From positions 41,964 to 105,963 of the forward strand of contig NZ_ATVL01000001.1 in assembly GCF_000420705.1 (NCBI RefSeq): 64,000 nucleotides of DNA, given 5' to 3'. The position numbers and the translations under genes were made by a program. The notes under the pieces were generated by a model. That model had not been told where the DNA came from, searched no databases, and saw only the letters and a program-made list of their open reading frames with translations. Numbering within the stretch: the stretch's first letter is position 1; each line of letters starts with the position of its first letter. This DNA is from Hymenobacter norwichensis DSM 15439 (GTDB lineage: Bacteria; Bacteroidota; Bacteroidia; Cytophagales; Hymenobacteraceae). Positions 1 through 64,000 of the stretch are shown here, piece after piece.

Positions 1-1
1 G

Positions 2-502
2 GTGGAGCAGGCGGCCGGCTTGCCACAGGTGACGGTGGGCTACACCAATCAGTCCCTCCGGGGCACGTACGAAGTGGATGGGCAGGCCACTACCTACGGG
101 ACCGGTGACCGGTTCCAGAGCGTGCAGGCCGGCGTGGCCATCCCCCTGCTGCGCGGCCCGCAGAAGGCCCGCGTACAGGCGGCTCGGTTGCAGGAGCAGG
201 CAGCTGCCACTACCTACCAGCGCTACCGGGCGGAAGTAGCCGCCCAACTCGATGAGCTCCGTTTGCGCCTGCAAGAGCAGCAGCGGCGGGTACAGTTCTA
301 CGAGCAGACCGGCTTGCCGCAGGCCGAGGTCATTGTCCGGCTTAGCCAGCGCGCTTACAAGGCGGGTGAAACCACCTACTCCGAGCTTCTGCTCAACCTG
401 GAACGCGCCCTACGGGTGCGCACCACTTATCTCGACGCCGTGCTGGCGCACAACCAGACCACCATCGAGTTGGAGTACCTGCTAGGTACCCCGGCGCAGT
501 AA
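2..502 (+). CDS. TolC-family outer-membrane efflux protein, C-terminal part
   Basis: This is the 3' part of an outer-membrane efflux duct gene; the frame is open to the window edge, so the true start lies upstream. The 166 visible residues hold the alternating helical and strand pattern of an OEP repeat, with a long Gln/Arg/Leu-rich helix (about residues 55-105), then the segment ending YSELLLNLERALRVRTTYLDAVLAHNQ that is typical of CzcC/CusC proteins. It is followed 24 bp later by a periplasmic adaptor, so it is probably the duct of a heavy-metal RND pump whose permease lies upstream. The metal cannot be told from this part. Confidence 0.85.
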   Translation: MEQAAGLPQVTVGYTNQSLRGTYEVDGQATTYGTGDRFQSVQAGVAIPLLRGPQKARVQAARLQEQAAATTYQRYRAEVAAQLDELRLRLQEQQRRVQFYEQTGLPQAEVIVRLSQRAYKAGETTYSELLLNLERALRVRTTYLDAVLAHNQTTIELEYLLGTPAQ

Positions 503-526
503 CCCTCTCTTTTCGACGTATTTACC

Positions 527-1708
527 ATGTATAAGATTGTATCATTCGTGCTGCTGCTGGGCCTGAGCGTGCCCTTTGGCTGCACTTCCGATAAACCAGA
601 AACGGCCGCAGCAGATGCCGAAGGCCGGGAAACCGCCACTCAGGAAGGCGAAGAAGCAGAAGAGGCAACCGACCTGGTTACCCTCTCGCCAGCGCAGCAG
701 CAGGTGGCGGGCATCCAGACCGGTCAGCTGACGAACCGGCCGATGGGCGCGGGCCTGGCCGTCACCGGCACGCTGGACGTGCCGCCGGAAAGCGCCGTCT
801 CCATCACGGCCCCGCTGGGAGGCTTCGTGGACAACACCGAACTGCTGCAAGGTACGCGGGTGCGCAAAGGCGAAGTGCTAGCCACCATCCGCAATCCCGA
901 GTTCGTGACCCTGCAGCAGGAGTACCTGGAAACCCGCGCCCGCCTCGAATACGCCCGAACCGAGCTGGCCCGGCAGAAAGAGCTGTACGAGCAGGAGGTA
1001 GCCCCCCAAAAGAACTATCAGCGGGCCCAAGCCGATTACAATGCGTTGCGCGTGCAAACCAACGCGTTGGCGGCCCGGCTGCGCTTGGCGAACCTGCCGG
1101 TAGGGGGCAAGCTTGTTACGACGGCCAGCATTCGGGCTCCCCGAGCGGGTTTTGTGCGAACCGTGAACGTAACGGTCGGCCAGGCAGTGACGCCTACGGA
1201 TGCCCTGTTTGAAATCGTGGACCCCGAGCACTTGCACGTCGAGTTGACCGTCTTCGAGCGCGACGTGGCGCGGGTGCAGAAAAACCAGCTGATTCGCTTC
1301 ACCCTGGCCAGCGACTCGACCGGCTCCCGCCGCGAGCGGACGGCCCGCGTGTATCTGATTGGGCGGGCTATTGGGCAAGACCGCACGGTACGCGTACACG
1401 GCCATTTAGATCAGGAAAACGATCCGGCCCTGTTGCCGGGCCTCTACGTGCGGGCCCTGATTGAAACCGGCCGCACGGAGGTGCCCGCCCTGCCCGATGC
1501 GGCGCTGGTGCGCTTCGAGGGTAAGAGCTACGTCTACGCCGTGGAAGCGCCCGGCCGCTACCGCATGGTGCCCGTAACCCTAGGCCGCAGCGAAGACAAC
1601 TTCACCGAAGTCACGCTGCCCGAAACGGTGCCCGCTACAACCACCTTCGTAACAGGGGCTGCTTACTCGTTGCTGGCCAAGATGAAAAACGCCGAGGAAG
1701 AAGAATAG
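527..1708 (+). CDS. RND efflux periplasmic adaptor (CusB/CzcB type)
   Basis: Membrane-fusion protein of 393 residues that would link an inner-membrane RND permease to the TolC duct just upstream. The N-terminus is a lipoprotein signal with Cys at residue 19 (context PFGC), followed by an acidic Glu-rich stretch. The barrel-sandwich hybrid half (GGFVDNTELLQGTRVRKGEVLATI) is followed by the helical hairpin and the second lipoyl half (IRAPRAGFVRTVNVTVGQAV). The C-terminus is acidic (NAEEEE). Same operon as the TolC gene; heavy-metal export is inferred from the surrounding genes. Confidence 0.88.
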   Translation: MYKIVSFVLLLGLSVPFGCTSDKPETAAADAEGRETATQEGEEAEEATDLVTLSPAQQQVAGIQTGQLTNRPMGAGLAVTGTLDVPPESAVSITAPLGGFVDNTELLQGTRVRKGEVLATIRNPEFVTLQQEYLETRARLEYARTELARQKELYEQEVAPQKNYQRAQADYNALRVQTNALAARLRLANLPVGGKLVTTASIRAPRAGFVRTVNVTVGQAVTPTDALFEIVDPEHLHVELTVFERDVARVQKNQLIRFTLASDSTGSRRERTARVYLIGRAIGQDRTVRVHGHLDQENDPALLPGLYVRALIETGRTEVPALPDAALVRFEGKSYVYAVEAPGRYRMVPVTLGRSEDNFTEVTLPETVPATTTFVTGAAYSLLAKMKNAEEEE

Positions 1709-1755
1709 CCGCTTACAGGAAGTTCCTGATTTCCTCAGTTAACAAAAGACCCTCA

Positions 1756-2085
1756 ATGGCTTACCTACAGACCCTAGGTGTATTTGTGTTGGCCGGCCTC
1801 TGTGAAATCGGGGGCGGCTATTTGGTGTGGCAGTGGCTGAAGGCGGATCGCCCGGGCTGGATGGGGCTAGCAGGAGCAATCCTGCTCGTGCTCTACGGCT
1901 GGGTGGCCACTTGGCAGCCCACTTCCTTCGGCAAAACCTACGCCGTCTACGGGGGCATTTTCGTGGTCATGTCCATTGCCTGGGCCTGGTACTTCGATGG
2001 CTTCTGGCCGGATCGGTTTGATGTACTGGGCGGCGCTATCGTGCTGCTTGGACTGGGGGTCGTGCTGTTCTGGCCCCGCGCCTAA
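1756..2085 (+). CDS. ynfA: YnfA/UPF0060 small membrane protein
   Basis: A 109-residue protein with four predicted membrane helices and the family's hallmark stretches: GLCEIGGGYLVWQWL near the N-terminus and TSFGKTYAVYGGIFVVMS in the middle. Length matches the usual 105-110 residues. YnfA proteins resemble SMR transporters; some have been linked to drug efflux, but physiological substrates are poorly defined. It lies 47 bp after the adaptor gene and before a Fur-family regulator, so metal-related expression is likely but not shown. Confidence 0.9.
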   Translation: MAYLQTLGVFVLAGLCEIGGGYLVWQWLKADRPGWMGLAGAILLVLYGWVATWQPTSFGKTYAVYGGIFVVMSIAWAWYFDGFWPDRFDVLGGAIVLLGLGVVLFWPRA

Positions 2086-2172
2086 TTTCTCTAGTCGCTC
2101 TCCTTACACCCCTGCGCTTGGCCGTTTACTGGCTCAACCGGGCCTCTGCGCAACCGCTACACTACTCTCATT

Positions 2173-2595
2173 ATGGCTCATCCCCAAGAAGATACGCTTA
2201 TTGCCAAGCAGATCACGCCCACCGCTATGCGCCTGCTGGTACTGGAAGTGCTGCAACAGCAGCCGGCGGCATTGAGTCTGGCTGACGTGGAGCAACTGCT
2301 CGGCCACGCCGACCGCATCACGGTGCACCGCACGCTGAAAACTTTCACCGATAAGGGGCTGGTGCATCGCATTGAGGACGGCAGCGGGGCGGTAAAGTTC
2401 GCCTTATGCGAGCCGGGTTGCACGCCGGAGCAGCACCAGGACCTGCACGTACACTTCTTCTGCACCCGGTGCCGCGAAACCAGCTGCCTGCCTACCGTGG
2501 CCGTACCGACCATTCCCCTGCCGGGCGCGTTTCAGGTGCAGGAAACCAGTTTAGTGATGAAGGGCCTCTGTGAACGCTGCGCTATCACCTCCTGA
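2173..2595 (+). CDS. Fur-family metalloregulator
   Basis: A 140-residue winged-helix regulator of the Fur/Zur superfamily. The DNA-binding half includes LSLADVEQLL and ITVHRTLKTFTDKGLVHRI (about residues 35-70). The metal-binding half has the HVHFFCTRC motif (about 95-103) and a second CERC near the C-terminus, giving the CxxC pairs of the structural zinc site. It sits between the efflux genes and a Zn/Cd-type ATPase, so it may control that block in response to Zn or a similar metal. The exact subfamily (Fur, Zur, Nur) cannot be fixed from sequence alone. Confidence 0.88.
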   Translation: MAHPQEDTLIAKQITPTAMRLLVLEVLQQQPAALSLADVEQLLGHADRITVHRTLKTFTDKGLVHRIEDGSGAVKFALCEPGCTPEQHQDLHVHFFCTRCRETSCLPTVAVPTIPLPGAFQVQETSLVMKGLCERCAITS

Positions 2596-2677
2596 AACAA
2601 TGCAATACCATTGCATCGCCCTACGAGGGAAGTTTGCTTTCTCGTACGAGCGGTGTGTTACCCATCCCTGCCTGCCC

Positions 2678-3292
2678 ATGGTTGAATTGCTTACCGGTGC
2701 CCTTGTGCTGAGTTTACTTCACGCGCTCATTCCCAACCACTGGGCGCCCGTACTCGCTATTGCCCGGGCCGAACGGTGGCCGTTGCGGCGAGCGGTGGGG
2801 GTTACGCTGGTCGCCGGCATGGCCCACGTGCTAAGCACGGTAGCCCTGGGCCTGGCGCTGGGGTGGCTGGGCTGGCGCCTATCGGCCCGCTTCGAGCAAG
2901 TGGCTGGCTGGGCCGCGCCGCTGCTCCTCATTATGGCGGGGCTGCTGTACGCCTTTTCCGGACCCGGTCATGCCCACCCGGACCCCCGACCGATAAGCCG
3001 CCGAGGGCCGCGTCGGCGGGTGGTACTCGGCCTGGCCGCTACCATGTTCCTGGCTCCATGTCTAGAAATTCAGACCTTCTTTCTGGCCGCCGGCACCCAC
3101 GGCCCCGCCGCCTTGGCCCTGCTAATGACTGTATACCTGCTGGTTACAGTTACGGCTATGTGTGCGCTGGTGGCGCTGGCCCATCGCAGCTTACGCCGAC
3201 TGAATCTGGATGGGCTGGCCGCCCATGAACGCCAGCTGACCGGCGCCGTGCTCGTACTGGTGGGAATGGCTGGCTTTTTCCTGGACTGGTAG
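2678..3292 (+). CDS. NicO/UreH-like multi-pass membrane transporter
   Basis: About 204 residues with six hydrophobic segments. The first segment carries HALIPNHWAPVLAIARAERW, resembling the His-containing HxxxxDH-type motif of nickel/cobalt (NicO, HupE/UreH) transporters, with an additional GMAHVLSTVALG segment. A charged loop rich in His/Pro/Arg (GPGHAHPDPRP) lies mid-protein. The frame is open back to 2570, but the ATG at 2678 places a hydrophobic helix at the N-terminus and leaves a gap after the Fur gene, so I prefer it. Metal-ion transport fits the context; the substrate is unknown. Confidence 0.65.
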   Translation: MVELLTGALVLSLLHALIPNHWAPVLAIARAERWPLRRAVGVTLVAGMAHVLSTVALGLALGWLGWRLSARFEQVAGWAAPLLLIMAGLLYAFSGPGHAHPDPRPISRRGPRRRVVLGLAATMFLAPCLEIQTFFLAAGTHGPAALALLMTVYLLVTVTAMCALVALAHRSLRRLNLDGLAAHERQLTGAVLVLVGMAGFFLDW

Positions 3293-3344
3293 CCGCCTGC
3301 TACCATTATTCTCTCTTTTCCCTTTGACTTCACTTCTTTGCCTT

Positions 3345-5438
3345 ATGCCTGATCCTTCATCCCCGAACACCAACGAAGAGTTGAACACCGCCAAGCAGGT
3401 GCAGCTAGAAAACGTGGGCGCCCTCAGCCGGGAGCAGCTTACGCCCGAAGCCGCGACCGAGCCGCAGGGCCACGACGTGGCTGGGCATGACCATGCTCCA
3501 GCAGCGGATACCACCCCGGATGCGCACGCTGGCCATACGCACGCCGAGGGAGAGGACGACGACCACGACCACGGACCGGCGGGGGCCAACCCCTATTTCT
3601 GGCCGGGCGTGAGCTTGGCGCTGCTGCTGGGCGGTATTGCACTGGATTACTTCGACGTCGCTTTCTTCACCGGTCCGATCCGTCTGGTTTGGTACGGCCT
3701 CGCCTTTCTGCTGGTCGGCTGGAAAGTGATTCGCTCGGCCGTTCAAAGCATTCCTTCAGGCAACATCTTCAATGAGTTCCTGCTCATGAGTTTGGCCACC
3801 ATTGGGGCCTTTGCTATCGGCGAGTACCCTGAGGGCGTGGCCGTGATGCTGTTTTACACGGTGGGCGAGCTGTTCCAGGATGCGGCCGTGAATCGGGCCA
3901 AGCGCAGCATTCGGGCCTTGCTCGAAATTCAAGCCACAGAGGTCACGGTGGTGCGGGATGGGCAAAGCCTGGTGCTCGACCCCAAGCAGGTACAGATCGG
4001 GGACGTGATGGAGGTCCGGCCCGGCGAGAAAGTAGCCCTGGACGGGACACTGCAAGCCGCCGCCGCTTCGTTTAACACGGCCGCTCTTACGGGCGAATCG
4101 GCTCCGCAAACCAAACAGCCGGGCGAGGCTGTGCTAGCCGGCATGATCAACTTGGAAACCCTGGCCCGCGTCACGGTCACCGCAGCCTTCGCCGATACCA
4201 AGCTCTCCAAGATTCTGGCTATGGTGCAGGACGCGGTGGGACGCAAGGCCAAGACCCAGCAGTTCATCACGCGCTTCGCCAAGATTTACACGCCCATCGT
4301 GGTGGGTCTGGCGGTACTGCTGGTGCTGGTGCCCTACTTTATGGTAGACGACTACGTATTCCGCACCTGGCTCTACCGGGCTCTGGTCTTTCTGGTGATT
4401 TCCTGCCCCTGCGCGCTGGTTATCAGCATTCCGCTGGGCTACTTCGGGGGCATCGGTGCAGCTTCCAAGGCAGGCATCCTGTTCAAAGGCTCCAATTTCC
4501 TGGATGTGCTGCGCGAAATCAACACGGTGGTGATGGATAAGACCGGCACGCTCACCCAAGGGGTGTTTGCCGTGCAACAGGTGCAGCCGGCGCCCGGCAC
4601 TGACCCAGCGCAGTTGCTGCAACTGGTGGGAGCATTGGAAACCAAGTCCACGCACCCCATTGCCAAAGCGGTGGTAACGCATGTTGGAGCGGCCGTAACA
4701 GGCGTGCTCGTGGAAGGGGTGGAAGAAATTGCCGGCCACGGCCTGCGCGGCCGGGTAGCGGGCAAAGATGTACTGGCTGGTAATACCAAGCTGCTCACCA
4801 AGTTTAACGTGGCCTATCCGGCCGTCGTGGATCAGGTAGCAGACAGCATTGTAGTGGCCGCTATTGATGGCCAGTATGCGGGCTACCTTACGGTAGCGGA
4901 TGCTCCCAAGGAAGACGCGGCTCGGGCCGTGCAAGAGCTGAAAGCGGATGGCATTACCAAGCTCGTGATGCTCTCGGGCGACAAGGACAGCATTACGCAA
5001 CGAGTGGCGAAAGAGCTCGGCATCGATGAGGCCCACGGCGGGCTGCTACCCGAAGACAAGGCCCGCTACGTGCAGCAGTACCTCAGTGAAGGGCGCAAAC
5101 TAGCGTTTGTGGGCGATGGGGTAAATGATGCCCCAGTGGTAGCGCTGGCCGACGTGGGCATTGCCATGGGCGGGCTGGGCTCAGACGCCACCATTGAAAC
5201 GGCCGACGTCGTCATCCAAACCGACCACCCGAGCAAGATTGCCACCGCCCGCCGTATTGCCCGGGCCACGCATACCGTAGTGTGGCAGAACATCTGGCTG
5301 GCCTTCGGGGTGAAAGCCATTGTGTTGGCCTTGGGGGCTGGCGGGCTGGCCACGATGTGGGAAGCGGTGTTTGCCGATGTTGGGGTAGCTCTGCTGGCCA
5401 TTCTGAACGCGGTACGCATCCAGCGGATGAAGTTTTAA
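3345..5438 (+). CDS. Zn/Cd/Pb-type heavy-metal P1B-ATPase
   Basis: P-type ATPase of about 697 residues exporting soft divalent cations. The N-terminus lacks a CxxC HMA domain and instead has a His/Asp-rich tail (GHDVAGHDHAPA, HAGHTHAEGEDDDHDHG). Core motifs are present: TGES in the actuator, CPCAL in the transport helix, DKTGT phosphorylation site, STHPIAKAV nucleotide-binding HP locus, GDGVNDAP hinge. The absence of a Gly after CPCAL (CPCALVIS) is typical of the ZntA/CadA branch rather than CopA. The frame is open from a TTG at 3324, but the ATG at 3345 is preferred. Likely regulated by the Fur-type gene two genes upstream. Confidence 0.92.
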   Translation: MPDPSSPNTNEELNTAKQVQLENVGALSREQLTPEAATEPQGHDVAGHDHAPAADTTPDAHAGHTHAEGEDDDHDHGPAGANPYFWPGVSLALLLGGIALDYFDVAFFTGPIRLVWYGLAFLLVGWKVIRSAVQSIPSGNIFNEFLLMSLATIGAFAIGEYPEGVAVMLFYTVGELFQDAAVNRAKRSIRALLEIQATEVTVVRDGQSLVLDPKQVQIGDVMEVRPGEKVALDGTLQAAAASFNTAALTGESAPQTKQPGEAVLAGMINLETLARVTVTAAFADTKLSKILAMVQDAVGRKAKTQQFITRFAKIYTPIVVGLAVLLVLVPYFMVDDYVFRTWLYRALVFLVISCPCALVISIPLGYFGGIGAASKAGILFKGSNFLDVLREINTVVMDKTGTLTQGVFAVQQVQPAPGTDPAQLLQLVGALETKSTHPIAKAVVTHVGAAVTGVLVEGVEEIAGHGLRGRVAGKDVLAGNTKLLTKFNVAYPAVVDQVADSIVVAAIDGQYAGYLTVADAPKEDAARAVQELKADGITKLVMLSGDKDSITQRVAKELGIDEAHGGLLPEDKARYVQQYLSEGRKLAFVGDGVNDAPVVALADVGIAMGGLGSDATIETADVVIQTDHPSKIATARRIARATHTVVWQNIWLAFGVKAIVLALGAGGLATMWEAVFADVGVALLAILNAVRIQRMKF

Positions 5439-5492
5439 AGGGTTGGGAGGGCTGGTTGGCTCGCTGGTGCTTCCGCTTCTTTTCTCCCGCTG

Positions 5493-6539
5493 CTAGGCAG
5501 TGGTTCCACCACAGCTGGAGCCACTGCCGGCCGTGCAGCCGTAGCAGTGTTGGTTGATGACCACTGCCCGCTGGGCGAGTGCGGCGGCATCGAAGTCACG
5601 GATATGCTGCACGGGACTAGCCACGTTGAGCTCCAGCATCTGGTTGAAGTCGCAGTCGTAGAGCAAGCCGTCCCAACTCACGGAAATCGTGTTGCGGCAC
5701 ATCACGCCGGCCGCCGCCACGGGGTTGAACGCGTTGACCAGCTTTTCCATGTAGCCCGCGTAGTTGCCCGACTCCAGCAGGAAGTCCAGGTAGCGGCTCA
5801 CGGGAATGTTGGTGATGGCAAACAACTCATTGAACACAATACCGAAGTCCTTGTGCAGGGCCCGTTTGAATTGGTCCTGCAAGCCTTTCTGCGCGCCGGG
5901 CAGAAACGCGCCGTTGGGATTATACACCAAGTTCAACGTCAGCCCCGAGCCTGGCTGCCCGTAGCCCACCGCGTTCAGCATCTTCAGCGCCTTAATGGAA
6001 TCGTCGAACACACCGTCACCGCGCTGACGATCGGTGGTTTTGGCATTGTAGAAGGGCAAGGAGCTAACCACCTCCACGTTGTGCGCCCGGAAAAACTCGG
6101 GCAGGTCGTGGTACTTCTTGTTGGCCACGATGATGGTCAGGTTGCAGCGCACGATGATGTGGCGGCCCAGCGCGTGCAGCTGCGCCACAAACCAGCGGAA
6201 ATCCGGGTTCATCTCCGGGGCGCCGCCCGTTAAATCCACCGTCGCAATATCAGTTCCCGCCAGCGCGTCGAGGCAGAGCTGCATCGTTTCGCGGGTCATG
6301 ATTTCCTTCCGGTCGGGCCCGGCATCTACGTGGCAGTGCTTGCAGACCTGGTTGCACATCTTGCCCACGTTGATTTGCAGCACCGTGGCGGCCATGGGGC
6401 GCAAAGGAAACAGCCCGGCGGCGCGCATTTTCTCGTGAAACGGCGGCAGATGGGCTCCCTCCGCTTGTTCGGTGCGCAGCACCGTTAGCTGAAAGGCGGC
6501 GTCCGCTAGGTGGTGGCCCGTGGCCTTGAGTGATTTCAT
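5493..6539 (-). CDS. arsS: Arsenosugar biosynthesis radical SAM protein ArsS
   Basis: A radical SAM enzyme of about 348 residues. The cluster motif CNQVCKHCH (Cys62, Cys66, Cys69) follows LQINVGKM, and the C-terminal region has extra Cys including CYGCTAGSGSSC, as in the ArsS family thought to add the adenosyl group to methylated arsenic in arsenosugar formation. It is the last gene of a minus-strand operon with two dehydrogenases and an arsenosugar-type glycosyltransferase. The ATG at 6539 is chosen; a TTG at 6587 is also in frame. Function is by family resemblance. Confidence 0.88.
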   Translation of the reverse strand: MKSLKATGHHLADAAFQLTVLRTEQAEGAHLPPFHEKMRAAGLFPLRPMAATVLQINVGKMCNQVCKHCHVDAGPDRKEIMTRETMQLCLDALAGTDIATVDLTGGAPEMNPDFRWFVAQLHALGRHIIVRCNLTIIVANKKYHDLPEFFRAHNVEVVSSLPFYNAKTTDRQRGDGVFDDSIKALKMLNAVGYGQPGSGLTLNLVYNPNGAFLPGAQKGLQDQFKRALHKDFGIVFNELFAITNIPVSRYLDFLLESGNYAGYMEKLVNAFNPVAAAGVMCRNTISVSWDGLLYDCDFNQMLELNVASPVQHIRDFDAAALAQRAVVINQHCYGCTAGSGSSCGGTTA

Positions 6540-6616
6540 CAGAGGAGGTAGTGATAGCAGCCAGCGCGTGAACCAGACGTACGGCAATGCGTACCGGCAC
6601 GGATTAGCTTGGGTGG

Positions 6617-7519
6617 TTATTCATAGAAGTGACGGAGGCGCCGGATGGTTGTCTGCACAATCCAGTCCCCCAGCCGAGGCAGGTAGGTGTGCACCAGCAC
6701 AATGAGCTTGCCCAAAGCCGAGATGACGGTGCGCGACCGGCGCCGGCGGATGTGGCCAAGGATCAGATGCGCCACTTCGGTTTGGCTTTTCTGCCAGCGC
6801 GGGGGACGGTGCGCGATGGGCACGGGCTCTCCCGTGGCGCTGAGCACCCGCTTTTCGGGGTCGTTTTGGGTGAAGCCGATGTGCACCACCCCGAAGTGAA
6901 TGCCGGTGTGGGCCAGCTCCATGCGCAGGGTGTGCGCCAGGTTGGCCACGGCCGCTTTGCCCGCGCAGTAGGCCGAACCGCTGGGCATGCCGTTCAGGGC
7001 CGAGATGGAGGAAATGAAGGTCACGCTGCCCCGGGTCTGGGTTAGGTGCGGCAGCGCGGCTTTCAGTGGGTACACCGTCCCGTAGACGTTGCTGTCAAGT
7101 ACCTGGCGGAACACTTCCGGCTGCATGTCGGCAAAATAGGCCCGCTGCGAGATGCTGGCGTTGGTGACCAGAATATCCAGTTGCCCAAAGACTTGGATAG
7201 CCGTGGCTACCAGCTGCTCACAAGCGGCGTAGTTGGTCACATCGGCCACGCAGCTGGCCACGGCAAAGCCAGCCGCCTCCAAGTCCCGCCGGGTTTGCTC
7301 CAGGCGCTCGGGCTGGCGGCCGTTGAGCACGACGGCCGCTCCTTGCTGGCACAGCGCCCGGGCCGTTTCCCGGCCAATGCCCGATTCGGAGCCCGTTACC
7401 AGCGCGACTTTACCAGCAAACGGCCCGTTACCCGGCAGCAGGGGCTGCCGCATCGTCGGTGAAGCAGCAGGCTCCGTCTGGGGCCCGACGAGGGAGGGCT
7501 GCGGGGGGGCGTCAAACAT
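6617..7519 (-). CDS. SDR-family NAD(P)-dependent oxidoreductase
   Basis: Classical short-chain dehydrogenase of about 300 residues: cofactor motif TGSESGIG, a VTNAS segment, and catalytic Ser with YCAGK (Tyr/Lys pair). The ATG at 7519 overlaps the stop of the upstream epimerase gene by 8 bp, implying translational coupling. A C-terminal Arg-rich stretch (HIRRRRSRTV) and hydrophobic tail are typical of the larger SDRs. In this operon it probably acts on a sugar or arsenosugar intermediate, which is an inference from position. Confidence 0.85.
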   Translation of the reverse strand: MFDAPPQPSLVGPQTEPAASPTMRQPLLPGNGPFAGKVALVTGSESGIGRETARALCQQGAAVVLNGRQPERLEQTRRDLEAAGFAVASCVADVTNYAACEQLVATAIQVFGQLDILVTNASISQRAYFADMQPEVFRQVLDSNVYGTVYPLKAALPHLTQTRGSVTFISSISALNGMPSGSAYCAGKAAVANLAHTLRMELAHTGIHFGVVHIGFTQNDPEKRVLSATGEPVPIAHRPPRWQKSQTEVAHLILGHIRRRRSRTVISALGKLIVLVHTYLPRLGDWIVQTTIRRLRHFYE

Positions 7520-8516
7520 AGTGATGGTCTTTAAACCAGTGGAACGCTTCGGTGATGGCCTGTTCAAGCTCGGTTTGGGGCAAACCCAGTTCCGTGCGCG
7601 CTTTTTGCACGCTGAAGTAGTGCCCATCACCAGCCACGGCCATCATGGCGGAATTAAGCTGTGCGGGGCGGCCCGTCAGCCGCGCCTGCCCATCGCAAGC
7701 GGCACCGTACAGGCGGGCCAGCGGTGCCGGTATGGGCCAGGCGGGCGGGCGCACGCCCATCCGCCTGGCCATTAGCCCGAAGGCTTCCCGGTAGCTTAAG
7801 TTCTGGTTGCCGAGAATGTAGGACTCCCCCATGCGGCCTTGGGTTAGCGCGTTGACCGTGGCCACGGCCACATCGCGGACGTGCACGTAGTTTTTGCCCC
7901 CCGTCGGATAGCCCGGCAGCTTCTGTTGGTAGAGTTCCAGCAACAGGGCGTTGGAAGTGGGCTTGGCATCGCCGGGTCCCAGCATAAAGGTGGGATGCAC
8001 CAGCACGGCCGGCAGCTGCCACTCGGTTACGGCCTGCAGCACCCGGTTGGTGGCCGCCCGCTTGCTGTCCATGTAGTCCAGCCCGTAGCGCTGCCCGGCA
8101 TAGGGCCGGTTTTCGTCGCCGGGGTGCTGGCGGCTGCCGAAGCCAAAAACGTTGGCCGTGCCCACGTACACGAAGCGGTTAACTTCCGCCTGCCGGGCCA
8201 GGTGCAGCACGGCCTCTGTACCACCCAGGTTCGCGGCCCACACGGCCGGGTTACGCGCCGGGTTCACTTCCGCCCGGGCCGCGGCGTGCACGATGGCCCC
8301 ACAGCCCTCAGCCAGCCCCACCAGCGAAGCCGGCTGGCATAAATCACCCGTACGCACCTCGACGCCCAGTGAGGCCAGGGGCGGGAGGGCAGAAGTAACT
8401 GCCGCCCGACCGGGCCGCACCAGTGCCCGCACGGCATAGCCTCGGTGCAGCAGTTCCTGCACGAGGTGGCGGCCCAGAAAGCCGCCGGCACCAGTCACCA
8501 GGACGGGCTTTTCCAT
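7512..8516 (-). CDS. NAD-dependent epimerase/dehydratase (extended SDR)
   Basis: A 334-residue extended SDR with Rossmann motif GAGGFLGRHL at the N-terminus and catalytic YMDSK (Tyr-x-x-x-Lys). It overlaps the glycosyltransferase gene by one base upstream and the SDR gene by 8 bp downstream, so all three are co-translated. Enzymes of this type modify nucleotide-linked sugars or steroid-like substrates; here a role in making the sugar part of an arsenosugar is plausible but unproven. Confidence 0.86.
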   Translation of the reverse strand: MEKPVLVTGAGGFLGRHLVQELLHRGYAVRALVRPGRAAVTSALPPLASLGVEVRTGDLCQPASLVGLAEGCGAIVHAAARAEVNPARNPAVWAANLGGTEAVLHLARQAEVNRFVYVGTANVFGFGSRQHPGDENRPYAGQRYGLDYMDSKRAATNRVLQAVTEWQLPAVLVHPTFMLGPGDAKPTSNALLLELYQQKLPGYPTGGKNYVHVRDVAVATVNALTQGRMGESYILGNQNLSYREAFGLMARRMGVRPPAWPIPAPLARLYGAACDGQARLTGRPAQLNSAMMAVAGDGHYFSVQKARTELGLPQTELEQAITEAFHWFKDHHYV

Positions 8517-9208
8517 CAGCGGTAGTTGAGCAAGGCCTTGTAAGTGCGGGCAATGCGCGGAGGCGGTACCTTGAGAAAAAACAGCGAAAAGGCCGTCAGA
8601 TTGGCCAGCTGCACGCGCAGCCAGGAGTTGGTTTCGTACTTGCGGGCCGACACGACCACGTCCTGCGGGACAATCAGAAAACGGGCCCGCTGTCGGATGC
8701 GGCGGATGATATCAAAATCCTCCATGATGCAGTAGTGCTCATCAAAGCCCCCGAGCTCGTCGAACAAGTCGCGGGTGATAAACAGCGTTTGGTCGCCCCC
8801 GCGGCTCATGATGCCCTCGAAGCGGGTGCCGTAGCTGTTCAGGCGCAGCAGCGGGTGCGATGAGTCGAAGCGGAAGCGGTAGCAGCCGGCCGGGTAACCA
8901 TCGTGCACGGCCTGCCGGACGGTGGTGGCGTAACCGGGGTGAATGCCCACGTCGGCGTGCACGAAGTAGAGAATGTCGCCCGTAGCGTGGCGGGCGCCGT
9001 GGTTCATCTGGCCCGCCCGCCCAGGCTTCGGCGACTGCAGTACCGTGGCCCCCGCGCGGCGGGCGGCCTCGGCGGTGCCGTCCTTGCTGCCGGCGTCGAC
9101 CACGAGGATTTCCAGGGCGTGGCCCGGATGGTGATGGCGCAACTCCTGCACCAAGCGGCCGATGTTATCGGCTTCGTTGTAGGTTGGAATGATAACGCTC
9201 AGCAGCAT
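8516..9208 (-). CDS. Arsenosugar-type glycosyltransferase (TIGR04283-like)
   Basis: GT-A glycosyltransferase family 2 protein of 230 residues. It starts MLLSVIIPTYNEADNI, has the DAGSKDGT segment, HADVGIHPGY as the DxD-like region, and RGGDQTLFITRDLFDELGGFDE followed by IMEDFD, the ED acceptor-site motif. The combination matches the glycosyltransferase family found next to ArsS in arsenosugar clusters. It is the first enzyme gene of the operon, 47 bp downstream of a barrel protein gene on the same strand. Confidence 0.87.
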   Translation of the reverse strand: MLLSVIIPTYNEADNIGRLVQELRHHHPGHALEILVVDAGSKDGTAEAARRAGATVLQSPKPGRAGQMNHGARHATGDILYFVHADVGIHPGYATTVRQAVHDGYPAGCYRFRFDSSHPLLRLNSYGTRFEGIMSRGGDQTLFITRDLFDELGGFDEHYCIMEDFDIIRRIRQRARFLIVPQDVVVSARKYETNSWLRVQLANLTAFSLFFLKVPPPRIARTYKALLNYR

Positions 9209-9255
9209 CGGGTGAGGGGGTAGACGAGAGAATAGTCGAGTTACAAATAAGGAAT

Positions 9256-10344
9256 TTAAAAAGCTTCCCCGATGGTGATGTACAACCCACTGGATTGCCG
9301 GCCAAGGCCGTAATCGAGCCGCAGGTTCAGCTGGTCGCGGCGGTTCACCGTGAAGCGTAAGCCCGCTCCGTACGCCGCTTTGGGCGCGTTCAGGCGCAGC
9401 ACCCGCTGCTCGTCGCCCAGCGCGCCCACCCCGCCAAACACCACCGCCCCCAGCCGCCGGTACACCGGTAGACGCAGCTCGGTTTGCAGCACGGCCGCGT
9501 TTTGGTCGCGGTAGCGGCCTTCGTAATAGCCGCGCAGGCGCTTGGTGCCGCCCAGCAGGGAGAGGGCATTAAAGGGCGCAATACCCGCCGTGTAGCTAAC
9601 AAAGTAATTCACGGCCAGCACCGTGCGTGGGGCCAAGCGGTGATAGGAAGACACATCGGCCGAGAGGCGACTGAAGCGCGTCGTGCCTGCGGACGCGGCC
9701 GCGCGGTTGCGGTGCCAGTACGCGACGTCGGCAACCACGCCCCGGGTGGGAAAGAACACCTGGTTGCGGGCGTCAAAAAACAAACCCAGCCCGCCGCCCG
9801 TCAGCCGGCTGCCGCGGCCACCCGGCACGGCACCGCTGCTGAGCAGGCCATTGGGCGCGGTGCTGGTCACGTCGTAGTCTTCGAGCTGGTAACGCACGCC
9901 GGCGTAGAGCTTGCCGTGTCGCCAGTCCGGGACAATGCGCCGGAAAGCATTGAGGCGGATGCGCGGAAAGTTGACCTGGTAGAGTTCCTTGGGTACGCCT
10001 CGTTCTCCCACGCCGAAGAAGTAGTAGCTATAGCGGTAGTAGCCGGCCTCGCCGTAAGCATAGTAGCGGTTATGATCGTAGAACACCTGAAAGGGCAGGT
10101 ACACGAGCAACTGCCGGTTCTGAGTGTAGGCCACGCCGAAGGTGAGCTGCGAGGGCCGGGCGGTGCTGTCACCCGCGTCGCGGCGAAAGCGCACCGTGGC
10201 CGTCGCCGCTGCCCCGAACGCCAGCCGGGTTTCGGGCGTGTAGTAGACCAACGGCAGCGGAAACACCGCCACGCGCTTCGGCAGCACGGTGTCGGGCGGG
10301 GACGACCAGCAGGAAAGGCCGAGCAGTGAGGGAATCAGGAGCAT
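9256..10344 (-). CDS. BamA/TamA-type outer-membrane beta-barrel protein
   Basis: A 362-residue exported protein. The signal region ends near LLGLSC, so a lipid-anchored form is possible. The rest is alternating amphipathic strands with many Tyr/Arg/Gly, ending in Phe as outer-membrane barrels do. The segment SLLGGTKRLRGYYEGRYRDQNAAVLQ resembles the conserved (V/L)RG(Y/F) substructure of Omp85 surface antigens. No POTRA domains are seen, so it is a short barrel-only member. It may be first in the operon that continues into the arsenosugar genes. Confidence 0.75.
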   Translation of the reverse strand: MLLIPSLLGLSCWSSPPDTVLPKRVAVFPLPLVYYTPETRLAFGAAATATVRFRRDAGDSTARPSQLTFGVAYTQNRQLLVYLPFQVFYDHNRYYAYGEAGYYRYSYYFFGVGERGVPKELYQVNFPRIRLNAFRRIVPDWRHGKLYAGVRYQLEDYDVTSTAPNGLLSSGAVPGGRGSRLTGGGLGLFFDARNQVFFPTRGVVADVAYWHRNRAAASAGTTRFSRLSADVSSYHRLAPRTVLAVNYFVSYTAGIAPFNALSLLGGTKRLRGYYEGRYRDQNAAVLQTELRLPVYRRLGAVVFGGVGALGDEQRVLRLNAPKAAYGAGLRFTVNRRDQLNLRLDYGLGRQSSGLYITIGEAF

Positions 10345-10458
10345 ACGGCAGGCAAGGTATGTATACCGTACGCACTAGTTGGGGGCGGAAGATTTACCGG
10401 GCGTCAATCTTCTTGGCAGCGGCTTGCCGTATATGCCAGCTCAACCGTACCTTTCCCT

Positions 10459-11241
10459 ATGCGCAGAATCTTCCTGGCCGTGTTGCTATTGAGTGCCGTA
10501 AGCACGGGAGTGGTGGCCTTTATCGCTCCCAAACCGGGCCCTCTGCGAACCGGGACGGCGGCCCCCGTTGATCACGCTGCCTACGACCGGCTGCTGAAAA
10601 AGTACGTCACCGAGAAAGGACTCGTCAATTACAAAGCGTGGAAAACGGACCCGCAGGAGCTGAACCAGTACCTGGACCAGCTGAGCAAGAATCCGCCGGC
10701 GGCTAATTGGAGCAAGTCCGAGCAAATGGCGTACTGGATCAACGCCTACAATGCTTACACCATTCGCCTGATTCTCAACCACTACCCAGTCAAGAGCATC
10801 AAGGACATCGGCTCCAAAATCAAAATTCCGTTCGTGACCACGCCGTGGGCGGCGGAGTTTTTCAGCATCGGTGGCAAGAAGATGAGCCTGGACGACATCG
10901 AGCACGGCACTCTGCGAAAGAAGTACGACGACCCGCGGATTCACTTTGCCTTGGTGTGCGCCTCTATTTCCTGTCCCCGCCTGCGCAACGAAGCCTACAC
11001 AGCCGACAAACTGGACCGCCAGCTCGACGAGCAGGGCCGCGACTTCCTCAATAATCCGGGCAAAAACAAAGTGAGCCAGCAAAGCGCCCAGCTCTCCAAA
11101 TACTTTGACTGGTACAAAGGCGACTGGAGTAAGAACGGGCAGTCGGTGGCTAAATGGGTCAACAGGTACTCGGCCACCAAGATGAATCCGGACGCGAAGG
11201 TGAGCTACCTCGACTACAACTGGAACCTGAACCAGCAATAA
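10459..11241 (+). CDS. DUF547 domain protein, exported
   Basis: A 260-residue protein with an N-terminal signal or anchor helix (MRRIFLAVLLLSAVSTGVVAF). The body shows DUF547 features: YWINAYNAYTIRLIL, GGKKMSLDDIEHGTLR, and ALVCASISCPRLRNEAY, which carries the conserved Cys and Ser. The biochemical role of DUF547 is not known to me. It is transcribed divergently from the barrel gene and is followed by a hairpin with a T-run at 11321-11355. Confidence 0.85.
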   Translation: MRRIFLAVLLLSAVSTGVVAFIAPKPGPLRTGTAAPVDHAAYDRLLKKYVTEKGLVNYKAWKTDPQELNQYLDQLSKNPPAANWSKSEQMAYWINAYNAYTIRLILNHYPVKSIKDIGSKIKIPFVTTPWAAEFFSIGGKKMSLDDIEHGTLRKKYDDPRIHFALVCASISCPRLRNEAYTADKLDRQLDEQGRDFLNNPGKNKVSQQSAQLSKYFDWYKGDWSKNGQSVAKWVNRYSATKMNPDAKVSYLDYNWNLNQQ

Positions 11242-11320
11242 ACCGCCCGCTGCCGCGGCCCCACGTTCTTCACTTGCCATGACGATAAGGCCGCGGTGAC
11301 TACTCTGTTCCCATCACCCG

Positions 11321-11355
11321 ATGCCCGGCGGGCTTGCTGCCTGCCGGGCATTTTG
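11321..11355 (+). terminator. Rho-independent terminator after DUF547 gene
   Basis: Arms ATGCCCGGCGG and CCTGCCGGGCAT flank a short loop and are followed by TTTTG. Its place between the two genes supports choosing the ATG at 11365 for the next gene. Confidence 0.7.
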
Positions 11356-11364
11356 CTACCTAGT

Positions 11365-11991
11365 ATGCGTGCCTTCTGGTTGATCGTCCCCGCATTGCTT
11401 GGGAGCAGCTGCCTGCTGCTTGCGCCGGCGTGGGCGCAACGCCCGGCCCCGGTCGAGGTACGTCACTATACTATTGAGGTAGCCGGCCTGCGCGTGGGCT
11501 CCATGACGGCTACCCGTCACTCCCTGAATGCTGCCGAGGTGCGCTACACCCTGGTCAGTGACGTGCAGGTCAACTTCCTGGTGTATCACCTGAAGGTGTA
11601 TTACAAAGTCATCAACCAGGTCCACAGCGGCCAGTTACTGCTTTCCACGGTGGAAGCGCACACCAACCAGGGCGACTTTGCCTCCCGTACGGAGTGGAAG
11701 GGGGACCATTACGACATCGTGGCCGACCAGTACAAGCACCACTATCGGGGCACCCTGCGCCAACCCATCCGGTATACGGTAACCGATATGTTCTTTGGGG
11801 CACCCGTCGGGCAAGCGCACGCCTACGGCGAATATTTTGGCGACTACTTCACGCTTGGCTCCACATCGGCCAGCACCTACCAAGCCCACCGCGCCGGGCG
11901 GGAAGACGAATACCACTATGCCGATGGGCAGCTAACTACCATTATCAAGAAGAACCCACTGAAAAACTTTATCATCCGGCGGCAGCCATAG
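11365..11991 (+). CDS. DUF6134-like exported protein
   Basis: About 208 residues with a clear signal peptide ending LLLAPAWAQ. The remainder is strand-rich (EVRHYTIEVAGLRVGSMTATR, VNFLVYHLKVYYKVINQ) and looks like the lipocalin-like DUF6134 family of Bacteroidota. No catalytic motif is seen. The reading frame is open back to 11296, but that would start inside the upstream terminator hairpin; the ATG at 11365 gives a perfect signal peptide. Confidence 0.65.
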   Translation: MRAFWLIVPALLGSSCLLLAPAWAQRPAPVEVRHYTIEVAGLRVGSMTATRHSLNAAEVRYTLVSDVQVNFLVYHLKVYYKVINQVHSGQLLLSTVEAHTNQGDFASRTEWKGDHYDIVADQYKHHYRGTLRQPIRYTVTDMFFGAPVGQAHAYGEYFGDYFTLGSTSASTYQAHRAGREDEYHYADGQLTTIIKKNPLKNFIIRRQP

Positions 11992-12081
11992 TTGGGCATT
12001 ATGCCCGCCAAAAGCCCCGTATCGGCGGGTTAAAGCGGTAAGGACGCTGGCAAAAGCACCCACGACAAGCAAAAAAATCTT

Positions 12082-12126
12082 CATGTCGTAAACATGCGTC
12101 ATATTATGCCGTATATTTACGACATG
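12082..12126. promoter_or_regulatory. Inverted repeat before the ars operon (candidate ArsR operator)
   Basis: A perfect 11-bp inverted repeat, CATGTCGTAAA at 12082 and TTTACGACATG at 12116, encloses a 23-bp AT-rich centre. A third ATGTCGTA occurs at 12151 at the next gene's start. The place, just ahead of an operon with its own ArsR gene, suggests an autoregulatory operator; binding is not shown. Confidence 0.5.
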
Positions 12127-12150
12127 ATTCCTGTTGCATCACCACCTGCT

Positions 12151-12423
12151 ATGTCGTACAGCCCAGCTACACCCGTTCATCCCCTATTGCCCATCATCCT
12201 GGAACGGGTACTGCGCACGGAATGCTTGGTGCTGGAAGGGCTGCGGCTACAGACCCAGGGCAGTTACAATGGCTTGCCCGGCGGCGGTGGGGAGCAGCGG
12301 TTGAAAGCGGCCGAACAACGCGCCTACCAGCGGGCTGAAACCCTGCTCGCTAACTTGTTGGCGGCTACCGGAGTACCGACTGCTACTTCTGACACTCTTT
12401 CTTCCCCTGATGACCTACGCTAA
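12151..12423 (+). CDS. Small hypothetical protein at head of ars operon
   Basis: About 90 residues; unrecognised. It has an N-terminal Pro/Ser stretch, then a helical segment (LLPIILERVLRTECLVLEGLRLQ), a Gly-rich turn, and a second helix (LKAAEQRAYQRAETLLANLLAATG). One Cys. No signal or membrane segment. In-frame ATGs at 12094, 12106 and 12124 lie within the inverted repeat, so 12151 is preferred. Its stop overlaps the ArsR start by 14 bp, which argues that it is a real translated gene. Confidence 0.5.
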   Translation: MSYSPATPVHPLLPIILERVLRTECLVLEGLRLQTQGSYNGLPGGGGEQRLKAAEQRAYQRAETLLANLLAATGVPTATSDTLSSPDDLR

Positions 12424-12760
12424 AACCGCCGCCTTCACCCAGGAGCAACAGCAATTAGCCCGCGTGGCCAAGGCCCTGGCGCACCCGGCGCGGGTGGCCA
12501 TCATTCAACTGCTGGCGTCCAAGCAAACCTGCATCTCCGGCGACATTGCGGCCGAACTACCACTCTCGCGCACGACGGTCTTCCAGCATCTGCAGGAGTT
12601 GAAAGCCCTGGACTTGATTCGTGGTGAAATCGAAGGGCTCACGGTCTGCTACTGCCTCAATACCGAGTTGCTCCAACAGGTTTACCAGCAGTTCACCGCC
12701 TTTTTCATCGAAGCCACGAGCGGGGCCGTCTGCGGCCCGGATGATGCCTGCGCCTGCTAA
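12410..12760 (+). CDS. arsR: ArsR/SmtB-family repressor
   Basis: A 116-residue winged-helix repressor. It begins with the family pattern AKALAHPARVAIIQLL, and the recognition region is LSRTTVFQHLQELKALDLIRGE. Cys occur in QTCISGD before the recognition helix, in VCYCLN in the wing, and in a C-terminal CGPDDACAC tail, giving possible As(III) sites. It overlaps the preceding small gene and leads into the DUF6428/Acr3 genes, so it is probably the arsenite sensor for this operon and for the palindrome at 12082-12126. Confidence 0.88.
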   Translation: MTYAKTAAFTQEQQQLARVAKALAHPARVAIIQLLASKQTCISGDIAAELPLSRTTVFQHLQELKALDLIRGEIEGLTVCYCLNTELLQQVYQQFTAFFIEATSGAVCGPDDACAC

Positions 12761-12802
12761 TCTTATTCTCGCTTTACCCCTCACTTTTTCCGAAGCAACG
12801 TC

Positions 12803-13261
12803 ATGAAGATTTCTGAAATCAAGCAGGCCCTGACCGAAGTGGAAGCCATCACCTTTCGCTTGCCCACGGGCGAGCACCTGCCGGCTCATTTCCACGTCAC
12901 GGAGGTAGGGTTGGTAAGCAAGCACTTCATCGATTGTGGGGGCGTGGAGCGCCGGGAAACGGTGGCTAACTTCCAGCTCTGGGAAGCGGGCGACTACGAT
13001 CACCGCCTGGCGCCCCAGAAATTCCTGCACATCCTTAACCTCTCCGAGAAGATTCTCGGCAGCGAGGACCTGGACATTGAAGTGGAATACCAGCAGGCGA
13101 CTATCGGCAAGTTCGGCTTGACCCGTGAAGGCAATGACTTCGTGTTGACGGCCAAGCAGACGGCCTGCCTGGCGCAAGACGCGTGTGGCATCCCGGACAA
13201 AGAGTTTGCTTTACCCCAGCTGCAAATAGCAGGCTGCACCCCAGGTGGCGGGTGCTGCTAA
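12803..13261 (+). CDS. DUF6428 family protein of ars operon
   Basis: A 152-residue cytoplasmic protein. Segments LPTGEHLPAHFHVTEVG and ILNLSEKILGSEDLDIEVEYQ match the DUF6428 family, commonly found next to arsR in Bacteroidota. The C-terminus has Cys (QTACLAQDACG, IAGCTPGGGCC) that could bind arsenite. Function is unknown to me; the Cys-rich tail and the operon make a metalloid-binding role an inference. It is followed by a hairpin terminator at 13273. Confidence 0.75.
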   Translation: MKISEIKQALTEVEAITFRLPTGEHLPAHFHVTEVGLVSKHFIDCGGVERRETVANFQLWEAGDYDHRLAPQKFLHILNLSEKILGSEDLDIEVEYQQATIGKFGLTREGNDFVLTAKQTACLAQDACGIPDKEFALPQLQIAGCTPGGGCC

Positions 13262-13272
13262 ACCCTGTGTAC

Positions 13273-13306
13273 AACGGCGCCCCCTCTGTGGGAGCGCCGT
13301 TTTGCT
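13273..13306 (+). terminator. Hairpin terminator inside ars gene block
   Basis: AACGGCGCCCC pairs with GGAGCGCCGTT (one mismatch), followed by TTTTGC. It may reduce read-through from arsR-DUF6428 into the phosphoesterase and Acr3 part. Confidence 0.6.
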
Positions 13307-13338
13307 TGCTGCCTCTCTAACTCTTCTCTCTCGTCCTG

Positions 13339-14112
13339 ATGACCATTGCCTTTTTCTCCGACGTGCACGGTAACCTGCCGGCCCTGGAAGCGGTGCTAAC
13401 TGATATGGAGCAGCGCCAGCCAGACATGATTTTCTGCTTGGGTGACTTGGTGGGCTATGCCCCCTGGCCCAACGAAGTAGTGAACGAAGTGCGACGTCGG
13501 GGTATCCCCACGTTGGCCGGCAACTACGACCAGGGCATTGGCCTGGCCAGTGAGAACTGTGGCTGCGCCTACAAGACGGACGGGGAGAAAGACTTGGGTG
13601 CCCAAAGCATTGCCTACACCAATCACATCATGGGAGCCGATGAGCGGCGTTACCTGCGCTACTTACCGAAGCACATGCGCCTGGAGTTTCAGGAGGAGCC
13701 CTGCACGCTAAGCTTGCTGATGGTGCACGGCTCACCTCGTAAAATCAACGAGTACCTGTTTGAGGACCGGCCTGAAGCCAGCTTTCTACGGGTGTTGCAG
13801 GACGCCAGCGCCGACATTCTGCTCTTTGGCCACACACACAAGCCCTACCACCGCACGTTCGCCTACGAGCACGAAGGCGAAACCCGCTACCGCCACGCGC
13901 TCAACATCGGCTCGGTGGGCAAGCCCAAGGATGGCGACCCGCGGGCGGCCTATCAATTGCTGCACTTGGATGAACATACCACGCTGACGGACCCCACCAG
14001 CGTACGTTCCGAACTGGTGCGGGTGGCATACGACGTGGAGAAAGCCGCGCGGGCAGTGGAAGCTTCGCCACTGCCTAATGAGTATGCCGACATGCTGCGC
14101 AACGCTTACTGA
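13339..14112 (+). CDS. Calcineurin-like metallophosphoesterase (YfcE/ApaH-like)
   Basis: A 257-residue phosphoesterase with the dimetal motifs in order: FFSDVHGN (D-x-H), LGDLVGYAPWP (G-D-x-x), GNYD (GNxD/E form), MVHGSPRK and LLFGHTHKP (G-H-x-H). All metal ligands are present, so it should be active. The family hydrolyses phosphodiesters or nucleotides; the substrate is not clear. The place within an arsenic operon suggests a link to arsenic stress, but no specific reaction can be assigned. Confidence 0.88.
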   Translation: MTIAFFSDVHGNLPALEAVLTDMEQRQPDMIFCLGDLVGYAPWPNEVVNEVRRRGIPTLAGNYDQGIGLASENCGCAYKTDGEKDLGAQSIAYTNHIMGADERRYLRYLPKHMRLEFQEEPCTLSLLMVHGSPRKINEYLFEDRPEASFLRVLQDASADILLFGHTHKPYHRTFAYEHEGETRYRHALNIGSVGKPKDGDPRAAYQLLHLDEHTTLTDPTSVRSELVRVAYDVEKAARAVEASPLPNEYADMLRNAY

Positions 14113-14138
14113 GTACCGTTGACTCTTCCCACGCTGTC

Positions 14139-14582
14139 ATGAAATACCTGCCCTTCCTTGTATTGGTGCTGGCCGGTGCGGCCCTAACGACGCAGTCGGC
14201 CGTCAACAACCAGCTACGGGGGAGCCTGCACAGCGTGCTGTGGGCCGTGCTGGCCTCTTACCTGGTGGGCACACTGGCCGCCGCGATGGTGCTGGGTTAT
14301 AGCCAGACCCCGCCGCCGAGCCTGGCTGCAATGAGCGAGGTGAAATGGTATCAGTGGACAGGTGGGGCGCTGGGGATGGTGTACATCGCCGCCATTGTCT
14401 TCTCGCTGCAACGGGTCGGCGCGGCCTCCCTCTTCGCCTTGGTCGTCACCGGGCAACTGCTCACCGCGCTGCTTTTCGACCAACTGGGGCTCTTTGGTCT
14501 TACGCGCCATCCGCTCTCCCTAAGCCGGCTGGCCGGGGCTGTGCTATTGGTGGCCGGGGCCTATCTACTCAACCGCAACTAA
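14139..14582 (+). CDS. DMT-type small transporter (YdcZ/DUF606)
   Basis: 147 residues with about five hydrophobic helices. It starts with FLVLVLAGAALTTQSAVNNQL and includes the GGALGMVYIAAIVFSLQRVGAASLFALVVTGQ region characteristic of DUF606 half-size DMT transporters, and ends with a helix and LLNRN. It is 26 bp after the phosphoesterase gene and followed by an acetyltransferase and Acr3. It might export a metabolite or arsenical; the substrate is unknown. Confidence 0.8.
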   Translation: MKYLPFLVLVLAGAALTTQSAVNNQLRGSLHSVLWAVLASYLVGTLAAAMVLGYSQTPPPSLAAMSEVKWYQWTGGALGMVYIAAIVFSLQRVGAASLFALVVTGQLLTALLFDQLGLFGLTRHPLSLSRLAGAVLLVAGAYLLNRN

Positions 14583-14617
14583 CTTTTTATCTTTTCACCT
14601 TTCACTGTTCCGCGCTC

Positions 14618-15178
14618 ATGCCGCTGCAACCTCTAACCGCTGCGCACTGGCCCCACGTGCGTGCTATTTACGAGCAAGGCATTGCCACGGGCAACGCCAC
14701 CTTCACCACCACGGCCCCGAGTTGGGAAGCGTGGGATGGGAGCCACCTCGCGCACAGTCGGTTGGTGGCAGTAGAAGCTACTGGTGGCCACGACGAGCAG
14801 GTGCTGGGCTGGGCGGCTCTCTCTCCCGTATCGAGTCGTTGTGTGTACGGGGGCGTGGCTGAAGTGAGCGTGTACGTGGCTGGCGCAGCCCGTGGACGCG
14901 GCGTGGGGCGGCAGTTGCTGGCCGCGCTCGTAGCCGAGTCAGAAGCCAACGGTATCTGGACGTTGCAAGCGGGCATCTTCCCCGAAAACACCACCAGTAT
15001 CCGTATTCACGTGGGCGCAGGATTTCGGGAGGTCGGTCGGCGCGAGCGGATTGGCCAGTTGCACGGCGTGTGGCGGGATACTCTTCTGCTGGAGCATCGC
15101 AGTGCCGTGGTAGGCGTTTCGCCCGCATCGGCTTCTGTTCACCTTCCTGCCCCCACTTCGCTAGATGGCAACAACTAA
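14618..15178 (+). CDS. GNAT acetyltransferase, ArsN/Pat-like
   Basis: About 186 residues of the GNAT fold. The acetyl-CoA loop is [10 protein letters not shown], the N-terminal region has [15 protein letters not shown], and the C-terminal part has [21 protein letters not shown] with [11 protein letters not shown]. This layout matches phosphinothricin/methionine sulfoximine acetyltransferases, the group that includes ArsN1, which acetylates arsinothricin. Its overlap of 14 bp with the Acr3 gene supports an arsenic role, but the sequence alone cannot separate ArsN from Pat. Confidence 0.78.
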
Positions 15179-16274
15179 CGCATCCGCCCCGCTCACAGTG
15201 CCAGCTCCCGCTGCGCTGGCCGAGAAGAAACTATCGGGCCTGGACCGGGGCCTGACACTCTGGATCTTCCTGGCCATGGCGCTGGGCGTAGCCCTGGGCT
15301 ACTTCCTGCCGGGCATCAACGACGCGGTGAACTACTTCTCCGTGGGCACCGTGAACGTGCTGCTGGCCGTGGGCCTGATTTTGATGATGTACCCGCCGCT
15401 AGCGAAGGTGAAGTACGAGCAGCTGCCCACGGTCTTTCAGAACACGCGCATCATTGGCCTCTCGCTCTTCTTAAACTGGATTCTGGGGCCGCTGCTCATG
15501 TTCTTTTTGGCCATCTGGCTCTTGCCTGACAAGCCGGAGTACATGATGGGCCTGATCCTCATTGGTATCGCCCGCTGCATTGCCATGGTGCTGGTCTGGA
15601 ACGACTTGGCCGATGGCAGTCGTGAGTACGCAGCCGGGCTGGTAGCGCTCAATTCCATCTTTCAGGTGCTGTTTTACTCGGTGCTGGCCTGGCTCTTTAT
15701 CACGGTGCTGCCGCCCTATTTCGGGCTAAAGGGCTACGCCGTCAACATTGGCATCGGGGACATTGCCCAGAGCGTGCTTATCTACCTGGGCATTCCCTTT
15801 GCGGCGGGCTTTCTTTCCCGCACGTTGCTCCGCCGCCTCAAGGGGAACGAGTGGTACGATACGGTTTTCATTCCCGCTATCAGTCCCATCACCCTGATTG
15901 CTTTGCTGCTCACGATCGTCGTCATGTTCAGTCTGAAGGGCGAAACCATCGTGCAAGTGCCGCTGGACGTGCTGCGCATTGCCCTGCCGCTGGCCATTTA
16001 TTTCGCCGTGATGTTCGTGCTCAGCTTTGCCGCCGGCAAATGGCTGGGGGCCGACTACGCCGAGAATGCCAGCATTGCCTTCACGGCGACGGGCAACAAT
16101 TTCGAGCTGGCTATTGCCGTAGCCATCGGCGTATTCGGGCTGAACTCGGGGCAGGCCTTTGCGGGCGTTATTGGCCCGCTGATCGAAGTGCCCGCCCTCA
16201 TCGCCCTCGTGAATCTTGCGTTCTGGTTTCGCCGCCGTTGGTACGGTGGCAAGTCAGTGGCTTCAGTTGCCTAA
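15165..16274 (+). CDS. acr3: Acr3-type arsenite efflux permease
   Basis: A 369-residue integral membrane protein with ten helices. Diagnostic Acr3 stretches are present: [19 protein letters not shown], the [20 protein letters not shown] helix with the essential Cys, and [27 protein letters not shown] in a late helix. It would expel As(III) from the cytoplasm using the proton gradient. It is the last gene of the ars operon. No arsenate reductase gene is visible nearby. Confidence 0.95.
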
Positions 16275-16374
16275 CTCTTCCGGACCGGCTGCTTCGGGCA
16301 ATGCGAACTAGGTAAACTTACCAGGAAGTTTTCATGTGGCGGGAGGTGGTGAGGTTAAAGTAAGGTGAGGGCAA

Positions 16375-16611
16375 CTAGCAGCAGCCGCAGGCACCTTCGC
16401 CCTGCTCCTGGATGGGCGGGCATGGCACAGACCCATAGGAGCAGTACACACAGCAGTCACCAGCCAACGGCTTGAGGACGGTATGGCAACTGGTGCAGTC
16501 GTAGAAATACTGGCACGCGTCGGTAGGCATCTGTTCTGCTTGCGCGTGGTTACACACTGGGCACGTCAATACAGAGGTGAGCAGAGGGGATTTAGGTTCG
16601 AGCGTGCGCAT
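16375..16611 (-). CDS. GDCCVxC-domain small protein
   Basis: A 78-residue Cys-rich protein. LTCPVCNHAQAEQMPTDACQYFYDCTSC is followed by the name-giving GDCCVYC and a terminal GACGCC. Such proteins occur next to mercury-resistance genes; the role is unknown but thiol-rich metal binding or handling is likely. It is the last gene after MerTP on the minus strand, 14 bp away. Confidence 0.85.
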   Translation of the reverse strand: MRTLEPKSPLLTSVLTCPVCNHAQAEQMPTDACQYFYDCTSCHTVLKPLAGDCCVYCSYGSVPCPPIQEQGEGACGCC

Positions 16612-16625
16612 AAGGCAGCGGGAAG

Positions 16626-17243
16626 TTAGTTTGTGGCCAGCACCCGATAACCGGTGCCATTAATAGCTTGCGCGACCTGAGCAGCGGCGCTTTGAGATGC
16701 GTCAAACCGGACCTGCGCCGTACCTTGTGCATAGGAGACGCTTACCGTCTGCACCCCCGGCAACTGCTGCACCGCGTGCTCGACATGTTTGGCGCAGGCG
16801 TCGCAGGTCATCCCCCCAATGCGGTAATTGGCGGTTTGCCAGACCGGCACCGCTGTACTCGTGGCCACTGGCGCGGGCGCGGCTGGTGCCGGGTACAACT
16901 TCGCCCCGTAGTAAGGAAAGGCCAGCAGTAGCACTGCCAGCATTGTGACCACACCCAGAAACCCTTTGGATTGCAGAAGCGATGGTTTTGCGGCTACCGC
17001 GCAACCACAGGCATCGGCGCTTGGCGCGGGTTTGAGCTGTTGATACCACGCAAAGCCAAGCGCGCCCACGGTCAGCGCCACCGAATAGGGCCGCAGGGGT
17101 TCGAGCCAGGCGAAAGCCGACGCCACGCCGCCCAGGCCTGCCAGGACGGCCAGCAGCGGCGTAATGCAACACAGTGACGCGGCCAGGGCCGCTACTAGGC
17201 CAGCCCCAAGCAGGGATTTGTTGGAAGCAGACGAAGGATTCAT
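16626..17243 (-). CDS. merTP: MerTP mercuric-transport fusion protein
   Basis: 205 residues joining a MerT-like membrane domain to a C-terminal MerP/HMA domain. The first helix carries SLCCITPLLAVLAG with the vicinal Cys pair of MerT, and later helices include FLGVVTMLAVLLLAFPYYG. The HMA part has IGGMTCDACAKHVEHAV (CxxC). It would take up Hg(II) from the periplasm and pass it to the cytoplasm. The start overlaps the ArsR gene stop by 4 bp. No mercuric reductase (MerA) gene is found in the window. Confidence 0.92.
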   Translation of the reverse strand: MNPSSASNKSLLGAGLVAALAASLCCITPLLAVLAGLGGVASAFAWLEPLRPYSVALTVGALGFAWYQQLKPAPSADACGCAVAAKPSLLQSKGFLGVVTMLAVLLLAFPYYGAKLYPAPAAPAPVATSTAVPVWQTANYRIGGMTCDACAKHVEHAVQQLPGVQTVSVSYAQGTAQVRFDASQSAAAQVAQAINGTGYRVLATN

Positions 17244-17623
17244 AGAGTTGATTGAAGGGAGGGGGTAGCCGTTAAACCCATCAGCAGCGGTTGTAGAACA
17301 GGCAAATGCGGTTGACTGAGCGCATAAAACACCGTCTGCCCGACCTTGTGGGCGTGCAGCACGCCCCCATCTTTGAGCTTACGCAGGTGCTGCGAAACGG
17401 CAGAAACGGTCATTTGCAGCACGTCGGCGATGTCGCACACACAGAGCTGCTGTTCCTGAGCCAGCAGAAACAAGATTTTTAGCCGCACTTCATTGCCCGC
17501 CAAAGCCAGCAGCGAAGCCAAGGACTGAAGGGCAGGTTCGACCTGGACCAAACGCCTCTGACACTGCTCGATATGAGTTGTGTCGGCATACACCCGGATG
17601 CAATCAGTTGCTTTTTTAGACAT
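17240..17623 (-). CDS. ArsR/SmtB-family repressor of mer genes
   Basis: A 127-residue winged-helix regulator. The classic metal-binding motif LCVCDIADVLQMTVSAVSQHLRKLKDGGVL (Cys-Val-Cys-Asp) sits in the recognition helix, and an extra Cys near the N-terminus (TDCIRVY) plus ECQRR-like Cys (EQCQRR) could complete a thiol site as in CadC/MerR-type ArsR proteins. It overlaps merTP by 4 bp and has a palindrome just upstream. It likely senses Hg, Cd or Pb. Confidence 0.88.
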   Translation of the reverse strand: MSKKATDCIRVYADTTHIEQCQRRLVQVEPALQSLASLLALAGNEVRLKILFLLAQEQQLCVCDIADVLQMTVSAVSQHLRKLKDGGVLHAHKVGQTVFYALSQPHLPVLQPLLMGLTATPSLQSTL

Positions 17624-17640
17624 GGTTGGATAAAGGTACT

Positions 17641-17660
17641 ACTTGCGCATTTAAGCAAGT
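17641..17660. promoter_or_regulatory. Palindrome upstream of mer regulator (candidate operator)
   Basis: ACTTGC and GCAAGT form a perfect 6-bp inverted repeat around the 8-bp centre GCATTTAA, 17 bp upstream of the ArsR-family start. The place and size suit an ArsR/SmtB operator; binding is inferred. Confidence 0.5.
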
Positions 17661-17743
17661 GCTAAAATAAGTTTCAAGGGGAGGCTAACGCGATAGAATG
17701 ATAAACCATTCGTGGCTGTGTTGCTTTACCGACCGACCAACGA

Positions 17744-17770
17744 AAAACGCCCAGCAAAGCCGGGCGTTAA
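17744..17770 (-). terminator. Terminator of small Cys-rich gene
   Basis: On the minus strand AACGCCCGGC pairs with GCTGGGCGTT and runs into TTTTTCG, 23 bp beyond the stop of the 65-residue gene. Confidence 0.65.
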
Positions 17771-17792
17771 ACCGAAAAGACAAAAGAGCGCC

Positions 17793-17990
17793 TTATTTGA
17801 CTGCGCAACAAGCGGGTGCGCCCACCGTGCAAGCCGCTGTACCAGCTTGTGCGCAATTTTCAATCATAGGGCACGCAGAAGTCCCTTTCATTGAACAGTC
17901 ACCACCCGTAGGAGCTGGGCTGGTAAAGCTAAACAGCGTGCTGCCGGACAGGAGTGCTGCAGCGCCAAACATCATCATCTTGATTTTCAT
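17793..17990 (-). CDS. Small exported Cys-rich protein
   Basis: A 65-residue protein with an N-terminal signal (MKIKMMMFGAAALLSGSTLFSFTSPA) and a mature region of about 40 residues holding six Cys (DCSMKGTSACPMIENC, AACTVGAPACC). Its signal and thiol content suggest periplasmic metal binding. It stands alone with its own terminator beside the mer genes. I do not recognise a named family, but such proteins are plausible partners of MerTP or the HMA protein. Confidence 0.7.
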   Translation of the reverse strand: MKIKMMMFGAAALLSGSTLFSFTSPAPTGGDCSMKGTSACPMIENCAQAGTAACTVGAPACCAVK

Positions 17991-18081
17991 CGCTATACTG
18001 GGTTATGAGAGCTCACTGATACGGCAGTAAGGAAAAACAACTAACCCCGGTCCGTACACCAGGAAGTAAGTTCAGAAAGGA

Positions 18082-18288
18082 CTACGCTTTCTCGGCCTTG
18101 AAGCCTGCGTCTTCCACGAGGGCCACCACTTGGTCGTCAGTCAACTCGCCAGTTACGGTCAAAACCTTATTGGGATTGGTCGTATCCACCTGCCAGGACT
18201 GAATGGCTTTCTCACCGTTTAAAGTAGGCGTAACCGCTTTGATGCAGCCCCCGCAGTTGATATTGGTTTTAAATTGGAGCGTTTTCAT
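18082..18288 (-). CDS. Heavy-metal-associated (HMA) chaperone-like protein
   Basis: A 68-residue stand-alone HMA domain: MKTLQFKTNINCGGCIKAV with the CxxC metal site (Cys12, Cys15), then a beta-alpha-beta-like body ending LVEDAGFKAEKA. The NCGGC form is common in Bacteroidota copper chaperones. It lies between the small Cys-rich protein and the DUF326 protein genes on the same strand. It probably ferries Cu or Hg in the cytoplasm. Confidence 0.88.
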   Translation of the reverse strand: MKTLQFKTNINCGGCIKAVTPTLNGEKAIQSWQVDTTNPNKVLTVTGELTDDQVVALVEDAGFKAEKA

Positions 18289-18416
18289 GGAAATCGAAAG
18301 TAAAAGCGCCCATTGCGGGCTGATTTAACATACTAACACCCAAAATTAGGCGCCCGTGCACCGCGACGGGTACAGAATTGCGCTAGGGGCTTGCATGATT
18401 TCCCAACCACTGAAAC

Positions 18417-18456
18417 GGCAACTGCCCATTGGCACCTATACCAATGGGCAGTTGCC
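18417..18456 (-). terminator. Long hairpin after DUF326 gene
   Basis: GGCAACTGCCCATTGG at 18417 and its exact complement CCAATGGGCAGTTGCC at 18441 form a 16-bp stem with an 8-base loop, 16 bp beyond the stop of the DUF326 gene. There is no long T-run, so the terminator reading is moderate. Confidence 0.55.
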
Positions 18457-18472
18457 ATTAGGTGAAAGCCAG

Positions 18473-18808
18473 CTAAGCGGTTACCCCCTGGCGGCAGGCC
18501 TCTTCACAGCGACGGCACGCCTCGGCGCACGCACGGCAGTGCTCCATGTGCGCGCCATGCTGTTCGCATTCGTCGCCGCAGGCTTTGCAGATCTCGGCGC
18601 ACTCGCGCAGCAAGTGCTCGGCGTGTTCCGAGCCCCGGGCGACCAGACGGGCCGTCAATGCACAAACATCGGCGCAGTCGCGGTCCAAGCTGATGCAGCG
18701 GACCATCATCTTCACGTCGTCTTCCTGCAGGCAGGCAGTTGCACAGTGCTCACAGGCGGCAATACAGGCATTGAGGGCGTCGAGCAGGCTTTGATTTTGC
18801 TGGTGCAT
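18473..18808 (-). CDS. Four-helix-bundle copper-binding protein (DUF326/Csp-like)
   Basis: A 111-residue protein with Cys spaced along four helices: NACIAACEHCATACLQ, RCISLDRDCADVCALTA, LLRECAEICKACGDECEQH, and HCRACAEACRRCEEAC. This is the DUF326 pattern shared with copper storage proteins, which bind many Cu(I) ions on the inside of the bundle. No signal peptide, so a cytosolic store. It lies downstream of the HMA-AraC regulator gene by 97 bp. Confidence 0.9.
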   Translation of the reverse strand: MHQQNQSLLDALNACIAACEHCATACLQEDDVKMMVRCISLDRDCADVCALTARLVARGSEHAEHLLRECAEICKACGDECEQHGAHMEHCRACAEACRRCEEACRQGVTA

Positions 18809-18905
18809 GGCAAGGGAATTAAGTGAATACTAGGCGAGAAACTTTTCTTAACAGTATACCCTGCTGGCCGACGCTGGTTTTATACCTGAGACGGTAGGAT
18901 TTGCA

Positions 18906-19496
18906 TCATTTGGCTGCACCCCCTAACGTGCGTCGCCGCTTGCGGTAGGTGGAGGGCGAACAGGCTGCTAGGCGCCGGAATTGCCCGGAAAAGTGCGCTA
19001 GGCTGCTGTACCCCAGTTGTCGGGCAATCAGGCCCACCCCAAGCGTGGACGAAGCCAGCAGTTCTTGCGCGTAGGCTTGGCGCTCCCGGACGATGTAGCC
19101 CGCCAGTGAGTCGCCCGTCACCAAGTGGGCGTAGGCCGCGCTCAGCTGCGTGACGGGCATCCCCAGTTCCTGGGCCACGGCCGCCGGATAGGCTCGGTGC
19201 CGCAATCCTGGGGGCTGGCGTAGCAACTGGTGCACGGTCACCTGCACCCGGCCTAGCAGCGTCTGGTGCACGGATTCCAGCAACGCAAACCCGGCCACCT
19301 TTAATGCCGACCGCAGGCGCGGCCAATCAATCTGCTCGGCCGCGGTCGCTACCGTCGCGGCCCCTAACCGCACCTCCAGTACTTTGAAGCCCAATTGCTC
19401 CAACTCCTGCCGCACCACTCGCATGCAGCGCGCACAGACGATGTGCTTGATGTAAAGCACAGTGGTTGGCGGCGCAGGTTCAGAAAGCAGCAGCAT
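18906..19496 (-). CDS. HMA-like/AraC fusion regulator (first copy)
   Basis: A 196-residue protein. The N-terminal part (VLYIKHIVCARCMRVVRQELEQLG, Cys21 and Cys24) resembles the first half of an HMA metal-binding domain, and the C-terminal part is an AraC helix-turn-helix with LASSTLGVGLIARQLGYSSLAHFSGQFRRLAACSPSTYRKRR. No typical cupin or sensor domain is present. It looks like a metal-responsive activator for the nearby DUF326, HMA and efflux genes. A paralogue with the same layout is at 33244-33867. Confidence 0.75.
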   Translation of the reverse strand: MLLLSEPAPPTTVLYIKHIVCARCMRVVRQELEQLGFKVLEVRLGAATVATAAEQIDWPRLRSALKVAGFALLESVHQTLLGRVQVTVHQLLRQPPGLRHRAYPAAVAQELGMPVTQLSAAYAHLVTGDSLAGYIVRERQAYAQELLASSTLGVGLIARQLGYSSLAHFSGQFRRLAACSPSTYRKRRRTLGGAAK

Positions 19497-19789
19497 CAGC
19501 CGGCAGACTTAAGGTAGATACCTGCCGGGTTGCCAGCGCTCGGTACAGTCCAGCCTACTATGCAGCAGAAAGTACACGGTCCACACGCATGTACGCGCCA
19601 GCAGCAGCAGGTATGTGTACCCCCCAATTGCCCAGCAAAGGTGAAAGGAGTGGAAGTTGATGCTGCAACGCTCCGGATTCTAAAAGGCGTGGCCCACAGC
19701 CGATCTAAATTCAGCAGCTGGACCCGGTGCCAGGGGAGCAAATAAAATGCTAGCGCCGCGAGGTTATGCAGAAGGGCGTACCGCATTGC

Positions 19790-22700
19790 CTAGCGGGTAG
19801 GCAGCACCGGATTCAAATCCGAGGGCGGCGTGAGGGGTTGCGCATCCAGCTCCTGCGGGTGCGCATCCAGGCCGGTTTCCTGGTGGGCGGCAAAGTATTG
19901 CGCCAAGGCTTTTTCGCCTACCAGCCAGAATACGACGGGCGTGACGATGATGTCCAGAAACGTGGACGAGAGCAGCCCCCCCAGAATCACGGTGGCCACT
20001 GGGTAGAGGATTTCCTTGCCCGGCGCATCCTTGGCCAGCGTAAGGGGCACCAAGGCCAGCGCCGCCACCAGCGCTGTCATCAGCACCGGCACCAGACGCT
20101 CCAGCGAGCCGCGCACAATCATCTTGGCACCGAACACTTCGCCTTCGTGCTCCACCAAGTGGATGTAGTGGGAAATCATCATGATGCCGTTGCGCGAGGC
20201 GATGCCGGTCAGGGTAATGAAGCCCACGAGCGAGGCTATACTGAAGGTGCCGCCCGTCAGTAATACCGCCACCACCGAGCCAATCAGCGCCAGCGGGATG
20301 TTGAGCATGATCTGGCCCACCATGTAGCTGGACTTGAAGTGCGAGTACAAGACCAGGAAGATGCCGGCCAGCGAAAACAAACTCAGCCAGAGAATCTTCT
20401 GCGAAGCCGACTGCTGGCTCTCGAACTGGCCACCATAGGTCAGGTAATAGCCGGCGGGCAGCTTCACCTGCTGACTGATCTTCTGCTGAATCTCTTTCAC
20501 CGTGGAGCCCAAATCGCGCTCGGCCACGTTCAGCGAGATGGTAATGCGGCGCTGCGTGTTCTCGTGGTTGACGGTGTTCGGGCCCGGCTCGTAGATGATG
20601 TCAGCCACTTCACTGACCGGAATCAGAGCCCCCGAGGACGTTTCAATTCGCGTCTGCCCAATGGCGGCGATGTCGTTACGCTGCTCTTCGGGCAGCTTCA
20701 CAATCAAGTCGAAGCGCTTCTGCCCGTCGAGCATCTGCGAGACGACGGCCCCTTGAAACAGGGTTTCCAGGTCGCGCACCACTTCGCCCCGCTCCATGCC
20801 GTAGGCCCGCAACGCCTGGTCGCGGGGGCGCACCAGCAGCTGGGGAATCTGCACCTGTTTTTCCACTTGCAAGTCCACCACGCCCGGCACCGTAGCCGCC
20901 GCACTGCGAATCTCATTGGCATAGCGGCGCAGCTCCAGCAAATCATTGCCGAACACCTTAATGGCGACCTGCGCCCGCACGCCCGAGAGTAAGTGGTCGA
21001 GGCGGTGTGAGATGGGCTGCCCAATGTTCACGTTCACCCCGGTAATCAGACTCAGCTTCTCGCGCATATCAGCCAGAATCTCGTCGCGGCTGCGCATGGT
21101 CTTGCCTTCCTTCTCCAACTCTTCCTCGGTTTTGAAGGCCACTTCGATTTCCGAGTTGTTGACCGATTCGGCGTGCTCATCGAGTTCGGCGCGGCCCGTA
21201 CGGCGGGCGGTGTAGGCCACCTCCGGAATCTTAAGCATCTGCTGCTCGCCGAGGGTGCCCAGCCGGTTGCTCTCCGTCAGCGATGTGCCGGCCGGGGCTG
21301 AGAAGTTCACGGTCAGCGAGCCCTCGTTGAAGGGCGGCAGAAACTCGGTACCGAAGAAGGGCACCAGGGCGCCCGCCAGCACAAACAGCAGGCCGGTGGT
21401 GGCCAGCACCACTTTGGGGTGCCGCAGCCCCCAATCCAGTAACCGCGTGTCCTTGAGCTTCAGCCAGCGCACCAGTGGGCCGTCAGTTTCGGCGTGGTTG
21501 ATCTGCTTCATCTTGGGCAGCAGGTAGTAGCAGAGTACCGGCGTGACCGTTAACGACACGAACAGCGAGGCCACGATGCTGGTGATGTAAGCAATGCCCA
21601 AAGGCGCGAAAATGCGCCCTTCCATGCCTTCCAGCGCAAACAGGGGCAGGAATACCAGCACCACGATGATGGTGGCGTACACGATGGAATTGCGCACCTC
21701 CGAGGAGGCCGAGTAGATTACTTGCAGCACGGGCCGGGGCTGGGGCAGGTGCCGGTTTTCCCGTAGTCGCCGGTACACGTTTTCCACGTCCACGATGGCG
21801 TCATCAACCAACTCCCCGATGGCAATGGCCAAGCCGCCCAAGGTCATGGTGTTGATGCTGATGCCCGCGACGCGGAACACCAAGGCCGTTACCAGCAAGG
21901 ACAAGGGAATGGCGACCAGCGAGATAAAGGTAGTGCGCACGTTGAGCAGGAAGGCAAACAGCACAATCACCACCAGAATGGCCCCGTCGCGTAACGCTTC
22001 CTCGACGTTGGTAATACTGGATTCGATAAACTCGGACTGCTTGAACAGCCGCGTGTTCACCTGCACGTCCTTGGGCAAGGACGGTTTGAGCTCCACCAGC
22101 GCTTTTTCCACGGCTTCGGTCAAACCCACCGTAGCGGCGCCCGGCTGCTTTTCAATGCTCAGAATGACGGCCGGCTGGCCGTTCACACTCCCGTCGCCGC
22201 GCTTGAAGCGGGCCCCAAACTCCACCTTGGCAATGTCGGCCACCCGGATGGGGGACTGCTCGCGGTAGCCCACCACGATGTTCTCGATGTCGGCCACCGA
22301 GCGCAGCCGGCCCAGGTTGCGGATGAGCACCTCCGAGCCGTTGCGGTCGAAGAAGTTGCCGGTGGTATTCAGGTTGGATTGGCGCAAGGCCTCTTCCACT
22401 TGATTCACCGTCAGCCCCGTGGCGTTGAGGCGGGGCATGTCCAGCAGCACCTGGTACTGCAGGTTATCGCCGCCAATGGGAATTACCTGGGCTACGCCGG
22501 GAATGGAAAGCAACCGCTGGCGCACGGTGTAGTTGGCCAGGGTGCGTAAATCGGCGGCATTAGTTTGCGGACCACCCGAGAGGCCGACGAGCATGATCTG
22601 ACCCATCACCGAGGAAATCGGCCCCAGTACTGGGGTAATGCCGGTGGGCAACTGCTCGCCGACGGTTTGCAGCTTCTCACTGACTATCTGGCGAGCCGTG

Positions 22701-23011
22701 AAAATATCGGTGCCATAGTCGAACTCCACGAACACCATGCCTAGGCCAATAGCCGAGTTCGAGCGCACGGCCGATACGCCGGTGGCCCCGTTCAGGGCCG
22801 TTTCAACGGGCAGCGTTACCAGGGCTTCCACTTCCTCGGGGGCCATGCCCGGCGATTCGAGGAACACAGTTACGCGGGGCCGGTCCAGGTCGGGCAGCAC
22901 GTCCACCGGCAACTGGCGGGCCGTGTAGGTACCGGCAATCAAAAGCCCAACGGCAAAGGTCAGCATCAGCAGGCGGTTTTGCAGGGCAAAGCGAATGATC
23001 TTATCAAGCAT
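19790..23011 (-). CDS. cusA: Heavy-metal RND efflux permease (CusA/CzcA family)
   Basis: Inner-membrane RND pump of about 1073 residues with twelve helices and two large periplasmic loops. The N-terminus MLDKIIRFALQNRLLMLTFAVGL is the usual first helix. A charged transport-helix segment (IAIGELVDDAIVDVENVYRRL) marks the heavy-metal (HME) branch. Start at the ATG of 23011 rather than a more upstream in-frame codon. It is the last gene in a cusC-X-cusB-cusA operon. Cu(I)/Ag(I) is the likely substrate because of the neighbours, but Zn/Co/Cd cannot be excluded. Confidence 0.92.
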   Translation of the reverse strand: MLDKIIRFALQNRLLMLTFAVGLLIAGTYTARQLPVDVLPDLDRPRVTVFLESPGMAPEEVEALVTLPVETALNGATGVSAVRSNSAIGLGMVFVEFDYGTDIFTARQIVSEKLQTVGEQLPTGITPVLGPISSVMGQIMLVGLSGGPQTNAADLRTLANYTVRQRLLSIPGVAQVIPIGGDNLQYQVLLDMPRLNATGLTVNQVEEALRQSNLNTTGNFFDRNGSEVLIRNLGRLRSVADIENIVVGYREQSPIRVADIAKVEFGARFKRGDGSVNGQPAVILSIEKQPGAATVGLTEAVEKALVELKPSLPKDVQVNTRLFKQSEFIESSITNVEEALRDGAILVVIVLFAFLLNVRTTFISLVAIPLSLLVTALVFRVAGISINTMTLGGLAIAIGELVDDAIVDVENVYRRLRENRHLPQPRPVLQVIYSASSEVRNSIVYATIIVVLVFLPLFALEGMEGRIFAPLGIAYITSIVASLFVSLTVTPVLCYYLLPKMKQINHAETDGPLVRWLKLKDTRLLDWGLRHPKVVLATTGLLFVLAGALVPFFGTEFLPPFNEGSLTVNFSAPAGTSLTESNRLGTLGEQQMLKIPEVAYTARRTGRAELDEHAESVNNSEIEVAFKTEEELEKEGKTMRSRDEILADMREKLSLITGVNVNIGQPISHRLDHLLSGVRAQVAIKVFGNDLLELRRYANEIRSAAATVPGVVDLQVEKQVQIPQLLVRPRDQALRAYGMERGEVVRDLETLFQGAVVSQMLDGQKRFDLIVKLPEEQRNDIAAIGQTRIETSSGALIPVSEVADIIYEPGPNTVNHENTQRRITISLNVAERDLGSTVKEIQQKISQQVKLPAGYYLTYGGQFESQQSASQKILWLSLFSLAGIFLVLYSHFKSSYMVGQIMLNIPLALIGSVVAVLLTGGTFSIASLVGFITLTGIASRNGIMMISHYIHLVEHEGEVFGAKMIVRGSLERLVPVLMTALVAALALVPLTLAKDAPGKEILYPVATVILGGLLSSTFLDIIVTPVVFWLVGEKALAQYFAAHQETGLDAHPQELDAQPLTPPSDLNPVLPTR

Positions 23012-23127
23012 CGTCGGAAAAGAAAAACAGACGGCGGGCAAGCCGCGGCTGATCAGGTTCTGTTAGTGCCCCAAATAGAAAGCGAGGGCAACGAGAAAAG
23101 CACGCATAGCAAGGAGAGCGGCCAAGG

Positions 23128-24273
23128 TTACTGGTTGAGGTAGATGGACTTGAGTTGGTAGGTCCCCGTGGTTACCACCCGGTCATTTTCGTTGACCTCG
23201 CCCTGTAAGAGCACCGTTTGCTCGCCGTTGATGGCGCCCGGCTGCACGTAGCGAATCTTGAAGCGTTCGGGCTCAGTATGCACAAATACCACGGGCTTGC
23301 CGTTCAGGTCGGTCACGGCCGAAGACGGCACTACCAGTTGCTTTTCTCCCCTGCCGCTTTCACCCACCACCTGCACGTTCACGGCTTGCCCGGCGCGGTA
23401 GGCGGTACTGCCAGCGGCATCGAGTTCCAGAATCAGTTGGCGGGCCTGGTTGACTGGGTTGACTACATTGCTGAAGACGACCAGGCGGGCCGGAGCGCCG
23501 GGCTGGCCCTGCAGGCCTTCCACCCGAAACTCGGCACCCGGCGTGATCTTGCTCAGGTCCTGCGCGAACACCTGGGCTTCCACCCGCAGCTTGCCGGGAT
23601 TGAGCACCCGAAACAGTTCGTCGCCCTGGTTGACTTGCTGGCCCACCGCTAAGTTGAACACGTCCACCGTGCCGCTGATAGGCGAGGTGATGCTGACGCG
23701 GCGCTGCTGGGCCTGCCCGTTGTAGATGCTGGCATTCTGGCGGGCCTGCCGCAAGCGCAACTCGGCAGCTACTACGTCCTTGCGGGCGGCGATGTCGGCG
23801 ATGCTTTGCAGGCGGGCGTAGTCCTGCTGGGCGGCCCGCAGCTCGGCCTGGGCGTTGGCCCGCTCGGTGCTGAGGCCAATCTGCTGGGTGGCATCCAGCG
23901 TCTGCTCGATGACGGCCAGCGTCTGCCCGGCTCGCACTGCCTGTCCGACTTGCGCGACGAGGCGCACGATGCGTCCTGTTTGGGGCACTACCACCCGGCC
24001 TTCGCCCCCGGCCGCCGCCGAAACGGTGCCGTAGAGCGTCGCCCGGCTGTACGTGGTAGAGTAGGCCGCCAACCGGGTACCTACCTCGAACAGGAACTGA
24101 CTTTCCTTGGGCAGCAACACCTCATCGGTCAGGGCAACACCCGTGTTGGCTTGGGCGGTGCCCCCGTGGTCTTCGCCCCCGTGGGCCAGCACGGCGGCGG
24201 GGGGGGGCAGCAGTACGGCCAGCGTCAGGCCGGCCGCTGCCGTGGCAGCGAGCAGTTTATGCTTGGTTTTCAT
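23128..24273 (-). CDS. cusB: RND efflux periplasmic adaptor (CusB type)
   Basis: Membrane-fusion protein of about 381 residues with a signal peptide and then the metal-binding-looking motif AHGGEDHGG. Barrel-sandwich hybrid halves: GRIVRLVAQVGQAVRAGQTLAVIE and ITSPISGTVDVFNLAVGQQVNQG, separated by a long helical hairpin. The start overlaps the stop of the upstream gene by 17 bp. It would connect CusA to the TolC duct of the same operon. A TTG at 24279 is an alternative start. Confidence 0.9.
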   Translation of the reverse strand: MKTKHKLLAATAAAGLTLAVLLPPPAAVLAHGGEDHGGTAQANTGVALTDEVLLPKESQFLFEVGTRLAAYSTTYSRATLYGTVSAAAGGEGRVVVPQTGRIVRLVAQVGQAVRAGQTLAVIEQTLDATQQIGLSTERANAQAELRAAQQDYARLQSIADIAARKDVVAAELRLRQARQNASIYNGQAQQRRVSITSPISGTVDVFNLAVGQQVNQGDELFRVLNPGKLRVEAQVFAQDLSKITPGAEFRVEGLQGQPGAPARLVVFSNVVNPVNQARQLILELDAAGSTAYRAGQAVNVQVVGESGRGEKQLVVPSSAVTDLNGKPVVFVHTEPERFKIRYVQPGAINGEQTVLLQGEVNENDRVVTTGTYQLKSIYLNQ

Positions 24274-24871
24274 AGACAACGGGAGTAGGAGTGGAAACGG
24301 GCACCGGGGATTGACGACGGCGGCGGAGCAGCAGGGCCGTCAGGGCCACGCCCAGGGCAAAGGCGCCGAGCAGCGCCAGAATGGCTTTCCAGGAAGAAAA
24401 CAGAGCGGGTGCGGCCGGCGCGGGCGTAGCCGCTACGGGCAGCTTGGCTCCTACCTTGATGCCGTCGAGCAGCAGCAGGTCGGCCTTTTCCCCGGCCACC
24501 ACATTAAGGGCGAAGCTGTAGGCTTTATTGGCCGGAAACTGCCCTTCCACCAGATACACCCCGGGCTCCTGTTCGGTCACCACCCATTTCAGCGCGGCGT
24601 CTTCCGGGTTGGTTAACGTCAGCTTGGCTCCTTTGATCGGCGCGTTGGTGGCGTAATCCGACAAAAACAGGCGCAGGTCGGCCGGCTGGCCGCCTTGTAG
24701 CGGCTCGTAGCGCAGCAGCACCTCGAACTGTTCCGAGAGGGCGGCCACCGAGAACGAGGTAGCCCCGGCCGGCGTGGCCGCCTGGGCGCCGTCCCCGTGG
24801 TCTTCGCCGCCGTGGGCCCAGGCGGGGACGCTTAGCAGCAGCCCGAGCAGTAGCATTAGTAGCTGTTTCAT
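24257..24871 (-). CDS. Exported membrane-anchored protein of cus operon
   Basis: About 204 residues; family not named with certainty. The signal peptide ends PAWA, followed by HGGEDHGDGAQ, nearly the same motif as at the adaptor's N-terminus. The body looks like a beta-sandwich (FEVLLRYEPLQGGQPADLRLFLSDY), and a C-terminal membrane helix (AILALLGAFALGVALTALLL) is followed by RRRR. A periplasmic metal-handling or adaptor-support role is inferred. It sits 1 bp from the TolC stop and overlaps cusB, so it is co-translated with the pump. Confidence 0.72.
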   Translation of the reverse strand: MKQLLMLLLGLLLSVPAWAHGGEDHGDGAQAATPAGATSFSVAALSEQFEVLLRYEPLQGGQPADLRLFLSDYATNAPIKGAKLTLTNPEDAALKWVVTEQEPGVYLVEGQFPANKAYSFALNVVAGEKADLLLLDGIKVGAKLPVAATPAPAAPALFSSWKAILALLGAFALGVALTALLLRRRRQSPVPVSTPTPVVYENQA

Positions 24872-24872
24872 G

Positions 24873-26111
24873 TTATTCACCCCGCAGGTAGTTTAGTTCG
24901 ACCAGTGCCTGCCGGTAATCCCGAATGGTGGTCAGGTAGGTATTCTGAATGGTAAAGGCCTGGTTCAGGCTCTGAATCAAGACCAGGTAGCTGATTTCGC
25001 CGGCCCGAAACAAGCGCTGCGACTGGCTGATAATGGCCTGCGCCTGGGGCACGCCGGTTTGTTCGTAGTAGGCCAGCGAGGTGGAAAACTTGCGCGTGTC
25101 GGCCAGCGCCTGCTGGTACTGGGTACCCAGTTCCAGGCGCTGGGTTTGCAGTTGGTAACCGGCCGCCTGCGAGCGGGCCGTGGCCGCTTGCAGCTGGGAG
25201 CGGTAGGTCCAAAACCAAATGGGTACTGACACGCCGAACTGAAAGCGGTACTTGACAGCCGAGTTCTCAAATGCTTGATTCTGATAGCCCACCGTCAGCG
25301 CGGGCGTCCGACGGGCCCGCACCAGGCTGATGCCCGACTGACTCAGCGCCACGTTTTGGGTGGCGTACGCCAGGGTGGGGCTACGCACCAGGGCGGCACT
25401 GTCTTCGGCCGGCAAGCTGCCCAGCAGCGCGGCGCCCGTTTGGGCCAGCTCCGGGCCACTCCGGCGCAGGTCCGTGCTGGTAGCCAGCAGGGTCGGGGTA
25501 CCAAGCAGCAAGCCTAACCGGCGCTGGGCGGTACGCAAGTCCTCGGTGGCTTGCTGTAGTTGCACGGTGACCTGCCGGGCCTCGGCGTCGGTGCTGATGC
25601 GCTGCAGGGACGTGACTTCCCCCGCCGCGAACAGCCGTTCGGTGGCTACCCGCAGGGCCTGATATAAGCTGTCCTGGTAGGTAAGCTGCCGCACCTGCGC
25701 CTCCGCGAACTGTAAGCTCAAGTACGCCAAGCGAGTGTCGCGCAGCACGCTGGCCCGGCTCACCTCGCGGTTACGCTCGGCCAGTGTGAGCCCGGCCTGG
25801 GCCACCTGGCGCTGGCGCCGGTACACGTTGGGTAGGTCAATGGTCTGCACCACGCCCGGCGCCCACATTTCGCCGGTAGGGGCCGAGAACAGGAAATCCG
25901 GATTCGCCGGGGCAAAGGAACCCCGCTTCAGGGCCAGCTGCTCGCTGATTTCCTGCTCGGCCTGCCGCAGGCGGGGATGGCGCCGCAGGGCCCGTGCTTC
26001 GGCGCTGTCGAGTTCAAGCACCGTCGTTTGGGCCCACGCCGGAGCCGTACTGGCCAGCAGCAGCACGAGCAGCAGCCACCTACTCTTTGCTTTTAGGTCA
26101 CGATACGTCAT
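24873..26111 (-). CDS. cusC: TolC-family outer-membrane duct of cus operon
   Basis: A 412-residue outer-membrane efflux protein with signal peptide (LLLVLLLASTAPAWAQ) and two OEP halves. Second half includes YEQTGVPQAQAIISQSQRLFRAGEISYLVLIQSLNQA, very like the partial TolC protein at the left end of the window. It is the first gene of the four-gene cus operon; the start at 26111 gives a good signal peptide. Confidence 0.88.
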   Translation of the reverse strand: MTYRDLKAKSRWLLLVLLLASTAPAWAQTTVLELDSAEARALRRHPRLRQAEQEISEQLALKRGSFAPANPDFLFSAPTGEMWAPGVVQTIDLPNVYRRQRQVAQAGLTLAERNREVSRASVLRDTRLAYLSLQFAEAQVRQLTYQDSLYQALRVATERLFAAGEVTSLQRISTDAEARQVTVQLQQATEDLRTAQRRLGLLLGTPTLLATSTDLRRSGPELAQTGAALLGSLPAEDSAALVRSPTLAYATQNVALSQSGISLVRARRTPALTVGYQNQAFENSAVKYRFQFGVSVPIWFWTYRSQLQAATARSQAAGYQLQTQRLELGTQYQQALADTRKFSTSLAYYEQTGVPQAQAIISQSQRLFRAGEISYLVLIQSLNQAFTIQNTYLTTIRDYRQALVELNYLRGE

Positions 26112-26220
26112 ACTATCAAGTTAAATCTTGCCCGAAGGGCCATCCCGGTTACCGCCAGGGGCGGCCCGGGGCCAAGCGAGCGGGCCCAGCGGGTACCGGG
26201 CCCGCCCAATTGATCGGCAC

Positions 26221-26778
26221 TTAGGTGTTTTTCACGAGCGCCATTCCGCATTTGGGGCAGCTGCCGGGCTTATCACTGGCACTGCCTTCACACTGCATGG
26301 AGCAGTTGTAAGCGGCGCCAACCGCTTTGGCGGGCTTCACTTTGCTGGCATCCAGCTTTTCAAAGCGGGCGCTCAGCGACTGGCCTTTGGCTTTCACGCT
26401 CACGATGGCCGTGCGCAGCGTCGTGCCGGCGGGGAGCGTCGCTACCAAATGGTCGCCGCTGGGGGTCAGGGTGGCCGTGCTGCTTTTACCAGTACTCGTC
26501 AGCAGCATCACGGTGCCTGCCGTCCCCGTTGGGGCAACCGTGGCTTCCTTGGCATCAAGCAGATAGATATGCAGGGCACCGGCCTGCTGCACCAGCTCCA
26601 GGTGGTAAGCTCCTGCCGTGCGCACGATGCCCCCGTGCGGGGAGTTATGGGCGTGGTTTTCACCGGCAGCTTGGTGGCCATGAGCGGCACCGGATTTGGC
26701 ACCATGCTGGTGCTGGGCGGCGAGGGAGAAGGGCGCGGCCAGTAGCGCGGCGGCTAATAAAAGAGAGGAGAATTTCAT
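26221..26778 (-). CDS. Exported His-rich protein with HMBD metal-binding motif
   Basis: A 185-residue exported protein with signal (LLLAAALLAAPFSLAAQ) and a His-rich start (HQHGAKSGAAHGHQAAGENHAH). The C-terminus has the heavy-metal-binding-domain pattern YNCSMQC...GSCPKCGMALV, resembling the YHS/HMBD motif seen in CusB-like and P-ATPase neighbours. It likely binds Cu or Zn in the periplasm. It lies upstream of the cus operon on the same strand. Confidence 0.8.
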   Translation of the reverse strand: MKFSSLLLAAALLAAPFSLAAQHQHGAKSGAAHGHQAAGENHAHNSPHGGIVRTAGAYHLELVQQAGALHIYLLDAKEATVAPTGTAGTVMLLTSTGKSSTATLTPSGDHLVATLPAGTTLRTAIVSVKAKGQSLSARFEKLDASKVKPAKAVGAAYNCSMQCEGSASDKPGSCPKCGMALVKNT

Positions 26779-26824
26779 GGAAGGAAAGCGTTTGTAAGAA
26801 AAGAAGAGGGCATAGCCAACCGGC

Positions 26825-27553
26825 TTACATTTTGTCGCCGTTTTTGGCGTGCCAGTCTTTGAACTGCTGGATTTCTTTCTGCTGGGCGTCGATCATTTGC
26901 TGCGCCATCTCTTTGAGCTTGGTGTCCTTGCCGTGGGCTAGTTCCGCCTGGGCCATGTCTACTGCGCTCTGGTGGTGCACCATCATCAACATGTTGAAAT
27001 TCATATCCGGGTCGGCCACCGGTTTGGGCATGTTTGTCATCATGCTCTCCATCGACGCCTTCATTTTGCTGGTAAAGGGGTCAGCCGGGTCCTGTGGCTT
27101 GTAGTTGGTCGGCGCGTTATCGAGGCGGGTTGCCACAGCTTCGAGTTCGGCGATTTCCTTTTGCTGATCCACCTTGATCTTCTCGGCCATTGCCCGCATG
27201 GTAGCGTCCTTACCGTCGCGCAGCTCGATGTCGGCCATGGCCACGGCACCCCGGTGGTGCTCCAGCATGTGGTGGGCAAAGTCATGGTCGGTGTTGCCCT
27301 TGGGCTTGGACGCCTCCATCTTTTGCATCATCTCGTTCATCGACGTCATCAGCGGCGAGGTACTGGCGGCCCCGGCCGCGTCGTGCCCCATGGCCGAGTG
27401 GTCCATGCCCGCCATCTCGTCGGCGCCGGCCGTTTCGGGAGTGGTGGATTCGGTGGCAGTTGCCGTTGACTCCGTGGCTTTATCACTGTTGCAGCTGGCG
27501 AGCAGCAGCATACCCGAGCTCAGGGCAGAGAGGAAGAAAGCAGACTTTTTCAT
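26825..27553 (-). CDS. DUF305 lipoprotein (first copy)
   Basis: A 242-residue lipoprotein (LLLASCNSDK lipobox). After a Thr/Glu-rich linker come two DUF305 halves: FAHHMLEHHRGAVAMADIELRDG and NMLMMVHHQSAVDMAQAELAHG, each with His and Met ligands. The domain is common in copper-rich loci and is proposed to bind metals. Two other DUF305 genes exist in the window at 34606 and 51909. Confidence 0.88.
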   Translation of the reverse strand: MKKSAFFLSALSSGMLLLASCNSDKATESTATATESTTPETAGADEMAGMDHSAMGHDAAGAASTSPLMTSMNEMMQKMEASKPKGNTDHDFAHHMLEHHRGAVAMADIELRDGKDATMRAMAEKIKVDQQKEIAELEAVATRLDNAPTNYKPQDPADPFTSKMKASMESMMTNMPKPVADPDMNFNMLMMVHHQSAVDMAQAELAHGKDTKLKEMAQQMIDAQQKEIQQFKDWHAKNGDKM

Positions 27554-27601
27554 GACGATGCTTGAGGTAAAGGAGTACTAGGGAATGCGTGTAGGGGAAG
27601 G

Positions 27602-28549
27602 CTAGGCTTTCACGTTGATGGTGAAGTCGCCAGTGTGGATCTTGCCGTCGTGGTTGAACTGCAGGAACACGCGGTAGAGGCCGGGCTTCTCGAAGTTGGT
27701 GTTGAAGCCAATGTTGGGGCCTTTGTCGGCTTGGTCGTTGGGGTGCACGTGCAGGTACTGCTCGGTGTCCTCGCTGATGACGACCACGTGGCCGAGGGCG
27801 CCGAGGTAGTTATCAAGGTTGGTGACCGGCTGGCCACCCTTGGTGATGTTGATTTTCATGCCCAGCAGTTGGCCTACCGTCAGCGGCTTGTCGAAGGAAA
27901 GGGTCGCTTGGTAGCCATCCTTATCCCACTGCATGTCGTCGTTTTTGAACTTGACGGGCGTGTAGGCCGCGCCCTTTACCGTGAGTGGCTGCCGGCCTAG
28001 CTGGTGGCCGGAGCCCGCGGGGGTGTAGTCCTGGAACAGCACGTAGTCGCCCCCTTTGGGGAAGGTATACTGTACTTTATAGTCGCCCTGGGCCGTGTAC
28101 TCGGGGTGCTCGTGGTAAAACTGACCCAGGTCTTTGCTGACAATGATGAGGTGAATCTTCTTTTCGTGCACGACGGCCAGCGGCACGGGGGCCGACTCGT
28201 TGCCCGTTTCGCGGGGGGTGAACGCCAGGGTGGTAGGCTGCCCGGCCGTAACTTCCATCGGGGTGGGCACCAGCTTCATCTCGTAGGTTTTGCCGTTGGC
28301 CACCTTATCGTTGTGTTCGAGCTTCATGCCGCACTTGGGACACTTTTCCCCTTCTTTGGTGCTGGTAACCTCGGGGTGCATCGGACAGGCGTAGGTGTGA
28401 CCGCCACTGTGGTCGGCAGTGCCCTCGGCCGGGCCGTTGGTGGGCGTGGTGACGGTGTTGGTGGCGCTGCTCGATTCGGAGTCCGACGAGCAGCCGGTAG
28501 CGGAGAGCATGCCGGCCAGAGCCAGCAGCGAAAGCGGTATGCGGTACAT
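27602..28549 (-). CDS. HMBD lipoprotein with C-terminal YtkA-like domain
   Basis: A 315-residue lipoprotein (MLSATGCSSDSE). The mature N-terminus carries the heavy-metal-binding motif YACPMHPEV followed by GEKCPKCGMKL. The rest is strand-rich with many conserved His (YHEHPEYTAQGDYKV, LHVHPNDQADKG), matching periplasmic copper-handling lipoproteins in Bacteroidota. It probably binds Cu and passes it to efflux proteins. Same strand as its neighbours. Confidence 0.82.
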   Translation of the reverse strand: MYRIPLSLLALAGMLSATGCSSDSESSSATNTVTTPTNGPAEGTADHSGGHTYACPMHPEVTSTKEGEKCPKCGMKLEHNDKVANGKTYEMKLVPTPMEVTAGQPTTLAFTPRETGNESAPVPLAVVHEKKIHLIIVSKDLGQFYHEHPEYTAQGDYKVQYTFPKGGDYVLFQDYTPAGSGHQLGRQPLTVKGAAYTPVKFKNDDMQWDKDGYQATLSFDKPLTVGQLLGMKINITKGGQPVTNLDNYLGALGHVVVISEDTEQYLHVHPNDQADKGPNIGFNTNFEKPGLYRVFLQFNHDGKIHTGDFTINVKA

Positions 28550-28612
28550 AAGGAGGAAAAAGGGGTGAAGACAGCGGCGCTTAGGAAAGCTGCCGGAGAC
28601 GAGGATGCTCGC

Positions 28613-28744
28613 TTAGGCCTGCCACTGCTGCCAGAGCACGAAGCCCAGCGCGGCGACTACCACGGCGTAGAGCAGGTAGGAAAGCAGGCGGCGTAGCGGC
28701 CCGCGGGGGGCGGGAGCGCCGGCCTGCTCGCAACAACTCTTCAT
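28613..28744 (-). CDS. Tiny membrane protein with N-terminal CC
   Basis: A 43-residue peptide: MKSCCEQAGAPAPRG, a basic stretch, then one membrane helix (LLSYLLYAVVVAALGFVLW). The Cys pair before a single helix suggests a small metal-linked membrane protein. Support is the compact layout, the ATG, and its place between metal genes; there is no family I recognise. Confidence 0.5.
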   Translation of the reverse strand: MKSCCEQAGAPAPRGPLRRLLSYLLYAVVVAALGFVLWQQWQA

Positions 28745-28818
28745 GGTTGAAAAAGCAAAGCCAAAAAACAAAAGGGAAAAAGAGGGCGACTGAGCGCCAG
28801 GCGGACATGCCAAAGCAA

Positions 28819-28861
28819 AGGCTCGCCCCGGACATAGCGCTGCTATGTCCGGGGCGAGCCT
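28819..28861 (-). terminator. Perfect 20-bp hairpin
   Basis: AGGCTCGCCCCGGACATAGC and its exact complement at 28842-28861 leave a 3-base loop. It begins 16 bp past the stop of the gene at 28878 and runs into TTGCTTTG on the minus strand, so it probably ends that transcript. Confidence 0.65.
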
Positions 28862-28877
28862 GGAGCACGTCAAATAA

Positions 28878-29360
28878 TCAGACCGTTAAGGACTGAATGA
28901 AAATGCGGATGTCCGGAATTTTGGGCGGCAGGTGCTCGCCGGGCACCAGCACGACGGCGTGGGTACGGTCCCACTGACCGGCAGCCGGCCGGAAATAGAA
29001 GTCACTGGCAGCGGGCAGCAGAGCCGGCGCGAGCGTCAGCAACTGCTTCTCGGCCGGTGGCGTCAGCGACTTGAGAATAGTTGCTGAGTTATCCTTGCAG
29101 CAGTCGTGCTTGCCCGTCGGCTTGGAATCGTGCTTGCCATGGGCGCCCTTGCCTTTGGCAGGGTCCTGCTTGGCTGTCGTCTTGTTGTGGCCGTGGCAGC
29201 CGGGGTGGTCGGGCTTCTTACCTACCGAGGCCTTCGCAACTGGTGCTGTCAGTACCGGATTCATGGTCGCGCACCAGCACTGACCGACGAACACATTGAC
29301 GAAGACGAGCAGGAAGCTCGTCGCCAACAGGCGTCGGAAAGGAAACAGGCTACGGAACAT
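28878..29360 (-). CDS. Exported His/Cys/Lys-rich protein
   Basis: A 160-residue protein with a signal region (LLATSFLLVFVNVFVGQCWCA). The mature part has PGCHGHNKTTAK, HGKHDSKPTGKHDCCKDN, all His/Cys/Lys-rich and metal-binding in look, and a C-terminal hydrophobic-aromatic section (DFYFRPAAGQWDRTHAVVLVPGEHLPPK). Family not recognised. Likely a periplasmic metal-binding or signalling protein of the copper block. Confidence 0.65.
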   Translation of the reverse strand: MFRSLFPFRRLLATSFLLVFVNVFVGQCWCATMNPVLTAPVAKASVGKKPDHPGCHGHNKTTAKQDPAKGKGAHGKHDSKPTGKHDCCKDNSATILKSLTPPAEKQLLTLAPALLPAASDFYFRPAAGQWDRTHAVVLVPGEHLPPKIPDIRIFIQSLTV

Positions 29361-29474
29361 GACAGGTAGTAGGAAAGCGCAAAAGTAGTCTTCTCTCTAA
29401 AAAAAAAGGCTACCTCTTTACCTGAATCATGGAAAAAGAGTTTGTAGCAAACACAGTTCTAATCAACAAAACCA

Positions 29475-29513
29475 TTAAAAACAGCTTAATGCGTGTGTCT
29501 AAGCTGTTTTTAA
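29475..29513 (-). terminator. AT-rich hairpin after cyclase-like gene
   Basis: TTAAAAACAGCTTA and TAAGCTGTTTTTAA are exact complements (14 bp) with an 11-base loop, about 80 bp past the stop of the gene at 29595. It probably ends that transcript. Confidence 0.6.
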
Positions 29514-29542
29514 ATAAAATAGCAAGTATGTGACGCTGTGCA

Positions 29543-29566
29543 CGCCGCAAAATTATGCAAGTCTTA
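29543..29566 (+). repeat. Intergenic element copy 1 (core ATTATGCAAG)
   Basis: GCCGCAAAATTATGCAAG followed by TCTTA. It lies after the hairpin and before the 3' end of the minus-strand cyclase-like gene. Confidence 0.55.
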
Positions 29567-29594
29567 GGCTTGATTTTATAAGTTTTATGGCTGA

Positions 29595-30359
29595 CTAAAT
29601 GGGAGGAAGGTTAAAGCGGTCGGCACTTAAGTTAAACTGGTCAGCAGCCCACCGGTACTTGCTATAAAAACTAGTGCTCGGTCCTGCGCTCAGTCCATTC
29701 ACAATGATATTTCGCAAAGAGTCATACTGGATCGAGGCATAACCTTCACCAGAACCGAAATGGATATCATAATCAGTAAAGTAGTCAAGATAATAAACAC
29801 CTGGGCTCAATTCTTTGCAGCTTTCGGCCAAGTTCAAAACCTCGTCCTCGCCATGTTCCTCGTTGCCCGTAGAAGGGTGTTTTTTCGCTAGATCATACAT
29901 ATCTTGATCAAACTTGATTATCGGGAGTTTTTCGGCCGCTTCGGTTTGATACGCTCGCACAAAAGCTTCCCCGAACATCAATGAACCTTTATGGTACATC
30001 TTACCAACTGTAATAGCCCCACGGCATAAAAAGCCATGCCGAATTAGCGTATGGATAGCATATGCGCAGTCGAAGATCATCGCTCTTATCCCTCCTCTCT
30101 CTTCGGCTAGGCGAGATATAATCAGACTATCTGATACTTGAATAGTTTGCGTGTCTATCCTCAAAGCTTTTTTGCCTGACTCGCTGTCCCCATCCATAGG
30201 ATCATTAAACGATTCTTGCAATTCAGTTAAGGCATCATGAATGACGTTGAAGGCCGCTTGGTTAGTATAACTTTCCTGCAACTTGTTTTTAAAGCCTAAG
30301 ATGTCAATGAAAGCAACGACACGTGTCTCGTAGCGGAATGTGGTATTTAGGTTAGCCAA
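29595..30359 (-). CDS. Putative class III nucleotidyl-cyclase-like protein
   Basis: A 254-residue soluble protein with pieces that recall class III cyclase catalytic domains: AFIDILGFKN (Asp19), VSDSLIIS (Asp77), and CRGAITVGKMYHKGSLMFGEAFVRAYQTE (113-140), the last like the RxGIxxG...G(D/E)AVxxA region. It has no receiver, membrane or other sensor domain. GC is lower than its neighbours, and it lies alone between metal genes with its own hairpin terminator. Enzymatic activity, substrate and any link to the metal genes are unproven. Confidence 0.5.
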   Translation of the reverse strand: MANLNTTFRYETRVVAFIDILGFKNKLQESYTNQAAFNVIHDALTELQESFNDPMDGDSESGKKALRIDTQTIQVSDSLIISRLAEERGGIRAMIFDCAYAIHTLIRHGFLCRGAITVGKMYHKGSLMFGEAFVRAYQTEAAEKLPIIKFDQDMYDLAKKHPSTGNEEHGEDEVLNLAESCKELSPGVYYLDYFTDYDIHFGSGEGYASIQYDSLRNIIVNGLSAGPSTSFYSKYRWAADQFNLSADRFNLPPI

Positions 30360-30437
30360 TATTGAAAAGAGAGTGATTTAGAAAAGGTCCTATTGGTGCA
30401 AGTGACTAAAGAATACAAAGATAAGGGGCGAGCTTAC

Positions 30438-30460
30438 CGCCGTCAAATTATGCAAGTCTA
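30438..30460 (+). repeat. Intergenic element copy 2 (core ATTATGCAAG)
   Basis: CGCCGTCAAATTATGCAAG then TCTA, about 115 bp upstream of copA. CCGTT follows 49 bases after the core start. Confidence 0.55.
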
Positions 30461-30573
30461 GAGAAGGATTACGTACTAACTCTGGGCGACTAGGGCCGTT
30501 CCTTTGTAGAGTATTTCTAAGCTGTTGCTATCCTGATGAATGGTTCAGAAACAGCGTATTGCATACCCTTCTC

Positions 30574-32847
30574 ATGGAACCAACCACTAAAACCGAGACC
30601 CTCGACATCGAAGGCATGACGTGCGCCTCGTGCGCCTCCTTCGTCGAAAAGTCGCTGACCCGCACGCCCGGCGTGCAACGGGCTGTGGTCAACTTTGCGA
30701 CCGAGAAAGCGACCGTTGACTACGTACCGACCCAAGCCAGCCCGGCCAGTTTGAAAGAAGCCGTGGTCAACGCGGGCTACGGCGTAGTCGAACGCGCCCC
30801 CGACACGAGTGCCGCCGACCGCCAAGCGGAAATCGACCAGCAAAAAGCACTGGCCTACCAGAAGCTCAAGCGTCGCTTCTCCGTGGCCGTCGTGCTAGCC
30901 CTTATCATCATGCCCCTGAGCATGCTCATGCTCTGGCCGGCGATGATGGCACGCGTAAACATGCAGGCACTTAACTACGTGCTGCTGCTGCTCACGCTGC
31001 CGGTGTTGCTCTACAGCGGCCGTGAGTTCTACGTGTCCGCCTGGAACGGCTTCAAGCACCGCGCCGCCAACATGGATACGTTGATTGCCGTGGGTACCGG
31101 CGCCGCATTTCTCTACAGCTTGGCTGCCACCGTGGTGCCGGACTTCTTCACCCGGCGCGGGCTCATGCCGGAAGTATACTACGACACCACGGCCACCATC
31201 ATTGCGCTGATTCTGCTGGGCAAGGTGCTGGAGTTGCGGGCCAAAACCCAAACCTCCGCCGCCATCCGCACTCTGATGGGCTTGCAGGCCAAAACCGCCC
31301 GGGTGGTGCGCCCCGGCGGGCAGGAAGTGGACGTGCCCATCGAACAGGTGCAACTCGGTGACCTTATCGTGGTGCGCCCCGGCGAAAAGGTGGCCACCGA
31401 CGGCCTCATTGAGGCCGGCCACTCCGCCGTGGACGAGGCCATGCTTACGGGCGAAAGCCTACCCGTAGAAAAGAAAGAAGGCGACCCCGTGTTCGGGGCC
31501 ACGCTCAACAAGACGGGGTCCTTTCGCTTCCGCGTCACCAAAGTGGGCGCCGACACTATGCTTTCGCAGATCGTGAAGCTGGTGGAAGACGCGCAGGGCA
31601 GCCGCGCCCCTATTCAGCGGCTGGCCGACAAAGTCAGCGCCATCTTTGTGCCCACGGTGGTTGTCATTGCCATCCTGACGTTCGTGCTCTGGTTTGATCT
31701 GGCACCGGTGGAAGCGCGCTTGCCGCTGGCTTTGGTCAATTTCGTGGCCGTGCTCATCATTGCCTGCCCCTGCGCGCTGGGCCTAGCTACCCCGACCGCC
31801 ATTATGGTCAGCACCGGCAAAGGCGCCGAGCATGGGGTGCTGGTGCGCAACGCAGAAGCCTTGGAGAAGGCCTATCAGGTGAACACGGTGCTGCTCGACA
31901 AAACCGGTACCATTACCCGCGGGGAGCCCGCCGTAACCGACTTTATACCCGGGAAAGGGCAGTCCGTGGGGCAATTGCTGCCCGTAGTGGCCGCCGTCGA
32001 ACGGCAATCCGAACACCCCCTGGCCGAAGCCGTAGTGCGCTACGCCGATGCTCATCAAGCATACAGCTTGCCAGCCACCAACTTTCGAGCAGTGGAGGGA
32101 AAAGGGGCCGCCGCTCATGTCAATGGCCAAGTAGTGCTAATTGGTAACTTCCGCCTGCTGGAAGAGGCGGGCGTGAGCCTGGCCCCCACCTTGCGACGTC
32201 AGGCCGACGAGTTGCTGGCTCAAGCTAAAACGGTGCTTTACGTTGCCGTGGACGGGCAGGCAGCGGGCGTGCTCGGGGTGGCCGACACCATCCGCGAAAC
32301 GTCAGCAGCCGCTATTCAGCAGTTGCAACGCCTGGGTATCGAGGTGGTCATGATGACCGGCGACAATCCGCAAACGGCCGCGCAGGTGGCTGGGCAAGTC
32401 GGCATCAAGCGGTATTTCGCCGAGGTGCTGCCCCAGGACAAAGCCAGCAAGGTGAAGGAACTGCAGGCGGAGGGCCGGGTAGTGGCCATGGTCGGCGACG
32501 GCATCAACGACGCCCCTGCCCTGGCGCAGGCCGACATTGGGCTGGCCATGGGCGGCGGTACCGACGTGGCCATGGAAGCGGCGGGTATCACGCTGATGCG
32601 CTCGGATTTGCAGGGCGTGGTGACGGCCATTGCTCTATCCCGCCAAACGATTCGTACCATCAAGCAAAACCTGTTTTTCGCCTTCATCTACAACACGCTC
32701 GGCATTCCCGTAGCGGCCGGGCTGCTCTATCCCTTCTTCGGGCTGCTACTATCCCCCATGCTGGCGGCTGGCGCGATGGCTCTGAGCTCGGTGTCGGTGC
32801 TCACCAACTCGCTGCGTTTGCGCGGCTTCACTCCCCTTAAGAACTAA
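30574..32847 (+). CDS. copA: Cu(I)-exporting P1B-ATPase CopA
   Basis: P-type ATPase of about 757 residues. One N-terminal HMA domain has GMTCASC (Cys17, Cys20). Further motifs: TGES, CPCALG in the sixth helix, DKTGT phosphorylation site, SEHPLAEAV with HP, and [10 protein letters not shown]. The CPC plus downstream Tyr/Asn and Met/Ser helices fit the CopA branch. The frame is open from a TTG at 30559; the ATG at 30574 is chosen. It leads an operon with a cupredoxin and an HMA-AraC regulator gene, so it is the main Cu(I) export system of the block. Confidence 0.94.
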
Positions 32848-32853
32848 ATAGTC

Positions 32854-33231
32854 ATGGATACCGCCGAAATCATTGTTACGCTGAGCGGCCTGGGGTTGGC
32901 CGCGTTCGTGGTGTGGTACTTTTTCTTTTCCGCCCGGCAAACGGCTAGTGCCGTTTCGTCTTCCAGCGGCGTGCAGGAAGTGGATATCACCGTCAAGGGG
33001 GGCTACTCGCCCGACGTGATTGAAGTGGAGCGCGGTAAGCCCGTGCAGCTTAGCTTCTATCGCGACGAGGAGAACAGTTGCTCGGAAGAGTTGCTGATGC
33101 CCGACTTCAGTATTCGCCGCGACCTGCCTGCCTTCAAGACCACGCTGGTGGAGCTTCTACCCGACAAGCCGGGCCGGTTTGAGTTTACCTGCGGCATGGG
33201 CATGCTGCGCGGCAGTCTGGTCGTCAAATAA
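32854..33231 (+). CDS. Membrane-anchored cupredoxin-like protein
   Basis: A 125-residue protein: N-terminal membrane helix (TLSGLGLAAFVVWYFFFS) and a periplasmic beta-sandwich with VDITVKGGYSPDVIEVERGKPV and a Cu-site-like end, GRFEFTCGMGMLRGSLVV (Cys, Met). This is the cupredoxin_1/EfeO-type pattern found beside CopA ATPases. It is 6 bp after copA and probably accepts copper from or delivers it to the ATPase. Confidence 0.85.
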   Translation: MDTAEIIVTLSGLGLAAFVVWYFFFSARQTASAVSSSSGVQEVDITVKGGYSPDVIEVERGKPVQLSFYRDEENSCSEELLMPDFSIRRDLPAFKTTLVELLPDKPGRFEFTCGMGMLRGSLVVK

Positions 33232-33243
33232 CAACTTTCGGCA

Positions 33244-33867
33244 ATGATCCACGACGTGAGCCTGACCCACACCCTACCCGCACCCGGCGCCTACCGGTTG
33301 CTCATTAAAAATATGGTCTGCCCCCAATGCATCCGGGTGGTCCGGGAAGATCTTGCGGCCCTGGGCTTGCAGGTGCATCACGTCGCGCTGGGGGAAGCGG
33401 ACGTAACCACCCCTGACGGGACCGCCCCCGATTGGGAAGCGGTGCGCACCCGCTTGCTAGACGCGGGCTTTGCGCTGCTCGAAGACCCGAAGGCACAGTT
33501 GGTGGAGCAAATCAAGACCCTGCTGGTGACGCTGATTCACTACCCTCCGCCTGGGCCGCGGCTGCTCAATTACTCCGCTTATCTGGAGGAGCACCTGAGC
33601 CGCGATTACCACCACCTCTCGCACCTGTTTTCCTCCCACGAAGGACTGACCATCGAGAAGTTTATCATCCGGCAGAAGGTGGAGCGGGCCAAGGAGTTGA
33701 TTGGCTACGGCGAGTTGAGTGTCACGGAAGTAGCCGAACAGTTAGGCTACAGCAGCTTAGCGCACCTCTCGCGGCAGTTTCGGCAAGTAACAGGCCTGAC
33801 GCCCACCGAATTTCAGAAGCTCGGACCGGCCAGCCTCGCCCGGCGGAGCTTGGATTCGTTGATCTGA
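33244..33867 (+). CDS. HMA-like/AraC fusion regulator (second copy)
   Basis: A 207-residue protein with the same architecture as the one at 18906: an N-terminal HMA-like segment (LLIKNMVCPQCIRVVREDLAALGLQVH, Cys26 and Cys29), a linker, and an AraC helix-turn-helix (LSVTEVAEQLGYSSLAHLSRQFRQVTGLTPTEFQK). It is in the copA operon, 12 bp after the cupredoxin gene, so it may be an auto-regulated copper sensor that activates copA-type promoters. Confidence 0.8.
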   Translation: MIHDVSLTHTLPAPGAYRLLIKNMVCPQCIRVVREDLAALGLQVHHVALGEADVTTPDGTAPDWEAVRTRLLDAGFALLEDPKAQLVEQIKTLLVTLIHYPPPGPRLLNYSAYLEEHLSRDYHHLSHLFSSHEGLTIEKFIIRQKVERAKELIGYGELSVTEVAEQLGYSSLAHLSRQFRQVTGLTPTEFQKLGPASLARRSLDSLI

Positions 33868-33890
33868 ACCGCAAAGTTATGCAAGTGAAG
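33868..33890 (+). repeat. Intergenic element copy 3 (core GTTATGCAAG)
   Basis: ACCGCAAAGTTATGCAAG immediately after the stop of the HMA-AraC gene. Most divergent copy: G for A at the first core base, and CCGG-TT follows about 57 bases later. Confidence 0.5.
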
Positions 33891-33962
33891 GGGCCTGCAC
33901 TGTAAGTCTCATGTTAGGGCTTACTTGTCAGCCCGGTTGTTTTGGTAGCAATCGGGCGCTGC

Positions 33963-34403
33963 TTATTTCATGGAAATGGCGACCGTTGTAGCTGTTCCCT
34001 TAACTGTGAACTTGCAGTCGTCGAAGGTGGGGATCCGAAAGCGTGGCTTCACATTATTGGACAAGGCGAAGGGCTCCGTTGGAATGCCCACCATGTTGCG
34101 GTCCACTAGGTCGTTTTCATTCAGATCCTGGGTTAAGGCAATAGCCCACTCCCCGGGCGGCAGCTGAATGGGGTACACCACTTTGGTGCGTCCGGCGGGC
34201 TTGACGTACTTGAGCAGGGTGTAGTGGTTGCGGACCAGAAAATTGGCCTTCACGTTGTAAAAGTACAGCTTGAGCGTGGCCTTATCGGACACCAAGTTGG
34301 TAACCACCACGTTGACAGCCGTCGTTTCCACCGGGGGTGTACCCGGTGAACTCAAGGGCCAGAAAACGGAGGTTGCAAGCCAGGCTAGCGCAGAAAAGGT
34401 CAT
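33963..34403 (-). CDS. DUF2141 exported protein
   Basis: A 146-residue protein with a hydrophobic signal (MTFSALAWLATSVFWPLSS) and the DUF2141 pattern: VVVTNLVSDKATLKLYFYN, LPPGEWAIALTQDLNENDLVDRNMVGIPTEPFALSNN. It has no catalytic motif and is likely a periplasmic or secreted beta-sandwich. It lies convergent with neighbouring genes, between element copies 3 and 4. Confidence 0.82.
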   Translation of the reverse strand: MTFSALAWLATSVFWPLSSPGTPPVETTAVNVVVTNLVSDKATLKLYFYNVKANFLVRNHYTLLKYVKPAGRTKVVYPIQLPPGEWAIALTQDLNENDLVDRNMVGIPTEPFALSNNVKPRFRIPTFDDCKFTVKGTATTVAISMK

Positions 34404-34509
34404 CGCAAGAAGTTGAAGGTGAGGGCAGGTCGTTACGCAAGGGTGCCTGCTAGGCGGGCATACAGGGGGCCTACCGTTTTAGTTCGGTTAATCCAGTGAG
34501 TAAGGAGCC

Positions 34510-34530
34510 GCCAGCGAAATTATGCAAGGC
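34510..34530 (+). repeat. Intergenic element copy 4 (core ATTATGCAAG)
   Basis: GCCAGCGAAATTATGCAAGG, 92 bp upstream of the DUF305 gene at 34606; CCGTTTTGGTA follows 48 bases after the core start. Confidence 0.55.
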
Positions 34531-34605
34531 TGGCACGGCAAGCTGTAAATCCTGGTCTCCAGCCAGCCGTTTTGGTAAACAGTTACTCCACTTCAACTAC
34601 GACCG

Positions 34606-35235
34606 ATGAACAAGCTTTTTCGCTTTCCCCTGCTGGCGCTCGCGCTGGCCTTTACTACGCTAACTACTTCCTGCGACAAGGATGAGGATGGGCTGGAGCT
34701 GCAGGCACACGACGACAACGTGTTTATGCGCCAGATGCACGCGATGATGACGCAGATGCAAGCGATGCCCAAGACTCAGGATCCCGATAACGACTTCGCC
34801 ATGATGATGAAGATGCACCATCAAGGTGCCATCACCATGAGCCAGGAAGAGCTACGAAGTGGTTCTAATGCGGAGATGAAAGCTATGGCGCAGCAGATTA
34901 TCGACAAGCAGCAGGCTGAAATCAGGATACTGGATGCCTTCCTGAGCAGACACCCGCCGCAGCAGCCCGCCGTGCCGGCGTTCAACATGAAGCAAATGGA
35001 GAGCATGGAGCGTATGATGCAAGCCAATGACTTGCGGCCTCTTACCGGCGACATCGACTTCGATTTTGCGCAGCTCATGGTCGATCACCACCGCAGCGCC
35101 ATGGAGAACTCGCAGGCCGAAATAGAATACGGCCGCACCACGGCAATGAAAAACCTAGCCCACAGCATCATTGACGAGCAAGGCATGGAAATCCAGATGC
35201 TACAGGAGTGGCTGCTAGAACATAAGAAGTACTAA
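34606..35235 (+). CDS. DUF305 lipoprotein (second copy)
   Basis: A 209-residue lipoprotein (lipobox near TTLTTSCDKD). Two DUF305 halves: FAMMMKMHHQGAITMSQEEL and FAQLMVDHHRSAMENSQAEI, each with a His pair and Met residues. Copper-locus neighbour; function not established. A rho-independent terminator follows at 35251. Confidence 0.87.
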   Translation: MNKLFRFPLLALALAFTTLTTSCDKDEDGLELQAHDDNVFMRQMHAMMTQMQAMPKTQDPDNDFAMMMKMHHQGAITMSQEELRSGSNAEMKAMAQQIIDKQQAEIRILDAFLSRHPPQQPAVPAFNMKQMESMERMMQANDLRPLTGDIDFDFAQLMVDHHRSAMENSQAEIEYGRTTAMKNLAHSIIDEQGMEIQMLQEWLLEHKKY

Positions 35236-35250
35236 TCATTACCTAAATGA

Positions 35251-35290
35251 ACAGAAAAGGCGGCTCGTTGAGCCGCCTTTTCTGTTTTAC
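35251..35290. terminator. Bidirectional-looking terminator after DUF305 gene
   Basis: ACAGAAAAGGCGGCTC and GAGCCGCCTTTTCTGT are exact 16-bp arms with a 3-base loop, followed by TTTTAC. Confidence 0.75.
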
Positions 35291-35395
35291 ACCAGACGCT
35301 TAGCTCCTGAGAGCACATTGCCTGCACGTTGCACAGTCGTCCGACTATGAACGATACCAAGCAATGCAATAGCGTGAAAAGGGGTTGCCTATCAG

Positions 35396-35614
35396 CTACC
35401 TAATCGTTTCATCGTCTTTGCCAGTACGTAAAGCAGTAGAAGGCATCGGTTTATCAATCAGGCACCACTTGAGTGACACCCAATCCGTAGAGTTACCCAA
35501 ACTTGGTAGGCGGGATGCTAACTGCAGCCAGCAAGTCACCTTATTGGGCTGCTCTGGATAGCATGTTGCCGCTCGACGGAATAATTCGTCAAGCTCATGG
35601 TTGAGCACAGGCAT
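35396..35614 (-). CDS. Possible small hypothetical protein
   Basis: A 72-residue frame with no recognised motif: DELFRRAATCYPEQPNKVT, then WLQLASRLPSLG and WVSLKWCLIDKPMPS. Two Cys, several Trp. No signal peptide. It could be real or chance; without it the region 35291-35860 contains only element copy 5. Confidence 0.3.
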   Translation of the reverse strand: MPVLNHELDELFRRAATCYPEQPNKVTCWLQLASRLPSLGNSTDWVSLKWCLIDKPMPSTALRTGKDDETIR

Positions 35615-35682
35615 AGTAGAGATGGCTTCAGCTAAGCAGTCAGATACTATGCAATCGTGGTTTTGGAGTTAAAAGGTTGCCT

Positions 35683-35703
35683 GTCGCATAATTATGCAAG
35701 CAG
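35683..35703 (+). repeat. Intergenic element copy 5 (core ATTATGCAAG)
   Basis: GTCGCATAATTATGCAAGCA upstream of the thioredoxin-like gene; CCGTTTTCC follows 50 bases after the core start, matching copies 2 and 4. Confidence 0.55.
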
Positions 35704-35860
35704 TAGACGTAAGCGTATAAATGCCTACCGTGGTGCTGGCCCGTTTTCCATTTTATGTCCCTACTGCAAGGGTTGGAATCTTCTTTAGCGAGTAGGTTTG
35801 CTGTTCATTAGCTCAGCAGACTCGCCATTGGCAAGGATGAGCCATAAAACCGATTACGCT

Positions 35861-36442
35861 ATGAAGCAGCCAAATTGGCGCCGTTGGTGGCAGCCCATTC
35901 TGTACGTTCTGCTACCGGTTACGCTGTATGCGACGGGCTTGCATACCGAAGTAATCGGGCGGGTGCAACAACTGGGGCTGGCGACGGGACTGTTTCGGCG
36001 CACGGCTTCACTGCCCACCGCCCCCGTACCCAAAGCGGATTATTCCTTGCAGTTGCGCACCCTAGACGGAAATACCGTTTCCTTGGCCCAGCTACAAGGC
36101 AAAGTAATTGTGCTAAACCTGTGGGCCACGTGGTGCCCACCCTGCGTAGCCGAAATGACAGGACTGCAGAAGCTATATGGGAAGACGCAGAGCGACAACA
36201 TTGCGCTGGTGCTCCTCTCCGTAGATGAGAATCCAGAGAAGGTTCGCCGCTTCATTGCCCGCCGGGGATTCACGATGCCCATCTATACTCTAGCAAGTGA
36301 CCTGCCAGCCGTGTTCGACACGGAGTCTATTCCTACTACCTTCCTTATTGCCCCCAACGGGGACATTATAGACCGCCACGAAGGGCTGGGTGATTACGAC
36401 AACCCTCAAATGCTGCGCTTTCTACAACGGCTTGCTCGATAG
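35861..36442 (+). CDS. TlpA-like membrane-anchored thioredoxin
   Basis: About 193 residues. An N-terminal signal anchor (PILYVLLPVTLYATGL) precedes a thioredoxin domain with WATWCPPCVAEM, the CxxC disulfide/dithiol site, then IPTTFLIAPNG with the cis-Pro loop and GLGDYDNP. It would reduce disulfides in the periplasm, for example in metal or cytochrome c assembly. The upstream in-frame starts at 35798 and 35837 are less convincing; 35861 (MKQPNWRRWW) gives a positive N-terminus. Confidence 0.85.
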   Translation: MKQPNWRRWWQPILYVLLPVTLYATGLHTEVIGRVQQLGLATGLFRRTASLPTAPVPKADYSLQLRTLDGNTVSLAQLQGKVIVLNLWATWCPPCVAEMTGLQKLYGKTQSDNIALVLLSVDENPEKVRRFIARRGFTMPIYTLASDLPAVFDTESIPTTFLIAPNGDIIDRHEGLGDYDNPQMLRFLQRLAR

Positions 36443-36509
36443 AGCACAGCAAGCCTATCCTATTCATTATTAAAACTTAACGTATTATACATCAATTTTT
36501 TATGCACAT

Positions 36510-36545
36510 AAATGCAAAGTTTTCTGTGCAAAAAACTTTGCATTT
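36510..36545. promoter_or_regulatory. Inverted repeat upstream of AbiEi-type gene (candidate operator)
   Basis: AAATGCAAAGTTTT and AAAACTTTGCATTT form 14-bp arms around CTGTGCAA, 39 bp upstream of the antitoxin start, in an AT-rich patch. AbiEi antitoxins are known to bind inverted repeats in their own promoter; this site fits that pattern. Confidence 0.55.
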
Positions 36546-36584
36546 AACGAGAAGTAATCATCTTTATGGCTGTTATCAGCTCAA

Positions 36585-37331
36585 ATGAATCGCTCTCGAA
36601 CGTCCCCTACCCAGCTGCGCTTACTCCGGCACCTTCGCCAACAGGCGGCCGGACAGATCGTGCGTTACGAGGATTTCGCGGACCTAGGCTTTTCCGTATC
36701 TGCCCTGGCGTCGGCTCTTTCACGCTTAACCCAGTCGGGTCAAGTGCAACGGGTAGGTAAAGGACAGTATCGAGTGGCACCGGCGGGCCGCTTCGGCCCC
36801 GTACCTCCCAGCGAGCAACAGTTGGTGCAGTCCAGCCTGCGTCGGACAACCCGCGACAACCAGACCTATCCAACCGGGAATGCGGTTTTCAACCAGTTGG
36901 GCTTGACCACGCAGGTGGCGGCAGAAATCGAGATTGCGACTCCGCGCCGCAAAGAGCCCCAGCGCATTGGCCACGTGCGCATTCGCTTTGTACCCAGCCA
37001 GGGCGACGTAAAGCCTGATGAAGTAGAAGTGCGCCAGTTGCTTGACGCCTTGCGCCGACTCAAGCGGCTACCAGCCAGTGAGCCAGCTGCCGTACTCCAA
37101 CAGCTGAGCCGAAAGATAGCTGCGTTGTCGGCCTCTGATAAGCAAAAGCTGGTGCGCGTCGCCAAGCATTATAATCCGGCTACCCGGGCGCTAACCGGCG
37201 CCTTGCTGGAAGGGTTGCAAGAGCCCAAACTGGCGGCGCACCTAGCCAAAACCCTGAATTCTTTAACCCGGTACCGCCTCGGCTTATCCGCTCAGGCTTT
37301 GCCCAACCGTGACGCGTGGCGAATCCAATGA
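36585..37331 (+). CDS. DUF6088/AbiEi-type antitoxin-repressor
   Basis: A 248-residue protein with an N-terminal winged helix (LRLLRHLRQQAAGQIVRYEDFADLGFSVSALASALSRLTQSGQVQRVGKGQYRV) followed by a larger domain ending in basic helices. This is the AbiEi/DUF6088 type that both binds DNA and neutralises the AbiEii toxin. Its stop overlaps the toxin start (ATGA), the standard type IV toxin-antitoxin arrangement. The gene is intact although the toxin is broken. Confidence 0.82.
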   Translation: MNRSRTSPTQLRLLRHLRQQAAGQIVRYEDFADLGFSVSALASALSRLTQSGQVQRVGKGQYRVAPAGRFGPVPPSEQQLVQSSLRRTTRDNQTYPTGNAVFNQLGLTTQVAAEIEIATPRRKEPQRIGHVRIRFVPSQGDVKPDEVEVRQLLDALRRLKRLPASEPAAVLQQLSRKIAALSASDKQKLVRVAKHYNPATRALTGALLEGLQEPKLAAHLAKTLNSLTRYRLGLSAQALPNRDAWRIQ

Positions 37332-37426
37332 CCTTACACCAAGACCCCGTCGCGTTTCGCGAAGCGGTACTGGGCACTGCCGCCACCTTGGGCTTGCGGC
37401 AGGACTTGATTGAGAAAGACTACTGG
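37328..37426 (+). pseudogene. AbiEii-type toxin gene, 5' fragment
   Basis: Thirty-three codons in frame (MTLHQDPVAFREAV to LIEKDYW) overlapping the antitoxin stop by 4 bp. The final EKDYW is the conserved N-terminal motif of AbiEii nucleotidyltransferases. The frame stops after Trp33 because a 17.2-kb element follows; downstream codons resume with VTWVLRN at 54622. Confidence 0.9.
37419..37426. repeat. Left 8-bp direct repeat (target duplication) ACTACTGG
   Basis: ACTACTGG immediately before the element's left inverted repeat; the same octamer follows the right end at 54614-54621. Confidence 0.8.
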
Positions 37427-37458
37427 CCTTGGTTAAAAGTTTGGTACAAAGGTTAAAC
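37427..37458 (+). repeat. Left 32-bp terminal inverted repeat
   Basis: Starts CCTTGGTTAAAAGTTTGG and ends GGTTAAAC; exact reverse complement of 54580-54611. Confidence 0.9.
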
Positions 37459-37560
37459 GGGCGGGGCCGCAGGAGACTCCCAGTCGAAGGCAAAAAGGGC
37501 CTCCAAATCGAAGGGGAGTGAATCTTTTAGGGCGTCGTCCGAGAAATCGAACTCGCCGTT

Positions 37561-37610
37561 CAGATTGATGTGCTGCCAGCTCGCCCGTGAGCTGGCAGTA
37601 CATCAATCTG
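37561..37610. repeat. Large hairpin near left end of element
   Basis: CAGATTGATGTGCTGCCAGC with TC pairs over 22 bp with the complement at 37589-37610 (one G-to-A difference), 6-base loop GCCCGT. No T-run. It could be a structured recombination (res-like) site or a transcript hairpin. The surrounding 37459-37731 shows no convincing gene. Confidence 0.55.
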
Positions 37611-37731
37611 CCACGGACTAGCGCTCGGCCGCCGGGGCATGAAGCAGCTACTGGTTGGGACAAAGGCAATTCCAACAGACGATTACGTTCTGCACCAGCC
37701 GTTTGCAAGGGCCTGCTTGCGTGGGTGGTCG

Positions 37732-38047
37732 CATGCCCGCCGTCGCCCGCTCATGGATACTCTCGCGGCCATACCCAGCCAGCGCGGCGAAGAGGCCCAA
37801 GACCGCCCGCCCGGCCGGGGTGGCCGTATCGATGCCTAGGTCCAGAGCGACGAAGCGGACCTGCCGGGCGTGCAGAGCGGCCACCACCTACATGATGTGG
37901 GTGCTGTTGCGGCCCAGCCGGTTCAGGCGGGCTAAAGTCACCGTGTCCCCGGCACGCAACGTGGCCAGCCGCTCGGTGAGCACCGGGCGCTGTGAGCGTG
38001 CCGCTGATTTTTTCCCAAATCAGGCGGTCTACGCCCGCGACCTTTAG
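37732..38047 (-). pseudogene. Serine resolvase remnant
   Basis: On the minus strand the pieces LKVAGVDRLIWEKISG, then (in a shifted frame) VLTERLATLRAGDTVTLARL and NRLGRNSTHIM, then after a stop codon VVAALHARQVRFVALDLGID and TATPAGRAVLGLFAALAGYG match the catalytic and dimer regions of small serine recombinases. The N-terminus is cut off just before the LysR promoter, there is one frameshift near 37990 and an in-frame TAG near 37888. This is a dead transposon resolvase. Confidence 0.8.
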
Positions 38048-38087
38048 TTGTCCATATCAAAATGTCACATCTGCGTACTTTGCCGCC

Positions 38088-38999
38088 ATGTCCGATTTCC
38101 GTCTGCGCGTATTTGCCGCTGTGGCCCGGCACCTGAGCCTGACCAAGGCCGGCCAGGAGCTGTTTGTGAGCCAGCCGGCCGTTACCAAGCACATCCGGGA
38201 GCTGGAAGCACAGTACGGCCAGCGCCTGCTGGAGCGGCGCGGCAACCGCGTGACCCTCACCGAGGCCGGCCGCCTGCTGCACGCCCACGCCGATGCCGCC
38301 GCCGCCGCTCAGCAGCAGCTGGAGGACCAGCTGCTGGCCCTGCGCGACCCCGACGAGGCCGCCGGCCGCCTGCGCCTGGGGGCCAGCACCACGCTGGCCC
38401 AGTACGTGCTGCCGGGCCTGCTGCCCGCCTTCCAGGCCCGCTACCCGCAGGTGCAGCTCTCGTTTCTGAACGCCAACTCCGAGCGCATTGCCGAGGCCCT
38501 GCTGCGCGGCGAGCTGGACCTAGGCTTCGTGGAGGGCCGCACCAAGAGCCACGACCTGCACTACGAGCTGCTGCTGCCCGACGAGCTGGTGGCCGTGCGC
38601 CGCGCCACACCCGGCGGCCCGCCCGCCGCCCCGCTGCCCCTGGCCGAGGCGCTGGCCCACCCGCTGGTGCTGCGCGAGCGGGGCTCGGGCACGCTGGAAA
38701 TCCTCGAATTTGCCCTGCGGGCGCAGCACATCAAGCTCAGCGCCCTGCCCGTGGCCATTTACCTGGACAATACGGAGGCCATCAAGCGCTACCTCGAAGC
38801 CGCGCCCACCGCCCTGGGCTTCGTGTCGCGCCGGGCCCTGGACCGCGAGCTGGCGGCCGGGCTGCTCGAAATCGTGCCCATTGCCGGGCTGCACTTGGCC
38901 CGGCAGTTCGAGGCGGTATCGGTGCAGGGACAGGTGCTGGCCCGGCCGGCGCAGCGCTTCCTGAGCTTCGTGCAGGGGCAGCTGAAGGGGGGCAAATAA
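38088..38999 (+). CDS. LysR-type regulator (CysB/Cbl-like)
   Basis: A 303-residue LysR regulator. The N-terminal helix-turn-helix is FRLRVFAAVARHLSLTKAGQELFVSQPAVTKHIRELEAQYGQRLL. The effector domain includes GRLRLGASTTLAQYVLPGLLPAFQARYPQV and LALRERGSGTLEILEF-like end regions. It lies just inside the element, after the resolvase remnant, and runs toward the YeiH gene, so it probably regulates it. The start is the ATG at 38088. Confidence 0.9.
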   Translation: MSDFRLRVFAAVARHLSLTKAGQELFVSQPAVTKHIRELEAQYGQRLLERRGNRVTLTEAGRLLHAHADAAAAAQQQLEDQLLALRDPDEAAGRLRLGASTTLAQYVLPGLLPAFQARYPQVQLSFLNANSERIAEALLRGELDLGFVEGRTKSHDLHYELLLPDELVAVRRATPGGPPAAPLPLAEALAHPLVLRERGSGTLEILEFALRAQHIKLSALPVAIYLDNTEAIKRYLEAAPTALGFVSRRALDRELAAGLLEIVPIAGLHLARQFEAVSVQGQVLARPAQRFLSFVQGQLKGGK

Positions 39000-39125
39000 A
39001 AAATGGTGATGCTGGATAACTATTCGGTATCCGCTGAAAGCACCACTTTATGAGCAGCTTACGTACCATTGCAGCGTAGTGCGGACCGGGTGGTTCGCCC
39101 ATCTTCACCCGACTTACTTATACTC

Positions 39126-39527
39126 ATGGAAAACACTCCGCAGCCCGCCCCAACCGATGCGCAACCCGCCGCCGAACCGGCCGCCCACGATGGCACCCCG
39201 CACTACGGCGACTTCGGCCACCCCGCCGACCCCACCGCGCCCCGCCACTACCAGGCCCCGACCAACGACTGCTCGAACGACAACCCCGACGAGTTCAGCG
39301 AATTTCGCGGCAAAAATGCCTCAGCCACCGAGCAATACTGCCTACCCGGTGCTATTGCTGACCCAAATTTGCAGCGCGGGCACGTCGAGCAAAACCAGCA
39401 CCCCGAAGCCATTGCCGCAGCCGAGGGGGGCAGCGACGCCGAAGAGCGCGCCGCCTACGCCCTCGACGACCCGCGCTACGCTGGCGGCGACGTATTCGAT
39501 TTGAAGGACGAGCAAACCGGCTTCTAA
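39126..39527 (+). CDS. Hypothetical Pro/Asp-rich protein
   Basis: About 133 residues, mostly polar and low complexity: PAPTDAQPAAEPAAHDGTPHYGDFGHPADPTAPRHYQAP, then NDCSNDNPDEFSEFRG and DDPRYAGGDVFDLKDEQTGF. It has no signal or membrane region. I recognise no family. It lies between the LysR and YeiH genes. Confidence 0.5.
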   Translation: MENTPQPAPTDAQPAAEPAAHDGTPHYGDFGHPADPTAPRHYQAPTNDCSNDNPDEFSEFRGKNASATEQYCLPGAIADPNLQRGHVEQNQHPEAIAAAEGGSDAEERAAYALDDPRYAGGDVFDLKDEQTGF

Positions 39528-39663
39528 GCCCTCAGGCCAGTAGTTCATCCGTCCAGCGGCCGGCTCGTACACCACGAGCCGGCCGCTGGCGTTTCCAGCC
39601 CTCGCGGCGGCCGGCTTGGCCACGCAAAACGGACGCGCCACCCTGGCTCGGCCCGGGCAATCA

Positions 39664-39706
39664 ATAACCTTTGGTTATGCAGGATAATACTATTGGATAA
39701 TCCAAT
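39664..39706. promoter_or_regulatory. Two palindromes upstream of YeiH gene (candidate LysR sites)
   Basis: ATAACC-TTT-GGTTAT at 39664-39678 and ATTGGAT-A-ATCCAAT at 39692-39706, both of the inverted-repeat length LysR proteins use, 50-90 bp upstream of the YeiH start and downstream of the divergent gene. Binding is inferred. Confidence 0.5.
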
Positions 39707-39721
39707 CGGTGGGCAACGCCG

Positions 39722-39729
39722 TATATTTG
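39722..39729 (+). promoter_or_regulatory. Bacteroidota -7 box TATATTTG
   Basis: TATATTTG matches TAnnTTTG and ends 25 bp before the YeiH start. Confidence 0.6.
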
Positions 39730-39754
39730 CCTCAGAAACAAACCCCTCCCGCTC

Positions 39755-40825
39755 ATGGCCCTCCCAGTTCAGCCCACGCCGCTTCAAGCTTCCACCCCGC
39801 TGCCCGCCCCTGCCCCGGCCGGGGAAACCGCCGCCCCCGAATTCAACGAAACCACCGGCTTCTTCCGCCACCTGCACACGCCCCGGGTGGTGTTCGGGCA
39901 GGACTTCACCTTGAAGCAGGTGGTGTTCGTGCTGTTCTTCGTGTTCTGCCTCACGCCCTGGGCCTCGCCGCCCATTGCCCTGGCGCTGGGCCTGCTGCTG
40001 GCCCAAACCATCGGCAACCCCTTCACCACGCAAACCAAGCAGGCCACGGCCAAGCTGCTCCAGTTCTCGGTTATCGGGCTGGGCTTTGGCATGAATGCCC
40101 ACGCGGCGGTGCAGGCCGGCAAGGAGGGCATCATTTTCACGGTGGTGTCCATCTTCGGCACGCTGCTGCTGGGCCTGGTGGTGGGCCGGTGGCTGGGGCT
40201 GGGCAAGCACGTGGTGCATTTGATTTCGTGCGGCACCGCTATTTGCGGCGGCTCGGCCATCGCGGCCATCGGACCGGTGCTGCGGGCCAAGGACGAGGAA
40301 ATGTCGGTGGCGCTGGGCACGGTGTTCGTGCTCAATGCCGTGGCCCTATTCGCCTTCCCGCCCATCGGCCACGCCCTGGCCATGACGCAGAACCAGTTCG
40401 GCCTGTGGTGCGCCATTGCCATCCACGACACCTCTTCGGTGGTGGGGGCGGCGGCGGCCTACGGCAACCAGGCCCTGGAAGTGGCCACCACCGTGAAGCT
40501 GGCCCGCGCCCTCTGGATTATCCCAATTTCCATCGGCACGGCCATGCTATTCAAGCAGAAGGGCGTGAAGGTGAAAATTCCCTACTTCATCTTTGGTTTC
40601 ATCGCCGCCATGCTGGTCAACACCTTTATTCCCGCCGCCAAGCCCCTGGGCCCGGTGATGGTGAACCTGGCCAAAATCGGCCTCACGGTGACGCTGTTCT
40701 TTATCGGCGCGGGCCTCTCGGCCAAGGTGGTGCGCTCGGTGGGAATAAAGCCCTACGTGCTGGGCATTCTGCTCTGGGTAGTGATTTCGACCGGCTCGCT
40801 CTACGTGATTCTGCACACGGTCTAG
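39755..40825 (+). CDS. YeiH-family putative sulfate/anion exporter
   Basis: A 356-residue membrane protein with about ten helices and YeiH hallmarks: NPFTTQTKQATAKLLQFSVIGLGFGMNA, HLISCGTAICGGSAIAAIGPVLRAKDEEMSVALGTVFVLNAVALFAFPPIG, and IAIHDTSSVVGAAAAYGNQALE. The family has been proposed to export sulfite or related oxyanions. The LysR upstream and the downstream sulfur-chemistry proteins agree with that. Confidence 0.9.
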   Translation: MALPVQPTPLQASTPLPAPAPAGETAAPEFNETTGFFRHLHTPRVVFGQDFTLKQVVFVLFFVFCLTPWASPPIALALGLLLAQTIGNPFTTQTKQATAKLLQFSVIGLGFGMNAHAAVQAGKEGIIFTVVSIFGTLLLGLVVGRWLGLGKHVVHLISCGTAICGGSAIAAIGPVLRAKDEEMSVALGTVFVLNAVALFAFPPIGHALAMTQNQFGLWCAIAIHDTSSVVGAAAAYGNQALEVATTVKLARALWIIPISIGTAMLFKQKGVKVKIPYFIFGFIAAMLVNTFIPAAKPLGPVMVNLAKIGLTVTLFFIGAGLSAKVVRSVGIKPYVLGILLWVVISTGSLYVILHTV

Positions 40826-40965
40826 CCGCCTGAACGGGGCAGAGCGGCCGAATGGTAGCGCTTGCTTTGCCCGATTTAACTAATTGACTGTCTGCATTCC
40901 GCAAAACAAGTTGTTTTGCGCGCTGGCTGGCCATTGCCGCCTGTTTCACCTCTCTCCTTGGCCTC

Positions 40966-42096
40966 ATGGAAATCACTCCCGACCCCTCGCCTCGGCTGCA
41001 GCCGGAAGACAAGCAGGCCTTCATCAAAATCGCTGGCCTGCTGACCTGGGTGATTGCCCTGATGGTGCTGGTAGTAGCCGTGACGGCCTACATCGTCGTC
41101 TTCAACCCCAAAACGCCCGACCTGCTGGCCGATGCCCCGGCCACGACGGCCGCCGCTGCGAGTGGGCCTGCGGCGGGCTTGCCTGACGTTGCCGGGGGGG
41201 CTGTGGGGAGCAAAACCAACTTCTTCCAGCCCGCCCGCTTCGTGCTCGACAGCGTGAAGCCCGACCCGGAGGGCCAGCTCATCCGCTACGGCCACGAGCT
41301 GATTGCCCACACCGCCCACTACCTCGGCCCGCAAGTGGCCAACCCGGCCCTGCGGCTGGCCGGCAGCAACCTGGCCTGCCAGAACTGCCACCTGCAGGCC
41401 GGCCAGAAGGCGTTTTCGGCCCCCTACGTGGGCATCTGGGGCATTTACCCCACCTACAAAGGGCGCGAGGATGCCATCAGCACCCTGGAGGACCGCATCA
41501 ATGGGTGCATGACGCGCAGCCTCAACGGCCGGCCCCTGCCGGTGGACGGCAAGGAGATGAAGGCCATCATCACCTACATGAAATGGCTGGGCCGCCAGGT
41601 GCCAGTGGGGGAGAAGGTGAAGGGCCAGGGTTTTGTTAAGTTCACCATGCCCAACCGCGAGGCGAATCTCGGGCAGGGCAAAATCGTCTTCGCCCAGCAG
41701 TGCACCAGCTGCCACGGAGCCAATGGCCAGGGCCGCCTCAACGGCACGCTGGCCGCCGATGGCTACCAGTACCCGCCGCTGTGGGGGCCCGACAGCTACA
41801 ACGACGGGGCCGGCATGCACCGCCTGCAAACGGCGGCCCGCTTTATCAAGGCCAACATGCCTTTCGGCGCCACGGCCGAGCACAGCATCCTCACCGATGA
41901 CGCCGCCTACGACGTGGCGGCCTACATCAACTCGCTGCCCCGCCCGCGCATGGCCCACCTGGAAAAGGACTACCCCAACCTGAAAAAGAAGCCCGCCGAC
42001 TGCCCTTACCCGCCTTACGCCGACCGGTTTACGCAGCACCAGCACCAGTTTGGTCCCTACGCGGCGATGGAAGCGGGCAAAAAGGGCGGCGAGTAG
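40966..42096 (+). CDS. Dihaem c-type cytochrome, thiosulfate dehydrogenase (TsdA)-like
   Basis: A 376-residue exported protein with an N-terminal membrane helix (TWVIALMVLVVAVTAYIVVF) and two haem-binding motifs, CQNCH and CTSCH. The first part has GHELIAHTAHYLGP, the INGCMTRSLNGRPLP segment and WLGRQVPVG, matching the TsdA thiosulfate dehydrogenase family. The second part is a class I cytochrome domain. It would oxidise thiosulfate or a similar reduced sulfur compound in the periplasm. Confidence 0.85.
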   Translation: MEITPDPSPRLQPEDKQAFIKIAGLLTWVIALMVLVVAVTAYIVVFNPKTPDLLADAPATTAAAASGPAAGLPDVAGGAVGSKTNFFQPARFVLDSVKPDPEGQLIRYGHELIAHTAHYLGPQVANPALRLAGSNLACQNCHLQAGQKAFSAPYVGIWGIYPTYKGREDAISTLEDRINGCMTRSLNGRPLPVDGKEMKAIITYMKWLGRQVPVGEKVKGQGFVKFTMPNREANLGQGKIVFAQQCTSCHGANGQGRLNGTLAADGYQYPPLWGPDSYNDGAGMHRLQTAARFIKANMPFGATAEHSILTDDAAYDVAAYINSLPRPRMAHLEKDYPNLKKKPADCPYPPYADRFTQHQHQFGPYAAMEAGKKGGE

Positions 42097-42170
42097 CCCC
42101 GCACCGATTTCCAGTTTCACCCCTTTCGTTTTCACCGCGCTGCTTCGGTGGTGCCCTTTCCCCAGTTGCC

Positions 42171-42665
42171 ATGAAACACCTGCTGCTGACCGCCGCGCTG
42201 CTCGCCGGCCTCACCCTCTCGGCCCGCGCCCAGACGCCCGCCACCCGCAACGCCACCGCCATGCATGACCGCGAAGCTTTTCAAAAAGGTGCCTTCCAAG
42301 GGGCCACGGCCGACCAGGCCCAGTACCATGTCATCTACCAGCTCGACAGCGACGACCCCAAGCTCATCCAGCAGACGCTGCGTAACATCGGCAACGCGCT
42401 GGAGGACAGCCGGCTTAAAGGCAAGCTCACCGTGGAGCTGATTGCCTTCGGCGGGGGCACCACGCTCTACCGCAAGGACCAGCCCTACGAGGCCCAGCTC
42501 ACGGCCCTCAAGCAGAAAGGCGTGATTCTGGCCCAGTGCCTGAACACGCTGAAGGAAAGGAAAATGAGCAAGGACGAGCTGCTGCCGCTGATTTCCTACG
42601 TGCCCAGCGGCAACGGCGAGCTTATTATCCGGCAGGCCCAGGGCTGGTCGCTGGTGCATCCGTAG
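42171..42665 (+). CDS. Exported DsrE-family protein
   Basis: A 164-residue protein with a signal peptide (LLLTAALLAGLTLSARAQ) and a DsrE/DsrF-like fold: YHVIYQLDSDDPKLIQQTLRNIGNALED, VELIAFGGGTTLYRK, and KGVILAQCLNTLKER with the family Cys. Cytoplasmic members carry sulfane sulfur; this secreted member probably acts in the periplasm with the adjacent TsdA-like cytochrome. This is an inference from context. Confidence 0.82.
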   Translation: MKHLLLTAALLAGLTLSARAQTPATRNATAMHDREAFQKGAFQGATADQAQYHVIYQLDSDDPKLIQQTLRNIGNALEDSRLKGKLTVELIAFGGGTTLYRKDQPYEAQLTALKQKGVILAQCLNTLKERKMSKDELLPLISYVPSGNGELIIRQAQGWSLVHP

Positions 42666-42718
42666 CGCCGGGCTCTCCGCTGCTTTTGTGCTTTTCTCCG
42701 CTTTCCTTACCCAACCCC

Positions 42719-43675
42719 ATGAAACCCCTTCCGCACCTGCTGCTGGCGCTGGCACTGGCCGCCCCGGCCGCCCTTTTCGCCCAGACCATGCCTATCCAAA
42801 AGCCCACGCCGCCCGAGCCGGCCCACCGCTTTGACCCGCCCTGGAACGCGCCGTTTCAGGCTGGAGTGCCCTTCACGGTGCCGGGCATCGACAACGCGCC
42901 CGACCTCTACGGCGACGTGGTGGACCCGCAGTTGGTGGTGTTTTTCGGGGGCAACCAGTTCATGGTGCTCGATGATTTGCTGAAGGAGTTCCGCAAGGCC
43001 CACCCCGAGTACGTGCGCATTTTCGTGGAAACGCTGCCGCCCGGCATCCTGGCTAAGCAGATTACGCAGGGCAGCCTGGTAGTAGGCAACCTGCGCATCG
43101 AGCTGAAGCCCGACGTGTACGCGGCCGGCAAAAACCGCATGGATATGACGCCGGAGTGGTTTGCCCGCACCACCAGCTACGCCCAGAACCGGCTGGCCAT
43201 CCTCGTGCGCCAGGGCAACCCCAAGAAGGTGACCAGCCTGCGCGATTTGGGCCGGCCCGAGGTGCGCGTGAGCATGCCTAACCCCGAATGGGAAGGCATC
43301 GGCAAGCGCATCGAGGAATCGTACGAGAAGGCCGGGGGCGCGGCCTTGAAAACGGCCGTGATGACGACCAAAGTGAAAGCCGGCAGCACTTACCTGACCC
43401 AGATTCACCACCGCCAGTCGCCCCTGCGGGTGCTCTACGACCAGTCCGACGCGGCCCCGGTGTGGTACACGGAGGCCTTTTATCAGAAAATGCTGGGCCA
43501 CCCGGTGGAAAGCGTGGCCATCCCGGCCAAGGAAAACATCATGGCCAACTACGTGGCCGGGGTGATGAAAGCCGCGCCCCACGCCAAGGCCGCCGAAGAC
43601 TTTGTGGCCTTCCTTAACAGCCCAGACGGGCAGGCCGTGTACCAGAAATACGGCTTTTTGCCGCCCGTTAAGTAA
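42719..43675 (+). CDS. Solute-binding protein (ModA-like), first orphan
   Basis: A 318-residue exported protein with signal (LLLALALAAPAALFAQ) and a substrate-binding fold: VVFFGGNQFMVLDDLLKEFRKAHPEYVRIF, NRLAILVRQGNPKKVTSLRDLGRPEVRVSMPNPEW and AEDFVAFLNSPDGQAVYQKYGF. The fold resembles molybdate/sulfate-type binding proteins (SBP_bac_11). No ABC permease or ATPase is next to it. The ligand is unknown. Confidence 0.85.
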   Translation: MKPLPHLLLALALAAPAALFAQTMPIQKPTPPEPAHRFDPPWNAPFQAGVPFTVPGIDNAPDLYGDVVDPQLVVFFGGNQFMVLDDLLKEFRKAHPEYVRIFVETLPPGILAKQITQGSLVVGNLRIELKPDVYAAGKNRMDMTPEWFARTTSYAQNRLAILVRQGNPKKVTSLRDLGRPEVRVSMPNPEWEGIGKRIEESYEKAGGAALKTAVMTTKVKAGSTYLTQIHHRQSPLRVLYDQSDAAPVWYTEAFYQKMLGHPVESVAIPAKENIMANYVAGVMKAAPHAKAAEDFVAFLNSPDGQAVYQKYGFLPPVK

Positions 43676-43688
43676 CGCGCTAATACCC

Positions 43689-44453
43689 ATGAAAACATCC
43701 CCGCTTACCCGGCTCCGCCGCTTCGCTCTATTGCTCATGTCTCCTGCTCTGCTCGCGGCCGCGCCGGCCGCCGCCCAAACCCTGCACGTGTACGGCCCCG
43801 GCGGCCCGGCCACGGCCATGAAGGAATGCGCCGCCGCCTTCACCAAACAAACCGGCCTGGACGTGGCCGTCACGGCCGGCCCCGAGCCCAAGTGGCTGGC
43901 CCAGGCGCAGCAGGACGCCGACCTGGTGTACGGCGGGGCCGAGTACATGCTCACCCAAACGGCGCTGGCCCACCCCGGCTTTATCGACGAAGCCAGCCGC
44001 ACCAGCCTCTACGCCCGGGAGTCGGCGGTGCTGGTGCGCCCCGGCAACCCGCTGCACATCAAGCGGCTCGAAGACCTGGCCCGGCCCGGCGTGCGCCTGC
44101 TCGACGTGAACGGGGCCGGCCAGATGGGCATGACCGAGGACATGGCCCGCAGCAGCGCCCTCATCAGCAACCTGCAGCACAACACCAAAACGTCGGTCAA
44201 AACCAGCGCCGAGGCCGTGGACCTCTGGCAGCAAAAGCCCCAGGACTACGACGCCTGGATAACCTATGCCTCCTGGCAGCCGCGCCTGCCCGGCTCGGCC
44301 CTCGTGCGCCTGCCCCGCGACCAGCGCGTGAGTCGGGGCACGCCCATTGCCCTCACCCAGCGCACCACGCAGGCCGCCGCGGCCCGGCAGTTCGTGGCCT
44401 TTCTGCAGTCGGCCGACGGGCACGCCATTTTCCGCCGCAACGGCTGGGAATAG
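43689..44453 (+). CDS. Solute-binding protein (ModA-like), second orphan
   Basis: A 254-residue exported protein, signal LLLMSPALLAAAPAAAQ, then LHVYGPGGPATAMKECAAAFTKQTGLDVAVTAGPEPKW and ADLVYGGAEYMLTQTALAHPG, with LVRPGNPLHIKRLEDLARPGVRLLDVNGAGQMG and ARQFVAFLQSADGHAIFRRNGWE. Same superfamily as the preceding gene, to which it is 13 bp away. Without a transporter it may deliver an oxyanion to an enzyme or act as a sensor partner. Confidence 0.83.
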   Translation: MKTSPLTRLRRFALLLMSPALLAAAPAAAQTLHVYGPGGPATAMKECAAAFTKQTGLDVAVTAGPEPKWLAQAQQDADLVYGGAEYMLTQTALAHPGFIDEASRTSLYARESAVLVRPGNPLHIKRLEDLARPGVRLLDVNGAGQMGMTEDMARSSALISNLQHNTKTSVKTSAEAVDLWQQKPQDYDAWITYASWQPRLPGSALVRLPRDQRVSRGTPIALTQRTTQAAAARQFVAFLQSADGHAIFRRNGWE

Positions 44454-44569
44454 GCCGGGCGTTGGCGGCCGGAAAGCAAACACGAAGAACGTCCTGCTTC
44501 GGCTGCGCTCAGCAGGACGGGCAAATGGCTCTTGGTTTTCACTATTCCACCTTGCTTTCCCGCATTCGC

Positions 44570-44776
44570 ATGGCTATTCCTTCGCTTCCGATGCCGGTGC
44601 CTAGCACCCCGTTGCCCGCCGCCCCCCCGGCCGACCACGAAACGCCGCACTGGCTGTTTCGCTACGTATTCAGCCAGGACCCCAAGACCATTGCCAAACA
44701 GTACCTGCTTACGGGCATGGCCTGGGCTCTGGTGGCGGGCACGCTTTCCACGCTGTTTCGCTTGCAGCTGGGCTAA
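44570..44776 (+). CDS. Short protein matching the N-terminus of cytochrome c oxidase subunit I
   Basis: A 68-residue protein. After a Pro-rich lead (MAIPSLPMPVPSTPLPA) it has LFRYVFSQDPKTIAKQYLLTGMAWALVAGTLSTLFRLQLG and stops. This closely resembles the first helix of COX1-type haem-copper oxidase subunit I (YVFSxDHKxIxxQYLxxG...LFRxQL), ending where the Trp-Pro of the full protein would come. It may be a COX1 fragment or a real single-helix small protein. Confidence 0.6.
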   Translation: MAIPSLPMPVPSTPLPAAPPADHETPHWLFRYVFSQDPKTIAKQYLLTGMAWALVAGTLSTLFRLQLG

Positions 44777-44841
44777 CAAAGCAAGTTTGAAAATACGGGC
44801 CGCCGTACCTGCGGCAACCGCTTCTCCATCATCCAAACCCC

Positions 44842-45129
44842 ATGACCCGTCTCGCTCAACTCCCCGGCCTGCTCGCCCTGACCGGCCTGCTGCTCACCGC
44901 CATCAACCCACCGGGTCACGGCCAGGAAGGCGGCAAAATGCTCAAAAAAGAAGGCAAAACCGACGACAAGTTGCTGCGCGAAAACCGCCGCATGATGCGC
45001 GACGGCCGCGTGAACCACGGCCAAAGCCTGAGCAAAGAGCCCAAGCTCGTTCGGGAGGAAGACCGGCTGGACCATCGCCAGGCCCCCGCCCCGCGCAAAA
45101 CCCGGCGGGCGGGCGGTTCGCCGCGCTAG
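44842..45129 (+). CDS. Small exported basic protein
   Basis: A 95-residue protein with a signal helix (LAQLPGLLALTGLLLTAINPPGHG) and a basic, Lys/Arg/Glu-rich rest (KMLKKEGKTDDKLLRENRRMMRDGRVNHGQSLSKE). No family recognised. It lies 3 bp before the TMEM175 gene, so it is likely co-expressed. Confidence 0.6.
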   Translation: MTRLAQLPGLLALTGLLLTAINPPGHGQEGGKMLKKEGKTDDKLLRENRRMMRDGRVNHGQSLSKEPKLVREEDRLDHRQAPAPRKTRRAGGSPR

Positions 45130-45132
45130 CCG

Positions 45133-45783
45133 ATGGCCCAGTCTTCGTCCCACGCACCGCCCCTGGCCTACACTGAAGTAGCGGGCCAGAGCCTGCGCCG
45201 CATCGAGTCACTCAGCGACGGCGTGTTTTCCATCGCCATGACCCTGCTCGTGCTCAACCTGCGGGTGCCGGCCGCCGCCCTCGTGCGCACCGAGGCCGAC
45301 GTGGGACCGGCCCTGCGGGCGCTGCTGCCCAGCATCGGGGGCTACGTGCTGGGGTTTCTCTCGCTGGGCATTTTCTGGGTGTGCCAGAGCACGCAGTTCA
45401 CCTACCTGGCGCGCAGCGACCGCCGGCTGGCCTGGTGGCACATTGCCTTTCTGCTGGTGGTGGGGCTGCTGCCCTTTTCCACGGCGTTTCTCACCACCCA
45501 TTTTCCCCTGCGCGGGGCCGTGCTGGTGTACTGGGCCAACCTGCTGCTGCTGGGCGGGGCGTTGCTGGGCAGCTACCGCTACGCCCAGCGCCACGGACTG
45601 CTGCGGCCCGAGCACGCGGCCGTGGGCCGGGCCCTGGTGCGCCGCCTGGGCCTGATGCAGGTGCAGTACGCGGCAGCGGCGGGCCTGTGCTTGCTCAGCG
45701 TGCCGGCCGGGGCGGGGCTGCTGCTGCTGGTGCAGCTTAACTACGCGTTGGGCCTGGTGGCCGACCGCTGGCTGGGCGACTGA
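45133..45783 (+). CDS. TMEM175-family potassium channel-like protein
   Basis: A 216-residue membrane protein with the DUF1211/TMEM175 motif RRIESLSDGVFSIAMTLLVLNLRVP in the first helix, then five more helices (FLSLGIFWVCQSTQFTYLAR, WWHIAFLLVVGLLPFSTAFLTTHF). Bacterial TMEM175 proteins form K+ channels; function here is unproven. Confidence 0.85.
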   Translation: MAQSSSHAPPLAYTEVAGQSLRRIESLSDGVFSIAMTLLVLNLRVPAAALVRTEADVGPALRALLPSIGGYVLGFLSLGIFWVCQSTQFTYLARSDRRLAWWHIAFLLVVGLLPFSTAFLTTHFPLRGAVLVYWANLLLLGGALLGSYRYAQRHGLLRPEHAAVGRALVRRLGLMQVQYAAAAGLCLLSVPAGAGLLLLVQLNYALGLVADRWLGD

Positions 45784-45866
45784 AGAACCCATCGGGGCCA
45801 AATGGTGCCGCGTGGGTGGCCGTATACTCCCCCATTGCCTGTCCTATTTCCTTTCTGCTCCCTCCC

Positions 45867-46340
45867 ATGAAAAAACACCCCCGCCTGTACCTGGGCCTGC
45901 TGGCCGGCGTGGTCGCCATCACCGCCAATACTCTGGGGCTGAAAGCGGCCCCGCTGATGGCCGTCAACGCCGAAAGCGGTGGCCTGCTCAAGCTTGTACT
46001 GCTGCATACCACGCCGGTGTTGCCGGCCGGGGGGCTGCCCGAGGGCTTCAAGCTGCTGTTTCATTACCTCACGGGGCTGGGCATGGTGGGGCTGTACGTG
46101 CTGGTGTTCGAACCCCGGCTGCCGGACAATGGCTGGGTAAAAGGCGGCCTGTTTTCGCTGCTGCCCTGGGTCCTCAACGGCTTCGTGGTGCTGCCGCTGC
46201 TGGGGCAGGGCTTGGCGGGCGGGCACGTGCTGACGGCCGGCGGCATGGCGTACTTTTTTGTTGCCAACGCGGTGTTCGGGCTGGTGCTGGGCGGGCTGTA
46301 TGCGTACCTGCGCCAGCAGCAGGAGGCGGCAGGGGTCTAG
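45867..46340 (+). CDS. Four-helix membrane protein, unknown
   Basis: About 157 residues with four hydrophobic segments (LYLGLLAGVVAITANTLGLKAAPLM, LFHYLTGLGMVGLYVLVFEP, FSLLPWVLNGFVVLPLLG, MAYFFVANAVFGLVLGGLYAYL). Family not recognised. The ATG at 45867 is chosen over 45816 because the earlier codon gives a non-signal lead. It is between the TMEM175 and MBL genes. Confidence 0.6.
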   Translation: MKKHPRLYLGLLAGVVAITANTLGLKAAPLMAVNAESGGLLKLVLLHTTPVLPAGGLPEGFKLLFHYLTGLGMVGLYVLVFEPRLPDNGWVKGGLFSLLPWVLNGFVVLPLLGQGLAGGHVLTAGGMAYFFVANAVFGLVLGGLYAYLRQQQEAAGV

Positions 46341-46428
46341 CAGCGCTGGTTTCCGTAAGCGTTTGCTAGTTAAATTTCCGCTCTTCTCGGCGCGCATTTC
46401 CGTCCTGCCCCACTATTTAAGTCTGGTC

Positions 46429-47091
46429 ATGAAAATCACCAAGTACATCCATTCCTGCCTGCTGTTTGAGCTGGATGGCCAACAAATTCTCTTCGACCCC
46501 GGCAAGTTTTCCTTCAACGAAGGCCTGGTGCAACCGGAGGTTTTTAAGGACGTCTCGGTCGTCCTCATTACCCACGACCACCCCGACCACCTTGATGTGG
46601 TGGCGCTAAAGAAAATCGTGGCCCTGCACCAGGCCGTCATCATTTCCAATCGTGAAGTGGCGGCCGAATTGAAAAAGCACGGCCTGGCCGTGCAAATCCA
46701 CGAGGAAGGCCCCCTGGAGTTGGGCGCGTTTCAGCTGCACGCCCTGCCGGTGCAGCACGAGGCCATTCTCGACAGCCCCTTGCCACAGATGACAGCCTGG
46801 CTGGTGAATGGCAAGGTGCTGAACCCGGCCGACTCTTTTGCCCATAATCTGCTCCCCTTCGCGGGCGTGGAGCTGCTCATTCTGCCCATCACCGCGCCTT
46901 TTCTCACGGAGCTCGTGGTGGCCGATTTCGCCCTGAAAATGCGACCGCAGCAGATTCTGCCAGTGCACGACGGCTACATCAAGCCCTTCTTCGTGCAGCA
47001 GCGCTACGAGAACTACGGGCCGTACTTTGAGAAGCACGGCATCACGTTTCACCGGCTGGCCGAACCGGGCGCGGCCATTACCCTCACGTAG
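46429..47091 (+). CDS. Metallo-beta-lactamase-fold hydrolase (UlaG-like)
   Basis: A 220-residue MBL-fold protein with dimetal motif THDHPDHLD, lacking the extended beta-lactamase loops, plus LPVQHEA and LPVHDGYIKPFF with the last His ligand. This short form is typical of UlaG-like Zn hydrolases. Substrate unknown. Followed by a DUF202 gene after 9 bp. Confidence 0.85.
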   Translation: MKITKYIHSCLLFELDGQQILFDPGKFSFNEGLVQPEVFKDVSVVLITHDHPDHLDVVALKKIVALHQAVIISNREVAAELKKHGLAVQIHEEGPLELGAFQLHALPVQHEAILDSPLPQMTAWLVNGKVLNPADSFAHNLLPFAGVELLILPITAPFLTELVVADFALKMRPQQILPVHDGYIKPFFVQQRYENYGPYFEKHGITFHRLAEPGAAITLT

Positions 47092-47100
47092 CCCACCCCC

Positions 47101-47382
47101 ATGCCGCTTACCCCCACCAACCCCCTCACCCTGTCGGACCGGCTGGCCCTGCAACGGACCCGGCTGGCCAATGAGCGGACCTTGCTCACCTACGTGCGCA
47201 CCAGCCTGGCACTGGTGGGCTTCGGGTTGGCGCTCCTTCAATTTCACCCCGAGCGGGGCGGCCGGTTGGGGTACTCCGCGCTGGCCGTGGCGGGATTGGT
47301 GCTGGCGGTAGGGCTGCTGCGCTTTCGGGCGCACCGCCGGGAGCTGGCGACCTGCCAGCTCCCGGCTGGCGGCGGTAGTTGA
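47101..47382 (+). CDS. DUF202 small membrane protein
   Basis: A 93-residue protein with the DUF202 pattern LQRTRLANERTLLTYVRTSLALVGFGLALLQF and a second helix (LGYSALAVAGLVLAVGLLRF) followed by RAHRRE. Function unknown. Confidence 0.88.
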   Translation: MPLTPTNPLTLSDRLALQRTRLANERTLLTYVRTSLALVGFGLALLQFHPERGGRLGYSALAVAGLVLAVGLLRFRAHRRELATCQLPAGGGS

Positions 47383-47431
47383 GCAACAAACACCCCCGGT
47401 GCTACCCGAGGCAAAAGCGTTTGCACCCATA

Positions 47432-47470
47432 AAAAAGGCCCCTGATGCGTCATGCACCAGGGGCCTTTTT
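47432..47470. terminator. Bidirectional terminator between convergent genes
   Basis: AAAAAGGCCCCTG and CAGGGGCCTTTTT form exact arms about 13 bp long; A-run and T-run flank both sides, between the DUF202 gene and the minus-strand propeller gene. Confidence 0.85.
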
Positions 47471-47484
47471 GGTCAGCAGCCGGC

Positions 47485-48957
47485 TTACGGCTGCGTGAGC
47501 GTGACCGCGCCGGCCGGGTTCTTGTCGCCGAGCACCACCACGGCAAAGCGCCCCGCCAGCCGCAGCCGAATCTGGTAGTAGGCGTTGACTTCGACCGCGC
47601 CCTCGGCATCGGTTTTGAAGGCGATAACCGGCTCCGGGGCCACCAGCGCGGTTTTATTGTCCGATAAGTATAAGGTGTAGTTCGTGTTCGGGGCCAGCCG
47701 CTTGAGAGCCAGAATCAACTCGTCCACGTCTTCTACCGGCCGGATAACGGCCACGCCGCCTACCCCGGGTACCGGCTGCGTACCGACGGGTACCAGGCGC
47801 AGGTTAACGGGCGCGACTGGCACAAAGGCTTCCAGGTTGCCGGTGCCGGGACTGCCACCGCCGGCCTTCACCACGTAAATGATGGCGTTCGGGTCTTGGC
47901 CACTGGGAGTTTCGCTCAGCTTGGTATTGGTTTTGGTATCGATGCTCACCAGCGCGTCACCGTATTCCAGGCCTACGTACACCTTGCTGCCGTCGCCATT
48001 GGGCCACACGCCGTGCGGATTGGGGCCCACCGGAATGGTGGCCACCAACTGGCGTTGGCGGGTGTATACCTTCACCGCGTTTTCGCCGCCCACGGTTACG
48101 TAGGCGAAGTCGCCGGCCGCCGCGCCGCTGAAGCGGGTGCCACCGCCGGGGCCGGCCAGGTTCACGTGGTTGGTGCCAGGGCCGGTGTCAATCACGCCCT
48201 CCACGGCGTAGGTCTGGGCATTCACCACCGTCACCTTGCCCACGTCCTTGTGCGTAAGCCATACCTGCTGGCCGTCGGCCGTTACGGCCAGGTTAGGGGA
48301 AAACTTGCTCACCACCGGTACGCGCGCTATTACTTCGCGGGTTTTCACATCCACCACATCCAGCTCGGCCGTGAAGGAGTGGTCCACGAAGGCCACCTTG
48401 CCGTCAGGCCGGAACACCACCATGCCGGGGCCCGGCGCAGTCTTGATGTTTTTCACGGCCTGCATTTTCTCCACGTCAATCACCGTTACGTAGTCGGCCC
48501 CGCGTACCGTCACCCAAAACTGCTTGCCGTCGGGCGTGAAAAAGCCCTCGTGGGGATTACGGTCCACATACACGGTGTTCTTAATGGCGTTGGTGGCCAG
48601 GTCGATGAACACCACCGCGTTGGTAAGGGTAGCAATGACGCCCAGCGTCTTGCCGTCGGGCGAGACGCCCATGCCGTGCACGTTGGTTTCCCGGTCGTAG
48701 AGCGGGCTCAGGAACTGGGGCCGCCCTTTACCCAGGCGAATCACGCCCAGCAGCCGGTTGGTGTTCGGGTCATGCACCGACACCGTGTTCGACGACTGGT
48801 CGGACGTGTACACCCGGTCGCTGGCGCTGGGCGCTTGAGGGCCGGGGTCGGCCGGCACTACCATGTCGGGCTGGGCGTCCTCATCGTTATTTTTCGAGCA
48901 AGCCCCGAGCAGCAGGGTGGCCGCAAGGACCAAAGTGGAGAAGTTAGTAATGCGCAT
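47485..48957 (-). CDS. YncE-like beta-propeller lipoprotein (first paralogue)
   Basis: A 490-residue lipoprotein (LLLGACSKNNDED). The repeated YVTN-type blade pattern YTSDQSSNTVSVHDPNTNRLLGVIRLG and similar stretches give a seven-bladed propeller, followed by a C-terminal domain with LAPNTNYTLYLSDNK. It resembles the 468-residue protein at 50406. Probably surface-located and sensing or binding a small molecule; no catalytic residues seen. Confidence 0.82.
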   Translation of the reverse strand: MRITNFSTLVLAATLLLGACSKNNDEDAQPDMVVPADPGPQAPSASDRVYTSDQSSNTVSVHDPNTNRLLGVIRLGKGRPQFLSPLYDRETNVHGMGVSPDGKTLGVIATLTNAVVFIDLATNAIKNTVYVDRNPHEGFFTPDGKQFWVTVRGADYVTVIDVEKMQAVKNIKTAPGPGMVVFRPDGKVAFVDHSFTAELDVVDVKTREVIARVPVVSKFSPNLAVTADGQQVWLTHKDVGKVTVVNAQTYAVEGVIDTGPGTNHVNLAGPGGGTRFSGAAAGDFAYVTVGGENAVKVYTRQRQLVATIPVGPNPHGVWPNGDGSKVYVGLEYGDALVSIDTKTNTKLSETPSGQDPNAIIYVVKAGGGSPGTGNLEAFVPVAPVNLRLVPVGTQPVPGVGGVAVIRPVEDVDELILALKRLAPNTNYTLYLSDNKTALVAPEPVIAFKTDAEGAVEVNAYYQIRLRLAGRFAVVVLGDKNPAGAVTLTQP

Positions 48958-49064
48958 GGAAGAATAAAATGGAGTGGAAGGGACGCTAAAAAACGAAGGC
49001 TGGCTCGTCGTGAAACGAGCCAGCCTTCGGACCGTTGCGGGGCTACGGCCTAAAATTCAGTGCC

Positions 49065-50294
49065 TTAGCGCGGGGCCGGGGTCAGCAGCTGGCCGTTGGC
49101 CACGGGGCTGATTTGCACGACTTGCGTGGTGCTGCCGGTTTTGCCCGCCGCGTCGGTTACGGCGGCTTTGATGGTGACGCTGGTTTTGCCGCCCAGCTGC
49201 AGGGTGCCTCCCACGCTCCAGCCGAAGGTGGTGCGCACGAAGCCGCTCGGGTCCAGCTCGCTGCCGGCCGTGTTGAAGACCGGGGCTAGGTTGCCGCCGG
49301 CCGGAATCACGTTGCCGTTGGGCTGGAGCAGGGGCACGTCGAAGGTGACTTTCAGGCCCGGCACGTAGCGGTTCACGCCGGCGTTGGATTGCGTCTTGTC
49401 TTCAATCGTGCCGCGGTCAGCGGCGGGCTTGCCAAAGGCACCGTCCCCGTTTTCGGCCACGTTGATGCCGTTGCGCGACTTATCGAGCGCCGACACCTGG
49501 ATGAAAAACAGCGCGCCGCTGGTGGGCGGGGCCGGCAGCACGCCCGCCGTCTGGATGCCGGGGCTGACGCTGCTGGGCGTGCGCGGGGCAATCATGGTCA
49601 CCGTGGGGCCGTCGGGGTTGTCCACCGTGCCGTAGGTGATGAGTTTGGGGGCGGGCGTCAGGGCCTCACCGCTGAAGGCCCCGTTGGGTCCGGGGCCTAC
49701 TTTCAGCAAGCGGGTGGCGGTGACCTTGCGGCCAGCGCGGTCCGTTACCGAAGTAGTCAGCGTGCAGCTGGTAGTACCGGCCGCCACCGACTCCAGCACG
49801 TGCCAGCTCACCCAGGTAGTCACGCCGGGGCCGGGCGTGTCGTCGGTGCCGGCGATGTTGAAGAGCGAGGCCAGGTTGGTACCCTTCGGGATGGTGCCGC
49901 CGTCGGGCTTAATCAGGTCCACGTCGAGGCTGGCCGCGAAGCCGGGCAGGTTCACGTTGGGCTGGCCTAGGGCGGCAGTGTTGCGGATGTTGAGGCTTTC
50001 CTTGGTGGGGATGGTGACCGTGTCCTTGGTCACGATTTCCAGGTTGATGGCGAAGCCCGTGCCGTTGTAGTCGGCCGTGGTGGCGTTGCCCTGCCGCCCG
50101 CCGAGCATGATGGTCGCGCCCTCCACCGGCGAGACGATGTTGAGCACCGGTGGCGCGCTGGTGTCGCCGATGGCTTCGTTGTCCTTCTTGCAGCCGCCGA
50201 GCAGCAGCGCACACGCCGCCACCGGCAGCAGAAACCGCTTGAGCGACTGCGCCCGCGAGCTGATGCCAGTGTGTTGATTGAAAATGGATTGCAT
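49065..50294 (-). CDS. Lipoprotein with duplicated Ig-like domains
   Basis: A 409-residue lipoprotein (CALLLGGCKKDN). Two homologous halves: VLNIVSPVEGATI...DLIKPDGGTIPKGTNLASLFNIAGTDD and VTMIAPRTPSSVS...PLLQPNGNVIPAGGNLAPVFNTAGSEL, each ending with a strand-rich block and VxxGPxxNG or ISPVANG. No known enzyme. Surface-adhesion-like, between two propeller genes on the same strand. Confidence 0.7.
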   Translation of the reverse strand: MQSIFNQHTGISSRAQSLKRFLLPVAACALLLGGCKKDNEAIGDTSAPPVLNIVSPVEGATIMLGGRQGNATTADYNGTGFAINLEIVTKDTVTIPTKESLNIRNTAALGQPNVNLPGFAASLDVDLIKPDGGTIPKGTNLASLFNIAGTDDTPGPGVTTWVSWHVLESVAAGTTSCTLTTSVTDRAGRKVTATRLLKVGPGPNGAFSGEALTPAPKLITYGTVDNPDGPTVTMIAPRTPSSVSPGIQTAGVLPAPPTSGALFFIQVSALDKSRNGINVAENGDGAFGKPAADRGTIEDKTQSNAGVNRYVPGLKVTFDVPLLQPNGNVIPAGGNLAPVFNTAGSELDPSGFVRTTFGWSVGGTLQLGGKTSVTIKAAVTDAAGKTGSTTQVVQISPVANGQLLTPAPR

Positions 50295-50405
50295 GTTGTA
50301 GGGTTGTGGTTACAAGTGAATTCAGTTTAGATTAGCTCGGCATTGCAGCAGGAATGGTTGTCCCGGCGGCCATGAATGGCCTTTGGGTGGGCGTCCAAAG
50401 GCGGA

Positions 50406-51812
50406 CTATTCGGCCACCAAAACGGGTTCGCTGTCAGCGGCTTTGGGCGCCACGATTACCCGCGAAAACGTTTTGCCGGATGTATTCAAATCCCCGCCCG
50501 CGATGCGCTGCACCGGCCCTAGCGCCTGGCCCATGGCCCCGCCTTTGGCGTCGGTGCGCACGGTGGTCAGGGCGTAGTCACGGGGGTAGGGTGCCTTGGT
50601 GCCGCTGGTCAGGAAGATGTCGTAGTCGGTGTTGGGCGTCAGGCCGCGCAGGGCGAAAGTGGCCAAATCCACCAGCCCTTCCGAGCGCAGCGTCATGGTG
50701 CCGGTGGCGGGGCCGGGCGTGGGCGGCTTCAGGGTGCGGACGATGGCGGGCTGGTCCACCAGCTGCCGGCCCAGGCCGGTGGCGCCGGCCGCGCCGGCCG
50801 GCACGGCGTTGGGCACGTACATCAGGGCCATCGGGGCCTGCCCGACTTTTATTTTGGCCAGCACTTTATTGCTCGCGGTGCTGATGGCCACGGCCGAGTC
50901 GCCGTTTTCCAGGCCCACGTACACCCGGCTGCCATCGCCCGAGGGCCAGATGCCGTGCGGCAGCGCCCCCACCGGAATGGTGGCCAGCTGCCGGAAGCCG
51001 GGGGCGCGGCTGTACACCTTCACCACGTCCTCGCCGCCCACCGTCACGTAGGCCAGCTTGCCGGCGGCCACGTCCACCGTGGCCACGTGGTTGGAGATGG
51101 GGCCGGTCGTCAGCACGCCGCTGATGGTGAGCGTCTTGGTATCCAGCACCGACACCTTGCCCACGTCCTTGTGCGTGAACCAGATTTGCTGGCCGTCCCG
51201 GGTAGGGAAGATATTGGGCGAGAAGGGGCTCACCACGGGGACCTTTTTGATGACTTTGTAGGTGGCCACGTCCACCACCGCCAGCTCGGGCGAAAAGCTG
51301 GAACACACGAAGGCGCGCTGGCCGTCGGGGCTGAAGGCAATCTGGCCGGGGCCGTTGGGCACGGGCACGCGGCGGGTTTCGCGCAGCGTGGCCACGTCGA
51401 TGACGGAGAGGTAGTCCTCGCCGCGCACCGTTATCCAGGCCTCCTTGCCGTCGGGCCGGAACGTAGCTTCGTGCGGGGCGCGGCCCACGTACACGCTGCC
51501 CCGGATGGCATTCGTAGCCGTCTCGATGAAAGTGACGTTATTGGAGCCCACCGACACCACGGCCAGCAATTTGTGGTCGGGCGAAGCGCCCAGGCCGTGC
51601 ACCAGCGCCTGCCCTTTGTAGAGCGCCGACAGCAAATCGGGCTGCGGCTTGCCCAGCACAATCTGGCCCAGCAGCTGGTTGTCGGCGGGGTCGATGACCG
51701 AAACGGTGTTGGAAATCTGGTCGGCGGTGTACACCCGGTCGCGGTGGCTCACGGCCTGGGCCGCAGCGGCGCTGGTAATAAGCAGCAGGCCGGGGAGAAG
51801 GGGAAATTTCAT
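50406..51812 (-). CDS. YncE-like beta-propeller exported protein (second paralogue)
   Basis: A 468-residue protein, signal LLPGLLLITSAAAAQ, and YVTN blades matching the other propeller (YTADQISNTVSVIDPADNQLLGQI, HEATFRPDGKEAWITVRGEDYLSVIDVATL). C-terminal domain LTPNTDYDIFLTSGTKAPYPRDYAL. About as long as its paralogue, so the pair likely arose by duplication inside the element. Confidence 0.82.
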   Translation of the reverse strand: MKFPLLPGLLLITSAAAAQAVSHRDRVYTADQISNTVSVIDPADNQLLGQIVLGKPQPDLLSALYKGQALVHGLGASPDHKLLAVVSVGSNNVTFIETATNAIRGSVYVGRAPHEATFRPDGKEAWITVRGEDYLSVIDVATLRETRRVPVPNGPGQIAFSPDGQRAFVCSSFSPELAVVDVATYKVIKKVPVVSPFSPNIFPTRDGQQIWFTHKDVGKVSVLDTKTLTISGVLTTGPISNHVATVDVAAGKLAYVTVGGEDVVKVYSRAPGFRQLATIPVGALPHGIWPSGDGSRVYVGLENGDSAVAISTASNKVLAKIKVGQAPMALMYVPNAVPAGAAGATGLGRQLVDQPAIVRTLKPPTPGPATGTMTLRSEGLVDLATFALRGLTPNTDYDIFLTSGTKAPYPRDYALTTVRTDAKGGAMGQALGPVQRIAGGDLNTSGKTFSRVIVAPKAADSEPVLVAE

Positions 51813-51908
51813 TTGGGATTGGGGAAAAGAACGTCATGCTGAGCATGTGGCGCATCAAGCCAGGAGCGCAGCCGTAGTCGAAGCATGACGGTTCTGATTG
51901 ATTGGGCG

Positions 51909-52352
51909 CTATTTGCCAGAACTCTGGCTCGCCACCGGATGCTGCTTCAGCCAGGCGGCCATCTGCTGAATCTCGACCTGCTGCTCGGCGATGATGCTTT
52001 GGGCGAGGCGGCGCAGGGCCGGGTCTTTGCCGTATAGCAGTTGCAGGCGGGCCATGTCCACGGCACCCTGGTGGTGGGGCAGCATCATGGCCGCGAAGCT
52101 GGCGTCGATGTCGTTGGGGTTGGCGCCGGTCATGCGGCGCATGCCCTCGTCCATCACCACCATCACCGAATCCATGCCGTGCTGGAAGGCGGCGACCGGG
52201 GTGCCCGGGGCGGCCATGCCGTGGTTCATGTGCATGCCGGCCATCCCGGCCATGCCCGGCATCGGTTTCGTGCCCGCCGGGTTATGTTGGGCGTGGGCTG
52301 TCAGGGCTCCGATGAAGGTGAGTGCTAGTAAAAAGAGGAAGGGTTTGGTCAT
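51909..52352 (-). CDS. DUF305 exported protein (third copy)
   Basis: About 147 residues with a signal peptide (FLFLLALTFIGALTAHAQ), a His/Met-rich front (GMAGMAGMHMNHGM), and a single DUF305 module: DASFAAMMLPHHQGAVDMARLQLLYGKD. In-frame ATG at 52370 is less likely because it precedes the signal. Likely a periplasmic metal-binding protein carried by the element. Confidence 0.85.
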   Translation of the reverse strand: MTKPFLFLLALTFIGALTAHAQHNPAGTKPMPGMAGMAGMHMNHGMAAPGTPVAAFQHGMDSVMVVMDEGMRRMTGANPNDIDASFAAMMLPHHQGAVDMARLQLLYGKDPALRRLAQSIIAEQQVEIQQMAAWLKQHPVASQSSGK

Positions 52353-52481
52353 GTCGTGCGCCGTTGCCACCTCATGAGCGGGGGGCTGGTGCGCTAACGG
52401 GCAACTCCAGAAGATGAACGCCCGACACGGGCCAACTGGACCTATTCCGGGGTGAACCGGCCTTTTGCGGCCCGGCCCGGC

Positions 52482-53264
52482 TCAGGCGAAGCGCTTGAGC
52501 AGCTGCTGCACCCCGGCGCTGTAGCTGCGCGAGGAGGTGACGTGCTGCCCGTTGGCCATGCGAAACAGGTACTCGCCGTGCGACCAATGCTTAAAATCCA
52601 CGATGTGGGCCGGGTTGACGATGCACGAGCGGTGAATGCGCAGGAACACGGCCGGGTCGAGCCGCTCGGCCAGCTGGCCCAGGGCCGTGCGCAGCGGGTA
52701 GTGCCTGCCGGCCGCGTGCAGCAGCACGCCGTTGCCGGTGGCTTCGAAGTAGCACACCTCGGCGGCCGGCACGAAGAAGCTGCGCTCGGGCAGCTTCACC
52801 AGAAACTGGTCCTGATAGTCGGGCACAGGCGGGGCGGTCCAGCTGTGCAGCAGGGCCGCCAGCGCGGGGCCGGGGGCCGGGCTTTGGCGCAGCAGCAACT
52901 GCGGCGGCAGCCGGCCCACGCAGTCGGCAAACCGGTCGGGGTCCAGCGGTTTGAGCAGGTAATCGACGGCGTGCAGGGCGAAGGCCTGCACCGCGTACTG
53001 GTCGTAGGCCGTCACGAACACCACCAGCGGGAGCGGCTGGCCGGCCGCCTGCAGCCGCCGCAGCACCTGCACGCCATCAAGGTCAGGCAGCTGCACATCA
53101 AGGAAAACGACGTCGTATGCGCCGGTGTGCAGGGCGGTGAGGGCCTCGGTGCCGTTGGCGGCTTCGCCCGTTACGGCCAGCGCCGGAAAATCGGCCAACA
53201 GTTCGCGCAGCAGGCTGCGCGCCAGGGGCTCGTCGTCGACCAGCAGCGTGCGGATGGGGCTCAT
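52482..53264 (-). CDS. LytTR-family response regulator
   Basis: A 260-residue response regulator: receiver domain with acidic LLVDDEPLARSLL, phospho-Asp in YDVVFLDVQLPDLDG, and Lys near LLKPLD, then a LytTR DNA-binding domain (RSFFVPAAEVCYFEATGNGVLLHAAGRHYPLRTALGQLAERLD...FLRIHRSCIVN). The start overlaps the kinase stop by 4 bp (ATGA), so the two genes are coupled. Confidence 0.92.
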   Translation of the reverse strand: MSPIRTLLVDDEPLARSLLRELLADFPALAVTGEAANGTEALTALHTGAYDVVFLDVQLPDLDGVQVLRRLQAAGQPLPLVVFVTAYDQYAVQAFALHAVDYLLKPLDPDRFADCVGRLPPQLLLRQSPAPGPALAALLHSWTAPPVPDYQDQFLVKLPERSFFVPAAEVCYFEATGNGVLLHAAGRHYPLRTALGQLAERLDPAVFLRIHRSCIVNPAHIVDFKHWSHGEYLFRMANGQHVTSSRSYSAGVQQLLKRFA

Positions 53265-54376
53265 GCGGGCTCTGGGGTAACGCCGGCCACCGCCCGCCGG
53301 AACGGGATGGACAAGCGCAGGCAGTAGCCGCACGCCGGGGCCGACTCCACCGCCAGGGCATAGTCCGGGCCGTAGAGCGTGGCCAGCCGGCTTTCCAGGT
53401 TGCGCAGGCCGATGCCCCGCGCGGCGGTGTCGGCCGCGCCCCGGCCGTTGTCCTGCACTTGCAGCAGCAGCCGGTCGCCCTGTTTTTCGGCCCGCACGGC
53501 CAGCTCGCCGGCCCCGGCGCGGGGCGCCAGGCCGTGGCGCACGGCGTTTTCCACCACTGGCTGCAGTAGCAGGGCGGGCAGCAGCGCCCCTTCGGTATCG
53601 GGGGCAATATTGTAGCGCACGGCCAGCCGGTCAGGGAAGCGGGTTTGCTCGATTTCCAAGTAGAGCCGGGTGAGGCGCAGCTCCTGTTCCAGGGTCACTT
53701 CCTGCTCGTCGGTACCTTCCAGCACCAGCCGCAGAAACTGGCTGAGCTGGGCCAGCATGCGCCGGGCGGCCTTCACGTCCTGGCTCATCAGGGCCGAGAC
53801 GGCGTTCATGGAATTGAAGAGAAAGTGCGGCTGGAGCTGCATTTTCAGGGCCTGCAGCTGGGCCTGCACCAGCTGGGTTTCGAGCTGGGCGGCCCGCACC
53901 CGGCCTTCGCGGTACCGCTCGCGGTACTGCACGGCGTAGGCGATGCAGAGCAGCATCCAGTAAATGGGCACCCAGCTGTTGGCGTTGGCCACGACCTCGG
54001 CGAGGGAAACCCGGCCCGGCACGGCCCCGCTGCCGTGCATCACGGCGGCGTACACGAGGCGGTAAGCAAGCGTGAGGACGTAGCTGGCCGCCGCGTGGGC
54101 CAGCAGGTGCCGCAGCCGGTGGCGGCTCTCGAGGAGGTTGAAGCGGGCCGCCAGGGCAAACACCACCGGCGTGAGCAGCCCCCAAATCAGGCCGTGCAGC
54201 AGGCGCCCGCCCAGGGCCTCGCGCCAGTCGGTGGGCGTACCGGCCGAGAGGTTCTGCACGAAAATCAGCAGCACCATGAACCCGCTGAACAGCAGCCACG
54301 CCAGGGCAATGGTGGCGCCGCTCACCAGGGGCGGGGTCTTCTGCGGCGTTTTCAAGGGCCCTGCGGTCGTGCTCAT
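53261..54376 (-). CDS. LytS-type sensor histidine kinase
   Basis: A 371-residue kinase with four predicted N-terminal membrane helices (IALAWLLFSGFMVLLIFVQNL etc.), a coiled-coil, the LytS/His_kinase domain with LQPHFLFNSMNAVSALM (phospho-His), and the ATPase part VVENAVRHGL and DNGRGA and GIGLRNLESRL. Partner of the LytTR regulator; the signal is unknown. Confidence 0.92.
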   Translation of the reverse strand: MSTTAGPLKTPQKTPPLVSGATIALAWLLFSGFMVLLIFVQNLSAGTPTDWREALGGRLLHGLIWGLLTPVVFALAARFNLLESRHRLRHLLAHAAASYVLTLAYRLVYAAVMHGSGAVPGRVSLAEVVANANSWVPIYWMLLCIAYAVQYRERYREGRVRAAQLETQLVQAQLQALKMQLQPHFLFNSMNAVSALMSQDVKAARRMLAQLSQFLRLVLEGTDEQEVTLEQELRLTRLYLEIEQTRFPDRLAVRYNIAPDTEGALLPALLLQPVVENAVRHGLAPRAGAGELAVRAEKQGDRLLLQVQDNGRGAADTAARGIGLRNLESRLATLYGPDYALAVESAPACGYCLRLSIPFRRAVAGVTPEPA

Positions 54377-54579
54377 GCGCTTTAAAGGTAGCGAAACCCA
54401 CCGCCACCGCGCCGTCCTGGCATTCAGAATGGCCTTTTTGGCGGGCCAATGGGCCTTCGGGCCGGTATTGGGCGAGCTCGATTACCCCGCCGGGGCTAAG
54501 CGCACGGGAAGTTTGTGAAAAAGGTTAGCCGTAGCAGGCGCGGGCCTCCCACCGAGAGTCAGACAATTCTCACTAGCCT

Positions 54580-54611
54580 GTTTAACCTTTGTACCAAACT
54601 TTTAACCAAGG
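54580..54611 (-). repeat. Right 32-bp terminal inverted repeat
   Basis: Starts GTTTAACCTTTGTACC and ends AACCAAGG; exact reverse complement of 37427-37458. Confidence 0.9.
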
Positions 54612-54613
54612 CC

Positions 54614-54621
54614 ACTACTGG
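54614..54621. repeat. Right 8-bp direct repeat (target duplication) ACTACTGG
   Basis: Second copy of the octamer present before the left inverted repeat; it overlaps the codons for Tyr-Trp of the toxin. Confidence 0.8.
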
Positions 54622-54948
54622 GTCACCTGGGTGCTCCGCAACCTGGCAGATTCCGCCATTGCGGGCGAGGTTGTCTTCAAAGGAGGCACGTCCCTGTCCA
54701 AGGCCTTCAAGCTGATTGAACGGTTTTCCGAGGACATCGACCTAGCGGTGCTACTGCAAGGACGCACGCACAGCCAGGTACGGGCGCTGATCCGCGAGGT
54801 GCATAAAGCCGCCGTGGCCGCCGACCGTCCCGATGCACTGGCCGAAGTGGTTGACCTGGGCAGCAAAATGGGTAAGAACCGGCGCGTACACCACCGATAC
54901 GACCGGTTGTTCATGGAAGATAGCCCAGTGGCCACGGAGCACATCCTG
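54614..54948 (+). pseudogene. AbiEii-type toxin gene, middle fragment
   Basis: In-frame continuation of the toxin from 37328: Y-W, then VTWVLRNLADSAIAGEVV and FKGGTSLSKAFKLIERF, then SEDIDLAVLL, with the nucleotidyltransferase GG(T/S)xL and DxD motifs that form the active site. About 110 codons survive before a second disruption near 54948, where an inverted repeat of another element starts. The C-terminal half of the toxin is missing. Confidence 0.85.
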
Positions 54949-55392
54949 GGGTTGCGTTAGTAAATGGACAAAGAATTACGATAAGCATATAAATACTTGA
55001 TTAACAATGGCTTTTAAATAGCGCTTAGATGCCTGCCTCTGCTGCTTGCCTGGGTAAAGAGAGCTACCTACCTTGCTCATCGCCTCGCGTGACGCACAGG
55101 ACAGGGAGCACGAAAACGAGGGATTTCGGGTACCAGCTACTGCTCATCTGCTCGGGACTGTCGGCCCGACAAAACCTGGTACCCAAAACCCGTAGCGGTA
55201 ATCAAAGTACCCACTACCCCCTTTTTATAGCTTTCTGGTACCCTGAACCGAGTTCACTAACCAGTGAGCCGGACGGGCTACGCTTGGCCAATTGCTTCGC
55301 TCAAGCTGAACTTCCTGCGCTTGAAGTCGAAAGCCGTTTTTCCCTGCTTACTACCTTATCGTAATCCTTTGTCCGATTACTAACGCAACCCC
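54948..55392. mobile_element. 445-bp element bounded by 38-bp inverted repeats
   Basis: GGGGTTGCGTTAGTAA with GGACAAAG at 54948-54985 is repeated in inverse at 55355-55392 with three mismatches. The left boundary is in the toxin gene, the right one in an IS3 orfA fragment; flanks show no matching target duplication, so a rearrangement may have occurred. No transposase is encoded; a MITE or an IS remnant is likely. A 336-base frame inside (55029-55364) has no recognised motif. Confidence 0.75.
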
Positions 55393-55635
55393 TACCTGTG
55401 GCGGGCAGGAAGACCTGAGCGGCCTGCTCGCGCAACCGCAGCTTCCAGCGGCTGATTTGCGCCACAGTTAACTGATAGCGCGTGGCCAGTTCAGCCAGTG
55501 GCTGCCGCTCCGTCAGAGCCGCTAAGGCCACCTTCGCTATGAACTCAGCGGTTAAGCGGCGACGGGCGCGTTTTGGGGTCATGGCGTGGACTAAGATAGC
55601 CCGCCTGAACTGTCCAAACTTTGGGGAGTACTACA
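55393..55635 (-). mobile_element. Remnant of an IS3-family element (left end and orfA 5' part)
   Basis: The minus-strand orfA start (55582) encodes MTPKRARRRLTAEFIAKVAL, ALTERQPLAELATRY, ISRWKLRLREQAAQVF, the helix-turn-helix of an IS3-type OrfA, for about 63 codons and is then cut by the 445-bp element. The sequence at 55603-55635 (TGTCCAAACTTTGGGG then TACTACA) looks like an IS3 terminal inverted repeat on the far side. Confidence 0.65.
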
Positions 55636-55761
55636 CAACTCAACTATAAGTCCATAGTATCAATCAATTAAAATAAGTATTATCAAAAGTTAATCTATAT
55701 ATATACAAAGTATTTACTATAATTATCATATATTCTTCCATCCACATAATCACAAACTCTT

Positions 55762-58137
55762 ATGCTCAATTTTACAAGGTATTCGCATTCGCTCAAGAAA
55801 TCCACAACTTGGCAATCGTGGTTAATGGTATTTGGTGTGGGAACTCTGAGTTTAACTGTTGACCAAGCTGCTGCACAGTTTCATGCTAACAAAGAGGGTA
55901 GGACACCTTACCCACAAGAAAAGATAAGACTGATTGCCAAAGAGGTTCGAGCTGATGGATGGATCGTATTCAAGGACAATCTGAAGGACAAGCCTCAGGA
56001 GATCGCCAGTAAACACAAAGAAGCATTGGGCCTGGGTTCTACAGATGAGTTGAAATCCACTTAAAGTCTCACGGATGAGTTAAATATTACACGGTATCGC
56101 TATACTCAGCACCATGCCGGGGTGCCAATAGAAGGAGCCGATTTTAGCATATATGCCAAAGAAGGGCATGCTTCACATGCAACTGGCCGTCTAGTACAGG
56201 TACTTGGTGCTAGTCAAAAACCTGCTATTACTGAAAGTCAAGCTTTTGCAATAGCCTTGCGTAACGTTCCCGCCACCCTCTATGCATGGCAAGATCAGTG
56301 GCGTGAAGAGCAATTACGCCTCGAAAAGCATAATCCATCTGCCACTAGCCTTCCTAAAGGAGAACTCCTGTATGCTTTGACTACAAACGATGCAGATGCT
56401 CCTGATGCTATACACCGGCTGGCCTATCGTTTTGACATTAGGCGGCTCACACCAGAAGCCCATGAGGCTGTATATGTAGATGCACTTACTGGGCGTCTGC
56501 TACGTGTTATGTCTTTAATTGCTAATAGCAGCTGTCAGTTTGGTAACCAAGTGAACACTTGGTACAATGGAAATAACATCTTAGGTACATGGTGGGATAG
56601 TTCCCGCAACCGATATCAACTTAAAGACTATTGCCGTACCTCATATATTTTAACAAAATATAGCGACGGTAACGGGTCCAGCGATTGGGATAATCAGAAC
56701 AGCTATTACATAGAGGCGAGTGGCAGCGAGGGCTCTCCTCAGAACACTAATTGGAATTGGGATTTCAAAGCGAGGTCTGCTGCTTCCGCCCATTTCGGCA
56801 TGCAAACTGCGCACTATTACTTTAAAACCACATTTAATCGCAATGGAGCGTATGGCGATGGGCGTGAATTAAGAGTTTTAGTGAATAACTATCGCAACAA
56901 CGCTTTCTATGACATGTACAACGGGAATGATTACATTACTGTAGGACGCAACTACGATTTTGGACCAGCAGACGAACGTAGCTTTGCAGAACTAGATGTT
57001 ATGGCCCATGAATTCACTCATGGTGTTGTGAGAGGCTCAGCCAATCTACAGTTGTCAGGTGAATCCTTCGCCTTGAACGAATCATTTGCTGATATTTTTG
57101 GCGAGATGACTGAGCGTTTACATACAGGACAACACAACTGGACTGTACTACAAGGGATTGGAGTTCCAAGGGTTATGGCTGAGGAAGAAGGGCCATCTTT
57201 TGCTGGTTTAAACCAGCCTGCTCAAATATATCAAGGACGTGGCTGGGACTTTGTCAGAGCCGAACCCCACCAGAATGGAGGAGTTCAGAATCGCTGGTTT
57301 TATTTTCTTTCCGTTGGGACTGGACCGCGTGATTTTAATGTAACCGTAAACGGAATAGGTGAGGAAAAAGCGCAACGTATTGCTTATCGTAGCCTTACCC
57401 GTTATCTAAACTCGACTTCCGACTATAACCACGCGCGGGTCTCTGCTATTCAAGCTGCCACTGACATATATGGGGCATGTTCGGCTGAAGTTACCGCAAC
57501 TACTAATGCATGGGCCGCGGTAGGACTAGGTGCTGCGGCCCCAGAGTTCTGCGCCGCAGAAATCACCGGTCAACGGCGGTTTTGCACGGAGGATGGCACA
57601 AGTGTGTATAACGAATATCGGGTTCAAGCCTCCCCAGGAGCTACCAAAACTTGGTCGAATAGCAATGGATTGTTCGATTTTTCGCCCCTCGGACAAACTG
57701 ACTATACCGTTTTATCCCAGGTTCCTGATTATGACGAGGAAACTACGCTTAGCGTTTATATTGAGTTCCCTGCTAATCCGTCGGCGAATGTCTGGCGTAA
57801 CTTGACAATCAACACTGAGCAATGTAGGGTTCAATGCAGAATATGCCCTGAAGAAGCTCAAAGAGCATTATCAGTTGATGAATCGACCAAGCAGGGTATG
57901 ACACTCTATCCTAATCCAGCTGATAGGTCCATAACAGTAGATTTTACCTCAGCATCAGTTTCCGCTAGGACATTAAATGTCAGCGATATGTTAGGACGAG
58001 TGCTTTACACCCAACAAGTGCCAATTGGGCAAAAATCCGTTTTGCTTGATGTGTTTCAACTGCCAGCGGGCTCATTTATTTTATCGGTTTCTACACCTAA
58101 GGGCACGCTTACTAAACGTTTCCTTATCAGCCGCTAA
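55762..58137 (+). pseudogene. M4 thermolysin-like metallopeptidase with in-frame stop and T9SS sorting domain
   Basis: One continuous frame of 792 codons broken by TAA at 56062-56064, in the FTP/PepSY propeptide (LGSTDELKST-stop-SLTDELNITRYRYTQHH). Parts in order: signal (FGVGTLSLTVDQAAAQ), propeptide, catalytic domain with MAHEFTHGVV (HExxH) and NESFADIFGEM (third ligand Glu), and a C-terminal type A T9SS sorting domain (MTLYPNPADRSITVDF ... KRFLISR). The stop makes it a pseudogene unless read through or a sequencing error. It would be a secreted zinc protease. Confidence 0.82.
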
Positions 58138-58170
58138 GATCTTACTGCTGTAACATTCACCTTAGAAAGT

Positions 58171-58210
58171 TAGAAAGCCTGTTAGAAATAAATTTCTGAC
58201 AGGCTTTCTA
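58171..58210 (+). terminator. Terminator after M4 peptidase
   Basis: TAGAAAGCCTGTTAGAAAT pairs with its complement at 58192-58210 (19-bp arms, one G-U-type mismatch), 34 bp past the stop. Confidence 0.7.
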
Positions 58211-58280
58211 CATAGGTCGTACAACTTTTTTAGCCTATTTGGGCTCTTCTTATCAGTATTCACCAAATAAAAATTCAACC

Positions 58281-58715
58281 ATGATGAAATATCTCTGCTG
58301 TTTGGCAACAACACTTTTTCTCTTGAGTTGTAAAGAAAAAGCTGCTACCCCTAATCTAAATGCTGCTTTCAACCAAGACTTTAAACTCCGTTACGCACAA
58401 AGCGCTGGTTTGCCCGATCAAGATAAGCCAGAATTAACTGTTACCGTAGACGATGTTCAGGATAACCGCTGCCCCCCCTGTTCCTTACCAGGTATGGCAA
58501 AAACTGTCCTGAGTGTGCGTGATCAACAGGGAAGTAATCAGACAACCACACTGTGCTTAGGCTGCGGCACCGCATTAAATGACTCCGTAGTCGTGTTAGC
58601 CAATAGTAGACGCTACGTTCTCACACTGCGCCAGATAACACCCGTGCCAGTATCGGCATCTGATGCATCAATGAAAAAAGAAGATAAGCAAGTCACACTT
58701 TTTGTCAAGCGGTGA
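58281..58715 (+). CDS. Small lipoprotein with Cys pairs
   Basis: About 144 residues. Lipoprotein signal (LCCLATTLFLLSCKEK), then a strand-rich body with CPPCSLPGMAKTVL and CLGCGTALND, two CxxC-type pairs. Family not recognised. The stop overlaps the start of the next gene (GTGA, 58712), so they are co-translated. Confidence 0.65.
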   Translation: MMKYLCCLATTLFLLSCKEKAATPNLNAAFNQDFKLRYAQSAGLPDQDKPELTVTVDDVQDNRCPPCSLPGMAKTVLSVRDQQGSNQTTTLCLGCGTALNDSVVVLANSRRYVLTLRQITPVPVSASDASMKKEDKQVTLFVKR

Positions 58716-60985
58716 AAATCCATCTGTGGCGGCAACTGTTGAGTTGCCTTGTCCTGCTTATTCTACACATTGTTGATTCGCGCACGTACGCTCAACTAGC
58801 TGCCTCTCAATGGTACTTTGGCCAGCAAGCTGGGTTGGATTTCCGCTTCTTACCTCCTACCCCTCTCACGAATGGACAGCTAAATACTGCAGAAGGCTGT
58901 AGCAGTCGAGCTGACAGTGTAGGGAATTTGTTGTTCTATACGGATGGGATTACTGTATGGAATCGGCTCCACCAAGTCATGGTTGGCGGAACTGGATTAA
59001 CGGGAAGCTCATCGACCAGCCAATACATAATTGTAGCTCAACCAGGCAATAGCTACTTATACTATATATTCTCTCCATCTGAATATACGCAGTCTGCTGG
59101 GTTTCGATATGCTGTTGTAGATATGCGATCGCAAAATGGGTTAGGTGAGGTACTTATTCGGAACCAATTACTCCAGGCTTCTTCCACAGAACGAGTAGCC
59201 GCAGCATTACATGCCAACAGGCGCGACGTGTGGGTTATAGGCCACGAACGAAATTCAGATCAATTTTATGCGTATTTGCTGTCGGCCCAAGGACTAAGCT
59301 TACAACCAGTAAGAAGCCGTGACGGATTCGTGCATCAGTCGGTTCAAGTGATTGGACAACTTAAGGTTTCCCCCACGGGTCGTAAACTTGCTTTGGCGGC
59401 ATCAACCATTAATCCTCAACAAACACAAGGTATACCTAGTGTGGAATTACTGGATTTTGATCCTGCCACCGGCCGAATTACCAACCCCGTAATTCTGCCA
59501 CCAGCTCGCATCACTAGTTACGGGGTAGAGTTCTCCCCTGACGGCTCTAAGCTCTATGTTACGGACCCACTGTGGGGGGGGCTTTTTCAATACGATTTAA
59601 CCAGCCCTAATGTAGCGTCCTCGGTGGTGCAAATCCCTGCTCCTGGCTCAGGGTCAAAAAGTGGGTTGCAGCTTGCACCTGATGGGCGAATCTACTTGGC
59701 TCATACGAACCTCTCAGCCCAGTTTTTAGGCGTTATTTCGGATCCGAATCGCTTAGGGGCAGCGTGTGCTTATGTTGACCAAGGGATAAGCTTGGGAGGG
59801 CGCCGTGCTACACAGGGGCTACCCTCTTTTATGGCGCAGGACCTGTGGAATTTCACGGTACTTGGTGCTTGTCAGCGTCATCCAGTACGCTTTACTTTTC
59901 CTGCCTTTTACGGTGCTGATTCGGTGCGTTGGGATTTTGGTGATTCCACCCCCATTCTCTCCGCATCAGCCTCAATGACCGCAACGCATATCTATCAAAA
60001 CCCCGGGCGATACCTCGTATCACTAACATTGTATTCTTCTGGTGGCCAACCTTATACATTGCGTCGCTACGTTGATATAGCTCCTTTGCCCAGAGTAAAT
60101 TTGGGACGCGATACAGCCCTGTGTCCAGGTAACACGCTCTTGCTGACACCTACTGTAGCGGGAATAACTAGTTACCGCTGGCAGGATAATTCTACTGCAG
60201 CCACGTTCATGGCGCAACAACCTGGCTGGTATTGGGTGGATGTGACCAGTGCTGCTGGCTGCACCGCCCGTGACTCGTTATTCATCACTCGTGCCCTACA
60301 ACCCCAAATCCAACTCGGTATGGATACAGTGGTCTGTATAGGTCAGACACTAACCTTACGTCCACGCCTAGTGCAGGCAGGGGTACGCTATCGGTGGCAG
60401 GATGGGTCCACCGCTGCAACACTAACTATCAACCAACCAGGTCTATACTGGGTGGAAGGCACGAATGCATTGGGGTGTAGCCAACGGGATTCACTGCGCG
60501 TTTATTATTTAACACCGCCCACAATCCATCTAGGCCAAGACACGGCTCTGTGTCAAAATTCAGAAAAAGCCTTTGTACTGGATGCTACACTGCCTGGTGT
60601 ACGCTACCGTTGGTCGGATGGCTCTACCAACGCTACCTTCACACCGCCTCAATCAGGAACTTATTGGGTGACCGTGTCCACGGCTTTTTGTAGTGCAACT
60701 GATACGATTCGGCTACAGATATATGATTGCCGTCAAGCTGTGTTTGTCCCCAATATTATCACGCCAAACGGTGACGGCAAAAACGATGAATTAAAAATTA
60801 TTGGTCTCGATCAAGGGACATGGGTGTTAAATATATACAATCGCTGGGGTAAGGAAGTTTATCAGGCGTCTGATTATCAGCACTCTTGGAATGCGGCTAA
60901 TTTGCCTGGTGGCGTCTACTTCTACCGGTTGCGAGAAATCAAAACCGGCCAACAGGTCAAAGGCTGGATTGATGTGATACGGTAA
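58712..60985 (+). CDS. T9SS type B-sorted surface protein with PKD and repeats
   Basis: A 757-residue exported protein starting at GTG. Signal (LLSCLVLLILHIVDSRTYA), then a propeller-like region with repeated SPTGRKLALAAS and SPDGSKLYVTDP motifs, a PKD domain (SVRWDFGDSTPILSA ... IYQNPGRYLVSLTLY), three similar Ig-like repeats (LGRDTALCPGN, LGMDTVVCIGQ, LGQDTALCQNS with YRWQDGST), and a gliding-motility-type C-terminal domain (VFVPNIITPNGDGKNDELKI ... GGVYFYRLREIKTGQQVKGWIDVIR). It is secreted by T9SS and held at the surface. Confidence 0.85.
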   Translation: MKIHLWRQLLSCLVLLILHIVDSRTYAQLAASQWYFGQQAGLDFRFLPPTPLTNGQLNTAEGCSSRADSVGNLLFYTDGITVWNRLHQVMVGGTGLTGSSSTSQYIIVAQPGNSYLYYIFSPSEYTQSAGFRYAVVDMRSQNGLGEVLIRNQLLQASSTERVAAALHANRRDVWVIGHERNSDQFYAYLLSAQGLSLQPVRSRDGFVHQSVQVIGQLKVSPTGRKLALAASTINPQQTQGIPSVELLDFDPATGRITNPVILPPARITSYGVEFSPDGSKLYVTDPLWGGLFQYDLTSPNVASSVVQIPAPGSGSKSGLQLAPDGRIYLAHTNLSAQFLGVISDPNRLGAACAYVDQGISLGGRRATQGLPSFMAQDLWNFTVLGACQRHPVRFTFPAFYGADSVRWDFGDSTPILSASASMTATHIYQNPGRYLVSLTLYSSGGQPYTLRRYVDIAPLPRVNLGRDTALCPGNTLLLTPTVAGITSYRWQDNSTAATFMAQQPGWYWVDVTSAAGCTARDSLFITRALQPQIQLGMDTVVCIGQTLTLRPRLVQAGVRYRWQDGSTAATLTINQPGLYWVEGTNALGCSQRDSLRVYYLTPPTIHLGQDTALCQNSEKAFVLDATLPGVRYRWSDGSTNATFTPPQSGTYWVTVSTAFCSATDTIRLQIYDCRQAVFVPNIITPNGDGKNDELKIIGLDQGTWVLNIYNRWGKEVYQASDYQHSWNAANLPGGVYFYRLREIKTGQQVKGWIDVIR

Positions 60986-61106
60986 ATTACCAAGTCGTCT
61001 GTAAGTCGGTGATGAGATGTGGCTTAGTGAGGTAGAAGAACTCATGTGCAGCCTAGCTTTAGCAAAAGATGTGAATGTATATTGCTAAAGCTAGATAAAT
61101 TAAACA

Positions 61107-61137
61107 AAACCCCGTGGGCAAAATGACCACGGGGTTT
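61107..61137. terminator. Terminator between convergent genes
   Basis: AAACCCCGTGG and CCACGGGGTTT are exact 11-bp arms with a 9-base loop. Stretch 60986-61277 otherwise shows nothing that I can call. Confidence 0.75.
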
Positions 61138-61277
61138 CCAGACAAGATGTTCCCTAAGCTGCTACTTCTGATTGGTTGTTTTCTTGCCACTGTCCCGCGC
61201 AAGTGATTGTAAAACCAAACAGAATAGATACTATAGCAGCATAAGAAGCAGGGATGAACTGTAAAAATCTTCCCTTT

Positions 61278-61688
61278 TTAGGTAAGCATTCGAGCGCGAA
61301 ACAAAGCAATTTGCGATGCATCGAGCAGAGAAAATTCTACTTCGAATTGGTTGTCTTTCTTGATCCGTTTCGCCTTCAGATCAAATCCCATGGAGACAAT
61401 GATCTGCTGCACTAAATGGGGCATAGGGCGAGTGAGCCGCCCATTTTTAAGATTGACTACCATCGAGTAGTTAAGGTGTCGTTCATGAGCCCACGGTTTC
61501 AACTCGCCGTGCATAAAGGAGTTCAAGTGGTGTTGTACGTAAGATAGGCCCTCCTCATAAGAGAAGGTAATGCCTGGATTTGGGGCGGCCATGGAGGCCG
61601 GTACCGAATGGGACATAGGAGCAGGAGCAAAAGGTGTGGTAGCATAATGGACAGTGACAGAAGGCTTATAATATACATGAAACTGCAT
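61278..61688 (-). CDS. Hypothetical protein
   Basis: A 136-residue protein, family not recognised. Tyr/His-rich start (MQFHVYYKPSVTVHYAT), then helical basic/acidic segments (EEGLSYVQHHLNSFMHGELKPWAHERHLNYSMVVNLKNGRLTRPMPHLVQQIIVSMGFDLKAKRIKKDNQFEV). No signal peptide. It is in lower-GC DNA next to an IS. Confidence 0.5.
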   Translation of the reverse strand: MQFHVYYKPSVTVHYATTPFAPAPMSHSVPASMAAPNPGITFSYEEGLSYVQHHLNSFMHGELKPWAHERHLNYSMVVNLKNGRLTRPMPHLVQQIIVSMGFDLKAKRIKKDNQFEVEFSLLDASQIALFRARMLT

Positions 61689-61811
61689 AAATCCACCATT
61701 AGCCTGAGAAAGTGTAGCTGAAACAGACAGCGAACAGCCATGACTTGTGTTGTCTATGACTGGAAAACTGAATTCTGTTGTGGGCTTCTAGTTGAAAGTG
61801 AGGTGGTCTAA

Positions 61812-62627
61812 CTATGCCGCACAGAGTTGGGACGCAGTTTGAAAATGGGTTTCGAAGTGATTGGGGGTGAGGTAGCCGAGGGCAGAATGCCGCCGTTCAG
61901 CATTGTAATAGGCGATGTAGTGGCTGATTTCTAGGCGCGCTTCGCTCAGGTTGCGGAAGCTGCCGCCGGCGAGTAGTTCGGTTTTGAGCCGACTCCAAAA
62001 AGACTCGGCGTGCGCATTATCGTAGCAGTTACCCCGCCGGCTCATACTTTGCACCGCCTCGTGGCGGGTGAGTAAGGCCTTGAAGGTGGTCGCCGAGTAC
62101 TGGCTGCCTTGGTCAGAGTGGACCAGTAAGCCAGCGGGCGGTTGACGCACGGCCAGAGCGCGTCGCAGGGCCTCGCTAACCAGGTCTTCGGGCATGGATT
62201 CGCGCACGTCCCAACCCAAGATTTTACGGGAGTAGCGGTCGAGCCACGTGGCCAGGTACAACCAGCCGCCGCCCTGCTGAGGCAAGTAAGTGATGTCGCC
62301 CACCCACACCTGGTTGGGCGCCGTGGGCGCGGGCTGGCCCAGCAGCCGGTTAGGGGCGGCGCGCACGTTCGGGTCAGAATCCGTTGTGCGGGGTACAAAC
62401 GAGCGCGGCTGTTGAGCCCGCAGGCCGGCGGCTGCCAACGTGCGCCGGATGCGCCAGCGGCCCACGACGTGCCCTTGGGCGTGTAACTCGGCCCGCAAGC
62501 GGCGGGTGCCGTAGCGCGCCGAATGCCAGTTAAATTCCTGGCGCACGGCTACTTGCCAAGCCGGTTCGAGCGCCGGTTTTTGTCGCCGCTGCCACGCGTA
62601 GTACGCGCTCGGCCCTACGCGCAGCAC
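61812..62627 (-). CDS. IS3-family transposase OrfB, catalytic domain (5' part frameshifted)
   Basis: A 271-residue frame with the rve/DDE integrase core: VWVGDITYLP (first Asp), LVHSDQGSQY (second Asp), NCYDNAHAESFWSRLKTE (Glu), ending HYIAYYNAERRHSALGYLTPNHFE. The expected 5' part, joined to orfA by a -1 slip at A-AAA-AAG (62716 region), runs STYHYIAQRRTQVPVRQRC in a different frame, and the -1 frame has TGA near 62683. So two small shifts separate this core from orfA, and the transposase is probably inactive. Confidence 0.75.
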   Translation of the reverse strand: MLRVGPSAYYAWQRRQKPALEPAWQVAVRQEFNWHSARYGTRRLRAELHAQGHVVGRWRIRRTLAAAGLRAQQPRSFVPRTTDSDPNVRAAPNRLLGQPAPTAPNQVWVGDITYLPQQGGGWLYLATWLDRYSRKILGWDVRESMPEDLVSEALRRALAVRQPPAGLLVHSDQGSQYSATTFKALLTRHEAVQSMSRRGNCYDNAHAESFWSRLKTELLAGGSFRNLSEARLEISHYIAYYNAERRHSALGYLTPNHFETHFQTASQLCAA

Positions 62628-62983
62628 AGCGCTGGCGCACGGGCACTTGGGTCCGCCGTTGCGCGATGTAGTGATAAGTACTCACCGGGGTGGCTGGCTG
62701 AAGATGGCCAAGGCTTTTTTAAAATATCGAGCTCTTGCTCGGCTCGTTTAAGTTGGGCCCGCAACTGGCGCACTTCCGGATCGCGGGCCACTTCCACGCT
62801 GCCTACTTCGGCCACAAGTTGGGCCTGCTGCCAGCGGTAGAGCAGCTTGGGGCTGATGCCTACTTGCTGGGCGGCGGCCTGCGTACTGCGGCTCTCACTA
62901 GCCAGACGCAGGGCTTCCGCTTTGAAAGCATCATCGTATTTGCGCCGTTTGTCCGGCGTGGATTTGCTGCTTTTTGCGCTCAT
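62615..62983 (-). CDS. IS3-family OrfA
   Basis: A 122-residue frame whose first 85 residues are a helix-turn-helix OrfA: RRKYDDAFKAEALRLASESRSTQAAAQQVGISPKLLYRWQQAQL and a leucine-zipper-like LRAQLKRAEQELDILKK. The frame continues beyond the slippery AAAAAAG site without meaning until 62615. Start at 62983. Confidence 0.85.
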   Translation of the reverse strand: MSAKSSKSTPDKRRKYDDAFKAEALRLASESRSTQAAAQQVGISPKLLYRWQQAQLVAEVGSVEVARDPEVRQLRAQLKRAEQELDILKKPWPSSASHPGEYLSLHRATADPSARAPALCCA

Positions 62984-63034
62984 GACTCAGGAAATATACG
63001 TCCTGTTTCTGTGCGGCTTAACTAGACCACCTCA

Positions 63035-63715
63035 CCTGTTACGTCCTCTCCGGTTGACAGGCCCGTAACCCTCTGGCTTACTCTGCAACCCGTGCAGTAC
63101 TTTAATTTTTCGGACACGTTTGTGGCGGGCGAACGCCGAGCCAAAACCCAGGTAGCGGGGAACTCTATTGCCGTGGAATTGCTCCTGCGTGCCCATTTAC
63201 GACACAACCGCTATATCGAGCTGGGCTATGCTACGGGTGGCTTGGGCGCGTGTACAGTCGATCTAATTGATGAAATAGGACGCTCCATGTCTTGGGTTTT
63301 TCTGACGGAGTATGTTCCACTACGGGTCGGGCAATATTCCCCGCTCGGAAAGGGACCTTTCTATCTGTCGCCGTCCCTTGGATTACTCTACGTACACACT
63401 AAAATCCGCGATTCAGACTACTTGGAAACCTACCAATATGCCCGTAACCCGCCTGAGTTCATTACGGAACAGCTGCTAAGTTTTGAGCGCAATCATTTCC
63501 TCAATTATGAGGCCGGGTTAACTGGGGGCGTACGCCTCCGGCGCTGGGAGGTATCAATGGCAGGCCGCTATTGCAACTCGTTTAGTCAGCAGTATGTGGG
63601 GCAAGTAAGCATTAACTACACGCAAGACCAAATGGCACAGCCACAGATGGTATCGAAGAATAGGTTACAAGCTTGGTCACTAACCGCAGGCGTAAGCTAT
63701 CAACTCAGAAAGTAG
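63035..63715 (+). pseudogene. Outer-membrane beta-barrel protein, 3' part cut by IS
   Basis: The frame is open from the IS3 boundary (63034) to 63715, with strand-like segments QYFNFSDTFVAGERRAKTQV, NRYIELGYATGGLGACTVD, KGPFYLSPSLGLLYVHTKIRD, VRLRRWEVSMAGRYCNSFSQQYVGQVSINYTQD and SLTAGVSYQLRK at the end. It is typical of a small outer-membrane barrel whose N-terminus, with the signal, was removed by the IS insertion. The GTG at 63092 is not a natural start. Confidence 0.6.
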
Positions 63716-63780
63716 CGTCTGTCGGCTGGTTTCCTCTGTTGGGTCGACGAGGTGAAAAGACTCCGTAACATTTCTTGAAC

Positions 63781-63941
63781 GGACGTGGCTGTTGCAGAAC
63801 TCAGTAGGCTCCTGTTACGGGAAGGCCTCTACGAGCCAAACCGAGCTAGAAAGGTTAGCAAACGTGCCATTTACCTCTGTTTTATCTGCTACCCCATCCT
63901 GTTAACGAGCTGGCTAGTGGGTTCTGCAACAGCCACGGTCC
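63781..63941. mobile_element. 161-bp MITE-like element with IS5-type ends
   Basis: GGACGTGGCTGTTGCAGAAC at the left and its complement (with one extra C) at 63914-63941 form arms of about 27 bp. GGCTGTTGCAGAAC resembles IS5-family ends. A 68-residue frame inside is dictated by the repeats and is not a gene. 63942-64000 shows nothing further. Confidence 0.7.
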
Positions 63942-64000
63942 TTTGTAAAAGGCCAAGCTACCTTCTAAGCGGAGTTTGTATCATTACTTAAACGTCCGTT

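Follow-up and report, generated by a model that had tools for sequence, protein, structure and literature searches.

Mobile or minimal insertion cassettes (MICs), for example those on Xanthomonas plasmids, carry passenger genes within Tn3-type ends, lack working transposition genes and occur near autonomous relatives, according to the part of PMC7157771 considered here. TIMEs likewise have Tn3-type ends and no transposase and are mobilised in trans; the Tn3-type target duplications described with them are 5 or 6 bp long, 5 bp not being obligatory, and the non-autonomous elements captured in that study were 262 to 3892 bp in size (PMC4133298). For MITEs, a size of 50-500 bp is given in the section of PMC13367494 considered.

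The window (the whole 64,000-nucleotide stretch of Hymenobacter norwichensis DSM 15439 DNA that was analysed) contains an element with passenger genes between transposon ends and no working transposase, as in the MICs. It differs from the MICs covered in that part of PMC7157771 in its size of 17 kb, its 18 or more cargo genes, its tnpA and tnpR relics, its GGCC ends, its 6-bp duplications and its occurrence in another phylum. Unlike a TIME, it is not miniature but 17,189 bp long with cargo, and no 5-bp duplication was seen; in contrast to paired-TIME structures, two bounding miniature elements were not found as far as tested. By analogy, the element would work like the known Tn3-derived MICs and TIMEs, although it exceeds them in size and its target, A-N4-T, is always 6 bp.

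Terminal repeats and target duplication

The element occupies positions 37425-54613 of the window and is bounded by the following features.

37419-37424, unstranded: left target duplication ACTACT (sequence and 6-bp rule)
37425-37458, plus strand: left terminal inverted repeat, exact over 34 bp and with a single mismatch over 38 bp
54464-54613, unstranded: right end segment, with the right inverted repeat (54580-54613) at its end
54614-54619, unstranded: right target duplication ACTACT (sequence)

An earlier note on this DNA had described exact 32-bp inverted repeats and an 8-bp direct repeat. The pair of repeats is real, being the longest and the first among the 20 inverted pairs listed for the 20 kb searched, but it is exact over 34 bp and had been started 2 bp too far inward. 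Its length of about 38 bp with one mismatch is that of Tn3-type repeats, which TnpA is predicted to bind. The 8-bp sequence ACTACTGG is present on both sides, but the true duplication is the 6 bp ACTACT, because the left repeat itself starts with the GG. An 8-bp duplication was rejected, as ends in the same genome begin with GGCC and no end pair had a duplication of 7 or 8 bp. Tn3 ends usually begin with GGGG, whereas GGCC starts the repeat in five ends of this genome, a difference that was counted against the Tn3 assignment; a sixth, degenerate end (8 mismatches) lacks GGCC. The two ends of the element have only the repeats in common, and there are no two complete flanking insertion sequences as in a composite transposon.

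The search of the repeat end across genomes suggested in the earlier note, which would have taken its absence from all other genomes as a refutation, gave matches in 77 of 120 genomes of the genus and in 2 of 84 other genomes of the family and so did not refute the transposon. The control, the end pattern read backwards, gave 0 matches, versus 77 of the 120 genomes for the true end.

Target duplications were examined in 35 plus/minus end pairs from the window and 39 loci, most of them chosen for having two ends in close proximity. An exact 6-bp duplication was found in 20 of the 35 pairs and a 5-, 7- or 8-bp duplication in none, against a mean of 0.9 and a maximum of 5 duplications expected from shuffled flanks (2000 shuffles). 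The 6-bp duplications represent 19 distinct sites, at which the first base was A in 17 and the last base T in 16 (A-N4-T). The other 15 pairs, several of which are nested or rearranged, had no duplication, and these include the second end pair of the same genome (C13, L007). The usual target duplication of Tn3 is 5 bp, whereas this clade had 6 bp at all 19 distinct duplicated sites among the 35 pairs examined, a length that was likewise counted against the Tn3 assignment.

Host locus

The insertion had been placed in an abiEii toxin gene, and this was borne out by the flanking genes and by six intact relatives, which read (I/V)EKDYWVTWVLRNLADS unbroken.

36585-37331, plus strand: AbiEi-like antitoxin, host gene upstream of the insertion (Pfam AbiEi_4)
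54614-54947, plus strand: 3' fragment of abiEii, host gene (Pfam AbiEii, 1e-15)

A 445-bp miniature element interrupts the abiEii remnant once more, at 54948.

Relics of the transposition genes

The left end contains the remains of a transposition module.

37456-37707 (about), minus strand: tnpA relic, 3' end, TnpA residues about 924-1020, with one TGA and two TAG inside
37708-37732, unstranded: junction at which the deletion joined the tnpA and tnpR relics, with a loss of about 2,990 bp relative to the autonomous core
37733-38050, minus strand: tnpR relic (serine resolvase), 83-84% identical to intact tnpR at the DNA level

Only a decayed serine resolvase had been recognised here before; that relic is present, but the 3' relic of tnpA had been overlooked. 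No working transposase was found in the element, as first reported, the tnpA relic being 97 residues with three stops. The relic lies C-terminal to the catalytic blocks. In the alignment of the core with an autonomous relative, about 2.99 kb comprising tnpA sequence and the tnpR end was absent from the element; as judged from the sequences, an internal deletion took out most of tnpA. The tnpR relic lacks its start, its end and the upstream (putative res) region, and the stretch upstream of intact tnpR, presumed to be res, had no match in the element, where a divergent site is possible. A transposase hidden in the cargo was rejected, as no such Pfam family was detected in the 16 cargo proteins scanned (all but frames 39129-39527, 44570-44776 and 44842-45129).

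Autonomous relatives and helper transposases

The Hymenobacter plasmid NZ_CP095059.1 carries an autonomous Tn3-family element of 6.1 kb (L062), whose ends differ from the 32-bp consensus at 0 and 1 positions and whose target duplication is AGGAGT. Its TnpA matched PF01526 (1.6e-118) and, above the cut-off, NF033527, and its resolvase matched PF00239. It shares with the element the ends and the 6-bp duplication length, and its tnpA and tnpR are homologues of the relics (84%), but both genes are intact in it and it differs in cargo and in size. The ends, which the earlier note could not place in a recognised family, thus belong to Tn3, and elements with the same ends and an intact transposase exist. 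Miniature elements of 357-368 bp with these ends also exist. The literature search found nothing on Hymenobacter Tn3 family transposons and, among the papers listed for 6-bp Tn3 duplications, none on this clade.

The TnpA clade tracks the ends. Such an end (10 mismatches allowed) was present at 16 of the 17 loci with TnpA of at least 75% identity, the remaining locus having both at contig edges, while 11 loci with TnpA at 38-39% identity had other ends; a TnpA-fragment locus (L089) had one end from each clade. TnpA of the 38-39% clade is encoded next to the element in G112 and G117 but, given these other ends, is unlikely to be the helper. The alignment of the cognate TnpA with that of Tn4430, for which solved structures exist (7qd4-7qd8), spans residues 592-997 and takes in the SSDG and HxTDT blocks. 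Tn4430 has other ends than the clade of the element. In the part of PMC7157771 considered, it also carries a TnpI resolvase, in which it is unlike the element.

No intact cognate tnpA was found in the genome of the element (nine of nine candidates scored), and the second end pair there contained no transposase in the frames read by eye. Among the nine host genomes, an intact cognate transposase was found only in G117 (six of 9-13 candidates scored in G003, G021, G112 and G117), and movement would therefore depend on a helper met elsewhere.

Copies in other genomes

The same tnpA/tnpR deletion junction was found in 9 of 120 genomes but at seven sites, because G109, G112 and G117 share one insertion site. 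Six of the seven sites have perfect 6-bp duplications, each different; the remaining copy, in G089, ends at a contig edge, and its site is visible from one side only. The eight aligned copies, at six of the seven sites, have an identical junction, down to the 25 bases without a match, and the eight tnpA relics listed have an identical stop set. In G119, which has the ninth copy at the one other site, a single alignment passes through the junction. Eight copies were 94.9-99.98% identical, versus 82.2-92.3% for the rpoB region, and the element was the higher in 28 of 28 pairs (eight hosts). The highest value was that between the window and G109, whose copies occupy different sites. The H. sublimis plasmid NZ_CP095850.1 carries the same element at about 100%.

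The right-hand 150 bp are divergent in G028, and its copy is therefore not structurally identical. G020 shares this variant: its copy matches element positions 618-17039 at 95.7%, continues with the G028-type variant (98%) and breaks off inside the inner right repeat. It was therefore rejected as a pristine transposon-free island, a truncated element being the better reading. A longer island, 82.5% similar, is present on the GOD-10R plasmid, where no bounding pair of ends was found in the 31.5 kb read, and part of the cargo island also occurs in G036 and G041. The earlier note had regarded cargo genes as normal neighbours elsewhere as evidence against a transposon; this is partly the case, but it does not refute the transposon because there are seven insertion sites. 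A second transposase-less derivative of about 10.3 kb, with related cargo and an N-terminal tnpA relic, was present in 11 of the 120 genomes.

Cargo island

The limits of the cargo island were set from the segments it has in common with G020 (618-17039) and with the 10.3-kb satellite (647-17037).

38042-54463, unstranded: cargo island (element about 618-17039)
38088-38999, plus strand: LysR-type regulator
39755-40825, plus strand: YeiH-type putative sulfate exporter (PF03601; TIGR00698 below cut-off)
40966-42096, plus strand: c-type cytochrome, SoxA/TsdA domain (SoxA below cut-off)
42171-42665, plus strand: DsrE family protein
42788-43675, plus strand: substrate-binding protein, SBP_bac_11
43737-44453, plus strand: substrate-binding protein, SBP_bac_11
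45133-45783, plus strand: TMEM175 family protein
46429-47091, plus strand: MBL-fold hydrolase
47101-47382, plus strand: DUF202 protein
47485-48957, minus strand: YncE-like beta-propeller 1
49065-50294, minus strand: 409-aa protein, no Pfam or NCBIfam family
50406-51812, minus strand: YncE-like beta-propeller 2
51909-52370, minus strand: DUF305 protein, CopM-like (89.8 bits, cut-off 90)
52482-53264, minus strand: LytTR response regulator
53261-54376, minus strand: histidine kinase

A sulfur-related role is predicted for the island. The aligned cargo genes in six other copies had no stop and no frameshift, and dN was mostly lower than dS. The cargo genes and the right-hand end showed patchy divergence, suggesting recombination.

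Origin and spread of the element

The element is very probably a Tn3-type transposon that lost its own transposase by deletion and is likely moved in trans by transposases that intact Tn3 elements sharing its ends supply. Loss of the transposase and mobilisation in trans had been offered as alternatives in the earlier note, and both fit, as most of tnpA is deleted and the deleted form is found at seven sites. Since six of these have perfect 6-bp duplications, a transposase from elsewhere is required, and from these comparisons we infer movement in trans. The shared junction at several sites and the identity of the copies relative to that of rpoB (82-92%) indicate that the transposase was lost before the spread.

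It is hardly conceivable that an autonomous transposon inserted at each site and lost tnpA separately later. The lack of a detected intact cognate tnpA in the same genome and the stops in the relic would suit such a dead fossil, but the junction and the 25 unmatched bases common to the eight aligned copies, the stop set common to the eight relics listed, the near identity of copies at different sites, and the continuous alignment through the junction in G119 argue against it. Spread of the segment by homologous recombination or plasmid exchange, with no transposition, is very improbable, although the site common to three genomes and the patchy divergence point in that direction; the boundaries are exact at the repeats, with a different perfect duplication at each of six sites. 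It is thus contradicted for those six sites but stands as an additional route in the case of the shared one.

Compatible with movement in trans, but unlikely, is an origin as a composite of a decayed Tn3 transposon on the left and a TIME-like miniature element on the right of the cargo. The left end has a 626-bp Tn3 core and the right end about 150 bp with no core, and miniature elements with these ends exist. Beyond the repeat region, however, the right 150 bp were matched by no miniature element or other transposon among 188 loci and a plasmid collection, full matches being copies of the element, and the reading of G020 as a truncated element makes this origin less likely.

In the proposed trans mobilisation, a helper TnpA would bind both ends and join the element to the target by 6-bp staggered cuts, with a preference for A-N4-T. 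Paste-and-copy replication would then give a cointegrate. With tnpR and the presumed res site gone, its resolution would rely mainly on homologous recombination between the two copies of 17 kb. Plasmids would carry the element from one species to another, and it would be retained through the benefit that its cargo (regulator, YeiH exporter, TsdA/SoxA-type cytochrome, DsrE, binding proteins, beta-propellers and two-component system) gives the host.

We tentatively suggest, with some doubt, that one metabolic island entered transposase-less Tn3 derivatives on at least two independent occasions, giving 'satellites' of 17.2 kb (with the C-terminal relic) and about 10.3 kb (with the N-terminal relic). 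They were present in more of the sampled Hymenobacter-type species (20) than the intact cognate helper (13), as if a large beneficial cargo favoured transposase loss. A 17-kb element that crossed species boundaries would escape searches that begin with transposase genes. The intact helpers, miniature elements, two cargo satellites and duplicated sites form a natural set for testing Tn3 action in trans on long DNA, resolution in the absence of tnpR and res, and whether transposase loss is selected. With its constant 6-bp A-N4-T target, the clade would also be a useful contrast to 5-bp Tn3 elements.

Ends and target duplication

The outer boundaries of the 17.2-kb element are formed by the following feature.

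37425-37458 and 54580-54613: inverted repeats, exact over 34 bp and over 38 bp with one mismatch

The earlier note had described an 8-bp direct repeat, ACTACTGG, on both sides of the element. When the start of the repeat is taken as GGCC, two of these bases belong to the inverted repeat, and the remaining 6 bp, ACTACT, are the true target duplication. All five ends from the initial end search of the H. norwichensis genome start with GGCC; a sixth, degenerate end lacks it. To the window were added 39 loci, mostly chosen for two closely spaced ends, which together gave 35 plus/minus end pairs (at most 4 mismatches, less than 20 kb apart, same-flank duplicates removed). An exact 6-bp duplication was present in 20 of these pairs and a 5-, 7- or 8-bp duplication in none, and randomly re-paired flanks gave a mean of 0.9 pairs with a 6-bp duplication (maximum 5). 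Several of the 15 pairs without a duplication are nested or rearranged. Two of the 20 pairs represent one site, and among the 19 distinct sites the first base of the duplication was A in 17 and the last was T in 16, at a composition of the loci of about 19% A and 19% T.

Miniature elements of 357 to 368 bp with both ends perfect were also seen, one with the 6-bp duplication GATGCA (L049 1454-1810) and two without a duplication (L048 1651-2018 and L053 1681-2048). Another pair of GGCC ends, 6.9 kb apart, lies in the H. norwichensis genome (L007 3042-9930; contig C13:122041-128930). No transposase was seen in this pair and a target duplication is absent; inspection of its interior by eye pointed to a sensor kinase gene and one resembling an aldo/keto reductase gene. 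The pair is perhaps a rearranged second satellite, that is, a transposase-less Tn3 derivative with cargo.

Cognate transposase and distribution of the ends

The search proposed in the earlier note, for elements with the same ends plus a transposase, was successful: plasmid NZ_CP095059.1 (Hymenobacter sp. 5516J-16) carries between these ends a 6,126-bp element with genes for a resolvase and a transposase of the Tn3 family, flanked by the 6-bp duplication AGGAGT. Its TnpA (P0001) matched DDE_Tnp_Tn3 at 1.6e-118, scored above the cut-off of NCBIfam transpos_Tn3 and, across the catalytic region, could be aligned to TnpA of Tn4430. At least 13 of the 120 Hymenobacter genomes compared encode a TnpA that is nearly full-length, free of stops and 75% or more identical to P0001, with up to six candidates scored per genome. 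With a tolerance of 10 mismatches, a GGCC end lay near TnpA in 16 of the 17 loci with TnpA of at least 75% identity, some of them cut or stop-bearing copies; in the remaining locus both ends fall at the edges of the contig. The 11 loci with TnpA of 38-39% identity had ends of another kind, and one of them (L086) additionally shows the end of an adjoining 17.2-kb element. A locus with a TnpA fragment of 80% identity (L089) has one end from each of the two kinds.

The GGCC-end pattern (3 mismatches) occurred in 77 of the 120 genus genomes (control pattern, 0) and in 79 of 204 across the family; the 2 of 84 outside Hymenobacter both belong to one of five other genera. All 28 named plasmid records with the pattern are from Hymenobacter.

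Deletion and spread of the 17.2-kb element

Element positions 1-283 align with the end of tnpA and 309-626 with tnpR, at 84-86% identity to the NZ_CP095059.1 element (L062) and to L044, and at 78% and 83%, respectively, to L057. About 2,990 bp are missing between the two stretches, where 25 unmatched bases stand instead. The tnpA relic, of 97 residues with one TGA and two TAG, lies in the TnpA alignment C-terminal to the catalytic blocks. No match in the 17.2-kb element was found for the conserved DNA that lies upstream of tnpR and presumably contains res; the element would be without res.

Relics with identical stops were found in 8 of the 120 genomes (G000, which holds the window, G003, G021, G028, G089, G109, G112 and G117), and the deletion junction is common to the eight copies aligned over the region. 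A ninth copy, in G119, was found by a cargo search, with both ends seen and one alignment across the junction. The deleted element occupies seven sites among the nine genomes, six of them with duplications: ACTACT (window), AAGGCT, AACCGT, AATACT, AACCTT (a single site common to G109, G112 and G117) and ACTGTT (G119); one side only is visible in G089. The Hymenobacter sublimis plasmid NZ_CP095850.1 carries the element at about 100% identity, spanning the record start. Among the eight hosts other than G119, identity was 94.9-99.98% for the element versus 82.2-92.3% for the rpoB region, the element being higher in 28 of 28 pairs. The shared junction and stops at many sites, together with this excess over rpoB, indicate that the deletion is older than the spread and that the element crossed between species.

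Against the full uniformity of the copies, the last 150 bp in G028 are a divergent variant, which suggests recombination at the right-hand end. This variant (L043 1296-1450) is 98% alike to L182 1-260 in G020, which breaks off within the repeat.

A second satellite

Among the candidates scored, 11 of the 120 genomes have another type of tnpA relic, which covers residues 2-144 at about 64%. Related cargo, for the most part 85-91% similar, is present at loci from every one of these genomes. This satellite is 10.3 kb long where both ends were seen and 11.7 kb in G002. Because the tnpA relics of the two satellites lie at opposite ends and no tnpR match was found in the copy of the shorter one examined (L058), the two would have arisen independently. 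Exact 6-bp duplications were present at four sites (ATCTTC, AGAAGT, AATGGT and ATAAAT), and six copies are 99.2-100% identical versus 81-93% for the rpoB regions (15 pairs). The G002 copy has two different flanks, one end is damaged in G059, and G024, G075 and G107 show a single end within the fetched sequence.

Target gene

AbiEi and AbiEii matches lie on either side of the 17.2-kb element, whose left flank was matched in 25 of the 120 genomes. The uninterrupted abiEii that the earlier note had suggested looking for exists: one open frame runs through (I/V)EKDYWVTWVLRNLADS in 6 of the 13 loci read on one strand (L115, L120-L124). The abiEii remnant is interrupted again by a 445-bp miniature element (window 54948-55392), for which no clear target duplication was found. 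The 38-bp ends of this miniature element (GGGG...TAAG) belong to another Tn3-like clade and occur in 14 of the 120 Hymenobacter genomes; in G009 they enclose a match to a Tn3-type transposase.

Cargo

Predicted cargo products of the 17.2-kb element, in three parts
First part: LysR regulator, YeiH-type putative sulfate exporter, SoxA/TsdA-type cytochrome c, DsrE
Second part: two binding proteins, TMEM175, MBL hydrolase, DUF202, two YncE-like propellers
Third part: DUF305 protein, LytTR regulator, histidine kinase

The comparison of 18 cargo genes with six other 17.2-kb copies and one 10.3-kb copy revealed no stops or frameshifts in the aligned genes; in G089 and the 10.3-kb form some genes are missing or incomplete. 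Most comparisons gave dN lower than dS; those that did not involved small genes or genes nearly identical between copies. The protein families invite the guess that the cargo may serve to oxidize or export sulfur compounds. The reading frame of a 409-aa cargo protein (window 49065-50294), which had no family in Pfam or NCBIfam, is intact in each of the six further 17.2-kb copies in the comparison. Propeller gene 1 (window 47485-48957) is 98.8-100% identical in some copies and 84% in G021, G028 and G089, whose elements are otherwise similar around it; recombination between cargo variants is the likely origin of this divergence.

A GOD-10R plasmid has a longer island, 82.5% similar to the cargo, with no bounding end pair in the 31.5 kb read, and parts of this island are present in G036 and G041. 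The cargo was probably captured from an island of this type. In G041 (L183) and G036 (L184), the island is directly adjoined, at element position 652, by a transposon whose TnpA belongs to the 38-39% clade and which has ends of its own. This position is about 30 bp or less from the Tn3 core/cargo junction of the window's element; Tn3 elements may be attracted to this edge of the island. The cargo is also present in G020, at 95.7% and with no Tn3 core beside it; because it continues on the right into a repeat that breaks off, this copy appears to be a truncated element.

Proposed helper transposase and mechanism

No intact cognate TnpA was found in the H. norwichensis genome, where only the relic matched TnpA (9 of 9 candidates scored). 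Among the nine hosts, G117 alone had an intact one in the candidates scored, which were 6 of 9-13 in G003, G021, G112 and G117. The window's contig is probably a plasmid, since it carries a Rep_3-type replication gene. The likely source of the helper transposase is its transient presence on another plasmid. TnpA from intact relatives would act on the 17.2-kb element in trans, and transposition would be replicative, by analogy with Tn3. Since tnpR and presumably res are gone, cointegrates would be resolved via homologous recombination, and transfer between hosts would occur on plasmids.

Our search found no literature on Tn3 transposons of Hymenobacter, which does not prove the absence of such work. 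Non-autonomous Tn3 derivatives are already known: MICs (PMC7157771), TIMEs and elements derived from them, which are 262-3892 bp in size and have duplications of 5 or 6 bp (PMC4133298), and TIME-COMPs with resistance genes (PMC13367494). Compared with these, the Hymenobacter element is a larger variant, from a clade with GGCC ends, 6-bp duplications and two satellites.
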